A DNA stretch of 56,084 bases from Rhizobacter sp. Root1221 (lineage in GTDB: Bacteria > Pseudomonadota > Gammaproteobacteria > Burkholderiales > Burkholderiaceae_C). Below are positions 1-56,084 of this stretch, one piece after another. The notes beneath the pieces are model-generated. The model searched no databases, had not been told where the DNA came from, and saw only the letters and a list, made by a program, of their open reading frames with translations. The DNA lies in the NCBI RefSeq assembly GCF_001425785.1, contig NZ_LMDI01000031.1, positions 846 to 56,929 on the forward strand. Reading direction: 5' to 3'. The position numbers and the translations under genes are program-made. The first letter of the stretch is position 1, and each line of letters opens with the position of its first letter.

Positions 1-3000
1 GTCGGCACGGGCGACCGACTCGAAGTCACCGCGTTCTTCAGCTCGGACGTCACCAGCGGCTACCGCATCGAGCAAATCCGCTTCGCCGACGGCACCACGT
101 GGGACGTTGCGGAGATCAAGCAGCGCGCCACCACGGCCACCGCGGCCGGCGACAGCCTCACGGGGTACCTGTCCGCCGACACGCTGATCGGTGCGTCCGG
201 CGACGACACCCTCGCCGGCAAAGAGGGCAACGACACCCTGCACGGCGGTGACGGCAACGATTCCCTGACCGGCGACGCCGGCAACGACGTGCTGTTCGGC
301 GGCGACCAGGACGACCAACTGACGGGCAGCGACGGCAGCGACACCCTCGACGGCGGCGCGGGCAACGACACGCTCGACGGTGGCACCGGCAACGACGTGT
401 TCCGCTTCGGCCGCGGCTCCGGCAGCGACACCATCACGGGCAGCGACTCCACGGCCGGCAAGATCGACGTGCTGGAACTGGGTGCGGACGTCAAGCCGAC
501 CGACCTGGTGCTGACCCGTTCGTATGACCACCTGACGCTGTGGATCAAGGGCACGACCGACCACCTCTACGTCACGAATTTCTACACGACGGCGGCCACC
601 AACCGCTTCGACCAGATCCGGTTTGCAGACGGAACCACCTGGGACTACGCTGCCATGCTGGCGCGCACGGTCCCGGCCAGCTCTACCGATGCCCAGCCCC
701 TCGCCGCGCCTCAGGCCGCCACGCTCAACCAGTTGGTCTTCCGCAAGGTGGGCAATGCGCTCGAAATCCAGGGCGTCGGCACCAGCCACTCGAGCACGCT
801 GACCAACTGGTTCGGCAGTGGCACCGCGCACGTCGACGGTTTGGGGGCCACCGGCAGCACGCTGCTCGACGCCGCCCCAGCCGACGTGGCATTCGCCTCG
901 ACGCTGGGTGGCACCGACCAAACCACTCGCCTGGTCCACGACGGGCTCGGCCAAGTCATCGGGGAGATCGACGCCGAGGGGTACCTCACCGAACACCTCT
1001 ACGATGCGGCCGGCAATCGCACCACCACCATCCGCTACAGCCAGCCGGTAGCCCCCTTCGGCCGGGAGGCCCAGTCGATGGCCGAGCTGCGGCCGGTGAG
1101 CGACCCGAAGGCGCGTGTCACCACGGCCCTGTACGACGCCCTCAACCGTGTGGTGCAACAGACCAACGCGGAAGGCACGGTCACCCAGTTCACGTACGAC
1201 ACGGTCGGCAACCTGGTGAAGACCAGCCGGGCCGCGGGCACGGCGGAAGTGCGCACGGTCAACACACGGTATGACCTGCAAGGCCGTGTGACGGGCGAAC
1301 TGACCGCCGAAGGCAGCGCGTTGCTGGGTGCCACGCTGACCCAGCCGCAGCTCGATGCGCTGTGGGCGCAACACGGCCTCACGCACACCTACGACGCGGC
1401 AGGCCGCCGCACCAGCACCACGGATCCGAACGGGTTCAAGACGCTGTTCTACTACGACACGGACGGCCGCCTGACCCACTCGGTCAACGCGCTCGGCGAG
1501 GTGGAGGAGCGGCGCTACGACACGCTGAACCAGCTGCAAGCCACGTTGCGGCTAGGCACCCGCATCGCCACCACCGGGCTGACCGGTGGTGCGGCGGCGG
1601 ACATCGCCACGGCGCTCGCCGGCCAATACGACAGCACACGTGACAGCGTGACGGCCTTCACGTACACCACGCGCGGACAGGTGGCGTCCACCACCGGCGC
1701 GCTGGGCCATGCGGTGACGCAACGCTACGACGCGTTCGGCGAGACCTCGTCCACGACCACCCTGCTCGAGAATGGGGAGTCGGTCACCCAGGCCGCCACC
1801 CGCGACCATCGTGGCCAGGTGACTTCCACGGTGACCGACGAAGGCGGCATCGCCGCCACCACACGAACCCAGTACGACGCGTTCGGCCGAGTGATCCGCA
1901 CCGTGGACGCCAACGGGAACACCCGCCAGCAATCCTACGATGGCCTGGGCCGCTCGGTGGTGACCATCGATCCCACCAACAGCATCCGGCGCAGCAGCTA
2001 CGACGCATTCGACCGCGTGCTGACCCAGACCGATGCGTTGGGCCAGGTCACGCGCTACACCTACAGCGACACGGACCGCAGCATCACGGCGACCACGCCG
2101 GAAGGCGCGTCGGTCACCACCTCGCACAATCGCCACGGGCAGACCGCCAGCGTGACGGATGGACGCGGGGCCGTCACCACCTACAGCTACGACCTCGACG
2201 GCAACCTGACGGGTGCGGATGGTCCGCTCGGCAACACGGTGCGACATGCCTACGACCGTGCCAACCGCCTGGTCGAAACCACTGACGCGAATGGGGTGAC
2301 GACGACCGTCACGTACGACGCGGCCAACCGCGTGCTCACCCGGCAGGTCGACCCGCTGGGGCTGAACCTGACCAGCACCTTCGCGTACGACGCGAAGGGT
2401 CAGCAGTACCGTTCCACCGACGCCCGAGGCACGGTGACTACCATCGCCTACGACCTGGCCGGCCGCGTGCTGACCCAGGTTGTCGACCCGGATGGCCTCC
2501 ACCTGGAAACCCGGTACGGCTACGACAGCCGCGGCAACACGGTGTCCGTCACCGATCCGTCGGGCGCCGTCTCCACCTTCACCTACGACCACCTCGGACG
2601 CCGAACCGGTGAACGCATCGACCCGACCGGGTTGAACCTCACCCGCAGCTACACCTACGACAAGGCGGGCAACGTCGTCTCGCGCACCGATGCCAACGGT
2701 GCCGTGACACGCTTCACGTACGACGCCAATGACCGCCTGGTCTTCACGGTGGACCCGACCGGTGCGGTCAGCCGGGCCGAGTACGACGCCGAAGGCCGGC
2801 TGGTACGAGACACGCGCTACGCCCAACCCATCGACCTCGCGGGGCTGGGGGTGTCGGCGCGGACCAGCGACATCGGCAGCCGCCTCGTCCCGAGGCCTGG
2901 CCAGGACGCTGTCGAAGTGCGCCGCTACACCCAGGACGGCCGCCTGCACTACACGGTCGATGGCACCGGTGCCGTGGTGGAGTTCAAGTACGACGCCAAT

Positions 3001-6000
3001 GGCAACGTGGTCGAACGCATCGGCTACGCGAAGGCCATCAACCTGGCTACCTGGACTGGCAACACGGACCCCACCGTCGTGGCGGACACCGCCCGCGACC
3101 AGCACGTCCGCACCACGTACGACGCGTTGAACCGCGCCACGCATGTCGCCGACGGCATGGGTGGTGTCACCGGCTACACGTACGACACCCATGGCAACCT
3201 GATTCGCCAGACGCACTACGCGACCGCGGTCGCGGCGAACGCCGCGCCCAGCAGCGTGACGGCCTCCGCCGGCGACCAGGTCACCCGCTTCAGCCATGAC
3301 ACCCTTGGCCGGCCCACGTGGACGGTCGATGCGAGTGGTGCAGTCACGCACAGCGAGTACGACACCAACGGCAACGCGGTGCGCGTCACCCGGTTTGCCG
3401 CGAGGATTCCGGCGGGGACGGCTCCGGAAGCCGTCGTGGCCAACGCGACGCTCGACCGCGTCGACACCGTGCAGTTCGACCGCGCGAACCGCGCCGTCTA
3501 CGCCACCGATGCCGCTGGCTACGTGACCACCACGGCTTACGATGCGGAAGGCCGTGTCACGTCCACGACGCGCTTCGCCAACCGCCCGGCCGCGCCAGGG
3601 GCCTTGCCGGCAGCCGATGCTGCCGACCAGACCCGGCAGTTCGTGTACGACCCCGCCGGACGGGTCACCAGCGCCGTGGACGCCCTGGGCCAGACCGAGC
3701 ATTTCACCTACGACGGCAACGGCAACAAGCTCACCTACCAGGACAAGTCGGGGAACACCTGGACGTATGGCTATGACGCGGCCAACCGGCTCGTGTCCGA
3801 AGCGTCGCCCGACGTCGACTACACCACCGTCGTCCAGGACGTGCACACCACCAGCCGTGGCTCGCTCGTCACCCGCCGAACCTACGACGGCCTGGGCAAC
3901 GTCATCACCCGCACCGACGCCACCGGCGCGGTGACGCGCCACGCGTACGACGCGAACGGGCGCACGATCCTCACGGTGGACCCCATGGGCGCCGTGACCC
4001 AATCGGACTACGACATCGGCGGGCGCCTGCTGCGCACCATCCGCCCTGCCCAGCCCATCAGCCTGGCCGGGTTGCCCCAGGCCATCCGGCCGAGCGACGT
4101 GCTCGGGCGTTTGGTGGCATCGCCTGGCAAGGACGTGGTGGACGTTCGCCGGTACGACCGCGACGGCCGGCTGCGTTTCACGGTGGACGGCAACGGGGCC
4201 GTGGTGGAGTTCCGCTACGACACCCATGGCAACGTCACCGAACGCATCGGCTACGCGAGCGCGGTCGCCGTGCCCGCGGGCGGCACCAGTGCCGACCCCG
4301 CACCGGTGGCCAACGCGAGCCGCGACCAGCGCGTTCGCACCACGTACGACGGCCTGAACCGCGCCACGTTCGTGGCCGACGGCATGGGCAGCGTGAGCCG
4401 CAACGAGTACGACGCGTTCGGCAACGTGGTTCGCCAGACGCAGTACGCCACCGCGATCACCTCTGCCGCGTCCCCGGACAGCGTCGAGCCGGCCGCCACC
4501 GACCGCGTCACCCGCTCCACCTACGACAGCCTGGGCCGGCCCACGTGGACCGCCGATGCGAGCGGGGCCGTCACGCGCCTCGAGTACGACCGCAACGGCA
4601 ATGTGGTTCGCCAGACGCGCTTCGCCACGCTGGTGACGGCGGGCGCACCGCCCGAAGCCGCCCAGGCCGACGCCACGCGCGACCGCGTCACGACGGTGCT
4701 CTTCGACCGTGCCAACCGCGCCGTGCAGACGACGGACGCCACCGGCCACGTCACCACGACGGCCTACGACCCCGCCGGGCGTGTCACGTTCACCACGAAG
4801 TTCTTCAACACGCCGCAGGCGGCGGGCGCCTTGCCCCTCGCCCACCCATCCGACCAGAAGCAGCAGTTCGTCTACGACGCCGCCGGACGCCTCACCAGCA
4901 CCATCGATGCGCTGGCCCAGACGGAACGCTACACGTACGACGCCAACGGCAACAAGCTGACCTTCGAGAACAAGAAGGGCAGCGTCTGGACGTACACCTA
5001 CGACCAGGGCAATCGGCTGATCGCCGAGGAGTCGCCGGCCGTGGAGTTCACATCCGTCGCGCGAGACGCGCGCGGCGACCTGTACGAGATCCCCACCAGC
5101 TCGGGCACCCTGGTCACGCGCCTGACCTATGACGCGCTGGGCAACCTGCTCAGCCGCACCGAGGCGGCCAACCGGCCCGCCGAAGCACGCACCACGTCGT
5201 ACCTGTACGACGCCGCCGGACACCAGGTGCAGGTCACGCACCCCCAGGTCATGGTCTACCAGGAAAGCCTGGCGGACCTGGCCCGCAACGGTGCCACCGG
5301 CCTGGCCGCGGTCTCGGAGTTCGGCCGCACCCTCACCACGCGCACCTACTACGACACGTTCGGCAACGCGGTGATCAACGTCGACACGGCTGGCAGCGTC
5401 AGCCAGAAGGTGTACGACCTGGCCAACCGCGTGCGCTACGACATCGACGCGCTGGGCCAGGTGACCGAGTACACCCGCGACGCGTTCGGCGACGCGGTGG
5501 CCACCACGCGGTACGTGCAGCGCGTGACGCCGGCCAGCGTGCCCGCCGGCAGCCCCACGCAGGGTGCCGCCATCGCCACCCTGCAATCGTGGTTCTCGCA
5601 GTACGGCTCGCCGCAGGACCGCCGGCTGGAGAGCGAGTACGACCGGCTCGGCCGGGTGATCGCCGTGCGCGAGCCCGAAGTCTTCACCTACGACGCGAGC
5701 ACCGGCTTGTCGGGCCCCGCGCGCAAGGTGACCCGCAACACCTACAACGCCTTCGGCGACAAGGTGAGCGTGGCCACGTTGCAGCGCGGCACTGAAAGCA
5801 ACGGCACGTGGGTGTCGACCTTCCAGTACCACGACCGCCTGGGCCGCGTCACCGACACCGTGGACGCGCTGGGCTATCGCACCCACCAGGCGTACGACGC
5901 CGTCGGCAACGTGGTGTCGATCACCGAGCATGCGACGGCACAGGCGGCCGACAGCTGGAACCTGCTGTCGGCAGGCGCCGCCGCGGTCGATGCGCAGCGC

Positions 6001-9000
6001 GACCGCACGGTGACCTACACCTACGACCAGCTGAACCGCAAGCTCAGCGAGACCCGCCATCAGGTGCAGGCGAGCAATGCCACCCAGGCGTTGTCGGGCA
6101 CCGGCGCCCCGACGGACCTGGTCACCCGCTTCGGCTACGACCAGGTGGGCAACCTCACCCGCACCACGGACGCCCTTGGCAACGCCACGTACAGCTACTA
6201 CGACGCCCTCGGCCGCGTCACTGCGGTGCTGGCCCCCACACGGCCTGGCGCGAACGGTTCGCCACTCACCCCGCTGTCGCTGTTCCGTCGCGATGCACAT
6301 GGCAACGTGCTGGTCAAGACCGACGTGGCGCTCGGTGCAACGGCCACGGCCGGCGAGTTCACCGGGGTGTCCACCAGCACCCAGCTGAACACCGTGGTCC
6401 AGGGCATCTCCGCGGAAGACCGCTCCACCCTGGCACGCTACGACAGCCACGGCCACGCCGTGCAGGTCACCGACGCCGCCGGCTACAGCAGCTACACCTC
6501 GTACAACGAACGCGGCCAGGTGGCCAAGACCTGGCAGGGCGCGACGTCGGGCCAGGCCGTCATCCAGGACGGCAAGCTGCTTGCGGACAGCACCGTGTTC
6601 AAGGTGTACCAGTACGACGTGCTGGGCCGCCTCACGAACACGATCGACCCGGGCGTCGCCACGAAACTCGGCACCGGCCTGACCACGAAGGTCGTGTCGT
6701 CGACGACCGTGTACACCGACGGATCGGGCAGGCACGTGTCCGGACAGAACGTGGTCGACCTGACCTGGGCCACGGTGGTGAACCCCAGCGGCGGGTCCGT
6801 GCGCGTGGAGGTCGACTACCTCACGAACGATTCGACCCGCGTCATCGGCACCAATGAAACGGGCAACGTGTACGCGGGCTCCGGCAGCCAGGAGAAATCA
6901 CACAGCCAGACGTACACCGCGTCCACTGCCAACGCCGGCGTCCGGTTGACCTGGACCGACTCGGACGCGGACGTGGAAGTGAGCGGCATTGCGTCGATCA
7001 CCCGCCTGCGGGTCTGGCAGGCGGACGGCAGCGGGTCCTGGGTGCTTCGCTGGGACGGCGGCCCCGTCCAGGCCGGCGGGTGGGACATGGTGGCCGTGGA
7101 GAAGTCGTCGGCCAACCTGATCGACAACGGCACGCGCTACAACGCCTTCGGCGAAGTCATCGGCACGGACATCAACGGGTACAACCAGGCGTACTACGAC
7201 TACGACAACGCCGGCCGGCTGTGGCGCACCAATGCAGGCGACGGGATCGACAAGATCTTCCTGTACGACGCGTTGGGCAACCAGACCGCGGAACTCCGCA
7301 GCGGCGGGATCGGCGGCGACAACCGCAACCTGCGCCTGCTCGGCTCGGCCGCAGCCGCCTCGGCGCTCGGCACCTTGCGGCGCACCGACACGGTGCATGA
7401 CAAGCTCGGCCGCGCCACGCAGCAACTCGGCGTGGCCCGGGACACCGCCGCCGTGCAGGGCACGCTGACCCTGAACCAGCAGGCCGCCACCGCCAGCATC
7501 GCCACGTCTGTCACCACGAACTATCCGCCCGACGGCAGCGCCGGGTGGGCATTCGTGGGCGAGAACCGCGTGAACCTCGCGTGGCCCGACCTGTCGGCGC
7601 TGGGATCGGGCGACGTCCGGTTGTACTTCGAGTACCAGACCGCCGCCCTCGCGGGCGGGCCGGTGATGACCGACGAGTCCGGCAACCCCTACCCGGACAA
7701 CCGCCACACCCCCGTGGTGACGCGGTCCCAGACCATCGTCTACGACGCCGACCGCGCTGCGGCCGGTGTGTCGGTGGCGTGGGCCGACAGTGGACCGGTC
7801 GTCGCATCCTCCGACGAGAGCGGCCCCGTCGAGTTCAACGCGGGCGGCCTGGGTGCCGTGTCGCGCATCGTGCTGTGGAAGAAGGACAGCCACGGCGAGT
7901 GGCGCCTCATGCAGGACAGCGCGCCGGGCACCGGCCCGGCCGTCATCGACGTGGCCGCGCCGCTCGATGCCACCACGCAGGTGACACTCGAGATTCGCCC
8001 GGCCGGATCGACTGGTGGCTGGATGACGTTCCCGCAAACGGCCCTCAACTTCGGGGACGCGCTGCGCTACTCGACGGCCAACCTGGCACCCGGTGCGTAC
8101 GAATACCGGGTGCTGACGAGTGCGGTGGGCCAACCCACGCAGACGGCCAGCACCGGTACGTTCGACACGAATACCCTCGCCTCGTCCACCACCAGCCTCA
8201 CCGCCAGCCCGGTGGCACGCCCGACGGTCGAGATGACGTACGACCGCTGGGGCAACACCCTGAGCAAGAGCGATCCGCGCTATGCCGGGTGGATCACACG
8301 CTACACGTACAACGCCAGCAACCAGCTGGTCAGCGAGACCAAGCCCGATGGGGCTGTCACCCAGGTCTACCACGACGCGCTCGGGCGCCAGGTGGCCGTG
8401 CGCGATGCACGCGGCAACGTGAACAGTCAAGTCTATGACGCCGGTGGCAACCTGGTCGAGGAACACCATGCCGACACCGGTGTCGTGCGCTACGTGTTCA
8501 ACGGCTTCGGCGACAAGGTCCGTACCTACGGGGCCGAGGCCAACCGGACCACCGACTACCTCTACGACAAGATGGGCCGCCTCGTGGAAACACGGCACGG
8601 CACCATCACCGTCTGGAACGTGGACGTCAACATGGTGACGTCGAACTGGCAGGCCGAGCTGAAGGAGTTCATCTCATACGACCAGGCCGGGCGCAAACTC
8701 GACCAGACCCTCGGCTGGACCGGCGACGGCACCGGCGAGGTCACCCGCTACAAGTACGACCTGGCGGGCCACGTCATCGAGACCATCCAGCCGGGCACCG
8801 GCGCGTTCCGCACGCGCTCGGTGTACGACGTCTTCGGCCGCAAGGTGGCCGACTTCGACCAGAACTTCCGGTCCAGCACCTGGAACTACGACACCACCGG
8901 CCTGCTGCTGTCCCGCACCGACCTGTCGGGTGCCACGTACACCTTCACGTACGACAACGCCCGCCAGCTCATCAGTTCCACCAACGGCCATTACGGCGCG

Positions 9001-12000
9001 AACCCGCAGATCGTCAACGCGTACGACGCGGCGGGCCAGGTGACGAAGATCACCGACCTCTCGCTCAATCAGGTCACCGAGTTCACCTACGACCTGGCCG
9101 GGCGCCACGTGCGCGAGAAGACCACGCAGGACGGCGTCGTGTACCAGAACAACATGCTGGCCTACGACAACGTGGGCCGCCTGCGCCACGTGGCCGACGG
9201 CCGCATGAGCCTGGACATCGACTACGACCTCGTGGGCAACCGCACCCACATCCGCACGCACGTGGACGTGTTCAACCTCGGCAGCACCACGGTGGACAGC
9301 CGCAAGGACACGGACAACTACTTCACGTACGACCAGATGAACCGCCAGACCGGCGTGGGACTCACGTCGACGGGCCTGCTGCAGGCGGACGCCCACCTGG
9401 TCGAATACGACCGGGACGGCAACCGCATCAAGGACACGTACCTGGGCAACAAGCTGGAGGCCGTGGCCGCCACGCCGCCCGCCTACCTGTACACCGATGA
9501 GTCCGGGCAGGCCGTGTATGACAACGGCACGCCCCTGTCCTACCGCATCCTTCCCGGCCTGAACGAAGTGTCGGAGAACTACGAGTACGACACGCTGAAC
9601 CGGTTGAAGAACGTCAAGCGCGACGGCTTCGAACTCGACCGCCGCGGCTACGACGCGGTGGGCCGCGTCATGGTCACCGGGCCCGCCAACCTGCCCACCG
9701 CCTACACCCAGGCGCTCAACAGCGGCACGGCCCCCGGCGAGACCATCGGGCTGGAGGCCCGCACCAACCGCTACGACACCAACGGGCGGCTCGTGCGGCA
9801 GTTCATCTACAACAGTGACCACTCCAAGGTCGTCACCGACGTGCACTACTCGCGCTACGACGCGGCCGGCAACCTGATGTCGTACACGCTGACCTCGCCC
9901 AACGAGTACAGCAACTACTACAAGTACTCCCACAAGCTGTTCGACGGGTACAAGGAAGCCAACATCCATGCGACCAGCACCAAGTTCAAGGATGGGGAGA
10001 CCGTCAACTCCTACGACGTCAACGGCAACCTCGTGCGCGTCGACGACCTGACGAAGGAGCAGAACAACCGCCGCTTCGTCAACGACGTGACGGGCCACGC
10101 GCTGTACTCCAACCAGCAGGGTGCCGAGCAGCGCCAGGTGGTGGTCAACGGCGAGGTGCTGGGCCGCTACGGCATCGGCATCGACGAGACGAAGCAGCGC
10201 GATGAAAACGGCAACCCGCGCTTCGCGCAGATCGCCGAGTTCAACCTGGGCTACCAGCCCATCACCGGCAACTACCCCACCGCCAGCGTCGGCACCTACC
10301 AGGTGCACGCAGGCGACACCCTGCGCAGCATCGCGCGCCAGTCCTACGGCGACGAAGGCCTGTGGTTCCGCATCGCCGAGGCCAACGGCCTGACCGGCGA
10401 CAACGACCTGCGCGTCGGGCAGACCGTCAACATCCCGAGCGTCGTGGGCTCCGTCCACAACAACGACGGGACCTTCAAGCCGTACGACCCCAGCAAGATC
10501 ACCGGGGACACCACGCCCAACATGCCGATGCCTGGCAAGGGGGGGTGTGGGGGGATCGGGATGTTGCTCGTCATCATCGTTGCGGTGGTGGTGACGGTGT
10601 TTACGGCGGGGGCTGCGGCGTTGGCGATGGCTGGCGCGCTCAGCTCCGCCACCACGATCGGGGGCATCGCGTCAGCAGGCTTGACGGCCATGGCGGGCGG
10701 CACCGCCATGGCCGGGGCACTGGGCATGGCCGCAGTGCAAGGGATCAGCGCCGCTGTCGCGGTCGGCGCCGCGATGATCGGCGCAGCAGTGGGCTCCATC
10801 GCCAGTCAGGGCGTTGCCATCGGCATGGGCATGCAGGAGGACTTCAACTGGAAGAACGTGGGGATGGCCGCAGTCGGCGGAGCCGTGTCGGCCATGATGC
10901 CGGCTGGCATCGTTGGCGCGGCAGGCAGTACCGCCAACATCGTCGTGCGCAGTGCGCTCAGCAATGCCGTCACGCAGGGTATCGGTGTGATGACCGGGAT
11001 GCAGGACAAGTTCAGCTGGCGGGGTGTTGCAGCCTCGGCCGCCTCGGCTTATGTCGGCGACCAGCTGCGCGGTACGGTGATGGGCAGCAGCCTGCAAGGT
11101 CCGACGATTGACGGGGGCTCAATTGGAGGCCCCGGCCTCGTGGGCATGCTTGGGGGCGGGCCCCTGGCCAGGCTTGCCGGCTCGACCGTGGTCGGGATGG
11201 CGGCCAGCACCGCTGCCGCGGCGATGCGGGGTGGCAAGGTGGTGATGGCTCAAGTGGCGATTGATGCGTTTGGCAATGCGTTGGGAGAAAGTCTGGTCGC
11301 AACGACGTTGTCTGGCGAAGGTATTGATGTCCCCCAGGGGGCCGATTCACAACCCGATGTTGAGGAAGACATCCTCGGCGCGTTTATCGCCATGAACGAC
11401 AACTGGTCTTACGTTGAACCGGACGACTCGTCGCATGGACTTGGCTTGCGAGCCCACGATTCTTCAGGCGAAGGCCCAACTGATCCACAATCCTCAAGCC
11501 TGCTGCCTTCACCGGCCGCCGACGCTGAAAAAAATGCTCCTGTTGGAAACACTGGGAGGCGTCGGATTAGCGGCAAAGTAGCGGAGCCGAAGGACAAGTG
11601 GACCAACCCAGTTTCTGAGCTTGTTCATCGAGACGATCCGGAAAAACGTGCAGCGATCAATGACATTTTTGCCAAGGCCAGAGCGCAAGCAGAAGCGTCC
11701 CCGCAAGGTGATCAGCCGCCTACGGCAGCCGAGGTTGAAGGACTCGACGGTCCCGTCGGGAGGGAAATGCGGAAATATGCTGATGACAAGTCTGGCCGCT
11801 GGTCCGATAAGGAGTCGGGACAACCAGCTAATGGACCTCGTCAATATAGTCCGAGCAGAGATGGTGCCCGAACAAAGGGTAAAGTGGAGTTGGCAGGCGA
11901 GATCAAGTATGAAGTGAAAGATGGGACCGAGGTCCGATTTTTCGGTGAAAATGATCCCGATGGGAAACTGATCGTAGCCCGCTCGCAGACTGATGCCAGC

Positions 12001-12513
12001 CTGAAAGGAAAAATCTCCAAAGATGGCGTTGAGACAAGTGTCCGCATAGGGACGGCGAGTGAATTGCAATACTCGCGAGACTCATACAAATCGGAAGTCG
12101 GAAAATTGGACGTGACGGTGCGGAGTGCGGCTGATTTTGGCCTGGATGCCAAGATCGGCGGCGGGCGCAACGGCGGCGGCTCCAGCGCTGGCTTCAAGGC
12201 CGAGGCGGCCTTGCTTCAAGCTCAGGGTGCTGCCGAGTCTCGCGCAATTGAATATGGTGGACTCGAAGTTAAAGTTAAGGCCGGCGCAGGACTTAGCGCG
12301 GTCGCGATTGGAGGCTCGGCACAGTATGTTTTTGATTATTCCAAAGGACGCCTGAACGCCGGTTTTGGAGCTAGTGCAGCCGCGCTATTTGGGGCTAAGG
12401 CGCAAATAGGTTTTGAAGTGGATGCCTCAAAGTTTACTTTCAAGAAATTTGGTGCCGATGTTAAGCAGTCTGCGACAAATGCCTATGCCACGGTTAATGG
12501 GTGGGTTCGCTAG
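1..12513 (+). CDS. Giant RTX / YD-repeat / LysM protein, probable polymorphic toxin (5' end outside window)
   Basis: The frame is open from base 1, so the true start lies upstream and 4170 residues are visible. In order: a haemolysin-type calcium-binding region with GGxGxDxL nonapeptides (about residues 60-136); dozens of YD repeats of the Y-D-x2-G-x3 type (about 300-3400); a LysM domain (about 3431-3480, HAGDTLRSIARQSYGD); a hydrophobic Gly/Ala-rich stretch (about 3515-3750); and a variable C-terminal region (about 3800-4170) ending in Gly/Ala-rich sequence. YD-repeat proteins typically form a shell around a C-terminal toxin, RTX repeats bind calcium outside the cell, and LysM binds peptidoglycan. 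The usual RHS core motif before the toxin is not seen; the LysM domain occupies that place. GC drops visibly from about base 11230 onward, as expected of an exchanged tip module. Function as a contact-dependent or secreted toxin is inference, and no catalytic motif was recognised in the tip. Confidence 0.85.
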   Translation, partial: VGTGDRLEVTAFFSSDVTSGYRIEQIRFADGTTWDVAEIKQRATTATAAGDSLTGYLSADTLIGASGDDTLAGKEGNDTLHGGDGNDSLTGDAGNDVLFGGDQDDQLTGSDGSDTLDGGAGNDTLDGGTGNDVFRFGRGSGSDTITGSDSTAGKIDVLELGADVKPTDLVLTRSYDHLTLWIKGTTDHLYVTNFYTTAATNRFDQIRFADGTTWDYAAMLARTVPASSTDAQPLAAPQAATLNQLVFRKVGNALEIQGVGTSHSSTLTNWFGSGTAHVDGLGATGSTLLDAAPADVAFASTLGGTDQTTRLVHDGLGQVIGEIDAEGYLTEHLYDAAGNRTTTIRYSQPVAPFGREAQSMAELRPVSDPKARVTTALYDALNRVVQQTNAEGTVTQFTYDTVGNLVKTSRAAGTAEVRTVNTRYDLQGRVTGELTAEGSALLGATLTQPQLDALWAQHGLTHTYDAAGRRTSTTDPNGFKTLFYYDTDGRLTHSVNALGEVEERRYDTLNQLQATLRLGTRIATTGLTGGAAADIATALAGQYDSTRDSVTAFTYTTRGQVASTTGALGHAVTQRYDAFGETSSTTTLLENGESVTQAATRDHRGQVTSTVTDEGGIAATTRTQYDAFGRVIRTVDANGNTRQQSYDGLGRSVVTIDPTNSIRRSSYDAFDRVLTQTDALGQVTRYTYSDTDRSITATTPEGASVTTSHNRHGQTASVTDGRGAVTTYSYDLDGNLTGADGPLGNTVRHAYDRANRLVETTDANGVTTTVTYDAANRVLTRQVDPLGLNLTSTFAYDAKGQQYRSTDARGTVTTIAYDLAGRVLTQVVDPDGLHLETRYGYDSRGNTVSVTDPSGAVSTFTYDHLGRRTGERIDPTGLNLTRSYTYDKAGNVVSRTDANGAVTRFTYDANDRLVFTVDPTGAVSRAEYDAEGRLVRDTRYAQPIDLAGLGVSARTSDIGSRLVPRPGQDAVEVRRYTQDGRLHYTVDGTGAVVEFKYDANGNVVERIGYAKAINLATWTGNTDPTVVADTARDQHVRTTYDALNRATHVADGMGGVTGYTYDTHGNLIRQTHYATAVAANAAPSSVTASAGDQVTRFSHDTLGRPTWTVDASGAVTHSEYDTNGNAVRVTRFAARIPAGTAPEAVVANATLDRVDTVQFDRANRAVYATDAAGYVTTTAYDAEGRVTSTTRFANRPAAPGALPAADAADQTRQFVYDPAGRVTSAVDALGQTEHFTYDGNGNKLTYQDKSGNTWTYGYDAANRLVSEASPDVDYTTVVQDVHTTSRGSLVTRRTYDGLGNVITRTDATGAVTRHAYDANGRTILTVDPMGAVTQSDYDIGGRLLRTIRPAQPISLAGLPQAIRPSDVLGRLVASPGKDVVDVRRYDRDGRLRFTVDGNGAVVEFRYDTHGNVTERIGYASAVAVPAGGTSADPAPVANASRDQRVRTTYDGLNRATFVADGMGSVSRNEYDAFGNVVRQTQYATAITSAASPDSVEPAATDRVTRSTYDSLGRPTWTADASGAVTRLEYDRNGNVVRQTRFATLVTAGAPPEAAQADATRDRVTTVLFDRANRAVQTTDATGHVTTTAYDPAGRVTFTTKFFNTPQAAGALPLAHPSDQKQQFVYDAAGRLTSTIDALAQTERYTYDANGNKLTFENKKGSVWTYTYDQGNRLIAEESPAVEFTSVARDARGDLYEIPTSSGTLVTRLTYDALGNLLSRTEAANRPAEARTTSYLYDAAGHQVQVTHPQVMVYQESLADLARNGATGLAAVSEFGRTLTTRTYYDTFGNAVINVDTAGSVSQKVYDLANRVRYDIDALGQVTEYTRDAFGDAVATTRYVQRVTPASVPAGSPTQGAAIATLQSWFSQYGSPQDRRLESEYDRLGRVIAVREPEVFTYDASTGLSGPARKVTRNTYNAFGDKVSVATLQRGTESNGTWVSTFQYHDRLGRVTDTVDALGYRTHQAYDAVGNVVSITEHATAQAADSWNLLSAGAAAVDAQRDRTVTYTYDQLNRKLSETRHQVQASNATQALSGTGAPTDLVTRFGYDQVGNLTRTTDALGNATYSYYDALGRVTAVLAPTRPGANGSPLTPLSLFRRDAHGNVLVKTDVALGATATAGEFTGVSTSTQLNTVVQGISAEDRSTLARYDSHGHAVQVTDAAGYSSYTSYNERGQVAKTWQGATSGQAVIQDGKLLADSTVFKVYQYDVLGRLTNTIDPGVATKLGTGLTTKVVSSTTVYTDGSGRHVSGQNVVDLTWATVVNPSGGSVRVEVDYLTNDSTRVIGTNETGNVYAGSGSQEKSHSQTYTASTANAGVRLTWTDSDADVEVSGIASITRLRVWQADGSGSWVLRWDGGPVQAGGWDMVAVEKSSANLIDNGTRYNAFGEVIGTDINGYNQAYYDYDNAGRLWRTNAGDGIDKIFLYDALGNQTAELRSGGIGGDNRNLRLLGSAAAASALGTLRRTDTVHDKLGRATQQLGVARDTAAVQGTLTLNQQAATASIATSVTTNYPPDGSAGWAFVGENRVNLAWPDLSALGSGDVRLYFEYQTAALAGGPVMTDESGNPYPDNRHTPVVTRSQTIVYDADRAAAGVSVAWADSGPVVASSDESGPVEFNAGGLGAVSRIVLWKKDSHGEWRLMQDSAPGTGPAVIDVAAPLDATTQVTLEIRPAGSTGGWMTFPQTALNFGDALRYSTANLAPGAYEYRVLTSAVGQPTQTASTGTFDTNTLASSTTSLTASPVARPTVEMTYDRWGNTLSKSDPRYAGWITRYTYNASNQLVSETKPDGAVTQVYHDALGRQVAVRDARGNVNSQVYDAGGNLVEEHHADTGVVRYVFNGFGDKVRTYGAEANRTTDYLYDKMGRLVETRHGTITVWNVDVNMVTSNWQAELKEFISYDQAGRKLDQTLGWTGDGTGEVTRYKYDLAGHVIETIQPGTGAFRTRSVYDVFGRKVADFDQNFRSSTWNYDTTGLLLSRTDLSGATYTFTYDNARQLISSTNGHYGANPQIVNAYDAAGQVTKITDLSLNQVTEFTYDLAGRHVREKTTQDGVVYQNNMLAYDNVGRLRHVADGRMSLDIDYDLVGNRTHIRTHVDVFNLGSTTVDSRKDTDNYFTYDQMNRQTGVGLTSTGLLQADAHLVEYDRDGNRIKDTYLGNKLEAVAATPPAYLYTDESGQAVYDNGTPLSYRILPGLNEVSENYEYDTLNRLKNVKRDGFELDRRGYDAVGRVMVTGPANLPTAYTQALNSGTAPGETIGLEARTNRYDTNGRLVRQFIYNSDHSKVVTDVHYSRYDAAGNLMSYTLTSPNEYSNYYKYSHKLFDGYKEANIHATSTKFKDGETVNSYDVNGNLVRVDDLTKEQNNRRFVNDVTGHALYSNQQGAEQRQVVVNGEVLGRYGIGIDETKQRDENGNPRFAQIAEFNLGYQPITGNYPTASVGTYQVHAGDTLRSIARQSYGDEGLWFRIAEANGLTGDNDLRVGQTVNIPSVVGSVHNNDGTFKPYDPSKITGDTTPNMPMPGKGGCGGIGMLLVIIVAVVVTVFTAGAAALAMAGALSSATTIGGIASAGLTAMAGGTAMAGALGMAAVQGISAAVAVGAAMIGAAVGSIASQGVAIGMGMQEDFNWKNVGMAAVGGAVSAMMPAGIVGAAGSTANIVVRSALSNAVTQGIGVMTGMQDKFSWRGVAASAASAYVGDQLRGTVMGSSLQGPTIDGGSIGGPGLVGMLGGGPLARLAGSTVVGMAASTAAAAMRGGKVVMAQVAIDAFGNALGESLVATTLSGEGIDVPQGADSQPDVEEDILGAFIAMNDNWSYVEPDDSSHGLGLRAHDSSGEGPTDPQSSSLLPSPAADAEKNAPVGNTGRRRISGKVAEPKDKWTNPVSELVHRDDPEKRAAINDIFAKARAQAEASPQGDQPPTAAEVEGLDGPVGREMRKYADDKSGRWSDKESGQPANGPRQYSPSRDGARTKGKVELAGEIKYEVKDGTEVRFFGENDPDGKLIVARSQTDASLKGKISKDGVETSVRIGTASELQYSRDSYKSEVGKLDVTVRSAADFGLDAKIGGGRNGGGSSAGFKAEAALLQAQGAAESRAIEYGGLEVKVKAGAGLSAVAIGGSAQYVFDYSKGRLNAGFGASAAALFGAKAQIGFEVDASKFTFKKFGADVKQSATNAYATVNGWVR
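178..408 (+). repeat. RTX calcium-binding nonapeptide block
   Basis: About eight tandem nine-residue units of the form GGxGNDxLx (for example GGDGNDSLT and GGAGNDTLD) are encoded here. They form a calcium-binding parallel beta-roll in RTX proteins. Haemolysin-type calcium-binding-related segments flank the block on both sides, each containing an IRFADGTTWD-like motif, near bases 79-105 and 616-645. Confidence 0.85.
2689..3831 (+). repeat. Long internal duplication in the YD-repeat gene, copy 1
   Basis: This stretch of about 380 codons matches 3916-5058 in the same order over its whole length. It starts with D-A-x-G-A-V-T-R and passes through the R-Y-x-x-D-G-R-L and DGMG segments to end near E-F/D-Y-T-x-V. 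Similarity is far closer than between ordinary YD repeats, pointing to a segmental duplication inside the gene. Confidence 0.75.
3916..5058 (+). repeat. Long internal duplication in the YD-repeat gene, copy 2
   Basis: Second copy of the block at 2689-3831. The two copies are separated by about 28 codons and have diverged by substitutions with few length changes. Confidence 0.75.
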
Positions 12514-12524
12514 AGAGGCCATAG

Positions 12525-13361
12525 ATGTGCAATAAAACCCTTCTTCGCTTCGTTATGTCGGTAGTGTTAGGTTCAATAATGGTGCAAAATTCATTCGCCG
12601 AATCCGCGCAATTGGAGATCTCCTGCGAGAAGCAGTGGATCGAAAAGTCCGCGACGCATGTTGCTGGGCCGGCTCCCGATGTCCCGACGATGCTTAAGGT
12701 CTGGAAATCTCTTGAAAGCGAATGTGGGTCCACTCACACCTACATAGGGCGCCTAGCGCTCCTAAGCTTGATGACAGACGACTTTGCCGCGGCTCGGCGA
12801 GTGCTGAAGGCGGCTCCCAAGGGTGACTCTCGCTACGCATACAGTATAGATGCGGCAAGAATTCAACTTTCTATTCGCGAAAGGTTGGCTGCCGACGGCC
12901 CCATTTCCGATCGGGAGGCGGCCGAATTCGAGTTGAAGTATATTCAACTGGTCAAAAAATATCCAGATTGGCCCACCGGCTTTGCCTTGCTGGGCGGATG
13001 GCAAACATCGATCGGAAAGCACGATGCGGCGATAAACAATCTGCAGAAGGCACTAAAAGGCGACGCATACAATTTGGCCGGAGTGTATAGAAATCTGACA
13101 ATAAGTTTTGCTGCAGAGGGGTCGAGCGAACTAGCTCTGGCTGCCTCGGATAAAACTTTCAAGCTGAACCCTTCAATTACCTCAGATTCGCAATTTGTGT
13201 ACGCCTACGCCAATGCGAGCAGCGCTCTTGGTTATCTTGATGATGCGGAATTAGCGCTAAATCTTATTGCCCGCAAGAAGGCTGAGGTTAAGGGTGATCC
13301 AGAATATAAGAAGGCTGTAGAGTTCTATTCTCAGCAGCGCAAGAAATCGCCAAAGAAATAA
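12525..13361 (+). CDS. Secreted TPR-like protein, candidate immunity partner of the upstream toxin
   Basis: The 278-residue product starts with a classic signal peptide (basic MCNKTLLR, a hydrophobic core, and a likely cut after NSFA near residue 25), so it should reach the periplasm. Residues about 145-260 look like tetratricopeptide repeats, with alternating helices and Ala/Leu spacing such as GKHDAAINNLQKAL. The ATG lies 11 bases after the stop of the giant gene and is preceded by AGAGAGG, so the two are probably translated from one message. Its GC is as low as that of the giant protein's tip and lower than the rest of the window. A small gene directly behind a polymorphic toxin is usually its immunity gene. 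The exported location would fit a toxin acting in the periplasm or inner membrane. No known immunity family was recognised, so the role is inference. Confidence 0.75.
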   Translation: MCNKTLLRFVMSVVLGSIMVQNSFAESAQLEISCEKQWIEKSATHVAGPAPDVPTMLKVWKSLESECGSTHTYIGRLALLSLMTDDFAAARRVLKAAPKGDSRYAYSIDAARIQLSIRERLAADGPISDREAAEFELKYIQLVKKYPDWPTGFALLGGWQTSIGKHDAAINNLQKALKGDAYNLAGVYRNLTISFAAEGSSELALAASDKTFKLNPSITSDSQFVYAYANASSALGYLDDAELALNLIARKKAEVKGDPEYKKAVEFYSQQRKKSPKK

Positions 13362-13388
13362 GCGGGGAGCCGGGGTCACGGGGGGGCC

Positions 13389-13578
13389 GGGGTCAAGTCT
13401 TGCGTCTTGCCTGACCCATCAAAACCCCCGACATACGGGGTAATCCTGAAGGCAAGTGCACGCCGCCCCTGCGGACGGTGGCGCCGCGATGAGCCTGGGA
13501 GGGGGACCCTGGGGTCAAGTCTTAGGGGGACCCTGGGGTCAAGTCTTGCGTCTTGCCCAACCCACCAAAACCCCCGAG
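13389..13578. repeat. Direct-repeat cluster upstream of the RAYT gene
   Basis: A unit of about 44 bases beginning GGGGTCAAGTCTTGCGTCTT occurs at 13389-13432 and again, slightly diverged, at 13535-13578. Between them a 24-base unit, AGGGGGACCCTGGGGTCAAG plus CTT and a variable base, is repeated in tandem at 13500-13523 and 13524-13547. The first copy runs into a small hairpin, CCCCG-acata-CGGGG (13426-13440). This resembles the REP-like sequences mobilised by RAYT transposases. The rest of the 13362-13659 gap shows no gene. Confidence 0.7.
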
Positions 13579-13659
13579 ATTCCGAGCAATTTCGCAAGCA
13601 GGTACGTCACCGTAGGGAACCGCGCTTTACCCGCCCCCAAAGCCCGGCGATGCTCCCGC

Positions 13660-14532
13660 ATGGCCCGTCCTCTCCGAATTGAATTCCCCGGCGCGATCTA
13701 CCACGTGACTTCTCGCGGGGATCGACGCGAACCCATCTTCGTGGACGACAACGACCGGCACGCGCTGCTCGCCGTTCTCGAGCAGGCACTTGCCCGCTTC
13801 GGCGCTCACTCGTTGGCGTACTGCCTGATGGGCAATCACTACCATCTCGTGCTGTGCACCCGCCAGGGCAATCTGTCGGCCCTGATGCGGCACCTCAACG
13901 GCGTCTTCACGCAGGCCTTCAATCGCCGCCACAACAAGGTGGGCCACCTGTTCCAAGGTCGGTTCAAGGCGATCCTCGTCGATGAGGAGGCCTACCTGCT
14001 GGAGGTTTGCCGCTACGTCGAACTGAACCCGGTGCGCGCCCGCATCGTTCAGCATCCACGCGATTGGCTTTGGTCCAGCTATCGGGCGCATGCGGGCGAA
14101 CGGGCGCCGCCGGGCTGGTTGGACACCGCAGGGCTGCACGCGCACCTGCTGGGCCGGGCCGCGCAGACCCTCGACGACCATCATCACGCCTCCCGGCTGT
14201 ACGCCGACTTGGTGGCCGCGGCGCACGGTGTTCGCCTGTGGGACGAGGCGCTGCGCCAACAGATCTACCTCGGCGACGATGCCTTCATCGCGCGCATGCA
14301 AGCCATGGCGGACCAGCGGCAACGCGCGTCGAAGGAAATTCCCGCACCGCAGCGCGGTGCACCCACGACCTTCCGACAATGGCTCGCCCGGAGTGACTCC
14401 GTGGGGCAAGCGCTGCTGCGCGCCTACACCGAGAGCCGGCTCAGCATGAGCCAGTTGGCCCAAGAGACCAACCTCTCTGTCTCTCGCGTCAGCCGCTTGA
14501 TCGCCGAGGCCGAGCATCCCAAGTCTTCGTGA
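13660..14532 (+). CDS. rayT: REP-associated tyrosine transposase (RAYT, IS200/Y1-like)
   Basis: The 290-residue product begins MARPLRIEFPGAIYHVTSRG, the typical start of this family, so this ATG is preferred to upstream in-frame codons that would read through the repeat cluster. The HUH metal-binding motif is H60-Y-H62 in GNHYHLVL. The likely catalytic tyrosine is Y119 in CRYVELNPVRA. The C-terminal part (about residues 255-285) looks like a helix-turn-helix. RAYTs are usually single-copy, domesticated enzymes that nick and move short palindromic repeats, and the repeat cluster just upstream fits. There are no terminal inverted repeats or target duplications of a full insertion sequence that I can see. 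Confidence 0.9.
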   Translation: MARPLRIEFPGAIYHVTSRGDRREPIFVDDNDRHALLAVLEQALARFGAHSLAYCLMGNHYHLVLCTRQGNLSALMRHLNGVFTQAFNRRHNKVGHLFQGRFKAILVDEEAYLLEVCRYVELNPVRARIVQHPRDWLWSSYRAHAGERAPPGWLDTAGLHAHLLGRAAQTLDDHHHASRLYADLVAAAHGVRLWDEALRQQIYLGDDAFIARMQAMADQRQRASKEIPAPQRGAPTTFRQWLARSDSVGQALLRAYTESRLSMSQLAQETNLSVSRVSRLIAEAEHPKSS

Positions 14533-14551
14533 ACACCGGGAGTACGCGAGC

Positions 14552-14580
14552 AACTCGTGACGCTGAATCAGTCGCGAGTT
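14552..14580. terminator. Stem-loop between convergent genes
   Basis: AACTCGTGAC and GTCGCGAGTT form a 10-base stem with one G-T pair around a 9-base loop, between the end of the RAYT gene and the end of the minus-strand glycosyltransferase gene. No U-run follows on either strand, so a terminator role is only suggested by position. Confidence 0.35.
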
Positions 14581-14608
14581 CGGCACCGCCCTGCCCCGTC
14601 GAAGAGCC

Positions 14609-15838
14609 TCAGGCCAACCGTCTCTCGACCAGCCCCGCCGAGGGTGCCCCGATCACCCGGTCATACCCCGCAAGACCCGCCTTCCGCGAATACCCACGCG
14701 CCCCGCCTTCCAAGGCCGAGAGCGGCTCGTCCTGGCCTGCGACCGACAGCATCTCCTCGACCTTCAACGCCACCGCACCCACATCGAAGAAGTCGACCAG
14801 GGCACCACGCCGGCAGTCATGCATCACCTCCCGCACCGGCGCCGTGTCGGACGACACGATGGGTGCACCACACGCCATGGCCTCGAGCAACGACCAGCTC
14901 AACACGAACGGGTACGTCAGGTACACGTGGGCGGCCGAGACCTGCAGCACGCGCACGTAGTCGGCGAAGGGAACGCGCCCGAGGAAATGCGTGCGGGCAG
15001 GATCGAGCGACACCTCGCGCAGCATGCGCTCCCGCCACGTGGGGGCGTTGTCGGGGCGCTTGCCGTAGCTGACACCGTCGCCGCCGACAATGATGGCGTG
15101 GCAACCCGGATGGGCCTTCTGGACACGCTCCAGTGCGCGCATGAACACATGGAACCCGCGATAGGGCTCCAGGTTGCGGGCCACGTAGGTGATGACCGGG
15201 TCGCCCACGCGCAGCACCGCCCCGCTCGGCGTGGTGAACGATGCCTGTGGATTCGGGCCGAGGTACTCGGTATCGATGCCTTCGTGCTGCACGATGATCT
15301 TCGGCTGAAAGATCTCCGGGTGCCGGCTGCGCTGCCAATGCGTGGGGCTGATGGCCACGTCGCACTGGGTCAGGTTCAGGGTGTGCAGCGCGTTCCAGGT
15401 GCGGATGCGCGCGCGGTCGTCGAAACTGAGCGGGAACTCGGGATCGAAGCCCAGGTCGGCCCCGTCGGCGTTGTAGTACCACTCACACAGGTGCACCAGC
15501 CGCGCGAGCGGAAACACGTCCTTGGCGTAGAGGGTTTCACCCCAACCAGGATGGGCCACGATGACGTCGGGCGTGAACCCGTTCTGCTTCAGCTGCTGCA
15601 GCGCACGCACCACCGCCTGGCCGTGCAGCGTGGCCGACTCCATCTGCCGCAGGTAATGATGCTGCTGCGGGCGCCCCTCGCGGGCGAGGCGGTAGCGGAT
15701 GAGCTTGTCGAAACCCGGCAGGCCCGGCGCGCCTTCGCGCCCCAGCGCCCGCACGTCCCAGCCGGGCCGCTGTGCCCAGGCCTTCACGAGGTGGCCGAAC
15801 TGGCCCGGAAAATTCTGGTGGATGACCAACACCCGCAT
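14609..15838 (-). CDS. Glycosyltransferase, family 4 type
   Basis: This 409-residue protein begins MRVLVIHQNFPGQFGHL, typical of a group of GT4 enzymes whose N-terminal domain carries an NFPGQF motif. The C-terminal Rossmann half has the donor-binding segment LLEAMACGAPIVSSDTAPVREV near residues 335-360. Such enzymes transfer a sugar from a nucleotide donor in the cytoplasm. The ATG is chosen because upstream in-frame sequence is low-complexity and overlaps the neighbouring TPR gene. It lies 28 bases downstream of that TPR gene, on the same strand as the flagellar-type array, so it may be its last gene. Pairing with a TPR protein hints at protein glycosylation of an exported component, but the acceptor is unknown. 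Confidence 0.85.
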   Translation of the reverse strand: MRVLVIHQNFPGQFGHLVKAWAQRPGWDVRALGREGAPGLPGFDKLIRYRLAREGRPQQHHYLRQMESATLHGQAVVRALQQLKQNGFTPDVIVAHPGWGETLYAKDVFPLARLVHLCEWYYNADGADLGFDPEFPLSFDDRARIRTWNALHTLNLTQCDVAISPTHWQRSRHPEIFQPKIIVQHEGIDTEYLGPNPQASFTTPSGAVLRVGDPVITYVARNLEPYRGFHVFMRALERVQKAHPGCHAIIVGGDGVSYGKRPDNAPTWRERMLREVSLDPARTHFLGRVPFADYVRVLQVSAAHVYLTYPFVLSWSLLEAMACGAPIVSSDTAPVREVMHDCRRGALVDFFDVGAVALKVEEMLSVAGQDEPLSALEGGARGYSRKAGLAGYDRVIGAPSAGLVERRLA

Positions 15839-15866
15839 CGCGACGCGCTCCCGTTCGAAACGTGTG

Positions 15867-17057
15867 TCAGTTGAGGTCGCCGGGCGGCGGGGCCGCCGGC
15901 GTGCCGTCGTCCACCTGCGGCAACAGGTCGAGCATGGAACCGCCCAGCGGCGCGGCACGGCCACCCAGCAGCCGCGTGGCCAGGCGGCGCAGCGATCGGC
16001 TGTCGGACGCATCGCCGCTCAGCAGCGCCTGCGCGTACCGGGCCGACAGGCTCGTGCCGTCGAGGCGAATCGCGCGGTCGATGGCCTCCTGTGCCGCATC
16101 GTTCGCCTTGCGCATCGCGAGCACCACGGCCAGGCCACCGTGGCTCTCGGCGAAGTTGCGGTCGAGTTCGATCGCCTGTTCAAACGCCCGCAGCGCGGCA
16201 TCCGTGTCGCCTTGCGAGAGGCACGTCCACCCGAGGCCGTGCCAGGTGCCCACGTGTTCCGGCATCGCCTGCAGGGCTTTGGCAAAGCTGGCGCGGGCCG
16301 CGTCGAGTTGCTGCTCCATCAGGTCGGTGAAGGCCAAGGCCGACCAGGTTCGGCCGTCGGTGGGATTCAGCCTCAACGCATGTTGCAGCAGCTGGCGCGA
16401 GAGCGCAGGCGCCTGCTCGGCCAGCGCCACCGACGCGCGTGCGACGAGCGCCTCGACGGGTGCGCCCGGCTCCTTCAACGCATGGTCGGACCACAGCAGG
16501 CTGGCCGTGAAATCAGACTCATCGAGCGCAACGAGGCTGGCCACGCCGGCCGCGGCCGTGGCCAGCTGGCGCACCTGCCAGCGCTCCCGGGCCCATGCCA
16601 TGGCGGCGTCCAGGCGCTGGGCCCGGTGCATCAAGCGCAACCAGAGCACCTGCAGCGCGCCATCAACGGCCTGCGAAGGCGTCACCTCGACCCACGGCGC
16701 GAGCACCGCCAGCCCCGACTCAGGCGCGCCCTCGCGCAACGCGATGTAGGCCAGGTCATGCGCCACCACCGGACGCAGGTCGTCCGGTACATCAGGCGCA
16801 TCCGACAAGACCTGCAACACGGCACGCGCCTCGCCGAACCGGTGCTGGGCCAGCAACCACTGCCCTTCCTTCAGCGTCCAGCCCGGGGCATGGCCGGCCA
16901 ACGCCTGGGCCTTGCGGAGGTGGGTCTCGGCACGGAGCCACGCTCCAGCCTGCAGCGCCGCATCGAACGATTCGCCCACGAGTGCCAGGTTCTCGGGGTC
17001 TTGCTGCAGGTATCCCTCGAGCCGGTCGAGGCGCTGCGTCGCAGTGGGATTCGTCAT
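15867..17057 (-). CDS. TPR-repeat protein at the end of the flagellar-type operon
   Basis: About 396 residues, mostly helical, with tetratricopeptide units clearest at residues about 215-340 (for example GQGDTDAALRAFEQAIELDR-like spacing and LNPTDGRTWSALAF). The ATG at 17057 is chosen because an AAGAGA lies upstream. A GTG at 17093 would add 12 residues and overlap the sigma-factor stop codon by four bases, so either start is possible. There is no signal peptide, so it is probably cytoplasmic. TPR proteins act as scaffolds or chaperones. Here it sits between a sigma factor and a glycosyltransferase, so it may assist secretion or glycosylation. Its exact role cannot be read from sequence. Confidence 0.8.
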   Translation of the reverse strand: MTNPTATQRLDRLEGYLQQDPENLALVGESFDAALQAGAWLRAETHLRKAQALAGHAPGWTLKEGQWLLAQHRFGEARAVLQVLSDAPDVPDDLRPVVAHDLAYIALREGAPESGLAVLAPWVEVTPSQAVDGALQVLWLRLMHRAQRLDAAMAWARERWQVRQLATAAAGVASLVALDESDFTASLLWSDHALKEPGAPVEALVARASVALAEQAPALSRQLLQHALRLNPTDGRTWSALAFTDLMEQQLDAARASFAKALQAMPEHVGTWHGLGWTCLSQGDTDAALRAFEQAIELDRNFAESHGGLAVVLAMRKANDAAQEAIDRAIRLDGTSLSARYAQALLSGDASDSRSLRRLATRLLGGRAAPLGGSMLDLLPQVDDGTPAAPPPGDLN

Positions 17058-17089
17058 CGTGGGTCTCTTGTCGTACGGTAAAGGGTTGC

Positions 17090-17914
17090 TCACCAGGCCA
17101 CGTCCACGCGCTTGCCGGCCTTGAGCCGGCTGCGGAGGGATTGAAGGGCGGTGCGGTGGATCTGTGACACACGGCCCTTCGTCACGCCCATGCGGCTGGC
17201 GATGTCGTCGAAGGCATGCTCGTGGAGGTAGTGTGACGTGATCACGGTCTGCTCCTGAGGCGTCAGGTGGCGGATCACATCACGCAGGCGGGCTTGCAGC
17301 TGCTTGTATTCGAGCCGTTGGTAGTGGCCGTCCGGCTGCTGCCCGGCCGGTTCGTCAGCGGCCACCATGCCGGTGCCGTCCAGCAGGCACCCCAGCGCGA
17401 TGCCGATGCCCACCTCGGCCAGGTAGCGGAACAGTTCGTCGGCCTGGGCCTTCGATCCCTTGCCGAACGGCGCGGCCACCTGCGCCCCGCTCACCCGGGC
17501 TTGCGCCTTGATGGCGTCGAGCCGCTCCTGGCGCAGCCGTTGCCGGACGGCGATCTGCTGCTGCTTTTCGGTGAGGGTTTCGAGGCCATCGAGGATGGCG
17601 CCATGCATCCGGCGCGCGGCGAAGGTCCGGAACTGGGCGCCCTTGTCAGGGTCGTACCGGTCGACGGATTCCACCAGCGCGACGGACGCGAGCTGGTGGT
17701 ATTCGGCGAACTCGATCTCGTTGTGGTTGCGCCGGGCGTAGTAGGTGGCCGCCACCACGCGGGCGTAGTCGAGGTGGTGGGCGATCAGCTGCTGCCGCAG
17801 GGCTTCGTCGCCGGAGGCCCGGAACAACGACCACAACTCGTTCTCGCGCTCGGGCATGGCCGACGCCGCCGCCGAAGCGGCGGCGTGCGAGCCGGGAGCG
17901 CGCGAGGTGGCCAT
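17090..17914 (-). CDS. fliA: FliA-like sigma-28 family RNA polymerase sigma factor
   Basis: The 274-residue protein has a sigma region 2 (residues about 40-110, with ATYYARR, VESVDRYDPDKGAQFRTFA and RMHGAILDGL). Its region 4 (about 215-265) has a helix-turn-helix, FDDIASRMGVTKGRVSQIHR. Region 3 in between is less conserved. These fit the flagellar sigma-28 group, which transcribes late flagellar genes. An Ala-rich tail of about 19 residues precedes MPERENELW, a possible alternative start. The gene begins 8 bases after fliP, so it is made with the export apparatus. No FlgM-like anti-sigma factor gene is seen. No convincing sigma-28 promoter was found in the window by eye, so its targets may lie elsewhere. 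Confidence 0.85.
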   Translation of the reverse strand: MATSRAPGSHAAASAAASAMPERENELWSLFRASGDEALRQQLIAHHLDYARVVAATYYARRNHNEIEFAEYHQLASVALVESVDRYDPDKGAQFRTFAARRMHGAILDGLETLTEKQQQIAVRQRLRQERLDAIKAQARVSGAQVAAPFGKGSKAQADELFRYLAEVGIGIALGCLLDGTGMVAADEPAGQQPDGHYQRLEYKQLQARLRDVIRHLTPQEQTVITSHYLHEHAFDDIASRMGVTKGRVSQIHRTALQSLRSRLKAGKRVDVAW

Positions 17915-17922
17915 GCCTCAAG

Positions 17923-18807
17923 TCAGTGGAACGAGCCCACCAGGGCCTTGAGGATGAGGCTCCAGCCGTCCACCAGGATGAACATCAACACCTTGAGCGG
18001 CAATGCGATGGTGGTGGGCGGCATCATCATCATGCCCAGCGCCATCAGGATGCTCGAGACGATCAGGTCGATCAGCAGGAACGGCAGGAAGATGACGAAT
18101 CCGATCTGGAAGGCCGCACGCAGCTCCGACAGCATGAAGGCCGGCACCAGCTGGATGTTGCCGATGTCGTCCATGCTCTGGGGCGGCTTCGACTTCGACA
18201 GCTCCACCATCAGCGCCAGGTCCTGTTCGCGCGTCTGCCGCACCATGAACTCACGGATCGGCTTGCTGGCCTTGGAAAAGGCCACGTCGTTGCCGAGCGT
18301 GCCCTGCATGTAGGGCTGCAGCGCTTCGTCGTTCACGGTCTGCAGCACCGGCGACATCGTGAACAAGGTCATGAACAACGCCAGCCCGATCAGCACGGTG
18401 TTGGGGGGCGTCTCGGGCATGCCGATCGCATGGCGCAGCATCGACAGCACGATGATGATGCGCAGGAACGCCGTCACGCACACCACCAGGGCTGGCAACA
18501 CCGCCAGCAGCGTGAGGCCCATGACGATGCGCACCGCCAGCGCGGTGTCGGTGCCTTGCGCATTGGCCTGCGGCAGGCGAAGGTCGATGCCCACGCCCTG
18601 CCCGGGCTTGCGGGCCTCGGTGCGTGTGTCCCCCCGTTTTCCGGCCGTGGTGGTCACGGGCGCCGCGGCTTCGGATGCGGCAGGTTCGGCAGCAACCGGC
18701 ACCGACGCGGCCAGTGCAGGCACATCCACCTCGGGCGCCACCTGGGCCCAGCCCGCCCCGCACCACAGCAGGCACACCAGCAACCAGCCCAGGGCGCGCC
18801 GTGTCAT
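17923..18807 (-). CDS. fliP: Flagellar export gate protein FliP
   Basis: FliP forms, with FliQ and FliR, the core of the type III export channel in the MS ring. The 294-residue protein begins with a signal-peptide-like segment (MTRRALGWLLVCLLW). An Ala/Pro-rich spacer of about 60 residues then makes it longer than the usual 245. The conserved core follows: hydrophobic helices, the family segment VLSMLRHAIGMPETPPNTVL, FMTLFTMSPV, and the C-terminal GMMMMPPTTIALPLKVLMFI. The ATG overlaps the stop of fliO by four bases. The spacer after the leader is unusual and could be checked against other FliP proteins. Assignment of the core is secure. Confidence 0.95.
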   Translation of the reverse strand: MTRRALGWLLVCLLWCGAGWAQVAPEVDVPALAASVPVAAEPAASEAAAPVTTTAGKRGDTRTEARKPGQGVGIDLRLPQANAQGTDTALAVRIVMGLTLLAVLPALVVCVTAFLRIIIVLSMLRHAIGMPETPPNTVLIGLALFMTLFTMSPVLQTVNDEALQPYMQGTLGNDVAFSKASKPIREFMVRQTREQDLALMVELSKSKPPQSMDDIGNIQLVPAFMLSELRAAFQIGFVIFLPFLLIDLIVSSILMALGMMMMPPTTIALPLKVLMFILVDGWSLILKALVGSFH

Positions 18808-19235
18808 GTCGTGGGCTCCACCGGCGCAGCAGGCGCGTCGTCGCGGTCGAGCACGACGGGCGCCCCCGCCCCCTGCACAGCCACCAGCAATTGCCGGCGC
18901 TTCCACTCGACGACGTGCAGCCGCGTGTTGACGTCGAGCCGCACGCTCGAGACCACCCGCACTTCCGCCGGCGCGGGTGTCACCAGCCGCTGGAGCCACG
19001 GGCCGCTGCGCCGATGCCGGAACCACCACGCCCCCGCAGCGACCGCCACGAGCACGAGCAGCAACACCGCCCCCGCCACCGGAAAGCCCGGATCGGTGGC
19101 CTCGGTGCGGAACGGCAGCGGGGATGACGCCTGCGGCACCACCGGCACCACGCCCTCCGCGGCACCGGCCAGCGCGGGCGCCAGCACCCAGCCCCCGCGC
19201 AACACGGCGCGGCAGCAAGAACGCAGGCCGCTCAT
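18804..19235 (-). CDS. fliO: FliO-like export assembly protein
   Basis: The 143-residue protein has one strong transmembrane segment near residues 50-72 (VAGAVLLLVLVAVAAGAWWF). A small cytoplasmic domain follows, containing VVSSVRLDVNTRLHVVEW and LLVAVQGAG, the pattern of FliO (SSxRLxxxxxLxVVxV). FliO helps assemble the FliP ring. The position directly between fliN and fliP, with four-base overlaps at both ends, is the usual place for fliO. FliO is poorly conserved, so the call rests on topology, this motif and gene order. Confidence 0.75.
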   Translation of the reverse strand: MSGLRSCCRAVLRGGWVLAPALAGAAEGVVPVVPQASSPLPFRTEATDPGFPVAGAVLLLVLVAVAAGAWWFRHRRSGPWLQRLVTPAPAEVRVVSSVRLDVNTRLHVVEWKRRQLLVAVQGAGAPVVLDRDDAPAAPVEPTT

Positions 19236-19591
19236 GCTTTCAGCGGCACGGGGATGTCGGTGATGCGCACGGCGAACTGGTCGTCCACCGCGACCAGCTG
19301 GCCACGGGCCACCACCTTGCCCTCGAGCAGCACGTCCACCGGCTGGTCCACCAGGCGGTCGAGCACGAACACCTGGTGTTCCTTCGCGGACATCAGCTCT
19401 CCCACCGTGACCTCCACCTGGCCCACGCACACCTGCAGGCGGGTCTTGATGTGGTGCAGCGGGTTGACCGGGTCGCCGATCACGGGGCGTGCGCTGTCGG
19501 GGCCGTCGTGCAGTTCCGTCAAGGCGATGACGTGTGCGGTGCGGCCGCTGTCGGCCGCCGGTGCGTTGGCGGGGTATTTCGAATCACTCAT
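19232..19591 (-). CDS. fliN: Flagellar C-ring protein FliN
   Basis: The 119-residue protein has a C-terminal SpoA (surface presentation of antigens) domain: LQVCVGQVEVTVGELMSAKE, then VLDRLVDQPVDVLLEGKVVA and GQLVAVDDQFAVRITDI. These are the hallmark FliN strands. FliN forms the bottom of the C-ring and docks the FliH-FliI ATPase complex. The N-terminal 45 residues are variable, as usual. The stop overlaps the fliO start by four bases. Because FliN also serves export, its conservation does not by itself show that a rotary switch is present. Confidence 0.92.
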   Translation of the reverse strand: MSDSKYPANAPAADSGRTAHVIALTELHDGPDSARPVIGDPVNPLHHIKTRLQVCVGQVEVTVGELMSAKEHQVFVLDRLVDQPVDVLLEGKVVARGQLVAVDDQFAVRITDIPVPLKA

Positions 19592-19622
19592 GGTAGGGAA
19601 GGTCCGGAATTCGGGAAGGATG

Positions 19623-20429
19623 TCAGTTGCCGTGCGACCGCACGACTTCGATGGCGCGCCGGCCGTTGCGGGCGCCGAGGTGACCGGCGCACGCCACGGG
19701 CGCCTGCGCGTCGGCAGGCCGCAGCGTCAACGGTGCATCCAGCCGGTGCGACAAGGTCAGCACGTCACCGACCCGCAGCGACTGCAGCGTGCCGAGGTCG
19801 AGCTCGGTGGTACCGAGTTCGACGCGCAGGGTGACGGGCTGGTGCGCCATGGCGCCCAGCACCGACGCGGTGATGGGCGCCATCTGACCCTGCCACGGCC
19901 GCCGTGAGTCGCGCAGCATCGGGGCCACGCTGTCGGCCGTGAGGTGCAGCCACAGGCTCGGTGCCTCGCCGCGCCCCCAGGCAAGCCGCACCCGCACACT
20001 GCCCGACCAGGCGGCCGAACGCGGCCGCCCGAACGACGGCAATTCAGCCGATGGCGCACGGCCCAGCAGGCTCGCCAGCTCGTCCGAGAACTCGCGCCAG
20101 GCGCGGCCAGCCACCTCGGTGCCGACGGGGCCGGCATTGCCGTGCGCGAACATCAAGCCCGCGATCACGCCCGCGGGCGTGTCCTGGGCGGCGGCCACCC
20201 AGGCCCATGGCGTGGCGGCACAGGCGTCGGCCTGCCACGGCTGCCACTCGGCGGACGCGTTGGCGGGCGCTTCGTGCGCGTTGAAACTTTCCACCGGTTC
20301 GGCCGGCAGGTCCCAGCGCGCCGCCCAGGCCCGCCACACGGGTTCGATGCGGCGCGACAGGGTGTCGAGTGCCGGCGCAGACCACCACCGGAGCGGTGTG
20401 TGCTGCTCAGGGAGCGGGATGTCGTTCAT
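19623..20429 (-). CDS. fliM: Short, divergent FliM-like C-ring protein
   Basis: The gene lies between flgE and fliN, the FliM position, and encodes 268 residues against about 334 in standard FliM. The C-terminal 75 residues form a SpoA domain (VTLRVELGTTELDLGTLQ, LRVGDVLTLSH, CAGHLGARNGRRAIEVV). The middle could be the FliM CheC-like domain but is strongly diverged. The N-terminus (MNDIPLPEQHTPLRWW) lacks the conserved IDALL-type motif that binds phosphorylated CheY in chemotactic flagella. The ATG overlaps the flgE stop by four bases. It could equally be called a SctQ/YscQ-like SpoA protein by sequence, but the flagellar neighbours favour FliM. Confidence 0.75.
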   Translation of the reverse strand: MNDIPLPEQHTPLRWWSAPALDTLSRRIEPVWRAWAARWDLPAEPVESFNAHEAPANASAEWQPWQADACAATPWAWVAAAQDTPAGVIAGLMFAHGNAGPVGTEVAGRAWREFSDELASLLGRAPSAELPSFGRPRSAAWSGSVRVRLAWGRGEAPSLWLHLTADSVAPMLRDSRRPWQGQMAPITASVLGAMAHQPVTLRVELGTTELDLGTLQSLRVGDVLTLSHRLDAPLTLRPADAQAPVACAGHLGARNGRRAIEVVRSHGN

Positions 20430-21604
20430 TTGCTTTTCATCGAGAACAGTTCCTGCAGCATCTCGTTCGCGGTGGAAACGATCTGCGAGGACGCCTGGTA
20501 GCCGCGCTGCATGATGACCAGGTCGCTGAACTGCTGGGACAAGTCCACGTTCGACAACTCGATCACGCCGGAGCTGATGGTGCCGAAGGCCAGGCCGTCG
20601 GCCACGCCGGTGTGCCACGCGGTTTCGTCGGTCGACTTGAACTGGTTGTCGCCCACGGCCTCCACCGCATCGGGCGTGTCGAACCGCGCCAGGGCGATGC
20701 GCTGGCCCTTGACGGACTGCTGGTTCGTGTACGCGAGCACCAGCGTGCCGGTGCTGTCGAAGGTGGCGCTGCTCAACGCGCCGAGCTTGTAGCCGTCCTG
20801 GCGGGTCACCGCGAGCGTGGAGATGTCACCCGACGCAAACGAACGCACCTCGCCGCTGAAGTCGAATTCGAGGGGCATGGCAGCCTGCCCGGCCGGCTTG
20901 TACTCGATCTTCAGCTTTGAGGTGGCAGCGGTCGGTTTTCCGTCGGCGAACTCCAACGTGCCGGAGCCCACCGTCGTGGTGCCATCGAGCACCTTCACGG
21001 CCCATTTCTGGTCGGTGCGGGTCAACGACAGGCTCAGCGTGTGCTCGCCGCCGAGCGCATCGATCGCCACGATGTTGCTGACCGTCTGGGCATTCGCGGT
21101 GGTGCTGGGCAGGTTGCCCTGGAAGGCGATCGACGTGGTCGCCTTCGCGGCGTTGATGCGCTGCGTGTTCAGGTCGATCCGGGTGAAGTTGCCGGTGCCG
21201 TCGGCCGACATCACTTCGCTGTTGTCCGCGCGGTTCACGAGCACCCCGTCGCCGTTGAACTCGAACTGCCCGGCGCGCGTGTAGTGCAGTTCACCTTCGG
21301 CGTTGCGCAGCACGAAGAGTCCCTGGCCGTCGACGGCCAGGTCCAGGTCGTTGCCGGTCTGGCGCAGTTCACCTTGCTTGAAGTTCAGCGAGGTCGAGTA
21401 GGTGGTGAGCCCGTAGCCCAGCTGGTCGCGCCCGAACGCCTCGCTGCCGGACCCATCGCTGTTCGCGTAGAACATGTCGGCAAACTGCAGCGACGCCCCC
21501 TTGAACCCCGGGGTGTTGAGGTTGGCGGTGTTGTTCGCGATGACACGCAGGCCGTGGGAGTAGCCCATCAGGCCGCTCATTCCAACGTAGATCGACTCGA
21601 GCAT
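20426..21604 (-). CDS. flgE: Flagellar hook protein FlgE
   Basis: FlgE polymerises outside the cell into the hook. The 392-residue length is typical. The N-terminal rod-family signature is clear (GLRVIANNTANLNTPGFKGA), as is the FlgE/F/G motif LDLAVDGQGLFVLRN. The C-terminal helix (LSQQFSDLVIMQRGYQASSQ, then EMLQELFSM) is typical as well. The middle carries the surface domains. A strong Shine-Dalgarno (CCAGGAGAA) precedes the ATG. Presence of a normal hook protein means the structure extends beyond the outer membrane, although no hook-filament junction or flagellin gene follows. Confidence 0.95.
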   Translation of the reverse strand: MLESIYVGMSGLMGYSHGLRVIANNTANLNTPGFKGASLQFADMFYANSDGSGSEAFGRDQLGYGLTTYSTSLNFKQGELRQTGNDLDLAVDGQGLFVLRNAEGELHYTRAGQFEFNGDGVLVNRADNSEVMSADGTGNFTRIDLNTQRINAAKATTSIAFQGNLPSTTANAQTVSNIVAIDALGGEHTLSLSLTRTDQKWAVKVLDGTTTVGSGTLEFADGKPTAATSKLKIEYKPAGQAAMPLEFDFSGEVRSFASGDISTLAVTRQDGYKLGALSSATFDSTGTLVLAYTNQQSVKGQRIALARFDTPDAVEAVGDNQFKSTDETAWHTGVADGLAFGTISSGVIELSNVDLSQQFSDLVIMQRGYQASSQIVSTANEMLQELFSMKSK

Positions 21605-21632
21605 GTGATTCTCCTGGAGGATGCGCGCGCGC

Positions 21633-22037
21633 TCAGCGCACCGCGGTGACTTGGCTGAGCCCGATGTTGCTCAACGTGGCCCCTGCGGTGGTGCGCACCG
21701 ACAGCGATGGCGAGCTGCCTGCGAGCGACAGGGTGGCGACCGTGCCGGTGACGTTGCCGCTTTCGGTGGTGATGTCGACCGTGCGGCCGATGAGCCCCAC
21801 CGACTGCAGCGCCGCCTGAGTCGACAGCAACGCGTCGAGCTTGCCATTGAGCTGCTGCGTCTGCTCGAGCGATGTGAACTGCGCCATCTGTGCCATGAAC
21901 TCCTGGTTGTCCATGGGCTTCAGGGGATCCTGGAAGGTCAGCTGCGTGAGCAGGATCTTCAGGAAGTCCTCCATGCCGAGGCCGTTGGCCTGGAGGTTCG
22001 CGCCCGTGGTGCCGCCGACGGCGCCGATGCTGTCCAT
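21633..22037 (-). CDS. flgD: Minimal hook-capping protein FlgD
   Basis: FlgD caps the growing hook. This version has 134 residues, well below the usual 220 or so. The conserved N-terminal segment is intact: MEDFLKILLTQLTFQDPLKP followed by DNQEFMAQMAQFTSLEQTQQ. Only a short stretch like the start of the C-terminal beta domain remains (VGLIGRTVDI). The start MDSIGAVGG is chosen because AAGGGA stands just upstream and the codon directly follows the fliK-like stop. Minimal FlgD proteins exist, so the shortening alone is not proof of decay. Confidence 0.9.
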   Translation of the reverse strand: MDSIGAVGGTTGANLQANGLGMEDFLKILLTQLTFQDPLKPMDNQEFMAQMAQFTSLEQTQQLNGKLDALLSTQAALQSVGLIGRTVDITTESGNVTGTVATLSLAGSSPSLSVRTTAGATLSNIGLSQVTAVR

Positions 22038-22038
22038 G

Positions 22039-22788
22039 TCAGAACTCCCTTGTGGTTTCAGTGATGTGAATGACGGCGTCCGCATCGGGACGCCTCGAAT
22101 CGAAGAATGCGGTGTCCGTGGGCCACGGTTCACCGTTGCAGGTGAGGCTCGCCACCCGGATCCCCTGCCCGGCCAGCCAGCGGGTCACCATCCCGGCCAC
22201 ACGAGGCAGGTGGTCGGCATGGGCCGCGTCGACGCCCACCCAGACCCGGGCGACACCGTCGTCCCATTGCACATGCACCCGCACCGGTTCGGCGACGTCG
22301 GCGAGCTGCAGCAGTACGGCGGGCGCCTCGGTGGGCGCCGGGCCGGTGATCAGGTTGGGTGCCGAGGGACGAACATTCAATGGCGCAGGCACGGGTGCGG
22401 CGGCGGGCCCGCCGATCGCGAACGGGCGGGATGCCGTCGCGGCAGCGAATTCCGCAGTACCCGCCAGCGCGCGTCCCTGATGCCCGGCACTGTCGACGGC
22501 GACCTGCCCGGCCTCTTGCGCCGGCGCCCACGTGAACACCGGGTGAGGTGGTGCCACGGTGCGTGCGATGGAGGGGTTCGCTGGCGCCTGCGCCGGACGG
22601 CCGTCACCACGCGCCCGGGCGTCCGGGCCGGGAGGGGGCGCCGTTTGCTTCTTGAACCACGTCTCGGTCTGCGCCCGCTCCATCTCGCGCTGCCATGCCA
22701 GGCGTGCCGGATCGGCCGGGGCGCGAGCGGTGGTGGGCGAACGGGCCGGATCGGCCTGGCCTGCCTGCGCAGCGGGATCAATGCTCAT
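22039..22788 (-). CDS. fliK: FliK-like hook-length control protein (tentative)
   Basis: The 249-residue product is Ala/Pro-rich and low in complexity over residues 1-150. A more structured C-terminal part has V-x-W-D-D-G-V-A-R-V-W-V and a final region of strands and helices. FliK proteins have a disordered N-terminal ruler and a globular C-terminal domain that switches substrate specificity, and fliK commonly lies between fliJ and flgD. The start MSIDPAAQ is chosen because GGAGGAAG sits just upstream and the ATG overlaps the fliJ stop by four bases. I do not see the full FliK C-terminal signature, so the call depends mainly on position and composition. Confidence 0.5.
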   Translation of the reverse strand: MSIDPAAQAGQADPARSPTTARAPADPARLAWQREMERAQTETWFKKQTAPPPGPDARARGDGRPAQAPANPSIARTVAPPHPVFTWAPAQEAGQVAVDSAGHQGRALAGTAEFAAATASRPFAIGGPAAAPVPAPLNVRPSAPNLITGPAPTEAPAVLLQLADVAEPVRVHVQWDDGVARVWVGVDAAHADHLPRVAGMVTRWLAGQGIRVASLTCNGEPWPTDTAFFDSRRPDADAVIHITETTREF

Positions 22789-23267
22789 CGCACTTCCTCC
22801 GGCCCCATGGTGTGGCGGTGCCACGCGGCGCGCGCCAGCCAGTCCTGGTCGGCAACCACGGCCTGCTGGCGGGCGCGCTCGGCCACGTGTTCCTGCAGGC
22901 GTTCCTCGCTGTCACGTTCGATTGCGTCGACCTTGAGCTGGGCAGCATGGCACTTTGCTTGCCACTCGCCGTGTTCGGTCCTGGTTTCGGTTTCGGTCTT
23001 CACCAGGGCGGCAATTCGCTTCTGCGCGTCGGCCAGGTAGGCCAGCCGGCGGTGTGCCAGCGCAGGGTCGAACCCCGTGGCCGACGTGGGGCGCGCGGCG
23101 CGGGCCGCGGCGTCGAGTTGCGCCTGCGCGGCAAGCCGGTCCTTGCCCGACGCGGCGAGGCGGGCAGCGCAGTCTGCCAGGTCGCGCTGCAGGGCGTCGA
23201 GTTGCCACTGCGCCTGCAGGCGCAACGGTTCGAGGGGGTAGACGTAGCCCCGGCGGTCCGCACTCAT
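22785..23267 (-). CDS. fliJ: FliJ-like export chaperone/ATPase stalk protein
   Basis: The 160-residue protein is almost entirely charged helix with heptad-like spacing (LQRDLADCAARLAA, LVKTETETRTEHGEWQ, AIERDSEERLQEHVAERAR), as expected of the FliJ coiled coil that inserts into the FliI hexamer. It sits directly after fliI with a four-base overlap, the standard location. It begins MSADRRGYVYPLEPL; many FliJ proteins start with a similar hydrophobic-Pro-Leu segment. Sequence identity to known FliJ is weak by eye, so position is a large part of the evidence. Confidence 0.8.
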   Translation of the reverse strand: MSADRRGYVYPLEPLRLQAQWQLDALQRDLADCAARLAASGKDRLAAQAQLDAAARAARPTSATGFDPALAHRRLAYLADAQKRIAALVKTETETRTEHGEWQAKCHAAQLKVDAIERDSEERLQEHVAERARQQAVVADQDWLARAAWHRHTMGPEEVR

Positions 23268-24574
23268 GCCGCCCCCTTGAGCAGGCCGGCCAACTGCTGC
23301 ACGGCCAGGTGACGCGCGACGCCGCCAGATGACTGTTTCAGGAATGCGAGCAGCTGAGGCTCGAGGTCGATGGCACGGTCGAGCGCGGCATTGGTGCCGC
23401 GCACGTAGGCACCGATGTCGACGAGCTGCCGGTTCCGGTCGAGCAAGGCGAGGTATTCGACGGCCTTTACTGCCAGGGCCTGTTCCTCCCCGGTGGCCAG
23501 GTCCGGCATCAGGCGGCTCACGCTCTTGAGCGCGTCGATGGCCGGGTACTGGCCCTGGTTGGCGAGCTGCCGGGACAGCACGATGTGCCCGTCCAGCGTG
23601 GCACGCAGGCAATCGGTGACGGGTTCGTTGAGGTCGTCCCCTTCGACCAGCACCGTCAGCAGTGCGGTGATGGCGCCCCCCTGCCCCGACGTGCCGCAGC
23701 GTTCGCAGAGTTCGGGCAGTTCGGCGAACACCGACGGCGTGTACCCGCGGGCCGTCGGAGGCTCGCCGGCCGACAGCCCCACCTCGCGGCGTGCCATCGC
23801 AAACCGGGCGATCGAGTCCATGGTCAGCATGACCTGCTTCCCTTCATCACGGAAAGCCTCGGCAATGGTCACCGCCGCATAGGCCGCCCGCAGGCGCGCC
23901 AGCGCCGGCTGGTCGGACGTGGCCACGACCACGACGGACCGCGCCAGCCCTTCCTCGCCCAATTGCTTGTCGATGAACTCCCGCACCTCGCGCCCGCGCT
24001 CGCCGATCAATGCGATCACGTTCACGTCGGCCCGCACGTGGCGCGCCACCATGCCGAGCAAGGTGCTCTTGCCCACGCCACTGCCCGCGAAGATGCCCAC
24101 GCGCTGTCCCTGTCCCAGCGTCAGCAGCGCGTCGATGGTGCGAACCCCGGTCTCCATGACCTTCTCGATGCGCGGGCGGTGCATCGGGTTCAACGGCTTG
24201 CCCTTGACGAGCCGCCGCTCGGTAGTGGCCGGATCGGGCCGGCCGTCGAGCGCCCGGCCGAATCCGTCGATCACGCGGCCCAGCAGTGCCGGCCCCACGC
24301 CGATGCTGGCCAGTTCGCCACTGGCCGTCACCTCGCACCCGGGGGCCAGGCCCTGCGACGAACCGTAGGGCATCAGCGTGACCTGTCCGGCGCGCATGCC
24401 CACCACCTCGGCCTGCAGCGGCTCGGCCTGGCCCCGCACGGCGATGGAACACACTTCGCCCAGCACGGCATCGGGCCCCCGGGCCTCGATGACGAGGCCG
24501 GACAACTGCTGGACGACCCCGGTGCGAACCGTGAGGTCGGCCGTGGCCGTGGCGGCGGTGAGGGTGCGCAGCAT
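23264..24574 (-). CDS. fliI: Flagellar export ATPase FliI
   Basis: The 436-residue protein is an F1-beta-like ATPase. The P-loop is AGSGVGKST (residues 163-171). A typical GERGREVREF follows, then Walker B VMLTMDSIARFA and the family segment GEPPTARGYTPSVFAELP. In the C-ring-docked complex, FliI with FliH and FliJ unfolds substrates and helps drive export. The start MLRTLTAATATADL leaves a 5-base gap after fliH. All catalytic motifs are intact, so the export apparatus is expected to be active even if the motor is not. Confidence 0.96.
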   Translation of the reverse strand: MLRTLTAATATADLTVRTGVVQQLSGLVIEARGPDAVLGEVCSIAVRGQAEPLQAEVVGMRAGQVTLMPYGSSQGLAPGCEVTASGELASIGVGPALLGRVIDGFGRALDGRPDPATTERRLVKGKPLNPMHRPRIEKVMETGVRTIDALLTLGQGQRVGIFAGSGVGKSTLLGMVARHVRADVNVIALIGERGREVREFIDKQLGEEGLARSVVVVATSDQPALARLRAAYAAVTIAEAFRDEGKQVMLTMDSIARFAMARREVGLSAGEPPTARGYTPSVFAELPELCERCGTSGQGGAITALLTVLVEGDDLNEPVTDCLRATLDGHIVLSRQLANQGQYPAIDALKSVSRLMPDLATGEEQALAVKAVEYLALLDRNRQLVDIGAYVRGTNAALDRAIDLEPQLLAFLKQSSGGVARHLAVQQLAGLLKGAA

Positions 24575-24579
24575 CGGTG

Positions 24580-25341
24580 TCAGCCCTCCAGGCCCCGGGC
24601 TCGTGCGGCGGTCACCCAGACTTCGCGGAGCCTGGTGAGCTGGCGGTCGAGCCGGGCATCCAGCGTGCCGTGCTCGGTGTCGAGCAGGCAACCGCCCACC
24701 TCCACGGTCGCATCGGCCACCCATTGCACGGCCGGGTGCCCCTGCACCAACGCGTCGCCTTCCAGCCCGGCCAGGTCGCCCGGATGCAGCCGCACCCGCA
24801 ACAAGGTGCCACCGCGCAGTTGGCCCATGGCCTGCTGCACGAGCGCGGCCACGGCGTCGCGGTTGGCGTGCGCCTGCCCCATCAGTCGGCACACCGCGGC
24901 AAATGCGAGTTCGATGGCCGCCGGCTCCAAGGCATCCAGGCGCTGCGTCCAGGCAACGGCCAGGCCGTCCAGGGTCTGCTGGAGCTGGTTCATCTTCGCG
25001 TCATGCTCGGCATGCAGCCGGGCCTGCAATGCATCCGTCTGGGCCTGCAGCTTCTGGGTCGCGGCACGCACGGCCTCGTCCAGGCGACGCTGGGCCTCGC
25101 CGAGGCCCTCCCGCAGCCCCGTCTCGCGGGCGGCCTGCAGTTCGTCGGCGAGCGATTTCGTGCGCACGTCTTCCTTGGGCGGCGACGGCATCGTCACCGG
25201 CCTGGCGATGGCCTGCTGGCCAACCACCGGCCGAAGCGGCTGCGCCTTGGGTTCCGCAGCTGGACGGTGCCGTGGCAGTGACCGCGATTGCGCCGTCACG
25301 GCCATGTCGCGCAACACCGCGGGTTTGGATCGATCACTCAT
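24580..25341 (-). CDS. fliH: FliH-like regulator of the export ATPase
   Basis: The 253 residues divide into a Pro-rich N-terminal tail, a long helix (about 65-140, with ETGLREGLGEAQRRLDEAV and Gln-rich coiled coil) and a C-terminal domain. The C-terminal domain has V-R-L-H-P-G-D and the segment VEVGGCLLDTEHGTLDARLD. That last segment is characteristic of FliH/SctL proteins (a GGCxxxTxxGxxDA pattern). FliH forms the stator-like dimer that holds FliI at the C-ring through FliN. The ATG overlaps the preceding fliG-like stop by four bases. Confidence 0.9.
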   Translation of the reverse strand: MSDRSKPAVLRDMAVTAQSRSLPRHRPAAEPKAQPLRPVVGQQAIARPVTMPSPPKEDVRTKSLADELQAARETGLREGLGEAQRRLDEAVRAATQKLQAQTDALQARLHAEHDAKMNQLQQTLDGLAVAWTQRLDALEPAAIELAFAAVCRLMGQAHANRDAVAALVQQAMGQLRGGTLLRVRLHPGDLAGLEGDALVQGHPAVQWVADATVEVGGCLLDTEHGTLDARLDRQLTRLREVWVTAARARGLEG

Positions 25342-25943
25342 CGCAGGACCTTCCAGAATTCGCGCGCGCGCTCGCGCCACGTGTGCGGGGCACGCGGGGC
25401 CACCGGGTGGCCCGATCCATTGACGCTGCCGCGCTCGGCGTGCGAGCAGAGCACATCGAGCAGCGCCAGGTCGAGCGCGTTCCACGCCACGGGGACGGGC
25501 GCCGACAACATGTGTTCCTGAATGCGCCGCCGACGGGTGGGCCCGAGGTGGTCGAGCACGGCCTCTCGCCACGGCCACGGCGCCAGGCGCAGCACGCGGG
25601 CCACCAGCACGTCCGATTCGGTCTGCAACGCGGCGCCGATGGACCGCGGCGGCAACTGCCCGAGGCGCTGCACGAGGCGGTCACCTTCGGTCGATGGCAG
25701 CCGCAGGGGTGGCGCCCCGGTGGTCACCGGTGCGAGCACCTCGTCCAGCAAGCGGGGATCGGCGGGAACGCCGAGTTCGGCCAGTTCGGCCAGCAGCTGT
25801 TCGGCCTCCGTCCGCTGCGATGCGGGCAACTGCTGCAGCAGCCAGCCACGGTCGGCCGCGGGCATGGTGTGCAGCAGCAAGGCCGCCTGCCGGGCGCTGG
25901 CCGGCATCGCGAACGCGCCGACGGCGCCCTCGAACCCGCTCAT
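25338..25943 (-). CDS. fliG: C-terminally reduced FliG-like C-ring protein
   Basis: The gene lies between fliF and fliH, where fliG is expected. It encodes only 201 residues against about 330. Residues about 14-70 resemble the FliG N-terminal, FliF-binding domain (ARQAALLLHTMPAADRGWLL, then a helix ending RLLDEVLAP). Residues about 85-145 resemble the middle domain (AALQTESDVLVARVLRLAPW in the place of the FliG LQTEHPQ-type motif). No C-terminal domain with the charged torque-generating helix that meets MotA follows. The protein ends with a short basic tail, EFWKVLR. If correct, it could connect the MS ring to the C-ring without generating torque. The similarity is weak and rests on eye alignment plus gene order. 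Confidence 0.65.
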   Translation of the reverse strand: MSGFEGAVGAFAMPASARQAALLLHTMPAADRGWLLQQLPASQRTEAEQLLAELAELGVPADPRLLDEVLAPVTTGAPPLRLPSTEGDRLVQRLGQLPPRSIGAALQTESDVLVARVLRLAPWPWREAVLDHLGPTRRRRIQEHMLSAPVPVAWNALDLALLDVLCSHAERGSVNGSGHPVAPRAPHTWRERAREFWKVLR

Positions 25944-27382
25944 CCTTCGCTCCGTTCAGCCGAAAGCCACTGGCGCACCTGCACGAGCGCGGCCTGGCGC
26001 TCCGCCTCGGTCATGGGCGGGCGCGCGGCCGCCTGGCGGCCGCGCGACAGCGCCCACGCCAGCAGCACCAGCACCACGACCCCCACCAACACGCCCAGCG
26101 CAGTCACGACCGGCGGAAGGGGCGACGTGCCACCCGGCGCCTCTTCCGCCACAGCCTGCCGCCCCTCTGGCAAGGTCGATGGACCAGGCCCCATCGCGAG
26201 GGCCTCCGGTTCCTGGCGGTTGAGGCCATGCAGGCCGTTGAGCGGCTGCACGACCACCACGTCGCCACGCTCGAGGGACGCCCCGACGGCCGCCGCGACG
26301 AGGGCCTTGGTCTGCTCGATCTGCCCGGCATCCAGCGGCACCTTGATGACGGCGAGGACCTGGAGGCGGCGCACCGAACCGGGTTGCGACACCACCTGCT
26401 CGACACGCCGGCCCACCTGGTAGTCGGTCTCGCGCTGCGAGCTGCCATTGTTGGCACGCGCGCCGTCATTGGACGCGGTTTGCAGGGCGTCTCCCTTGAA
26501 GGTCTCCCGCTCGCGAACGATCACGCCGGTCACCGCTTCACCGGGTTTGACGGGTGGTGCCACGACGTCTTCGGTGGTGGTGCGAACCTGGTTCATGTCG
26601 AGCACGACGTCCACGCTCGCCAGTGCCCGGCCCGGCCCGAATGCGCGGTCCAGCACGTGCGCTGCCTTGGCGGCAAGGTGCTGCTCGATGTCGCGCTTCA
26701 GTTCGAGCTGCGGACCCACCTCGGCCTGGCCGTCACCGGCCGGCGCCGCCACCCGGGTCAACGCGACGCCGGTCTGGTCGACGACGGTGACGTCCTGCGG
26801 GCTCACACCAGCCACCGAGGCCGACACGAGCCGCTGGATGCCTTTCACCTGCTCCGGGCGCAGCGACTGGCCGTGCTTGAGGGCCACCGTGATGGCGGCC
26901 TTCGCCTTGCCCTGCTCCCGCTTGAAGAGGCCCTCTTCCGGGAATGCAAGGTGAACCCGCACCGACTCGACTTCGGCCAGGGACATGATGGTGCGCGTGA
27001 TCTCGCCCTGCAGTGCCCGCTGGTAATTCACCTTCTGCGCGAACTCGGTCATGCCGAAGTCGGTGTTGTTGAAGAGTTCGAACCCCACCGCACCGTGCAG
27101 CGGGATGTCCTTGCTCATCAGCTTGAGCCGGGTCTGGTGCAGCGTGGCCTTGTCCACCAGGATGGACGTGCCGTCGGCGCCCAGCGCGTAGGGCAGTTTC
27201 ATGCGGTCCAGTTCGGCCGTCATGGCCGCCGCATCCTGTGCGGACAGGTTGCCGAACAGCACGTCGCGTTCGGTGCGAAGCAGCCACACCGCGATCGCCA
27301 CCGTGGCCGCCACGATCAGCACGATCCCCGCGACCAGGCTCACCCTGGCGGCCAGGCTCAGGCCTTGCCAAAACGTTTTCAA
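25940..27382 (-). CDS. fliF: Flagellar MS-ring protein FliF
   Basis: FliF builds the inner-membrane MS ring around the export gate. The 480-residue protein has a first membrane helix at about residues 13-34. The conserved ring-building segment follows (LFGNLSAQDAAAMTAELD, LPYALGADGTSILV, GFELFNNTDFGMTEFAQKVNYQ), with RVHLAFPEEGLFKREQ after it. A second membrane helix is near 428-446 and the cytoplasmic tail is short (MTEAERQAALVQVRQWL), the segment that binds FliG. The start codon is TTG with GGGGAG upstream. It is about 70 residues shorter than standard FliF, mostly in the periplasmic C-terminal half. Confidence 0.95.
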   Translation of the reverse strand: MKTFWQGLSLAARVSLVAGIVLIVAATVAIAVWLLRTERDVLFGNLSAQDAAAMTAELDRMKLPYALGADGTSILVDKATLHQTRLKLMSKDIPLHGAVGFELFNNTDFGMTEFAQKVNYQRALQGEITRTIMSLAEVESVRVHLAFPEEGLFKREQGKAKAAITVALKHGQSLRPEQVKGIQRLVSASVAGVSPQDVTVVDQTGVALTRVAAPAGDGQAEVGPQLELKRDIEQHLAAKAAHVLDRAFGPGRALASVDVVLDMNQVRTTTEDVVAPPVKPGEAVTGVIVRERETFKGDALQTASNDGARANNGSSQRETDYQVGRRVEQVVSQPGSVRRLQVLAVIKVPLDAGQIEQTKALVAAAVGASLERGDVVVVQPLNGLHGLNRQEPEALAMGPGPSTLPEGRQAVAEEAPGGTSPLPPVVTALGVLVGVVVLVLLAWALSRGRQAAARPPMTEAERQAALVQVRQWLSAERSEG

Positions 27383-27437
27383 CTCTCGCTCCCCATTCGA
27401 TTCAAGACGGTCCCCATCACCAGCACGGCCGGTGCGA

Positions 27438-27755
27438 TCACACCTGCATCCGCATCATTTCCTGGTACGACTCGAGCAGCCGGTTGCGCACCTGCAGCAT
27501 CAGCTGGAAGGACATGCGGCTTTCCTCCATGCGCAGCATCACCTGGTGCAGGTTGTCGACATTGCCGGTGGCCAGCGACTGCAGGTCCGCCTGGGTGACG
27601 TTCAACTGCGCGCTGACCTGCTGCAACCCGTTCGACACGAGGTTCCCGAACGACGTGGGGGCCGCTCCGCCAACGCCCGCCACGCCAGCGGGCATCGCCG
27701 CCTCCAGCGAAGGCAGCTGGATCGCCGCCACCGGCGCGATGAAAGCGGCGGTCAC
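27438..27755 (-). CDS. fliE: Flagellar MS ring-rod adaptor FliE
   Basis: FliE links the MS ring to the proximal rod and is the first protein exported. The 105-residue product has the typical C-terminal half: VDNLHQVMLRMEESRMSFQL, then LQVRNRLLESYQEMMRMQV. The start is a GTG overlapping the flgC stop by four bases (GTGA), with GGAGGTG upstream. The family length is 100-110 residues. Confidence 0.93.
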   Translation of the reverse strand: MTAAFIAPVAAIQLPSLEAAMPAGVAGVGGAAPTSFGNLVSNGLQQVSAQLNVTQADLQSLATGNVDNLHQVMLRMEESRMSFQLMLQVRNRLLESYQEMMRMQV

Positions 27756-28195
27756 GAGGCACCTCCGATTTCCAGCGCCTTGACGGCCATCGCACGGGCG
27801 GTGTTCATGGCCACCACGTTGGCCTCGTAGGCGCGCGAAGCGCTCAACATCGTCATCATCTCCGTGGCCGGATCCACGCCGGGATAGGAGACATAGCCAC
27901 GCGCGTCCGCCTGCGGGTGGCCCGGATCGAGCACGGCGCGAACCGCCCTGCCGCTGGGCTCGACGAGGCTGGTCGGGCCAGCCAGCCCCTGGCCGACGAG
28001 TGACGAGAACCCGTTGCCGTCCATCGACTGCACGCCGAGCGCCGACTGGGCTGTCACCCGCAGCGGCTGGAAGCCCTTGCCGTCGGCCGACAGGACGGTG
28101 TTCGCGTTGGCGATGTTGAGCGCGGCCACCTCGACGCGCAGGCGTTCGACGTCCATGCCCGTGGCACTGATGGCAAAGGATTGGGAGTAGTTCAT
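27752..28195 (-). CDS. flgC: Flagellar proximal rod protein FlgC
   Basis: The 147-residue protein has the FlgC N-terminus (FAISATGMDVERLRVEVAAL, then NIANANTV). It has the FlgC segment ARGYVSYPGVDPATEMMTM and the C-terminal helix SASRAYEANVVAMNTARAMA. The length is slightly above the usual 134. Together with FlgB and FlgF it forms the proximal rod that crosses the periplasm. It lies 20 bases after flgB. Confidence 0.95.
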   Translation of the reverse strand: MNYSQSFAISATGMDVERLRVEVAALNIANANTVLSADGKGFQPLRVTAQSALGVQSMDGNGFSSLVGQGLAGPTSLVEPSGRAVRAVLDPGHPQADARGYVSYPGVDPATEMMTMLSASRAYEANVVAMNTARAMAVKALEIGGAS

Positions 28196-28215
28196 GGCAG
28201 GTCTTATCGGTTGGC

Positions 28216-28590
28216 TCAGCGTTTGCCTTCAGTGACGGCACTGGCAAGAATGCCGAGATGGCGGCTCAATCCGCGCACCAGGGCCTGGTAGTGCAGGCTG
28301 TTCTCGGCCATGGCGGCCACTTCCGTATCGACGTGGACGTCGCGCGGCTGGCCAGCGGGGTTCAGGTCGGGTTCGATGCGCACCTGCAGTTCGGGTGCGA
28401 GGGCGCGCGCCGCACCCTGCGCCGCACGCAGGTTGTCGGCCAGGTGCGCCTCGAAGCTGGCCCGCCGGGGCACGAAGCCCACCGTGCCTGCGTTGGCGAT
28501 GTTCGTGGCGATGACCTGCTGGCGCACCGTCGCCGCATCGAGTGCGAGCGACAGCGAGGCGGTCGTGATGGCTTCCACGCCTGGGTTCAT
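28216..28590 (-). CDS. flgB: Flagellar proximal rod protein FlgB
   Basis: The 124-residue protein carries the rod signature VRQQVIATNIANAGTVGFVP, in which the usual NxANxxTPG pattern reads NIANAGTVG. It ends with VDTEVAAMAENSLHYQALVR, the FlgB C-terminal helix. AGAGGAA precedes the ATG. It is somewhat shorter than the typical 130-138 residues. FlgB joins FliE and FlgC at the base of the rod. Confidence 0.93.
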   Translation of the reverse strand: MNPGVEAITTASLSLALDAATVRQQVIATNIANAGTVGFVPRRASFEAHLADNLRAAQGAARALAPELQVRIEPDLNPAGQPRDVHVDTEVAAMAENSLHYQALVRGLSRHLGILASAVTEGKR

Positions 28591-28618
28591 GATGGGAGTT
28601 CCTCTGGGAATGGGGAGA

Positions 28619-29767
28619 TCACTGGACCACGAGGTCCGCGTGCAGGGCCCCCGCGGCCTTGACGGCGCGCAGGATAGAGATGATGTCGCGCGTGCTGGTG
28701 CGCATGCGGGCGAGCGATTGGACGAGGTCGGCCACGGTGTTGTTCGCCATGACGAAGCCGGTGCCGCTGCCTTCGGTCACCTCCAGGCGGCTATTGGTCA
28801 CCACGGCCGTGCGCACGCCGGCCGACGGCCGGCTGAGCAGCGAGGGCTGCGACACGGTGGTTTCCGCATCGATGGACACTCGCAGCTCGCCGTGGGCCAC
28901 GGCCACCTTGGAGATGCGCACGTCACCACCGGCCACCACGGTGCCGGTGCGTTCGTTGATGACCACGCGCGCACGCCGATCGGGTTCGACCATCACGTTC
29001 TCGAGGCGCGACAGGAACGCCACCGGGTGCCCCCGTTGCCCATCGGGAATGCGCACGTCGATGCCGGAGGCGTCGCGCGCTTCGGCGAGGTTGCCTCCCA
29101 GCTGGGCGTTGATGGCCGCCGCGACGCGGTTCGCGGTGGTGTAGTCGGCATCGTGCAGCACGAACGTGACGTTCTGCTGGTCGTCGTGCGTTGCCGTTCG
29201 CAAGCCGACCTCCACCGTGGCGCCGCCAGGCACCGCCCCCACCGTCGGGTGGTTTTTCTGGACCACGTTGCCGTTGGCGTCGTAGCGGTAGCCGCCCACG
29301 GACAGCGGCCCCTGTGCCAGCGCGTAGATGCGCCCGTTGGCCGCCTTCAGCGGCGTGAGCAGCAAGGTGCCGCCCACGAGGCTGCGGGCGTCGCCGGCCG
29401 ACGTCACCCCGATGTCGAGCGTGTCGCCTTCGCGTGCGAACACCGGCAGCGCCGCCGTGACCATGACCACGGCCACGTTGCGGCTCTGGATCTGGTCTGC
29501 CGACACCGACAGGTTGAACTGCGAGAGCACGTTCGCCATGGCTTGGCGGGTGGTGCGGTTGGTGGGTGAGTCGCCGGTGCCGGCCAGGCCGGTGACGATG
29601 CCGTAGCCGATCAACGCGTTGTCGCGCCACCCCTGGATCTTGCCCAGGTCCTTGACGCGGATGGCGTCACTCGACCGCCCACCCGCCGGCGTGGCGGCCG
29701 CGCACGGCACCACCAAGGCCGCAGCCAGCAGGAGAACGCCCGTGAGTTGTTGCAGGAAGGTGCGCAT
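28619..29767 (-). CDS. flgI: Flagellar P-ring protein FlgI
   Basis: FlgI forms the bushing in the peptidoglycan layer. The 382-residue protein has a Sec signal peptide (MRTFLQQLTGVLLLAAALVV, cut near CAAA). The highly conserved FlgI body follows: IRVKDLGKIQGWRDNALIGY, GLAGTGDS, NVAVVMVTAALP, GDTLDIGVTSAGDARSLVGG and LTPLKAANGRIYALAQGPL. The ATG shares its A with the TGA of flgH. FlgI is normally exported by Sec and assembled with the help of FlgA, which is encoded two genes upstream. Confidence 0.96.
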   Translation of the reverse strand: MRTFLQQLTGVLLLAAALVVPCAAATPAGGRSSDAIRVKDLGKIQGWRDNALIGYGIVTGLAGTGDSPTNRTTRQAMANVLSQFNLSVSADQIQSRNVAVVMVTAALPVFAREGDTLDIGVTSAGDARSLVGGTLLLTPLKAANGRIYALAQGPLSVGGYRYDANGNVVQKNHPTVGAVPGGATVEVGLRTATHDDQQNVTFVLHDADYTTANRVAAAINAQLGGNLAEARDASGIDVRIPDGQRGHPVAFLSRLENVMVEPDRRARVVINERTGTVVAGGDVRISKVAVAHGELRVSIDAETTVSQPSLLSRPSAGVRTAVVTNSRLEVTEGSGTGFVMANNTVADLVQSLARMRTSTRDIISILRAVKAAGALHADLVVQ

Positions 29768-30342
29768 CACAGCCCCACGAAATCCAGCGCCTTGCGCCAC
29801 CAGGCAGGCTTCTGCCGTTCGGCAAGCTCACCTTCACCAACGTAGGTGATCTTCGCGTCGGCCAGCCGGGACGAGACCACGACGTTGTTCTCGGCGATGT
29901 CCTGCGGCCGCACACGCCCCTCGACATTGATGCGTTGCTGCTCGTCGTTGATGAGCAGCAACTGCTCGCCGGCCACCTGGAGGTCGCCGTTGGGCAGCAC
30001 TTCCTTGACCGTCACGGTGAGCTGGGCGAGCAGCTTGCCGGAACGCGTGGTGCGCCCCCCGCCGTCGAACTCACCACCGGCCCCGATCCCCACGGACACC
30101 GTGGGTACGTGCGCCCGGGTCAGATCCGCACTCAGCTCGTTCTTTCGCCGCGTGCCGGTGTCCGCGTTCGCCGTGGCAGCGGAGTTCTCGAGGACCTGCA
30201 CGGTCAGCGCATCACCGACGCGGTAGGCGCGTGTGTCGCTGGCCAACGCGCGGTAGGACTTCTCGTCATACAGGCTCTGAGACACCGCCGATGCAGCGAA
30301 ACCCGCCAACAGCAAGGCGGCAAGGATCCGTCGATTCTTCAT
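29767..30342 (-). CDS. flgH: Flagellar L-ring protein FlgH lacking a lipobox
   Basis: FlgH builds the outer-membrane L ring and is normally a lipoprotein. The 191-residue product keeps the FlgH core (AYRVGDALTVQVLENSAATA, LTVTVKEVLPNGDLQVAGEQ, INVEGRVRPQDIAENNVVVS, ADAKITYVGEGEL). Its signal peptide is MKNRRILAALLLAGFAASAV-SQS. The protein contains no cysteine at all, so there is no lipobox and it cannot be lipidated. It would be cut by signal peptidase I instead. The start is supported by a TGGAGT upstream and overlap with flgA. How the ring is held in the outer membrane without lipid is an open question. Confidence 0.93.
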   Translation of the reverse strand: MKNRRILAALLLAGFAASAVSQSLYDEKSYRALASDTRAYRVGDALTVQVLENSAATANADTGTRRKNELSADLTRAHVPTVSVGIGAGGEFDGGGRTTRSGKLLAQLTVTVKEVLPNGDLQVAGEQLLLINDEQQRINVEGRVRPQDIAENNVVVSSRLADAKITYVGEGELAERQKPAWWRKALDFVGL

Positions 30343-31313
30343 GGTTTCAACTCCACTTGGTTCAGTCCGATCACCCACGCCGACACGGGCGCAGACGCGG
30401 ATGGCACACGCACCAGCACCTGCTGGCCGGGTTGACCGTCCTGCAAGGCTTCGGCCGTTGTTTCGAGCGTGATCGCACCGGAGCGGCTGAGCAGGCGCAC
30501 CCGCTGGCCCCGGCTCACCCGCGGCTCTGGTTCGACGTGCGCCGAGGTCAGCACCTGGCCCGCCAGCAATGGCCGGCGAAGGCGCAGCCCGGACGTGGAC
30601 TGGTCGGCCGCCAGCGGCGCCGAGGACAGGCCGGCCAGCTCGGTCTCCTGCAGCACCAGGGCATCGCCGTCGATGCGTTGCTGGGCGCGAACGTCGCGCC
30701 GGGCCACCCAGGCCGGGCCGATCCACCGGACCCGCAGGGTGACCGGAACCGATCGGGCAAAAACACCGTCGGCCCAGATGTCCACCGGCAACTGCATGCG
30801 GCGCTCCACCGGCTGGCCTTCGGCCATGGCGTGAGCTTTGAGTTCAATGCGGCCCGGGGGCACCGCCCACGCCGCGGTGCCGCACACTGGCGAGACCTGG
30901 GCCGTGCCCCTCGACGTGCCCAGCCAGTCGGTCAACGCCGATTGCGCGGCACGGCACACTTCGTCTGCCGGCACCCACTGGCTTGCGCGTTCCACGCGCA
31001 CGGCCGCGGCCCCGGTCCACTCGTACACACCCGTCCGTCCATCCGCCCGCTGCAGCCACCGCTCGATCTGGGCCCGCTCGAGCCGGAGCACCTCCCCGAC
31101 GCGGGGCCCGCTGCCGAGGTTCAGTGCCGCCGCGGCCTGCACCTGCTCGCGGTCGTCGCCAACCACCCGCGCCACGTCGCCCAGGCGCACGTGCGTGGCG
31201 TTCACAGCCACCTGCGGCAAAAGTTCAAGGCGCACCGGCGCCGCCCACGCGAGCGCGGGCAGCGCCAGCCAGGCCAGCGCTGCTGCCAGCCGCGAAACCG
31301 GGGAGGCTGTCAT
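30339..31313 (-). CDS. flgA: P-ring assembly chaperone FlgA
   Basis: The 324-residue periplasmic protein has a signal peptide (MTASPVSRLAAALAWLALPA-LAWA). It has an N-terminal domain including VRLGDVARVVGD. The C-terminal SAF-type domain carries WVARRDVRAQQRIDGDALVL, LRRPLLAGQVLTSAHVEPEP, GQRVRLLSRSGAITLETTAEA and GQQVLVRVPSA, typical FlgA features. It is longer than E. coli FlgA (219) but similar to other betaproteobacterial forms. Its ATG shares a base with the flgG stop, and its end overlaps flgH by four bases, placing the ring proteins and their chaperone together. Confidence 0.92.
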   Translation of the reverse strand: MTASPVSRLAAALAWLALPALAWAAPVRLELLPQVAVNATHVRLGDVARVVGDDREQVQAAAALNLGSGPRVGEVLRLERAQIERWLQRADGRTGVYEWTGAAAVRVERASQWVPADEVCRAAQSALTDWLGTSRGTAQVSPVCGTAAWAVPPGRIELKAHAMAEGQPVERRMQLPVDIWADGVFARSVPVTLRVRWIGPAWVARRDVRAQQRIDGDALVLQETELAGLSSAPLAADQSTSGLRLRRPLLAGQVLTSAHVEPEPRVSRGQRVRLLSRSGAITLETTAEALQDGQPGQQVLVRVPSASAPVSAWVIGLNQVELKP

Positions 31314-32104
31314 CAGCGCCTGAGGCTGTTGACCATGCCCAGCATCTCGTCCGATGCCTGCACGACCTTCACGCTCGCCTCGTACGCCCGCTGGGCCACC
31401 ATCAGGTTGACCATCTCGTCGACCAGCTTGACGTTCGAGCCTTCGAGGTACCCCTGCCGCACCGTGCCCATGGCGTCCTCGCCCGCCCGGCCGGCGATGG
31501 GGTCGCCCGAGATGGCGGTGGGCCGGTATTCGTTGTCGCCCCGCGACTGCAGGCCTGCGGTGTTCGTGAACCGCACCAGGTCGAGTTGGCCCAGTTCGAC
31601 GGCTGTGGTCTGGTCGGGCATGCGCACCAGCACCTTGCCGTCCTGGCTCACGGTCAGAGACTGTGCCGTCTCGGGAATGGCGATGGCCGGCTTCAACGGG
31701 TGCCCGGCCTGCGTGGAGAGGAGGCCGTCCGGGCCCACCTTGAACGACCCGCCACGCGTGAAGGCCGACGTCCCGTCCGGCAACGTGACCTCGAAGAAGC
31801 CCTCCCCCGAAATGGCGAGGTCGTAGGCTGAATCGGTCTTCTTGATGTCACCCGTCTCGAACACCTTGGTGATGCCCACGACGCCAACACCCACCCCGGC
31901 ACGCGACACGTCGTCCGCGCCGGCCAGCGAAGGCACGTCACCCGACGACACACGGCTGGCCTCGCGCGCGATCAGGTCGACGAAGCTGACCCGTGCGCGC
32001 TTGTAGCCCACGGTGTTCACGTTGGCCAGGTTGTTGGCGACGGCGTCGACGTTCATCTGCTGGGCGTGCATGCCCGTGGCACCGATGTAGAGGGAATCGA
32101 ACAT
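31313..32104 (-). CDS. flgG: Flagellar distal rod protein FlgG
   Basis: The 263-residue length is standard. It begins MFDSLYIGATGMHAQQMNVD with VANNLANVNTVGYK, the rod/hook family signature. It continues with YDLAISGEGFFEVTLPDG and ends with LEGSNVKLVDEMVNLMVAQR and AYEASVKVVQASDEMLG, the FlgG C-terminal helix. FlgG forms the long drive-shaft section that passes through the P and L rings, so the encoded structure spans the whole envelope. Confidence 0.96.
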   Translation of the reverse strand: MFDSLYIGATGMHAQQMNVDAVANNLANVNTVGYKRARVSFVDLIAREASRVSSGDVPSLAGADDVSRAGVGVGVVGITKVFETGDIKKTDSAYDLAISGEGFFEVTLPDGTSAFTRGGSFKVGPDGLLSTQAGHPLKPAIAIPETAQSLTVSQDGKVLVRMPDQTTAVELGQLDLVRFTNTAGLQSRGDNEYRPTAISGDPIAGRAGEDAMGTVRQGYLEGSNVKLVDEMVNLMVAQRAYEASVKVVQASDEMLGMVNSLRR

Positions 32105-32139
32105 GGAGATCCTTGCGAAATGCGGGAATGCGTGGGTGA

Positions 32140-32895
32140 TCAGGCGTCGCCGAGCTTGCGGATGGCCGAGCCCACGAGGTCGTCGTAGCCCTGCACGATG
32201 CGTTGCATGGATTCGAAACGCCGCATGGTCTGCATCAGCTCGACCATCTCCCGCGCCTGCTGGACGTTCGAGTTCTCGAGGAAGCCCTGGCGAACGTCGA
32301 TGTCGGCTTCAGACACCAGTGACGGACTCCTGCCCTCGGCGAACAAGCCGCCATCGAGAGGTGTGAGCGCCTGGCCGGGCTCGAAGGCCACGACCTTCAG
32401 GCGGTCGACCACCCGGCCGTTGTCGGTGACATTGCCTTTCGCGTCGATGGTGACACCACTGCCACTCACGACGATGTCGCCGGCCTGGCCTTGCACCGGC
32501 AGGCCCTGCATGGTGACGAGCCGCCCGCGGGCGTCCAGCTGGAATTCACCCTGGCGGGTGTAGGCAAGGCCCTCCGGCATCTGCACTTCGAGGTAACCGT
32601 CGCCAGCGAGCGCCACATCGAGGCTGCGGCCCGTGGCCCGCAGGGTGCCCGAGCGCATGTCGCGCACCAGTTCGAAGGGCTGCGCGGTTTGTGCGGTGGC
32701 GCCACCTTCCGGCGACGCGGCCACGCCCATCATCGCCTGCGCGAACGACGGCACGATGGCGTGTTCGGCGCGGCTGACCAGCAGTTGCCGCTTGTAGCCG
32801 GGGGTGGTGACGTTGGCCAGGTTCGTGCCCACCTGTTCGAGGCGGGCCACGTCCTGCTGCATCGACCGCAGCGCAATGGCGAGTACTTCTTGCAT
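32140..32895 (-). CDS. flgF: Flagellar proximal rod protein FlgF
   Basis: The 251-residue protein has a rod signature at its N-terminus (RLEQVGTNLANVTTPGYKRQ). It has the FlgF/G segment LDVALAGDGYLEVQMPEGLA and YTRQGEFQLDARGRLVTMQG. It ends in a helix with LENSNVQQAREMVELMQTMR. The start MQEVLAIALRSMQQDVARLE fits the family; an upstream in-frame ATG would add a non-homologous segment reaching into the flhA end. Spacing from flhA is 25 bases. Confidence 0.93.
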   Translation of the reverse strand: MQEVLAIALRSMQQDVARLEQVGTNLANVTTPGYKRQLLVSRAEHAIVPSFAQAMMGVAASPEGGATAQTAQPFELVRDMRSGTLRATGRSLDVALAGDGYLEVQMPEGLAYTRQGEFQLDARGRLVTMQGLPVQGQAGDIVVSGSGVTIDAKGNVTDNGRVVDRLKVVAFEPGQALTPLDGGLFAEGRSPSLVSEADIDVRQGFLENSNVQQAREMVELMQTMRRFESMQRIVQGYDDLVGSAIRKLGDA

Positions 32896-32920
32896 CTTGG
32901 TTCCTGGATGAAGGCCGCGG

Positions 32921-34969
32921 TCAGGCACCGACCACGGCATAGGATTTCAGTTCGATCGTCTGCGGCACCTCGGTCATCGACAGGATGCGCAGGTGCGGCA
33001 GCACCCGTTCCGAGAGCGCGCGCAGGTGGCGGCGCAGGTCCGGCGAACACAGCAGCACGGGCAGGAGGTTGTGTTTCATCATGCGTTCGGCGTTCGACAC
33101 GAGGCGGCCCATGAACTGCTCGGCCAGCCTGGGGTCGATCACGAGGGGCTGTCCGGCGTCGGCCTGCCGGAGCGTGTGCATGAACTGGCTCTCCATGGCC
33201 GGGTCGAGTGTCATCACCTGCAGCGCCGTGGCGTCGCCCAGCAACCCCTGGCAGATGGCGTGTCCGAGGCGATGCCGCACGCGCTCCGTCAGGTAGCCGA
33301 TGTCCTTGCTCGCCCGCCCTGCGTCGGCCAGTGTTTCCAGGATGGCCTCGATGTGGCGGATGCTCACCTTCTCCCGCAACAGGTTCTGCAGGACCCGCTG
33401 CACGTCCGTCACGGACAACACGGTGGGGATGAGCTCTTCCACCAGGCTCGGCTGGGATTGCCGCACCCGCGCCAGCAGGCGTTCCACCTCGGAGCGCGTG
33501 AGCAATGTCGCCGACTCGCGGCGAAGCACTTCCGTCAGGTGGGTCATCAGCACCGTCTGGGCGTCGACGAGCGTGTACCGGGCCGCCACGGCCTCCTCGC
33601 GGCGGGTAGCGTCGATCCACAGCGCGGGAAGGCCGTAGGTCGGGTCCCGGGTGACTTCACCCTGCACGGCGGTCACGTCGCCGGTGGGGTGGATGGCCAG
33701 CAACCGGTCGGCACGGGCTTCGCCGCGGCCGGCGATGACCCCGTCGATGTGGATCTCGTACCGCTCGGCGCCCAGGCGCGCCAGGTCCTTGAAGCGCACC
33801 CGAGGCAACACGAGGCCGAACTCCTGGGCATGCTGCTTGCGGAACGCCGCGATGCGCTCCATGAAGAGCCCGTCGGCCTGCGTGACCAGCGCGCTCCACT
33901 TGGCGCCCACCTGCACCTCGATCGGTTCGACCGGCAAGGCCGCATACGGATCGTCCCCCACCTTCTCGGCAGCCCCTTCGGCGTCAGCTTGCGGCTCGGC
34001 AGCGGCCTTGTTCGCCGCGATGCGCCGGACAAACCACCACACCCCCAGCACCACGACCAACAAGGTCAGCGTGGGCAAAGCAGGAATGCCCGGCAGCAGC
34101 AGGAGCCCGCCCAGCGCCGCTGCAACGAGGAGCAGCGTCTTCGGAAACGAGGTGATCTGGCGCAGCACCTCCTGGCTGAGGTTGCCGTCCGACGCGGAGC
34201 GGGTCACGATGATGCCGGTGCCAACCGCGATGACCAGGGCCGGCACCTGCGTCACGATGCCGTCGCCGATGGTCAGCAGCGTGTAGGTCTGCAGGGCCTG
34301 GCCCCACGGCAAGCCCAACTGCATCACCCCGATCACGATGCCGCCGATGATGTTGATCAGCATGATGATGATGCCGGCGATCGCATCACCCTTCACGAAC
34401 TTGCTGGCACCGTCCATGGCGCCGTAGAAGCCCGCTTCCTTCTCCAGGTTCTTGCGGCGACGCTGGGCCTCCACCTGGTCGATGAACCCCATGTTGAGGT
34501 CGGCATCGATGCTCATCTGCTGGCCCGGCATGCTGTCCAGCGTGAACCGGGCAGCGACTTCGGACACCCGCTGGGCCCCGCTCGTCACCACGACGTACTG
34601 CACGACGATCAGGATCAGGAAGACGATCAGCCCGATCACGTAGTTGCCGCCCACCACGTAGGACCCGATGGCCCCGATCACCTTGCCGGCGCTGGCCTCG
34701 GACAGGATCAGGCGGGTGGCCGCGACGTTCAGGGACAACCGGAACAGCGTTGCGATCAGCAGCAGTGAAGGAAAGGTGGAGAACTCGACCGGCCGCGCCA
34801 TGTAGAACGTCAGCAGCAGGATCAGGAAGGCGAAGCTGAAGTTCGCGAGCAGCAGGAAATCGAGCACACCCGCCGGAATGGGGGCGAACAGGATCACCAG
34901 GATGCCCAGCACCATCGCCACCATGGCGATGTCGCTGTGTTTGCCGACGATGCGTTGCAACGCGTTCAT
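32921..34969 (-). CDS. flhA: Flagellar export gate protein FlhA
   Basis: The 682-residue protein has eight predicted membrane helices in residues about 15-310. The FHIPEP signature lies between them (LDSMPGQQMSIDADLNMGFI-DQ). A large cytoplasmic domain forms the nonameric docking ring for chaperone-substrate complexes (for example YGLPALWIDATRREEAVAAR and the final PQTIELKSYAVVGA). FlhA couples proton motive force to export. Length and motifs are normal. Its stop is 25 bases before flgF, and its ATG overlaps the flhB stop by four bases. Confidence 0.96.
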   Translation of the reverse strand: MNALQRIVGKHSDIAMVAMVLGILVILFAPIPAGVLDFLLLANFSFAFLILLLTFYMARPVEFSTFPSLLLIATLFRLSLNVAATRLILSEASAGKVIGAIGSYVVGGNYVIGLIVFLILIVVQYVVVTSGAQRVSEVAARFTLDSMPGQQMSIDADLNMGFIDQVEAQRRRKNLEKEAGFYGAMDGASKFVKGDAIAGIIIMLINIIGGIVIGVMQLGLPWGQALQTYTLLTIGDGIVTQVPALVIAVGTGIIVTRSASDGNLSQEVLRQITSFPKTLLLVAAALGGLLLLPGIPALPTLTLLVVVLGVWWFVRRIAANKAAAEPQADAEGAAEKVGDDPYAALPVEPIEVQVGAKWSALVTQADGLFMERIAAFRKQHAQEFGLVLPRVRFKDLARLGAERYEIHIDGVIAGRGEARADRLLAIHPTGDVTAVQGEVTRDPTYGLPALWIDATRREEAVAARYTLVDAQTVLMTHLTEVLRRESATLLTRSEVERLLARVRQSQPSLVEELIPTVLSVTDVQRVLQNLLREKVSIRHIEAILETLADAGRASKDIGYLTERVRHRLGHAICQGLLGDATALQVMTLDPAMESQFMHTLRQADAGQPLVIDPRLAEQFMGRLVSNAERMMKHNLLPVLLCSPDLRRHLRALSERVLPHLRILSMTEVPQTIELKSYAVVGA

Positions 34970-36045
34970 GCGCGCGCCCCCGCTGCACGCTTCTCGCGCA
35001 TGGCAAGGATCCAGACCATCAAGCGGGCCAGGTCGGCATAGAGGTGGTGGGGCACTTGCTGGTCGATCTCCATCCCGTGGTAAATGGCACGCGCAATCGT
35101 TCGGTTCTGGACCACGGGAATCTGCTTTCTGGCGGCAATCTGCCGCATGGCGGCGGCCATGCCGCCCGCACCCTTGGCCAACAGCAAGGGGGCTTCCATC
35201 TCACCGTGGCGGTAGCGAAGGGCCACGGCCAGGTGCGTCGGGTTCGTGATCAGCACGTCGGCAGAGCCGGTCTTGCGCAACGCCAGGCTGCGCTTGAGCA
35301 TCTCCCGGCGCAGGCTGCGAAGGCGGGCACGAATGCGGGGATCCCCCTCGCGATGCTTCACCTCGTCCTTGAGCTCCCGCTTGCTCATGCGCATCTTCTT
35401 CGCGAACTCGCGGCGGCTGAACGCAAAATCCAGTGCGGCGATCACGCCCAGCGCCAGCGCCAGCTTCAGGCAGAGCGACGCCACATCGTCGACCAGCAAC
35501 CGCGTGTACGCGAGCGGCGGCCGTCCCGCCAGCTGGTGGAACTGCGGCAGCAGCGACTTCAGCGCGGCGTACACCACCAGCGACAACACCACCAGCTTCA
35601 CGCAGGCGCGGAATGCGTCGAACAGCGTTCGCATGGACATGACCCGCTTGAACCCCGCCGCCGGATTGATGCGCTGCCAGTCGGGGATCAGCGGGTGGCC
35701 CGTGAACACGGCGCCCGTCTGCAACACGTTGCCGAGCACCGCAGCCAGCATGATGGTTGCCAGCACGGGCACGAGCAGCATGAACGTGGCGCGCACCCCA
35801 TGCTCGACCAGCTGCCAGAGGATCTCGGGCTGCGCGCCGGCCCGGGCCAACTGGCGGAACAGCGTGCCGTCGAAGCGGAACTGCTCGCTGATGACGTCCC
35901 AGCCGCGGGCATAGAAATAGACGACGGCCGCGGCGAACACCAGCGCCGAGACGACGTCGGCGCTCTTGGAGACCTGGCCCTTCTTGCGCGCTTGCTCGAG
36001 CTTGTACGGTGTGGCCGCATCGTTGCGGTCGAGATCCTGTTCCAT
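34966..36045 (-). CDS. flhB: Flagellar export switch protein FlhB
   Basis: The 359-residue protein has four membrane helices and a cytoplasmic domain with the autocleavage motif N268-P-T-H271 (ITNPTHLAVALRY). Cleavage between N and P changes export specificity from rod/hook to later substrates. The N-terminus, ATPYKLEQARKKGQVSKSAD, is typical. An intact NPTH suggests the specificity switch still operates, implying that there are later substrates although none is encoded here. The ATG shares a base with the TAA of fliR. Confidence 0.96.
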   Translation of the reverse strand: MEQDLDRNDAATPYKLEQARKKGQVSKSADVVSALVFAAAVVYFYARGWDVISEQFRFDGTLFRQLARAGAQPEILWQLVEHGVRATFMLLVPVLATIMLAAVLGNVLQTGAVFTGHPLIPDWQRINPAAGFKRVMSMRTLFDAFRACVKLVVLSLVVYAALKSLLPQFHQLAGRPPLAYTRLLVDDVASLCLKLALALGVIAALDFAFSRREFAKKMRMSKRELKDEVKHREGDPRIRARLRSLRREMLKRSLALRKTGSADVLITNPTHLAVALRYRHGEMEAPLLLAKGAGGMAAAMRQIAARKQIPVVQNRTIARAIYHGMEIDQQVPHHLYADLARLMVWILAMREKRAAGARA

Positions 36046-36827
36046 TACCGAAACACCGCCTCCCAGGTCTTGAAGATCGACCCGTTGACCCGCTCGACAA
36101 CACCCGTCAGCGCCATGAACGAGACCGACAGCGCGGCCACACCCACGACCACCTTCACGGGAATGGCCAGGATGAAGGTGTTCATCTGCGGCAGGTTGCG
36201 CGCGAGCACGCCGAGCCCGACCTCGACCAGGAACAGGCAGAACACCACCGGAGCGACCATCGCGAAGCCGAGCGAAAACATCGAGGAGGCTTGATGCATC
36301 AGCGGCAAGGCCGCCTGCTGCAGCAGCCACGGCGACCCTGGCGGGATGGCTTCCACGCTGAGGGCCAGCCCGCGCAACACGTTGTGGTGCGCGTCGGTCA
36401 CGAAAAACAAGACCATGGCCAGTTGGTTGAAGGCGCTGGTGATCACCGGCACTTGTTGCCGGGACACGGGATCGAACACCTGGCCAATGCCGAAACCCGT
36501 CTGCACATCGAGCAGACGGCCGCCGATCGAAAACGCCGCGAAGGCCAGGTTCACCCCGAGGGCCAGCGTGGCACCCAAGGCCACCTCGCAGAGGCCGGCA
36601 AACAGCAGCTTCCCCAGGGATCCCTCAAAGGGCAGCGACGGAACCCCGGGCAGCGCCGATGCCAACACCACGGCGAACGCGATGCCAAACAACAGACGGA
36701 CGGTCGGAGGCACCGCCACCGACGACAGCGGTGCAGCGGCAAGCAACAAGCCTGCAACACGGAGACTCAGCAGGCACGTGCTTGCCAACCAGCCCTGCAG
36801 GGCTGGGTACAACTCGGGGGGAGCCAT
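36045..36827 (-). CDS. fliR: Flagellar export gate protein FliR
   Basis: The 260-residue, very hydrophobic protein has six membrane segments and conserved FliR stretches: LLRVAG-type start, FSIGGRLLDVQTGFGIGQVF, DP, HHNVLRGLALS, FAMVAPVVFCLFLVEVGLGV, and LARNLPQMNTFILAIPVKVV. FliR completes the FliP5-FliQ4-FliR1 channel. It lies 7 bases from fliQ. Length is standard for the family. Confidence 0.95.
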   Translation of the reverse strand: MAPPELYPALQGWLASTCLLSLRVAGLLLAAAPLSSVAVPPTVRLLFGIAFAVVLASALPGVPSLPFEGSLGKLLFAGLCEVALGATLALGVNLAFAAFSIGGRLLDVQTGFGIGQVFDPVSRQQVPVITSAFNQLAMVLFFVTDAHHNVLRGLALSVEAIPPGSPWLLQQAALPLMHQASSMFSLGFAMVAPVVFCLFLVEVGLGVLARNLPQMNTFILAIPVKVVVGVAALSVSFMALTGVVERVNGSIFKTWEAVFR

Positions 36828-36834
36828 GCTGCAC

Positions 36835-37107
36835 TCAGAACATGGCCGGAATGCCGGACCAGAGTCGCGTGGAGAAGGCGGCGAGTGTGCGGAGGATCCA
36901 GGGGCCGAAGACGATCAAACTGATGGCAGCGGTCACGAGCTTCGGCACGAACGTCAATGACATTTCCTGCACTTGCGTGACAACCTGCAGCACGCTGATC
37001 AGCACTCCCACCAGCATGGTCAGTCCCAGCACCGGGAGGCACACGATGAGCCCGGTCCAGAACAATTCCGCAAGCATTCGCAACGCAAGATCTGCGTGCA
37101 TCGACAT
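36835..37107 (-). CDS. fliQ: Flagellar export gate protein FliQ
   Basis: The 90-residue protein has two membrane helices and the family segment LVGVLISVLQVVTQVQEMSL followed by TFVPKLVTA. FliQ is about 89 residues throughout the family. The start MSMHADLALR is preceded by GAGGGGGGA. It is the first gene of the minus-strand array: everything to 15867, and perhaps to 14609, is on the same strand with little or no spacing, so fliQ probably opens one long operon. Confidence 0.95.
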   Translation of the reverse strand: MSMHADLALRMLAELFWTGLIVCLPVLGLTMLVGVLISVLQVVTQVQEMSLTFVPKLVTAAISLIVFGPWILRTLAAFSTRLWSGIPAMF

Positions 37108-37149
37108 TCCCCCCTCAAGGACATTAGGTCCGTTTCGCGGACGCATGGC

Positions 37150-37168
37150 GGGAATTGTAGGGCTTGCC
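37150..37168 (-). promoter_or_regulatory. Candidate promoter core upstream of fliQ
   Basis: Read on the minus strand this is GGCAAGCCCTACAATTCCC. It contains a good -10-like TACAAT (37159 to 37154), about 50 bases before the fliQ ATG. Nearly the same 19 bases occur before the pstS-like remnant at 42360-42378. A clear -35 at standard spacing is not seen. A short palindrome, GTCCG-TTTCG-CGGAC (37128-37142), lies between this motif and the start codon. No sigma-28 or sigma-54 consensus was found here. Confidence 0.4.
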
Positions 37169-37220
37169 GTTACACCTGACACATCGGGCCGCGACAAATC
37201 TGAACCCGCGGGCAGGTATG

Positions 37221-39890
37221 TCACGGTTTGATGGCACCGCTTCCCGCAAACTGCGCACAGGTGCACGAATGGGACCTGCTGATCGTCGCCCCCACCGTGG
37301 CCGACGTGCGGCGCGCCAGTGCGATCGTGGCGGACCGCTGGAGTTGCGCGTGCGCGCGTTCGCCGCGCATGGCGACCCGTTCCCTCACGCCGCGGTCACC
37401 GTGGCGGGGGCGGGGGACGGCGAGCCCCAGGCGCGGCGGATCCACCTCGCGGCGGAAGTCACGGTGTGCACCGAGTGCGGCCACGAACGCGGCGACCGCC
37501 CCGCCCTTGCCCGCCGTGGCACCGGTGAACTGCGCCGGGTCGCGTGAACCATCGGGCAACGTGGCCGGGACACCGGCTGCCGCGAACAATGCGGACGCAT
37601 CGCCGAGTGCGAGGATCGGTTTGCAGTGGCGGTACTGGTCCTTGAGGAATTCCACGGCCTGGCCGGCTGCGGCGAGCGCGGCGACGGCGTCACCGGCCGG
37701 CACCACCACGCCGTCCCACAGCACCGACGGCGCCGCCTCGAGCGACACCTCCACGTGGACGACCTCCCCGCCCGCGGCATCGACACGGCCCAGGCGCCCC
37801 CCCACGTAACGCGGCACCGCGCCCGCGGCCACGAGGGTGTCGTGGGCCAGCACGAGGCTCGTGGCATCGACCCCTGGCGCCACGAGCAGCGCGACCTTGC
37901 GCCCCGCGGGTTTGCCGGCACCCGGCCGGCTGAGCAACGACAGGCCCGGCGACACGGCCACCTCCGATTCGGGCACGGCATCGAGCGCCAGCGGCTGCGC
38001 CGGCGGCACCGGGATGCCGAGGCCCGACGCCACCCCTGCGGCCAGCGTGCCGTCGATGTGGGCCAGCACCGAGATCACCCGTTCACGCACGGCCTCTGTC
38101 TGCACGCGGGTCAGCTCGAAGCGGAAGGCCGCGATGATGTGGTTCTGCTCCGGTGCCGCCTGGCTGCGCCAGAACAACTTCGCCTGGGAGTAGTGATCGG
38201 CGAACCGCTCGGGTTTGCCGCGCACCTTGTCCTCGGCCACCGGCTCGGGAAACGAGACGAAGCCCACCTTCCCGGCCTGGAACGGGCAGCCCCCACCGAG
38301 GGAGTTCGGTTCGTAGGCCACGCGCCCACGGGCAATGGCCTGCCGGTGCATGCCGTCGCGCTGGTTGTTGTGCACCGGGGTGATCGGCGCGTTGATGGGA
38401 ATCTCGTGGAAGTTGGGGCCACCGAGGCGGCTCAGCTGCGTGTCCACGTACGAGTGGATGCGGCCTTGCAGCAGCGGGTCGTTCGAGAAGTCGATGCCGG
38501 GGATCACGTGGGCCGCGCAGAACGCCACCTGTTCGGTCTCGGCGAAGAAGTTGTCGGGGTTGCGGTTCAGCACGAGCTTGCCCACGGGGCGGATGGGCAC
38601 CAGTTCCTCAGGCACGAGTTTGGTAGGGTCGAGCACGTCGAACGTGAAACCGTCCGCCTGCACGTCGCTGAACACCTGCACGCCCAGTTCCCACTCGGGG
38701 TAGTCGCCGGCCTCGATGGCCTCCCACAGGTCGCGCCGGTGGAAGTCCGGGTCGGCGCCGGTGATCTTCGCGGCCTCGTCCCACACGAGCGAGTGGGTGC
38801 CGGCCACCGGAGTCCAGTGGAACTTGACGAACACCGCTTCGCCCTGGTCGTTGACGAGGCGGAAGGTGTGCACACCGAACCCCTGCATCGTGCGGTAGCT
38901 GCGCGGGATGGCGCGGTCGGACATCACCCACAACAGCATGTGCGCCGACTCGGGCATCAGCGACACGAAGTCCCAGAACGTGTCGTGCGCGCTCGACGCC
39001 TGCGGCATGGCGTGGTGCGGCTCGGGCTTGAGCGCATGCACGAGGTCGGGGAACTTCATCGCGTCCTGGATGAAAAACACCGGGATGTTGTTGCCCACCA
39101 GGTCCCAGTTGCCTTGTTCGGTGTAGAACTTGACCGCGAAGCCGCGCACGTCGCGCACCGTGTCGGCCGACCCGCGTTCACCGGCCACGGTGGAGAAGCG
39201 CACGAACACGGGAGTCTGCTTGCCAGCCTGCGCGAACGGCGCGGCCTTCGTGAACTCGGTCAGTGGCTCGGTGCACTGGAACACGCCGTGCGCGGCCGAT
39301 CCACGCGCGTGGACGATGCGTTCCGGAATGCGTTCGTGGTCGAAGTGCGTGATCTTCTCGCGCAGCACGAAGTCTTCCAGCAGCGTCGGCCCGCGCAGCC
39401 CGGCCTTCAGCGAGTTCTGGTTGTCGGAGACCGCCACGCCCTGGTTGGTGGTGAGCACCCGGCCGCCCGAATCGACCCGCACCCGTTGCATCGGGTCGTT
39501 GTTGGGGTTCGTTCCCGGCCGTGCCGGGCCACCGAGCTTGGCGGAGTTGTTGTCCTCGGTCACGGTGCTGGCCGTGTCCAGCGCGTCGCGCGGTGTCACC
39601 GGCAGGCCGGCCTGGGGAGAGTGGCCATTGGCCAGGCCGTGTTCGAGCCGCTTCAGCGGGTTGGACGGAATGGCCGCGGCCAATGCCTGGGTGCCGGCCA
39701 CCTTGCCGCCGAGCCGCTGCTGCGGTTCGGTGGGGAGCGTGGCCGCACCATCGCAGTCCACGAGCGCGGTGGAAGGCCCCGAGACGCTCGCAAGCACCGA
39801 TCCGACGGCTTGCAGGGGCTGCGACGTGTCGGGGGCGTACGCCGTGGCCGGCGGCACGTGAGTGGGTTTGGCGGGCTTCTTGGTGGGCAT
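37221..39890 (-). CDS. katE: Large-subunit monofunctional catalase, KatE/HPII type
   Basis: This heme catalase converts hydrogen peroxide to water and oxygen. The 889-residue protein has a long N-terminal extension (about 110 residues) and then the catalase core. The catalytic histidine is H194 ([11 protein letters not shown]) and the distal asparagine is in GNNIPVFF (267-268). The proximal heme tyrosine motif is [20 protein letters not shown]. After residue about 690 a class I glutaminase-like (DJ-1 fold) domain follows ([20 protein letters not shown]), as in HPII enzymes. Homologues normally end soon after a DPP motif like the one here. The last 71 codons (to 37221) are Arg/Ala-rich without recognisable fold and may reflect loss of the original stop. 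ACGGAGAA precedes the ATG. Confidence 0.93.
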
Positions 39891-39927
39891 GGACACGTTC
39901 TCCGTAGAGGTTGGGAACGATGACAGG

Positions 39928-40143
39928 TCAGGGGCTTGAACCCGACTCGGGAGGCTGGAAGACCTTGGCGGCCGCGGCGTCCGGCTCAAGCGCGCGCCAG
40001 TCGGGGTACTTGCCGAGGCTCGACACGATGTGGCGCACCTCGCGCTCGTCGAGGCGAGGGTCCTGCAGCAGGATGCGTGCGGCCACGCGCGCCACCCAGT
40101 CGCTGTCACTGTCGACTGGCGGCGCGGGTGGCGACGGGATCAC
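39928..40143 (-). CDS. Small conserved-looking protein between hemerythrin and catalase
   Basis: The 71-residue product is not recognised. It starts at a GTG that overlaps the hemerythrin stop by four bases (GTGA) and ends 37 bases before katE, which supports translation as the middle gene of a three-gene unit. The centre reads DSDWVARVAARILLQDPRLD followed by EREVRHIVSSLGKYPDW, an amphipathic helix pair. There is no signal peptide or membrane segment. The context suggests a role in oxidative stress, but no function can be assigned. Confidence 0.6.
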   Translation of the reverse strand: MIPSPPAPPVDSDSDWVARVAARILLQDPRLDEREVRHIVSSLGKYPDWRALEPDAAAAKVFQPPESGSSP

Positions 40144-40676
40144 ACCGAGGTCTCGAGACCGGTGGCCGCCATCAATTCTTCCTTGCGGGCGGCCAGTTCC
40201 TCGCCCACCGCGGCGGTGTCGAGGCCGGCCTTCTTCACTTCCTTGAAGAGTTCGTTCTGCTCTTCCTGGACGTGGTGGTCGATGTACTCGCCGAGCACCT
40301 TGATCTTCGCGTCGAAGTGGTCGTCGCTCGGGTCGGAGGCCTGGATCTGCTCGATCAGGTCCTTGGCGCTGGCGTGTTCGATGTCGGCTTCGTCCACCAG
40401 GTCCTGCTCATCGAGCACCTCGCGCGCGGCCGGGTAGAAGATCTCTTCCTCGATCTGCGCGTGGACGGTCACCATCTGGCAGATGGTGTGCGCGATCTCC
40501 TGCTTCTCGTCGTCGCTCGCCTCGGCCTTCACGAGCTTGTCGTACTGCTTGAACAGGGCCTTGACCGCGGCGTGGTCGGCCGTCAGCAGCTTGATGGCAT
40601 CGTTCGCGGCCGCCCCCTTCGATGCATGGGACGGCGCCTTGGCGGACTTCGGGGGGGACTTCTTGGCTGCGGTCAT
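40140..40676 (-). CDS. Hemerythrin-like HHE-domain protein
   Basis: The 178-residue protein has a Lys/Ala/Pro-rich N-terminal tail of about 28 residues and a four-helix HHE domain. The probable di-iron ligands are in LLTADHAAVK, VHAQIEEEIFYP, the H of IEHASAKD, and YIDHHVQEEQNELF. Such proteins bind oxygen or sense redox and iron stress. The start MTAAKKSPPK is chosen because AAGGAG lies upstream and the residues before it are non-homologous. It is the first gene of the unit that continues with the 71-residue protein and katE. Confidence 0.88.
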   Translation of the reverse strand: MTAAKKSPPKSAKAPSHASKGAAANDAIKLLTADHAAVKALFKQYDKLVKAEASDDEKQEIAHTICQMVTVHAQIEEEIFYPAAREVLDEQDLVDEADIEHASAKDLIEQIQASDPSDDHFDAKIKVLGEYIDHHVQEEQNELFKEVKKAGLDTAAVGEELAARKEELMAATGLETSV

Positions 40677-40818
40677 GGCGGCTCCTTGGTAGTGGGAGGG
40701 AGTGACGTGGAGCAGACATGATCCGATCGCACCGGCGCAAACCGCGTAGGGAGGTGGCATCAATCCGTGTCGGACAAGTGGCCTATCGGCCCACGAGCGC
40801 CCGGACGCGGCGGTGGCA

Positions 40819-41961
40819 TCACGCGTCGTGCAGCGACGGCGCGTCGTGCAGGCATTCGGCCTCCGCCGCTTCCTGCGGTGGGGGCAGGAAGTTTGCCGGC
40901 ACCGTCCCGCTCACGCCGGCCATCACCACACGGTGCAGGAAGTCGAGCTTGCGGACCACCGGCTCCGGCATCACGAACGGGTAGTTGTCCTGGTTGCCGA
41001 GGCTGCGCGCCATCGCGTTGGCGAACTGCGAGACCGGCAGCCACTGTTCGATCAGCACATGGGCCATGTCCACCTCGCCGCGGGGCACGGGATGGGCCTG
41101 CACCGAGGGTCCGCCCGGCACCGCCTGGTCGAGGCGCAGCCCCCAGGCGGACGCGGTTTCCAGTCCGGCCTGGATGTGCATGTAGTGCGCCCAGCACTCG
41201 GCCCAGTCCTCCCAGGGGTGCGAACTGGCGTAGGCACTGACGAATTGCTGCTGCCAATCCGGGCGCGGCGCAGCGTAGTGGGACGCCAGGGCACCTGCGT
41301 AGTCCTGCCGCTCATCGCCGAACAGTTCGCGGAACGGTTCGAGCCACTCGGTGCCGGCGACCAGGCGGTCCCAGTAGTAGTGGCCGATCTCGTGGCGAAA
41401 GTGCCCGAGCAGCGTGCGGTACGGCTCGTGCAGGTGGGTGCGCGTCTGCTCTCGGTGGGCGTCGTCGGCCTCCGCGATGTTGAGCGTGATGACGCCGCTG
41501 TCGTGGCCGGTCATCACCCACGCCGCGGGTTCGAACTGCTCGAGGAACTGGAACGACACGCCATGTTCGGGATCCTCCGCCCGGCTGGGCACCGGCAGGC
41601 CGAGCGACAGCAGGTTGTAGAAGAGGCGGCGCTTGGCCTGCTCGATGCGGGTCCAGTACGCCAGGTTCTCGGGTTTGCCGAGCCCGGGCAAGACCTGCGT
41701 GGTGCGGCACGACACACACAGGGGGTTGGGGTCGTGCGCCGCCACCATCCAGTTGCACACGCCGGCCGTCACGTAGTTCGCACAGGGCCGCCAGCCAGCC
41801 GCGTCACCATGGACCCGCAGCCAGGCCCCATCGGGCTGCACGTTGAACGCCGCCATGTGGAGTTCGCCGGGCTCGAATCCGAGCGCCGCCCCGCAGGCCT
41901 CGCACAGCACGTTCTCGAAGAAAACCCGCACACCGCATTGTTCGCAGCACAGGTTCTTCAA
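40819..41961 (-). CDS. Zinc-ribbon putative metallopeptidase (DUF2248 type)
   Basis: The 380-residue protein starts with a zinc ribbon (C5, C6, C9, C20, C23: CCEQCG and CEACG) and has further cysteines at 60, 69, 82 and 85. The gluzincin-like motif HEIGHYYW gives H190, E191 and H194 as the probable zinc ligands and catalytic base. Downstream, FGDERQDYAGAL and WEDWAECWAHYMHI carry conserved acidic and histidine residues. These features match a family of putative zinc-binding peptidases common in proteobacteria with no well-known substrate. There is no signal peptide, so it is probably cytoplasmic. It is alone on its transcript as far as can be seen. Confidence 0.85.
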   Translation of the reverse strand: MKNLCCEQCGVRVFFENVLCEACGAALGFEPGELHMAAFNVQPDGAWLRVHGDAAGWRPCANYVTAGVCNWMVAAHDPNPLCVSCRTTQVLPGLGKPENLAYWTRIEQAKRRLFYNLLSLGLPVPSRAEDPEHGVSFQFLEQFEPAAWVMTGHDSGVITLNIAEADDAHREQTRTHLHEPYRTLLGHFRHEIGHYYWDRLVAGTEWLEPFRELFGDERQDYAGALASHYAAPRPDWQQQFVSAYASSHPWEDWAECWAHYMHIQAGLETASAWGLRLDQAVPGGPSVQAHPVPRGEVDMAHVLIEQWLPVSQFANAMARSLGNQDNYPFVMPEPVVRKLDFLHRVVMAGVSGTVPANFLPPPQEAAEAECLHDAPSLHDA

Positions 41962-42088
41962 GGGTGCCTCCGTGGCTTGGGCTGTCGAAGCATGAGGTCC
42001 TCCTGGTGAAACCTCCAGCTTAGGTGAACCCCCCGGGGCAGCGCACCTCCTGCGGTGCCCGAACCGGCGTAGGCCATCAGGCCATCGG

Positions 42089-42330
42089 TCACTTCGTCAG
42101 GTAGTCCGGCGCCTTGCCGTCCTGCGGCTTGACGGCCATGAACCGCGCGGCCAGGCGCGACTGCAGCGTGACCGGCAGCGGCGCGAACCCGGTGCCCCGC
42201 GTCAGGTCGTCGCCCACCTGGCGTACACCTGCGACGGGAAGGAGGCCCCGGCTCCTTCGACACCCGCCCGTGCCGGCAAAGCTGCCGCCAGCACACACAA
42301 CAACACCCCAGCCCGCCAGGTCGCCCACAT
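42089..42330 (-). pseudogene. Collapsed phosphate-binding protein (PstS-like) remnant
   Basis: From the ATG at 42330 the reading gives a signal peptide (MWATWRAGVLLCVLAAALPA-RA) and then VEGAGASFPSQVYARWATT, the start of a PstS-like phosphate-binding protein, and stops. In another frame the text continues GTGFAPLPVTLQSRLAARFM followed by AVKPQDG to a stop at 42089, which matches the C-terminal end of the same family. About 250-300 middle residues are missing, so this is an internal deletion with a frameshift. No intact pst genes are nearby. Confidence 0.8.
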
Positions 42331-42359
42331 CGCTCAGCCCACTTCCGTTGCAAAAAGCG

Positions 42360-42378
42360 GGGAATTCTAGGGCTTGCC
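42360..42378 (-). promoter_or_regulatory. Promoter-like motif before the pstS remnant, shared with fliQ
   Basis: On the minus strand this reads GGCAAGCCCTAGAATTCCC, differing at one position from the element at 37150-37168. TAGAAT would be the -10 box, about 35 bases before the remnant's ATG. The rest of the 125-base gap to the divergent kinase gene at 42456 shows nothing else I recognise. Confidence 0.35.
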
Positions 42379-42455
42379 CCCGCCCAAATGCCTCAAGCAA
42401 CAGCCGATCATGTCGATAACGCTAAACCCCACGGCCCGCGCAGAAGTACGCCCCG

Positions 42456-44528
42456 ATGTCAGTCACCGCCCCCGCCACCGATCAGGCCCACCGGGACAGG
42501 CTCCTCGAGAGGCTCCAGCTCAACCGCGACACCCCCGATGCCGCGTTCGACGCCCTCACCCGCCTGGCGGCTGCCTCGCTGGCGGCCCCCATCGTGCTGC
42601 TGGCCCTGGGGGACGCGGAACGGCCCTGGATCGCCTCGCACGTGGGTTGGGACGGCAGCGCCTGGCCAGTGCCGCGCGTGTGGCCTGCCACCACCGGTGC
42701 GTGCACGTTCCATGGCGACGGCCTGGCGTTCGGCGCCGGGCAACCAGTCACCTTCGGCGGTGCCACCGTGGGCATGCTGTGGGTCATGGACCGCGTGGCC
42801 CGGCCGCTCGGACCGGCCGAACGCGCCCTGCTGGCCGACCTGTCGGCCATGGCCACGGGTGTACTCGAACAACACCATGACCGCCTGGTACGCCAGGAAC
42901 AGGCCGACCACAACGCCCGGCTCGCCCAGGCCCTGCAGCATTCGGAAACGGCGCTGGCCGACGTGCACCGTCACGACAGCACCGAAACCCGCACGGCCCA
43001 GCGCCGGCTGAAGGCCGTCGAGAACCGGTTCCGCCTGCTGTGGCAGACCACCCTCGACGTGGTCATCATGCTCGACGAACGCAGCCGCATCCAATTCGTC
43101 AATCCGGCCGTCGAACAGGTGTTCGGTCACACGCCCGAATCGCTGCTCGGCGAACACCTCGCCGTGATCCAGCCAGAGTACCTGCGCGAGCCGCACCGGC
43201 GCGGCTTCCAGCGGTACCTCGACACCGGCGAGCGGCGCATCGACTGGCGCGCCACCGAGGTCGTGGGCCTGCATGCCGACGGCAGCGAGTTCCCCATCGA
43301 GGTCAGTTTCAGCGACATGGATGTCGATGGCCAGCGCGTGTTTGCCGCGTGCATCCGCGACATCTCCGTGCGCAAAGCCGGCGAGGCCGCGCAGCGCGCG
43401 ATGGCGGAACAGCTCCGGCACGCGCAGAAGATGGAGTCGCTGGGTGTGCTCGCGGGCGGCATCGCGCACGACTTCAACAACGTGCTCGCGGGCATCCTCG
43501 GCAACGCCACGCTGGCACTCGAAGCGTCCACCGCATCGGCCACCGCGGCCCACCTGCGCCAGATCCAGGTGGGCGGAAGACGGGGCCGGGAGCTGGTGCA
43601 GCAAATCCTCAGCTTCGCGCGGCGTCAACCGGCGGTGCTGGCCGTCACCGGCCTCAACGACCTGGTGACGGAAAGCCTGGAATTGCTGCGCGCCACGCTG
43701 CCCCATGGCGTGAGACTGGCATCGGACCTGTCTGCCACCCCCTGCCACGTCCACGCGGACGCAGCCCAGATCGGGCAGGTCGTGCTGAACCTGTGCACCA
43801 ACGCCCTGCATGCCTTGCACGGCGCCCCCGGCACCATCACGGTGGGCACGGCGCCGGTGGCGCTCGCGGGTGCTGCCGCCGAACACCGCAGGGTGGTGCC
43901 CGGCCGGTACGCCCGGCTGTGGGTGCATGACGACGGCCACGGCATGGACGACGCCACCGTTGCGCGCATCTTCGAACCGTTTTTCACCACGAAGCCAGCG
44001 GGCCAGGGCACCGGCCTCGGACTGGCCGTGGTGCACGGCATCGTGGGCGCCCATGGCGGCAGTATCGAGGTGACGAGCCAGGTGGGCCTGGGCACCTGCG
44101 TCGAAATCCACCTGCCCCTGTGCGAGCCCGGCCCGGCGGCATCCGCCCTGGCGCCTCAGCCGCAGGTGCCACAGGGGACCGGCCAGCACGTGCTCTACGT
44201 GGACGACGACGACGTGATGCGCCTGCTGGGCCGGCTCGGGTACCGGGCCACGGTGTGCGACGGGGCCGCGGCCGCGCTGGCCCTGGTGCGCGGGGACCCG
44301 TCGGCCTTCGACATGGTCGTCACCGACTTCGACATGCCCGGGCAATCGGGCCTGCAACTGGCCGGGCACCTGCTCGCCATCCGCCCCGGCCTGCCCATCG
44401 TCATCAGCTCAGGCAACGTCACGGAGCAGATGACCCGCGACGCGTTGCAAGCGGGCGTGCGTGCGCTGATGCACAAGCAGCACACGGTGGAGGAACTGGG
44501 CCAGGTGCTCGCGCGCTTGCGCGCCTGA
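42456..44528 (+). CDS. Hybrid sensor histidine kinase (GAF-like, PAS, kinase, receiver)
   Basis: The 690-residue cytoplasmic protein has a GAF-like domain (about 25-140) and a short coiled coil. A PAS domain (about 190-310) contains VVIMLDERSRIQFVNPAVEQ and ADGSEFPIEVSFS. The phosphoacceptor helix has H338 in GGIAHDFNNVLAGILGN. The ATPase domain carries NLCTNALHAL, DDGHGMDD and FFTTKPAGQGTGLGLAVVHG. A C-terminal receiver has its phospho-aspartate at D624 (VVTDFDMPGQSG). There are no membrane segments. The HDFNN type commonly pairs with a C-terminal receiver. The receiver's first helix is about five residues shorter than usual (VDDDDVMRLLGRLGY). Its neighbour, converging from the other strand 13 bases away, is a single-domain response regulator. 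Confidence 0.9.
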   Translation: MSVTAPATDQAHRDRLLERLQLNRDTPDAAFDALTRLAAASLAAPIVLLALGDAERPWIASHVGWDGSAWPVPRVWPATTGACTFHGDGLAFGAGQPVTFGGATVGMLWVMDRVARPLGPAERALLADLSAMATGVLEQHHDRLVRQEQADHNARLAQALQHSETALADVHRHDSTETRTAQRRLKAVENRFRLLWQTTLDVVIMLDERSRIQFVNPAVEQVFGHTPESLLGEHLAVIQPEYLREPHRRGFQRYLDTGERRIDWRATEVVGLHADGSEFPIEVSFSDMDVDGQRVFAACIRDISVRKAGEAAQRAMAEQLRHAQKMESLGVLAGGIAHDFNNVLAGILGNATLALEASTASATAAHLRQIQVGGRRGRELVQQILSFARRQPAVLAVTGLNDLVTESLELLRATLPHGVRLASDLSATPCHVHADAAQIGQVVLNLCTNALHALHGAPGTITVGTAPVALAGAAAEHRRVVPGRYARLWVHDDGHGMDDATVARIFEPFFTTKPAGQGTGLGLAVVHGIVGAHGGSIEVTSQVGLGTCVEIHLPLCEPGPAASALAPQPQVPQGTGQHVLYVDDDDVMRLLGRLGYRATVCDGAAAALALVRGDPSAFDMVVTDFDMPGQSGLQLAGHLLAIRPGLPIVISSGNVTEQMTRDALQAGVRALMHKQHTVEELGQVLARLRA

Positions 44529-44541
44529 ACCATCCTGCCGG

Positions 44542-44928
44542 TCAGGACGTTTGGTGCACGGCCACCGGTCCGGCATCCCACGCCGTGAGCCGGGCCATCA
44601 GCAGGTCCACCTCCGAGGCCTTGTCGTAGAAACCGGCGGCGCCCAGTTCCAGGCACCGGGTCCGGTACGAATCCATGGCGAGGTTGGTGAGCACCATCAC
44701 CTGGCAACGGTGCCCTTCGGACCGGCACCGGGCGAGCAGGTTGAGGCCACTGCCTTGCGCCAGCGACAGGTCCAGCAGCACCACATCGGGCAGCATCCGG
44801 CGGATCAGCTCGATGCCGGTGTCTTCCGTGGCGGCGATGCCGTTGATCGACGCGTTCGGGATGCGCTCCAGGTAGTGCAGGAACACCCGCTGCATCGCGA
44901 CCGAGTCCTCGACCAGAACGATGTTCAT
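44542..44928 (-). CDS. Single-domain response regulator
   Basis: The 128-residue protein is one receiver domain: acidic pair E7-D8, phospho-aspartate D53 (VVLLDLSLAQGSGLNLL), the Thr of VMVLTN at 81, and K103 in FYDKAS. There is no output domain, so it would act by protein contact or phosphotransfer. The start MNIVLVEDSV is the natural family start; in-frame residues before it are low-complexity. It may receive phosphate from either of the two hybrid kinases in this region. Confidence 0.9.
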   Translation of the reverse strand: MNIVLVEDSVAMQRVFLHYLERIPNASINGIAATEDTGIELIRRMLPDVVLLDLSLAQGSGLNLLARCRSEGHRCQVMVLTNLAMDSYRTRCLELGAAGFYDKASEVDLLMARLTAWDAGPVAVHQTS

Positions 44929-45106
44929 GCCCGCACCGCCCGGAGCGCGGCCCGGCGCGGCACGAAGTGGGCGCATTGGCTGAACGGCATCGGGGCATTC
45001 TGATCCTGTGTCGAGCGCGGCGCCATCCCTACCCCCACAGGCCGCGCGGCGACCACGACTTTCGTGCACGAACTCTCAAGCAGCGGGGCCACGAGGGGCC
45101 GGCACC

Positions 45107-45135
45107 TTGAGCCGGCATCCGGCGGCCGCAAGAAT
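45107..45135 (+). promoter_or_regulatory. Possible sigma-70 promoter
   Basis: TTGAGC (45107-45112) and AAGAAT (45130-45135) are separated by 17 bases and stand before the small gene at 45158. Each box matches the consensus at four of six positions. The rest of the 44929-45157 gap shows no gene that I can support. Confidence 0.3.
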
Positions 45136-45157
45136 GCACGTTTTCCTTTCCTGCGTC

Positions 45158-45400
45158 ATGAGCACCGGCAAGCTTCTTCCACACCAGGTCGAACGGCTCT
45201 TTGTGGGCGACTTCATGATCACCGCGACGGCGCACCCGCTCGCCGGCGGGCACTACCAGGCCCGGACCGTCGTCACCTCGCTCGGCGGCAAGCGCACCCG
45301 TGCCCAGCGTTTCATCGACCTGGACTACTTTCCCACCGTCGAGGAAGCCGTGGCCTGCGCCCGCATGGCGGGCCTCGCGTACGTCGAAACGCAAGGGTGA
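45158..45400 (+). CDS. Hypothetical 80-residue protein
   Basis: Not recognised. The product (MSTGKLLPHQVERLFVGDFM...) has a plausible compact fold with beta strands in its first half (FMITATAHPLAGGHYQARTV). A helix at its end contains VEEAVACARMAGLAYVETQ. There is no signal peptide or membrane segment. The start is uncertain: an ATG at 45134 would add eight residues but falls at the candidate promoter's -10 box, so 45158 is preferred. Codon use matches the surrounding genes. Confidence 0.55.
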   Translation: MSTGKLLPHQVERLFVGDFMITATAHPLAGGHYQARTVVTSLGGKRTRAQRFIDLDYFPTVEEAVACARMAGLAYVETQG

Positions 45401-45463
45401 CGCCGGGTCGGCCAGAAATCCGGGAAAATCGGATTCCGACCGATCCCCCGACCCCGAAGCCCC

Positions 45464-45712
45464 ATGAGCGACACCTCCTCCCTGCCCCCCATGCCCGATC
45501 GCCTCTCCGTCGATCCGCGCAGCCCCCACCACGTCCCCGCCGTCTTCGAACGCGAGATCGGCATCCGGCTCAACGGCAAGGAGCGCTTCGACGTCGAGGA
45601 GTACTGCATCAGCGAAGGCTGGGTCCGGGTACCCGCCGGCCGCACGCTCGACCGCAAGGGGCAGCCGATGATGATCAAGCTGAAAGGCACGGTCGAGGCG
45701 TTCTACCGCTGA
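45464..45712 (+). CDS. DUF3297 family protein
   Basis: The 82-residue product matches the DUF3297 pattern: PPMPDRLSVDPRSPHHVPAV, then FEREIGIRLNGKERFDVEEY, CISEGWVRV and MMIKLKGTVEAFYR. The family is small, highly conserved in proteobacteria and of unknown function. The length is typical. A short inverted repeat, AATCCG-ggaaaat-CGGATT, lies upstream (about 45418-45436). Confidence 0.9.
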   Translation: MSDTSSLPPMPDRLSVDPRSPHHVPAVFEREIGIRLNGKERFDVEEYCISEGWVRVPAGRTLDRKGQPMMIKLKGTVEAFYR

Positions 45713-45734
45713 CGCCCCGCGCGCTTACACTGGC

Positions 45735-45757
45735 CCCGAGGGCGACCGACCCTCGGG
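45735..45757. other. Perfect stem-loop between DUF3297 gene and kinase gene
   Basis: CCCGAGGG and CCCTCGGG form an 8-base perfect inverted repeat around a 7-base loop. No U-run follows. It lies 22 bases after the DUF3297 stop and 47 bases before the next start, so it could be a weak terminator, an operator or a leader hairpin. A -10-like TACACT (45726-45731) stands just upstream. Confidence 0.4.
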
Positions 45758-45804
45758 ACGCCCGCCGCGGGCCCGTCAACCGCGACGCACGAATGGAGCC
45801 GTGA

Positions 45805-47730
45805 ATGGCCATCGGACAGCCGACTTCCGTGCCCGACCATCGACCGATCAGCGAGATCGGCGACGAGCGGTTCCGGCTGCTCGTCGACAGTGTCCAGGAC
45901 TACGCCATCTTCATGCTCGACCCCGACGGCACCGTGCGCACCTGGAACGCCGGCGCCGAGCGGCTCAAGGGGTACACGGCCCGCGAGATCATCGGCCAGC
46001 ACTTCGAGGTCTTCTATCCGGACGAGGCCGTCGCCCGCGGCTGGCCCGCCGAGGAATTGAGGCGCGCCACGTCACTGGGCCGGTTCGAGGACGAAGGCTG
46101 GCGCATCCGCAAGGACGGCCAGCGTTTCTGGGCCAGCGTGATCATCACCGCCCTGCGCGACGGCGCCGGCCGGTTGCAGGGTTTTGCCAAGGTCACCCGC
46201 GACCTCAGCGAACGGCGCCGCCACGAGGAAGAACTCCGCCAGAGCGAGGCGCAACTGCGGCTCCTGGTGGATGCCGTCGATGACTGCGCGATCTTCATGC
46301 TGTCGCCCACAGGCGAGGTGCTCACGTGGAACGCGGGCGCTGAACGCATCAAGGGCTACGCGGCGGCCGACGTGATCGGGCACCACTTCACGATGTTCTT
46401 CACCGCGGAGGACATTGCCGCCGGGCTGCCCGAACGGGAGCTGTTGCTGGCCCGGCGCACGGGCCGCGCGCAAGCGGAAGGGCGGCGCGTGCGCAAGGAC
46501 GGCCAGGTGTTCTGGGCCAACGTCACCATCACCCGGGTGCTCGATGCCGACGGCACGCTGCGCGGTTTCGCCAAGGTGACGCGGGACCTCTCCGAGCAAC
46601 ACCGGTGGGCTGAACTCGAGAAATCGAGCCGGCGCATGGAAGAGTTCCTCGCGACGCTGGCGCACGAGCTGCGCAACCCGCTCGCGCCGCTGCGCAATGC
46701 GGTCGAGATCATGGCGCTGCGCGACGACCTGCCCCCCGACATGGCGGACATGCGCCACCTCATCGGCCGCCAGACCCAGCACCTGACCCGCCTGGTGGAC
46801 GACCTGCTCGACGTCGCGCGCATCACCACCGGCAGGATCTCGCTCGTCAAGGCCTGGGTGGACGTGTGCGAGGTGATACGCAGCAGTGTCGAGTCGGTCC
46901 GGCCGCAAATGAACGGGAAACACCAGACGCTCGAACTGACCCTGCCCGAGCAACCGGTAGGCATCCTGGGCGACACCGTCCGGCTGGCGCAGGCGATCCA
47001 GAACCTGCTGACCAACGCGACGCGCTACACGCCGGACGGCGGCAGGATCCGCGTTGCGGGCCTGCGGCAGGGGACGGCCTTCCAGGTCACCGTCACCGAC
47101 AACGGCATAGGCCTGTTGCCCGATGCCAGCGAACGCATCTTCCGGCTTTTCTCGCGGGAGCCGGTGGCCAGGCACCCGGAGGACAGCGGGCTCGGCATCG
47201 GCCTGAGCCTCGCGCGCCGGATCGTCGAACTGCACGGGGGCAACCTCACGGCCAGCAGCGGCGGGCCTGGGCAGGGCACCACGTTTTCGATGCTGTTGCC
47301 AGCGCCGGCCGGGTCGGCCCCGATCGCCCTGGCCCCCGAGACGCGCAGCGAAACGTCGGGCCGGCGCGTGCTCGTGATCGACGACAACCGCGACTCCACC
47401 GATTCGATGGTGGAAGTGCTGTCCCTCCTCGGCCACGACGCCCGCGGCGCCTACAGCGGCGCCGATGGCCTGACCCTGGCCGGCACCTTCCGCCCCGACG
47501 TCGTGCTGCTCGACCTCAACATGCCGGACATGAACGGCTTCGACGTGGCCAAGCAGCTGCGCACCCGCTTCGATGCCGGCCTGCTCGTGGTGGCGATGAC
47601 CGGGTACGGCCGCCAGGCCGACCGCCAGGCCACCCTCGTGACCGGGTTCGACGAGCACCTGACCAAGCCGGTGGCGTTCGAACAGCTGGAGGCCCTGCTG
47701 GCCAGCGTGCCCCGGCGGGACACGGCGTAA
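45805..47730 (+). CDS. Hybrid sensor histidine kinase (PAS-PAS-kinase-receiver)
   Basis: The 641-residue soluble protein has two closely similar PAS domains (about 18-135 and 145-265). Each contains DYAIFML/DCAIFML, TWNAGAERxKGY and a WRIRKDGQRFWASV-like segment. The kinase helix has H287 in ATLAHELRNPLAPLRNAVEI, and the ATPase domain carries NLLTNATRYTPDGG, TDNGIGLL and GLGIGLSLARRIVELHGG. The receiver has D570 (VVLLDLNMPDMNGFDVAKQL), with acidic residues in VLVIDDNRDS and K in HLTKPVAF. The tandem PAS pair probably arose by duplication. No output domain or obvious partner gene is adjacent. The ligand is unknown. Confidence 0.92.
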   Translation: MAIGQPTSVPDHRPISEIGDERFRLLVDSVQDYAIFMLDPDGTVRTWNAGAERLKGYTAREIIGQHFEVFYPDEAVARGWPAEELRRATSLGRFEDEGWRIRKDGQRFWASVIITALRDGAGRLQGFAKVTRDLSERRRHEEELRQSEAQLRLLVDAVDDCAIFMLSPTGEVLTWNAGAERIKGYAAADVIGHHFTMFFTAEDIAAGLPERELLLARRTGRAQAEGRRVRKDGQVFWANVTITRVLDADGTLRGFAKVTRDLSEQHRWAELEKSSRRMEEFLATLAHELRNPLAPLRNAVEIMALRDDLPPDMADMRHLIGRQTQHLTRLVDDLLDVARITTGRISLVKAWVDVCEVIRSSVESVRPQMNGKHQTLELTLPEQPVGILGDTVRLAQAIQNLLTNATRYTPDGGRIRVAGLRQGTAFQVTVTDNGIGLLPDASERIFRLFSREPVARHPEDSGLGIGLSLARRIVELHGGNLTASSGGPGQGTTFSMLLPAPAGSAPIALAPETRSETSGRRVLVIDDNRDSTDSMVEVLSLLGHDARGAYSGADGLTLAGTFRPDVVLLDLNMPDMNGFDVAKQLRTRFDAGLLVVAMTGYGRQADRQATLVTGFDEHLTKPVAFEQLEALLASVPRRDTA

Positions 47731-47794
47731 CGGACGCGGACAGGCCCGCGGCGAGCGACAGCGCGACGCTGGCGTGACTTCAAGGCGGCGCCTG

Positions 47795-48010
47795 TTACGA
47801 CGAGCCCGTGGTGCTTTCCGCGTGCTCTTCTTCGTCGCAAAGGGCGTCGAGGGCCTCGCCCACCTCGTCGAGGTCGGCCTCGCCGTCGACATAACGCTGC
47901 TGCAGTGCCTGGAATTCTTCCGGTGCCTCGATGCCCCGGTCCTGCAGCAATTGCGTCAACCGCGCCATGTCATTGGCGCGAACCTCGTCGTCGTCGTTGT
48001 CGTCGTCCAT
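47795..48010 (-). CDS. Small acidic hypothetical protein
   Basis: The 71-residue product is very acidic (MDDDNDDDEVRANDMARLTQ...), with a helical middle (LLQDRGIEAPEEFQALQQRY) and another acidic helix (DLDEVGEALDALCDEEE). It is not recognised. The start is at the ATG 48010 because sequence upstream in frame is unlike protein. It is divergent from the gene at 48231, across a 220-base gap that shows no further gene or clear motif. Confidence 0.55.
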   Translation of the reverse strand: MDDDNDDDEVRANDMARLTQLLQDRGIEAPEEFQALQQRYVDGEADLDEVGEALDALCDEEEHAESTTGSS

Positions 48011-48230
48011 GGTGCATCCTTTCGCTAGGCGGCCCCGGGGCCTGCCTCCGGTTGCCAGGATCAAGCTATACCTCATCAGCGGCCCGCATGCCCGCAGTGC
48101 AGGTATTCCTGCACGTCCACCGCACCGCATCCTGGCGACCCCCGTTCCACTCCGGCAAGAACCAGTCTCGGCCGTTCAGCCTGCCGAGGCATTTCCGAGG
48201 GACACTCGGGGTTCACTGCAGGAATCCACC

Positions 48231-48446
48231 ATGGAAAAGAACATCTTCGCCCAACTCGCGGCCGGCCCATTTCCCAAGACCGTCACGCACGGCGCCACCA
48301 TCCAGTACGTCAAGAAATTCCTGGCGCGAGGCTGGCTGGACGCCGTCGTCGATTCGTCGGCCAAGGGCCGGTACAACGCCGGGCAACACACTGTCGCGGT
48401 GATCCGTGGGGTCACCGACGCGGGTCGCGCGGCGCTGGAAAAATGA
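48231..48446 (+). CDS. Hypothetical 71-residue protein
   Basis: The product (MEKNIFAQLAAGPFPKTVTH...) is unrecognised, basic, and probably a small alpha/beta fold ending with a helix (GVTDAGRAALEK). AGGAA precedes the ATG at suitable spacing, and a good terminator follows 48 bases after the stop, so it looks like a complete monocistronic gene. Confidence 0.65.
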   Translation: MEKNIFAQLAAGPFPKTVTHGATIQYVKKFLARGWLDAVVDSSAKGRYNAGQHTVAVIRGVTDAGRAALEK

Positions 48447-48494
48447 ACGGGGGCCGCGCGGGGTGACCCCCTGGCGCGGCAGACTTCCCTGCGA

Positions 48495-48524
48495 GAACAG
48501 GCGCCGAGGCGCCTGTTCTTGTTT
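48495..48524 (+). terminator. Rho-independent terminator
   Basis: GAACAGGCGCC and GGCGCCTGTTC form a perfect 11-base inverted repeat around GA, followed by TTGTTT on the plus strand. It ends the 48231-48446 transcript. No U-run is present on the minus strand, so it is probably unidirectional. Confidence 0.8.
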
Positions 48525-48530
48525 CAGGTT

Positions 48531-48767
48531 CTACTTCAGGTCGAGGCGCTGCTGCGCCTCGGTGATGACCTCGCGGATGGCGGTCAGGTAGGCACGCCCG
48601 TTCGCGACGTTTTCGATGGTCCAGTTGGGGCCGCCGCCACCCTCGTCGAGGCGGATGGGAAAACCCACCTGGACGGCCTCGCCATCCTCCAGCACCGCAG
48701 GAATTTCATGGACCAGCCGCGAAACTTCATCGTGGATTTCGTGAGCGGTCTTCTCGATCTTCGCCAT
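48531..48767 (-). CDS. Hypothetical 78-residue protein
   Basis: The product (MAKIEKTAHEIHDEVSRLVH...) is unrecognised. It starts with a charged helix. A small beta segment follows (VQVGFPIRLDEGGGGPNWTI), and a final helix (AIREVITEAQQRLDLK) closes it. The clean start with GGGAGACG upstream and ordinary codon use support it. It lies downstream of the acyl-CoA dehydrogenase-like gene on the same strand but 134 bases away, and that gap holds no other gene I can support. Confidence 0.6.
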   Translation of the reverse strand: MAKIEKTAHEIHDEVSRLVHEIPAVLEDGEAVQVGFPIRLDEGGGGPNWTIENVANGRAYLTAIREVITEAQQRLDLK

Positions 48768-48901
48768 CAACGTCTCCCGGTGTTGAGAGGTGAATGATGA
48801 ACCTGTCGCACGTTGATGCCCTCCGGATGAACCCGGGCGCCACCCATGCAGACGGCCCCGAAGGAAGAAGCACAAAACCCCTTTCGCGTCAGCGTTTTTC
48901 T

Positions 48902-50572
48902 CTAAAAATGGGAGAACCCCAGCGCCGCCCCTCCCCGACGGTGCCATTCGAGCATCGTCTCGTACACCGGCGCGAACGAGGCATTGCCCTCGTCCAGCGG
49001 CAGGCCTGACAGGCGGCGCAGCGCGAGTACCAGCGCGTGGCCGTCGGTGACCAACGGGTCGAGCCGCGGCGCGTTGGCGGCCCACAGCTGCGTGCAGGCT
49101 GCCGCAGCATGGCGGTCGCAGTAGGCGCGGGCATGACGGAACATCGCGGCCGAGGCCTTCATCGCGCCGGGCTGATCCCGCAAGGCAGCCACTTCGCGCC
49201 GCAATGCCGCGAGCGCCTCGGCCTCCTGCGCCAGCAGCGGCGCGGCCGACGCCGGCATGCCGGCCGGCGGCGGCGCGCCCACAACCAGGTCGGCGCCATG
49301 GTCGAACAGGGCCAACCGGCTCGCATCGAAAGCCGGCAGATTCGCCGACAGGTCGAAGAGCGAGGCTCGTCGCGGGTCCTCGCCGCCCTCGCCCGCCTTC
49401 AGCAGGAACGGCAGCTGCGCCGCAATCGACTGGAGGTTCACCGCCGCGCTGCCGTCGAACATGCCGATCAGCGCGTTGTCGCGCAGCACCTTCTGGAACA
49501 GGCCCTCCGGCCCCTGGCGCAGGAAATGGCGCGCGCCCATCACGCCAGCCAGTCGCCGCACCGCCTGCTCCAGCGTGGCCGGCACGAAATACTTGACCAC
49601 GGCCGACCAGCTGCTGAACTGCTCCGGCGCCACGTGCAGCCCACGCGCCGCCACGCGACCCACCGCGTCGCACACCAGCAGGTCGACAAACGATTCCACC
49701 AAGGCCAGGCGCACCGCCGGCAGCGTCAGCATCGAGCGGCCGTAGAGCTGGCGGCCTAGCGCGAAGTCGAGCGTGAGCTTCAGTGCCGACTGCGCCGAGC
49801 CCAGCGCCAGCGCGGCGCACAGCGTGCGGGTGACTTGCAGCGTCTTCAGTGCCAGGTCCAACCCGCCGCCGGCCGGACCGACCAACGCCGACTCGGGCAC
49901 CCGGGCCGCGCGCAGCGTGAAGCCGCTGATGTCGGCACCTCGGATGCCATGGGTGGCCAGCTTGGGCAACGGTGCGAAGCTGCCCGGGTCCAGCGCTCGC
50001 TTGTCGAGCAGGAAGAGGCCAAAGCCGCGCGGCCCGCCCTCGGGCCTGGTGCGGGCGAACACCAGCGCAGCGGTGCTGCGGCTGGCGTTGTTGATCAGCC
50101 ATTTGCGGCCGTCGATCACGAAGCCGCCATCGTCGGCAAGCCGGGCGTGCGTGTCGCTGGCCAGGATGTCGCTGCCGTGCGCCTCCTCGGTGAGGCCGAA
50201 GGCCACCGCGCCGCCGTCAAGCACCAGCCGGGCCAGCCGGCGCTGCTGGTCGTCGCTGCCGCCCAGCCATACCGGCGCCGAGCCGAGGAACACCGCTGCA
50301 TGGGCGATCGCGGCCGTGAGGTCGCGCTGCGCGACCACGCGGGTCAGCGCCAGCAGTTCCTCGAAAGAATGGAATTGCCCGCCGAGGCGGCGCGGCACGT
50401 AGTGGTGGTGCAGGCCCCAGGCGTCGAGCGCCGTGTACAGCGTCTGGGGAAAGGCCGCTTGCTCGTCGTCGTGCAGCGCGCGTTCGCGGCTGCCCGGCGC
50501 AGCGGGATCGCGCGGGTCGCCCAGCTGCTTGTCGAGCGAGGCGATCAACCTGGCGGAATGGGAGGTGATCAT
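48902..50572 (-). CDS. Acyl-CoA dehydrogenase-like flavoenzyme of the NRPS operon
   Basis: The 556-residue protein has the acyl-CoA dehydrogenase fold. A helical N-terminal domain is followed by the FAD-binding beta domain (AFGLTEEAHGSDILAS, WLINNASRSTAALVFARTRP, LATHGIRGADISGF). The C-terminal helical domain includes LGSAQSALKLTLDFALGRQL and FQKVLRDNALIGMFDGSAAV. A further C-terminal extension of about 150 residues makes it longer than the usual 380. Where standard enzymes have the catalytic Glu of YEGT, this one reads FDGS. Its ATG overlaps the exporter stop by four bases, so it belongs to the peptide synthetase operon. It may desaturate a carrier-bound acyl or aminoacyl group; the substrate is inference. 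Confidence 0.85.
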   Translation of the reverse strand: MITSHSARLIASLDKQLGDPRDPAAPGSRERALHDDEQAAFPQTLYTALDAWGLHHHYVPRRLGGQFHSFEELLALTRVVAQRDLTAAIAHAAVFLGSAPVWLGGSDDQQRRLARLVLDGGAVAFGLTEEAHGSDILASDTHARLADDGGFVIDGRKWLINNASRSTAALVFARTRPEGGPRGFGLFLLDKRALDPGSFAPLPKLATHGIRGADISGFTLRAARVPESALVGPAGGGLDLALKTLQVTRTLCAALALGSAQSALKLTLDFALGRQLYGRSMLTLPAVRLALVESFVDLLVCDAVGRVAARGLHVAPEQFSSWSAVVKYFVPATLEQAVRRLAGVMGARHFLRQGPEGLFQKVLRDNALIGMFDGSAAVNLQSIAAQLPFLLKAGEGGEDPRRASLFDLSANLPAFDASRLALFDHGADLVVGAPPPAGMPASAAPLLAQEAEALAALRREVAALRDQPGAMKASAAMFRHARAYCDRHAAAACTQLWAANAPRLDPLVTDGHALVLALRRLSGLPLDEGNASFAPVYETMLEWHRRGGAALGFSHF

Positions 50573-51852
50573 CGGGATGGGGAAGCGAGATGTGGCGAGC
50601 GCCAGGCCAGGCCCGAGGCCAGCACGGTGGCCAGGCCCAGCAGCAGGAACAGCAGTGCGATGCCGCGGCCCGGCCCGCTCCCGAGCAGGTTGCCGACGAG
50701 GCCGCCGCCAAGGTAGCCGTCGGCACGCATCAGCGGCTCGAACCACTGCTGGGCCACGACCCCGGCACTCAGGTAGGCCAGCAGCTGCGACAGCAGCGTG
50801 GCGGTCTTGCGCGCCGACAGCACCCGCCCTTGCAGCGCAGGCGCGACCGTGCCCTGCCAGATGGCGTCGTAGTAGGCACCGACGATCGCGAGGCTGAAGA
50901 AGTAGACGAAGGCCGAGGCCATCACCAGCGCGACCGACTCGGTGAGCGACACGCTGACCATCGCCAGCCCGGCCACCACCTGGTAGGCCACCACGCGCTG
51001 CACCAGCCGGTCGGCGCGGCGGCGCAGGCCGATCAGCAGGCAGCCGGCAACCATGCCCACGCCACCGGTGGAGAGGATGGTGCCCAGCACCGCCTTCGAC
51101 GAAAAGCCGAGGATCATCGGAATGGCCAGCACGGTGACCATGCCCATGAAGAAGGTGTTGGCGATGACAAACAGCGCCAGTGCCAGCAGCGCCGGGTGGG
51201 CCGCGATGTAGCGCCAGCCGGTCAGGAAGTCGGCCAGGCCGATGCCCGTGGCGGCCCGGGCCGACGAGGCCTCGTCGGCCGGCGCGCGAGGTAGCCTCAG
51301 CAGCGCGAGCACCAGCACCGCCGCGCCCAGCGCCGCGATGCAGAACACCAGAACGCCGCTCAGCTGCACCGCCTGCAGCAGCACGCCGCCCAGCAGCGGA
51401 GCCACCACCTGCGCGACCGAGAAGGCCAGTTGCACCAGGCTGTTGGCACGCGGCAGCTCGGGCTTGTCGACCAGCAGGGCCAGCGTGGCGCTGATCGCCG
51501 GCCATTGCAGCGCCGAGAAACCGGAGGCGACCAGCGTGAACAGGTAGACCTGCCACACCTGCAGAGTGCCCGAGGCGGCGACCGCGGCCAACGCCGCGCA
51601 GGCCAACGCAGCGCCCAGCGTGGTGCCCGCCAGCACCGCGCGCCGGCTCCAGCGGTCGGCCAGCACGCCGCCCAGCGGCGACAGCGCGATGGCCGGCAGG
51701 ATGGTCAGCAGGAACACAAGCGAGAACTGGCTGATCGAGCCACTGTGCTCGTAGACCCAGATCGCGATCACGAACTCCACCACCCGCAGCCCGACGAAGG
51801 CCAGCAACAGCGCCGTCGCCATCACCAGCAGGGTGCGCCAGCCGCGCGTCAT
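50569..51852 (-). CDS. MFS exporter of the NRPS operon
   Basis: The 427-residue protein has about twelve membrane segments. The family signature between helices 2 and 3 reads GGVLADRWSRRAVLAGTTLG, and a second copy of the loop motif appears as GLRRRADRLV. It resembles the drug and siderophore exporter branch of the major facilitator superfamily. Its ATG overlaps the synthetase stop by four bases and its stop overlaps the next ATG, so all three are translated together. It probably exports the peptide product. Confidence 0.9.
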   Translation of the reverse strand: MTRGWRTLLVMATALLLAFVGLRVVEFVIAIWVYEHSGSISQFSLVFLLTILPAIALSPLGGVLADRWSRRAVLAGTTLGAALACAALAAVAASGTLQVWQVYLFTLVASGFSALQWPAISATLALLVDKPELPRANSLVQLAFSVAQVVAPLLGGVLLQAVQLSGVLVFCIAALGAAVLVLALLRLPRAPADEASSARAATGIGLADFLTGWRYIAAHPALLALALFVIANTFFMGMVTVLAIPMILGFSSKAVLGTILSTGGVGMVAGCLLIGLRRRADRLVQRVVAYQVVAGLAMVSVSLTESVALVMASAFVYFFSLAIVGAYYDAIWQGTVAPALQGRVLSARKTATLLSQLLAYLSAGVVAQQWFEPLMRADGYLGGGLVGNLLGSGPGRGIALLFLLLGLATVLASGLAWRSPHLASPSR

Positions 51853-54800
51853 GCCTGCACCGCCGCGTGCCCGGACCGGTGCACAGCGCCCGTCCGGGCC
51901 AGCGCTTGCGACAAGGCCTGCGCCAGCTTCTGCACGTGCGGCCGCTGCATGATGGTCCAGTGGTCGCCCCCGATCACCTGCACCGCCAGCCGCCCGCGGG
52001 CGAACTCGGCCCAGCCGCAGGATGGGTCTTCGTGCCCGGCGGAGAAAAGGTGCAGCGGCGGCAGCTGCGCAGGTGGCCGGTAGCGCTCGCCGGCGGCGAT
52101 GAGGCGGCCCAGCGTGGCCAGGCGCGAACGGACCTCGGCCTCCTGCAGTTCGGCCGGCAGGTGCCCGGCTTGGCGGCAGCGCTGCAGGATGGCGCCCACG
52201 TCACCGAGCGCAGCCAGCGCCTGCTGCTCGCCGTCAGGCACGTCGGGCAGCACACCACGCAGGTACGTCATCAGCAGCCGCACTTCGTCCACGGTGCGCG
52301 GCGTGCGCAGGCCGGGTGCGCTCAGATGCGTGTCGATCAGGCCAAGGAATTCCACCGCCTCTCCCTGGCCCAGCAGCTGGTCGGCGATGGCGCAGGCCAG
52401 CATGCCACCGAACGACCAGCCGGCGAGGCGATAGGGACCCTGCGGCTGCAGCCGGCGGATGGTATTCACGTGCCGCGCTGCCAGCGCCTCCATCGACACC
52501 GGCTCGCCCAGGGCATCGAGATCCAGTGTCTGCAGGCCATGGACCGGGTGGCCGCCGTCGAGCAGGCGCGACAGCTCCAGGTAGGGCAAGGCCTCGCCGC
52601 TGACCTCGTGAGCCAGGAACAGCGGGCGGCCCTCGCCGCCGGTGCGCAATGGCACGGCGCCTTCATCAGCGCGGCCACACTGGCCCGACAGCACCGCATC
52701 GGCAAGGCCCTTGACGGTGGGCCGCGACATCAGCAGCGACAGCGACACGCCCAGTCCCAGCGCCTGCAGCCGGCTCATCAGCCGAACGGCCACCAGCGAA
52801 TGGCCGCCGAGGTCGAAGAAGCTGTCGTGCCGGCCCACCTGCTCGACGCCCAGCAGCTCCTGCCACAGCTGCGCGAGTTGCGCCTCCACCGCGCCCTGCG
52901 GCGGTTCATGGCGGCCGCGCAGCGCCTGGCCGGCAGCGGGCACCGGCAACTGCATGCGATCCAGCTTGCCGCTCGGCGTGAGCGGCAAGGCCTCCAGCAC
53001 CACGAAGGCCGCCGGCATCATGAATTCGGGCAGCGCCGCACGCAGGTGGCGGCGCAGGTCGTCCACATCGAGGGCCTCGCCGCCCCTGGGGACCACGTAG
53101 GCCGCCAGCCGGCGTTCGCCGACGGCCAGGTCGTCGCGGGGCACCACCGCCACCCGGCCCACCCGCGGATGCAACGCCAGCCGCGCCTCGATCTCGCCGG
53201 GTTCGATGCGGTTGCCGCGGATCTTGATCTGGTGGTCGGCGCGGCCCAGGTATTCGAGCCGGCCGTCCTCACCCCAGCGGCCCAGGTCGCCGGTCTTGTA
53301 GACCCGGGCATCGGCCGCAGCGCCGAACGGATGCGGCAGGAAGCGTTCGGCCGTCATGTCGGGCCGGTTCAGGTAGCCGCAGGTGACGCCGGCGCCGCCG
53401 ATGAAGATTTCGCCGACCGCGCCCAACGGCGCCGGCCGGCTTCGGTGGTCGAGCACATAGAGCTGGGTGTTGATCAGCGGAAAGCCCATCGACACATGGG
53501 TACCCTCGTGCTCGCGGCCCACGTGCCAGGTGGAGTCGGCGGAGGCCTCGGAGCAGCCGTAGATGTTGATGAAGTCGCAGCCTGGCAACGTGGCGCGCAG
53601 CTCGCGCAACAACTGCGGCGTGAGCGTTTCGCCGCCCAGCGTCCAGCTGTGCAGCCGCCGCAAGCGCTCGCCGATGCGCGGCAGGTCCAGCAGCGCGCGG
53701 GCCAGCGAGGGCACCGCGATCAGTCGTGAGACCCGCTCACGCTCGATCAGGCTGACCAGCGCCTGCGGGTCCTTGGCCACGAGCTCGGGCGCAATGACGA
53801 GCGGGCAGCCGTGCACCAGCGGACCCAAGGTCTCGTAAACCGAGTCGACGAAACCGATCGCAGTCTTCTGGCAGGCCACGTCGCCGGGGCGGAAGGCCGC
53901 GATCTGGCGCTGCGCCTGCAGGCGGTTGACGGCAGCCGAATGCGGCGAGATCACGCCCTTGGGCACGCCAGTGGAGCCCGAGGTATAGATCACATAGGCC
54001 AGGTGCCGCGCGTGCAGGCCGATGGCGGCGGGGTCGGGATTGCCAGGGTCGGCGCCTTCGTCGGCGGTGTCGATCGCGATCACCCGTGCCTCGGTCGGCG
54101 GCAGCCGGTCGCGCAGGTGGGCCTGCGTCAGCAACACCGGAGGCCGGGCATCGGCCAGCATGTACGACAGCCGCTCGGCCGGATAGGCCGGGTCCATTGG
54201 AAGGTAGGCCCCCCCCGCCTTCAGCGTGGCCAGCAGCCCCACGATCAACTCGGCGCTGCGGTCGGCGCACAGCGCGACGAAGCCGTCGGGGGCCACGCCG
54301 GCCTGGCGCAGCCGCAGCGCCAGCCGGTTGGCCATGGCGTTGAGCGCGCGGTAGCTGATGCGCCGCTCGCCGACCATCAGCGCAATGCCCTCGGGATGGC
54401 GCGCGGCCTGGGCCTCGAACAACCGGTGCACGAGCGCCTCGCCGGGCATCGCCTCGAGCGGGCCGTTGAAGCCGCGCAGCAGGAGCTCGCGCTCATCGGC
54501 GGGCAGCACGTCGATCGCGGCCAGCGGCGCGTCGGGCGCGGTCGCCAGCTGCTGCACCAGCGCCTGCAGCGCGGTCTCGAGGTAGGCGATCACGCGGCCC
54601 GCATCGACCATCACATCGGTCTGCGCGCCCAGCATGAAGCCGGTTCCGGTGTCGTCCACCGACAGCGTGACCGGGTAGCTGGTTTGCTCGCGCACCTCCA
54701 GCAGCTCGACGCCTTCGACCGTGGCGCCTTCGGCATCGCCACTGCCGTGGCGGTAGTTGAACAGTGCAGAGAACAGCGGTGAACCGCCGGCCAGGCCGCT

Positions 54801-56084
54801 GCAACGCTGCGCCAGCGCGAGCGGGGCCTGCTCGAAACGCAGCAGTTGCCCCAACTCGTCGCGCATGCCCTTCAGCGCCGCCGCCGTGGTGACTCCGTTC
54901 AGCCTCACCCGCAACGGCAAGGTGTTGATGAACAGGCCCACCGCGCGGTCGGCCCGCGCCGCGCCCTGCAGCCGGCCTGACAGCACGCTGCCGAACACCA
55001 CGTCGTCGCGGCCGCTGGTGCGGCCAACGACGAGGGCCCAGGCCAGGTGGAACAGCGCGGCCGGCGGCACGCCCATGCGGCGCGCCGCGGCGCGCACCTG
55101 GTCGTGCAGCGCAGCGGGCAGTGCGCGGCGGCTGCGGCGTACGCGGCGGCCGTCACCCTGCACGTCGCCCAGCCCGAACATCAGCGTCGGCTCGTCCACA
55201 TCGGCCAGCCGGTTGCGGAAGAAGGCCTCGGCCTCCGCCTCGCCGCGGCGGGCCAGCGCATGGGCGACGAAGCCGCGGTATGGCACCGGCGCTGGCAATG
55301 CGTGGCCGCGGCCCTGCAGGCAGGCCAGCACCTCCTCGCGCAGGATCTGCAACGACACGTGGTCGCTGGTCAGGTGATGCTGCAGCACCACCACGAACCA
55401 GCGCGCCGATCGAGGGTCGCGTGCGATGCGCAGGCGCAGCAGGGGCGCCCGGCGCACGTCGACGTGCAGGTGCCGGGTGGCCATTTCCTCGTCGAGTTGC
55501 GCGCGCAGGTCGCGCGACGGGTCGAGCTGGAATTCCTCGACGGGCAGCGTGGCCTGCTTCAGCACCACCTGCAACGGCGACGGCAGGCCTTCCCAGAAGA
55601 AGGCCGTGCGCAGGATGTCGTGGCGGTCGACCATCTGCTGGAACGCGGCGATCCAGGTGTCGAGCCGGTCACGGCCGTCCACCGCCACCAGCACGGGCGA
55701 CACGTAGGCATCGCCCCGCGGCTTCAGAAGGTGGTGGAACAGCAGGCCTTCCTGCAGCGGCGCGAGCGGATAGGCGTCCTGGATGTTGGCCGCGCCGCCG
55801 GGCACGGCCTCGGCAAGCAGGGCGAGCTGTGCGCTGGGGAGTGCCGGCAGTACCGCCGCCTGGTCGTCGGCCGGCAGCAGCGGCACCAGCCCGGCGGCCA
55901 GCGCCGACAGTGTCGACGCCTGGTAGATGCTGCGCGCATCACCGCGCCAGCCGGCCAGCCTCAGGCGCTCCATCATCTGCATGATCAGCAGCGAATGGCC
56001 GCCGAGGTCGAAGAAGTTGTCGTGGCGGCCCAGGCGTTCGACGCCCAGCAGCTCTTGCCAGATCCGCGCCAGCGTCTGCTCGAT
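51849..56084 (-). CDS. Non-ribosomal peptide synthetase, terminal module with thioesterase (5' end outside window)
   Basis: The frame is open to the window edge, and 1411 residues are visible. In order: end of a carrier protein (DNFFDLGGHSLL); a condensation domain (start APLQEGLLFHHLL, active site HHLTSDH); an adenylation domain with ISYRALNAMANRL, GGAYLPMDPAYP, YVIYTSGSTGVPKG, IYGCSEASADSTW, YKTGDLGRW, IKIRGNRIEPGEIE and TPSGKLDR; a carrier protein (DSFFDLGGHSLVAV); and a type I thioesterase (GWSFGG, final His in GGDHWTIM). So this protein adds the last residue and releases the peptide. The pocket residues read V-D-Y-A-T-G-I-A-D-K by hand alignment to PheA (final Lys from the family rule). 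The acidic residue is shifted one place from D235, as in beta-alanine-activating domains. The product is unknown. Confidence 0.95.
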   Translation of the reverse strand: MEQTLARIWQELLGVERLGRHDNFFDLGGHSLLIMQMMERLRLAGWRGDARSIYQASTLSALAAGLVPLLPADDQAAVLPALPSAQLALLAEAVPGGAANIQDAYPLAPLQEGLLFHHLLKPRGDAYVSPVLVAVDGRDRLDTWIAAFQQMVDRHDILRTAFFWEGLPSPLQVVLKQATLPVEEFQLDPSRDLRAQLDEEMATRHLHVDVRRAPLLRLRIARDPRSARWFVVVLQHHLTSDHVSLQILREEVLACLQGRGHALPAPVPYRGFVAHALARRGEAEAEAFFRNRLADVDEPTLMFGLGDVQGDGRRVRRSRRALPAALHDQVRAAARRMGVPPAALFHLAWALVVGRTSGRDDVVFGSVLSGRLQGAARADRAVGLFINTLPLRVRLNGVTTAAALKGMRDELGQLLRFEQAPLALAQRCSGLAGGSPLFSALFNYRHGSGDAEGATVEGVELLEVREQTSYPVTLSVDDTGTGFMLGAQTDVMVDAGRVIAYLETALQALVQQLATAPDAPLAAIDVLPADERELLLRGFNGPLEAMPGEALVHRLFEAQAARHPEGIALMVGERRISYRALNAMANRLALRLRQAGVAPDGFVALCADRSAELIVGLLATLKAGGAYLPMDPAYPAERLSYMLADARPPVLLTQAHLRDRLPPTEARVIAIDTADEGADPGNPDPAAIGLHARHLAYVIYTSGSTGVPKGVISPHSAAVNRLQAQRQIAAFRPGDVACQKTAIGFVDSVYETLGPLVHGCPLVIAPELVAKDPQALVSLIERERVSRLIAVPSLARALLDLPRIGERLRRLHSWTLGGETLTPQLLRELRATLPGCDFINIYGCSEASADSTWHVGREHEGTHVSMGFPLINTQLYVLDHRSRPAPLGAVGEIFIGGAGVTCGYLNRPDMTAERFLPHPFGAAADARVYKTGDLGRWGEDGRLEYLGRADHQIKIRGNRIEPGEIEARLALHPRVGRVAVVPRDDLAVGERRLAAYVVPRGGEALDVDDLRRHLRAALPEFMMPAAFVVLEALPLTPSGKLDRMQLPVPAAGQALRGRHEPPQGAVEAQLAQLWQELLGVEQVGRHDSFFDLGGHSLVAVRLMSRLQALGLGVSLSLLMSRPTVKGLADAVLSGQCGRADEGAVPLRTGGEGRPLFLAHEVSGEALPYLELSRLLDGGHPVHGLQTLDLDALGEPVSMEALAARHVNTIRRLQPQGPYRLAGWSFGGMLACAIADQLLGQGEAVEFLGLIDTHLSAPGLRTPRTVDEVRLLMTYLRGVLPDVPDGEQQALAALGDVGAILQRCRQAGHLPAELQEAEVRSRLATLGRLIAAGERYRPPAQLPPLHLFSAGHEDPSCGWAEFARGRLAVQVIGGDHWTIMQRPHVQKLAQALSQALARTGAVHRSGHAAVQA

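Follow-up and report, generated by a model that had tools for sequence, protein, structure and literature searches.

A flagellum-derived gene cluster with a reduced switch as a candidate secretion system for giant Rhs proteins

What purpose might a flagellar base and hook serve when the genes for filament, stator and chemotaxis do not accompany them? The question is raised by a stretch of 56,084 nucleotides from Rhizobacter sp. Root1221 (contig NZ_LMDI01000031.1), referred to here as the window, in which such a set lies on the minus strand. The answer that best fits the sequences, and to which we would give a probability of roughly 0.76, is that the cluster encodes a non-rotating secretion system, derived from a flagellum, for giant Rhs proteins, with the giant taking the place of flagellin.

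Gene content of the window and the reduced switch

Pfam searches of the called genes found a complete hook-basal body and export gate on the minus strand between 15867 and 37077. From 37077 downwards, the array begins with genes for the export gate, namely FliQ as the first gene (36835..37077, Pfam), FliR (36045..36827, Pfam), FlhB with its NPTH autocleavage motif (34966..36045) and FlhA (32921..34969, Pfam), the last of which served, through its phylogeny, as our marker of the lineage. These are followed by the rod protein FlgF (32140..32895) and the distal rod protein FlgG (31313..32104), the P-ring chaperone FlgA (30339..31313), the L-ring protein FlgH (29767..30342), whose mature start has no lipobox cysteine, and the P-ring protein FlgI (28619..29767), with FlgF, FlgG, FlgA and FlgI all assigned by Pfam. 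Two further rod proteins come next and were assigned by domain together with gene order across loci, FlgB (28216..28590) from a rod domain match at E 1.8e-4 and FlgC (27752..28195) from its C-terminal rod domain; then follow FliE (27438..27755) and the MS-ring protein FliF (25940..27382), both by Pfam. Beyond FliF are a FliG-like protein (25338..25943), FliH (24580..25227, Pfam), the ATPase FliI with the P-loop AGSGVGKS (23264..24574), a protein in the position of FliJ (22785..23267), which has no family match in the window and profile matches in eight loci, and one placed as FliK by position only, without a family match (22039..22824). The array continues with the N-terminal domain of the hook cap FlgD (21633..22037, Pfam), the hook protein FlgE (20426..21604, Pfam), a FliM-like protein (19623..20429), the ring protein FliN (19232..19591), FliO (18804..19205, PF04347 at E 2e-5) and the export-gate protein FliP (17923..18807, Pfam), and it ends with a FliA/WhiG-like sigma factor of its own (17090..17857, TIGR02479 at E 5e-26, below the curated cut-off) and a large TPR protein (15867..17057), a putative substrate chaperone or adaptor.

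A reading made from the letters alone had described this array as a complete hook-basal body without filament, stator or chemotaxis genes, bounded by a catalase on one side and a transposase on the other, and the Pfam results bear it out: the catalase is at 37221-39890, and an IS200-like Y1 transposase ORF lies on the plus strand at 13456..14532. No match to flagellin, FlgK/L, FliD, FliS, MotA/B, FliL or che families was found by Pfam among the scanned genes of the window, a scan that covered every called ORF except a handful, 55-82 aa long, at 39.9 kb and 45.2-48.8 kb, nor was there a secretin or needle among these genes. PADLOC and PHROGs gave nothing useful. The list of parts in that reading had missed FliO, the sigma factor, the TPR protein, a GT4 glycosyltransferase (14609..15838, minus strand), at most a candidate member of the system, and, beyond the transposase, the 3' part of a gene for a giant Rhs protein (1..12513, plus strand), a putative exported substrate. 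The giant is followed by a 278-aa protein (12525..13361, plus strand) with a sub-threshold TPR match and a weak match, at E 5e-4, to a small TPR family.

The earlier reading had also held that the switch parts are reduced in a consistent way, and in the window FliG keeps its N-terminal and middle part only and FliM its C-terminal ring domain only. The FliG of the window is 201 aa long, without the C-terminal torque domain, and matches only MgtE_N, below threshold, in Pfam. A profile built from 19 FliG copies of 151-236 aa aligned to residues 5-179 of the 331 of canonical FliG, with an hhalign probability of 30% only despite an E-value of 5.5e-4, and when it was searched against the PDB at E up to 5, six of the eight matches were FliG, the best being residues 61-184 of 3hjl at E 0.0077. 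FliG was recognised in 21 of 29 cluster loci (in 19 of these above 80 bits) and was not recognised in G211, L119, L121 and L124, though the stretch examined there spans its position. In the FliM-like protein Pfam found the FliMN_C domain only, and the best NCBIfam match, below its cut-off, was SctQ. Because this FliG has no stator-contact domain and no stator genes accompany the cluster, we infer that its base would not rotate.

Lineage, conservation and the host's own flagellum

In a tree of FlhA sequences, all 34 rows of the lineage formed one group with a support of 100. The lineage spans Beta-, Gamma- and Alphaproteobacteria and stands apart both from native flagella and from the injectisome rows L003 and L004, branching inside the flagella. 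Judged by FlhA, the cluster is a distinct lineage, separate from the host's own flagellum, and the tree rules out a reduced copy of that flagellum. The reduced gene set also recurs, with its order largely kept, in the 29 cluster loci, which come from 13 + 16 genomes of three proteobacterial classes.

The genome itself (6.87 Mb) has four FlhA-family genes and carries, besides the cluster, a separate flagellum and two injectisome-like sets. The second flagellar set that the sequence-only reading had asked after is indeed there, with three flagellin genes on contig C49, one FlgL-like gene on contig C4 and an FlgK. With those genes at hand, and with hook and rod complete in the cluster, one could envision a second flagellum that still turns and relies on the primary one for flagellin, hook-associated proteins and stators. 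We regard this as very unlikely, since the 19 aligned FliG copies keep the N-terminal and middle part only, the single FliG_C of the whole genome belongs to the other flagellar set, on contig C56, and the FlhA of the cluster is far from those of native flagella. Moreover, the flagellin and FlgL of the other flagellum, used as queries, found no match at E 0.01 in the 29 cluster loci; its FlgK gave weak matches only, in six of the 29 and nearly all at the FlgF/FlgG region, and its FliM and FliG and the putative FliL and FlgJ gave none at E 1e-4.

A decaying flagellar remnant that has survived by chance would account for the missing late genes and for the adjoining IS200-like insertion. This is the least probable of the explanations that we weighed, given that the core reading frames are open in the window, that the gene order is largely kept across three proteobacterial classes, and that dN/dS is low. 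Compared with G001 the ratios were 0.09-0.35 in 19 usable genes, with FliI (34 codons, 0.14) and FliP (45 codons, 0.84) left out, and compared with L111 they were 0.10-0.36 in 13 of 14 usable genes, with FlgE (0.88, aligned to a rod gene) left out; synonymous sites are close to saturation (0.43-0.72), which makes all of these values rough. The functional motifs are retained as well, the P-loop in 15 of 17 FliI and the NPTH-type motif in 24 of 29 FlhB, and the two FliI without a P-loop and some of the five FlhB without the motif may be wrong-frame picks. (Profile searches took wrong frames for some FliM, FliO, FliJ and FliI members, and these were left out of all counts except those of the FliI and FlhB motifs.) From sequence comparison, then, the cluster is under purifying selection. 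A TPR gene was present in 20 of the 29 loci, in 18 of those no more than about 2.5 kb from fliQ or the sigma gene.

The giant Rhs proteins and their occurrence with the cluster

The window part of the giant contains, according to Pfam, RTX and HCBP repeats, a YD/RHS core with 18 RHS repeat stretches, a LysM domain and a C-terminal tip without a family match. Its frame opens just before the window, within a scrambled repeat at the contig start; in this genome leaders are found at the ends of contigs C7 and C32, and the C7 leader probably forms the N-terminus of the window giant, the contigs not being joined. The giants of related genomes, whose open frames are mostly about 3400-7700 aa and reach 7719 aa, begin with a common N-terminal leader (consensus MVAIVxGNGLGL) without Sec features. 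A K or R occurs within the first 12 residues in only 2 of 43 giants, and the leader is therefore not Sec-like. A PDB search gave no solved-structure match for it, all 14 matches beginning at profile position 97 or later. Export by Sec or by a type I system was judged unlikely, from the leader and from the internal position of the RTX region.

The C-terminal ends seem to vary. Two giants of G091 share 53-79% identity per block until the final two, where identity drops to 24% and 21%, and among eight tips searched with Pfam one is a muramidase and seven have no family. The seven unassigned tips, the LysM and RTX domains and the very large size would also suit a structural or adhesive fibre, forming a surface organelle at the hook tip, rather than a toxin. 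We think this unlikely, although less so than the other alternatives considered here; the variable pair and the muramidase tip fit a polymorphic toxin, as the secretion-system reading would have it.

The giants and the FlhA lineage tend to occur in the same genomes. Among 60 relatives, FlhA of the lineage (E below 1e-190) and the giant N-terminus (E below 1e-12) were found in the same four genomes and were absent from the other 56. In 399 genomes of the order, for which the best 7 and best 2 candidates per genome were scored, the lineage FlhA was found in 15, the giant N-terminus in 14 and both in 12, which lie in nine families, against 0.5 expected (Fisher p 1.4e-18, uncorrected for kinship). 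Of 17 carriers found by FlhA alone among the best 80 contig matches, 16 have the giant N-terminus at E 2.7e-33 or better, and with all sets pooled it was found in 30 of the 34 genomes listed as carriers of the lineage FlhA. In a phylum-wide draw of 398 genomes the lineage FlhA occurred in four; three of the four had the leader too, and outside them there was a single generic Rhs match, a weak one. This draw brought no new carriers. In G060, G371 and the MAG of L154 the cluster is present without a full leader match, and in G109 a contig end cuts the leader.

Upstream of about half of the giants is a FliA-like promoter, cTAAAC-N15-CYGGATR, that differs from the native one. With a matrix from which kin had been left out, 22 of 43 giant upstreams scored above the 1% threshold and 21 below it, and 15 of the 43 carried the strict pattern, for which shuffles gave an expectation of 0.07 and reverse-strand controls 3 of 43. 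Of the best 14 motif sites in 1.0 Mb of loci, seven lie away from any giant or TPR gene, and the giant sites among these 14 are partly circular, since the 13 giant sites used to train the matrix include some from the genomes scanned. No copy of the motif was found ahead of the operons, and for this reason it is by analogy that the cluster's sigma factor may be taken to read it.

A base that is real and non-rotating could also be merely accompanied by the giants, which would leave the cell by another way, for example a type VI or type I system. Among the 30 genomes that have FlhA and leader, 16 did not show the two on one contig, and G283, a single contig at 100% completeness, has giants and no lineage FlhA; the stretches inspected around two of these giants contain no cluster. 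The RTX repeats are reminiscent of type I substrates, and Rhs proteins are classic type VI cargo, as noted in the part of PMC6993521 available to us. Against this, the co-occurrence persists where no linkage is seen, no match to PAAR or another type VI N-terminus was found by Pfam on the window part of the giant, the RTX region is internal and about half of the giants (22 of 43) have the FliA-like promoter. In the other 14 genomes the two lie on one contig within about 42 kb, in differing orientations. We hold a separate exit route to be improbable, and the giants would, as far as these genomes indicate, be exported by the machine that accompanies them.

A possible export pathway and its place among known systems

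The pathway for such a secretion system can be modelled on the flagellum. Export gate, ATPase, MS ring, rod, P and L rings and hook would together form a flagellum-derived type III secretion machine, whose late substrate would be not flagellin but giant Rhs (YD-repeat) proteins with a conserved leader and variable C-terminal tips. Base and hook would be assembled first, after which the system's own FliA-like sigma factor would read the promoters before the giants, the TPR protein would hold the giant and FlhB would switch. The giant would then be threaded out unfolded and, once outside or at the hook tip, would fold into an Rhs shell and carry its tip domain to other cells; the role of the TPR protein and the delivery of a toxin are both putative. 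To our knowledge, no flagellar gate has a precedent of exporting a protein as large as about 5000 aa. The idea of a non-rotating, flagellum-derived secretion device, which had been put forward from the sequence alone, seems to hold as the best fit, with the amendments that the device belongs to a separate lineage, as the FlhA tree has it, and would not be cargo-less, as the co-occurrence with Rhs proteins suggests.

With the bacterial flagellum the cluster has in common the export gate, ATPase, MS ring, rod, P and L rings, hook and a FliA-type sigma factor; it differs in having no filament, hook-junction, stator or chemotaxis genes among those scanned, in the missing C-terminal domain of FliG and in its recurrent Rhs partner with a common leader. 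The Lysobacter enzymogenes case of Fulano et al. 2020 reportedly concerns the native flagellar set after flagellin loss. There, in a bacterium itself flagellum-less, a flagellar type III apparatus is reported, in the accessible text of PMC13288982, to secrete antimicrobial toxins, which is the likeness to our cluster. Of the additional flagellar systems of Enterobacterales, flag-2 has been suggested to act in secretion and carries one Rhs + VgrG cargo in a locus of E. fergusonii, according to the excerpt of PMC6993521, while flag-3, which holds 46 of 47 flagellar proteins in the available portion of PMC7526173, is ruled out by that very content as the identity of the cluster. The injectisome, including its Myxococcales form (PMC3459982 and PMC10433427, both in partial text), is likewise an independent use of flagellar parts for export, with motility parts lost and an SctQ-like ring protein; our cluster differs in that its FlhA branches inside the flagella, in that it retains the P and L rings, the rod and the hook, and in the lack of a secretin or needle among the scanned window genes. 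The giants resemble the Rhs polymorphic toxins described in the sections of PMC3482391 at hand in their YD-repeat core and, as far as one pair of tips and the kin of the window giant indicate, in a variable C-terminal tip and an N-terminal region of their own; they differ in their length and in a leader without a structural or PAAR match.

In the open-access full texts searched, no recognisable description of such a system was found, subscription papers being mostly outside that coverage. A broader interpretation, which we offer tentatively and at somewhat less than even odds, is that the cluster goes back to an old exaptation of the flagellum, separate from the one that gave rise to the injectisome, in which a hook-tipped, non-rotating machine with its own late sigma factor delivers giant Rhs toxin tips into adjacent cells. 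Such a machine would form a secretion-system class of its own, passed on laterally as one unit among Beta-, Gamma- and Alphaproteobacteria.

If true, the flagellum would have a use that has gone unrecognised. Textbooks present the injectisome as the flagellum that became a weapon, and a second example, separate from it, with hook and outer rings retained and with rotor and cargo altered, would distinguish the parts needed for export from those needed for torque. It would also offer a natural test of the upper protein size that a flagellar gate can pass, and would supply an export route for a family of giant Rhs proteins without Sec or type VI features.

Gene content of the cluster and of its host genome

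Family matches on the called genes bore out the sequence-only reading, in which a complete hook-basal body and export gate was placed on the minus strand, and the borders it gave for the cluster were correct. From 37077 down to 15867 the genes encode FliQ, FliR, FlhB, FlhA, FlgF, FlgG, FlgA, FlgH, FlgI, FlgB, FlgC, FliE, FliF, a FliG-like protein, FliH, FliI, a FliJ-position and a FliK-position protein (both placed by position, without family assignment), FlgD, FlgE, a FliM-like protein, FliN, FliO and FliP; a sigma factor resembling FliA/WhiG and a TPR protein follow. The flagellin, FlgK, FlgL, FliD, FliS, MotA/B, FliL and che families, which that reading had found missing, had no match among the window genes scanned, the scan covering the whole array and, beyond it, all ORFs but a few of 55-82 aa. 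On the far side of a glycosyltransferase and an IS200-like transposase flanking the array, window 1-12513 holds a giant RTX-Rhs-LysM gene. Its 5' end is lost in the scrambled repeat with which the contig opens; the stretch before the window (L005, C31:1-845) carries RTX repeats with ambiguous bases, and the assembly break falls inside the giant gene. A large catalase, a hemerythrin-domain protein and a zinc metallopeptidase adjoin the cluster at 37221-41931, and were unmatched beside the cluster in two related genomes, G001 and G010. Further along, at 48902-55982, an NRPS (condensation, adenylation, carrier, thioesterase), an MFS transporter and an acyl-CoA dehydrogenase make up a small peptide-type biosynthetic cluster.

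The host assembly (6.87 Mb) has four FlhA-family genes: one in the window cluster (contig C31), one with the flagellar genes of C56, and one in each of two further, injectisome-like type III sets, on C14 (~137-139 kb) and C2 (~53-55 kb). FliG_C was found once in the genome, on C56; C49 carries three flagellin genes, and C4 carries FlgL, adjoining a FlgK-like frame. The genome therefore holds a second flagellar set that has flagellins of its own, a point the earlier reading had marked for checking. A Flagellin_N search of the genome gave no further flagellin or FlgL assignable to the window cluster.

A separate FlhA lineage with a reduced switch

In a comparison with 60 related genomes, identity of the window FlhA was 61-82% to its counterparts in G001, G056 and G010 and at most 44%, over its length, to the other FlhA proteins, with one partial match at 52%. 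Among the matches listed from named genomes, the FlhA signature was carried by Variovorax, Roseateles, Ralstonia, Pseudomethylobacillus, Andreprevotia, Janthinobacterium, Noviherbaspirillum, Ramlibacter, Sphingomonas, Grimontia, Dyella, Rheinheimera, Legionella and MAGs; of these, Roseateles sp. YR242 was the nearest. An FlhA profile gave at least 974 bits for 33 distinct lineage genes and 912 for the MAG L154, against at most 829 for the other FlhA compared. In a 76-row tree, made by a quick method with a midpoint root, the 34 lineage rows formed one group (SH-aLRT 100), apart from betaproteobacterial flagella and from two injectisome rows. The cluster is a separate FlhA lineage. The same reduced cluster was also present in other genomes, as the sequence-only reading had proposed to check, with gene order mostly kept across 29 loci within the reach of each stretch and blocks permuted in G091, L115, L117, L119 and L120. 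A TPR gene was present in 20 of these loci, at most ~2.5 kb from either fliQ or the sigma gene except in G112 and L119, so in 18 of them; the match in G421 is of the small TPR type. With three mis-framed or misaligned rows excluded, dN/dS was 0.10-0.36 in 13 of the 14 genes usable against the locus L111 (fliH, 0.56) and 0.09-0.35 across the 19 usable against G001.

That the switch parts are reduced, as first read, was seen in both a shortened FliG-like protein and a FliM-like protein matched in the ring domain only. The former, of 201 aa, is located between fliF and fliH. In hhalign a profile of 19 lineage copies (151-236 aa) covered residues 5-179 of canonical FliG, which has 331 aa (E 5.5e-4, probability 30%). 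When this profile was searched against PDB, six of the eight matches at E up to 5 were FliG, the best being 3hjl residues 61-184 (E 0.0077). The portion absent from the lineage copies is the one that contacts the stator. FliG was recognised in 21 of the 29 loci (>80 bits in 19), and went unrecognised in G211, L119, L121 and L124 though the stretch covers its place. The FliM-like protein had a Pfam match limited to the C-terminal ring domain, and its top NCBIfam model was SctQ, below cut-off. FlgH (29767-30342) also seems to differ in this lineage from the usual L-ring lipoprotein, the lipobox cysteine being missing at the mature start in the copies read from 26 FlgH stretches of cluster loci; a loose cysteine pattern matched in five, judged to be away from the mature start.

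Giant Rhs genes, their leader, promoter and tips

A giant Rhs gene also adjoins the cluster in G001 and G010, in differing orientations, while the other flanks there had no match to those of the window. The giants of both genomes have a common N-terminal leader, and a search with it in the 60 genomes returned the same four genomes as the FlhA search. Among 399 genomes of the order, the FlhA occurred in 15, the leader in 14 and both in 12 (nine families), with 0.5 expected (Fisher p 1.4e-18, kinship ignored). Sixteen of 17 named genomes picked by FlhA alone had the leader, with E values no higher than 2.7e-33. In all sets together 30 of the 34 FlhA carriers had it; a full match was missing in G060, G371 and the MAG L154, and in G109 the leader is cut by a contig end. 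FlhA and leader were found on one contig, ~42 kb or less apart, in 14 of the 30, the other 16 including many draft assemblies. The leader without the lineage FlhA was seen in G332 and G283. In G332, a genome that gave no match to the cluster FlhA, the giant (C1:4063628) has a leader whose open frame stops after 401 aa and looks like a relic; G283 is, as far as these searches go, a true exception. Away from its cluster, the host genome has another giant Rhs gene with the same leader (C32:6662-24175, open frame of 5838 aa).

The leader consensus starts MVAIVxGNGLGL, with M and G7 unchanged across 20 rows; K or R was found within the first 12 residues in two of 43, and the first 96 residues had no match among solved structures. 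Upstream of the giants, the motif cTAAAC-N15-CYGGATR occurs in its strict form in 15 of 43 sequences against 0.07 expected from shuffles, and on the reverse strand in three; with a matrix built without kin, 22 of the 43 exceeded a 1% threshold. Of the 14 best sites in 1.0 Mb of loci, six fall at the start of a giant, one lies 0.7 kb ahead of a TPR gene and seven are elsewhere; the scan is partly circular in that some of its giants trained the matrix. None of the three native flagellin genes has this motif, and one has a different FliA-type site, TCAAG-N15-CCGATAA. Small TPR proteins of one family (~180-270 aa) are encoded next to a giant, to the large TPR gene or to the sigma gene in 20 genomes, one case being the giant N-terminus on C7 of the host genome.

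Between two giants of G091, identity per 250-column block is 53-79% over more than 4000 columns and drops to 24% and 21% in the last two blocks. Of eight giant C-termini searched, one is a muramidase (PF11860, E 9.6e-63; L190:11917-13416, G091), pointing to a bacterial target; the other seven, the window tip included, had no match.

A possible mode of action and known systems

In the open-access full-text literature searched we recognised no description of the present system. By its parts it differs from a motility flagellum, and by both phylogeny and parts from an injectisome. A Myxococcales system is described as having neither secretin nor needle (PMC3459982, PMC10433427); the present one retains flagellar outer rings and hook. 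It would resemble in function a flagellar T3SS that serves secretion, of which Lysobacter is a reported case (PMC13288982). On the model of the flagellum, assembly would begin with base and hook, the FlhB switch (24 of 29 loci have the NPTH-type motif) would next admit late substrates, and the FliA-like sigma factor would activate the late genes, the giant here standing in place of the usual ones. Such a role for the giant would explain why filament, junction, stator and torque domain were lost, and would account for the leader, the promoter and the co-occurrence. We infer that the machine would export the giant from a base that does not rotate, and that the tip of the giant may enter other cells.
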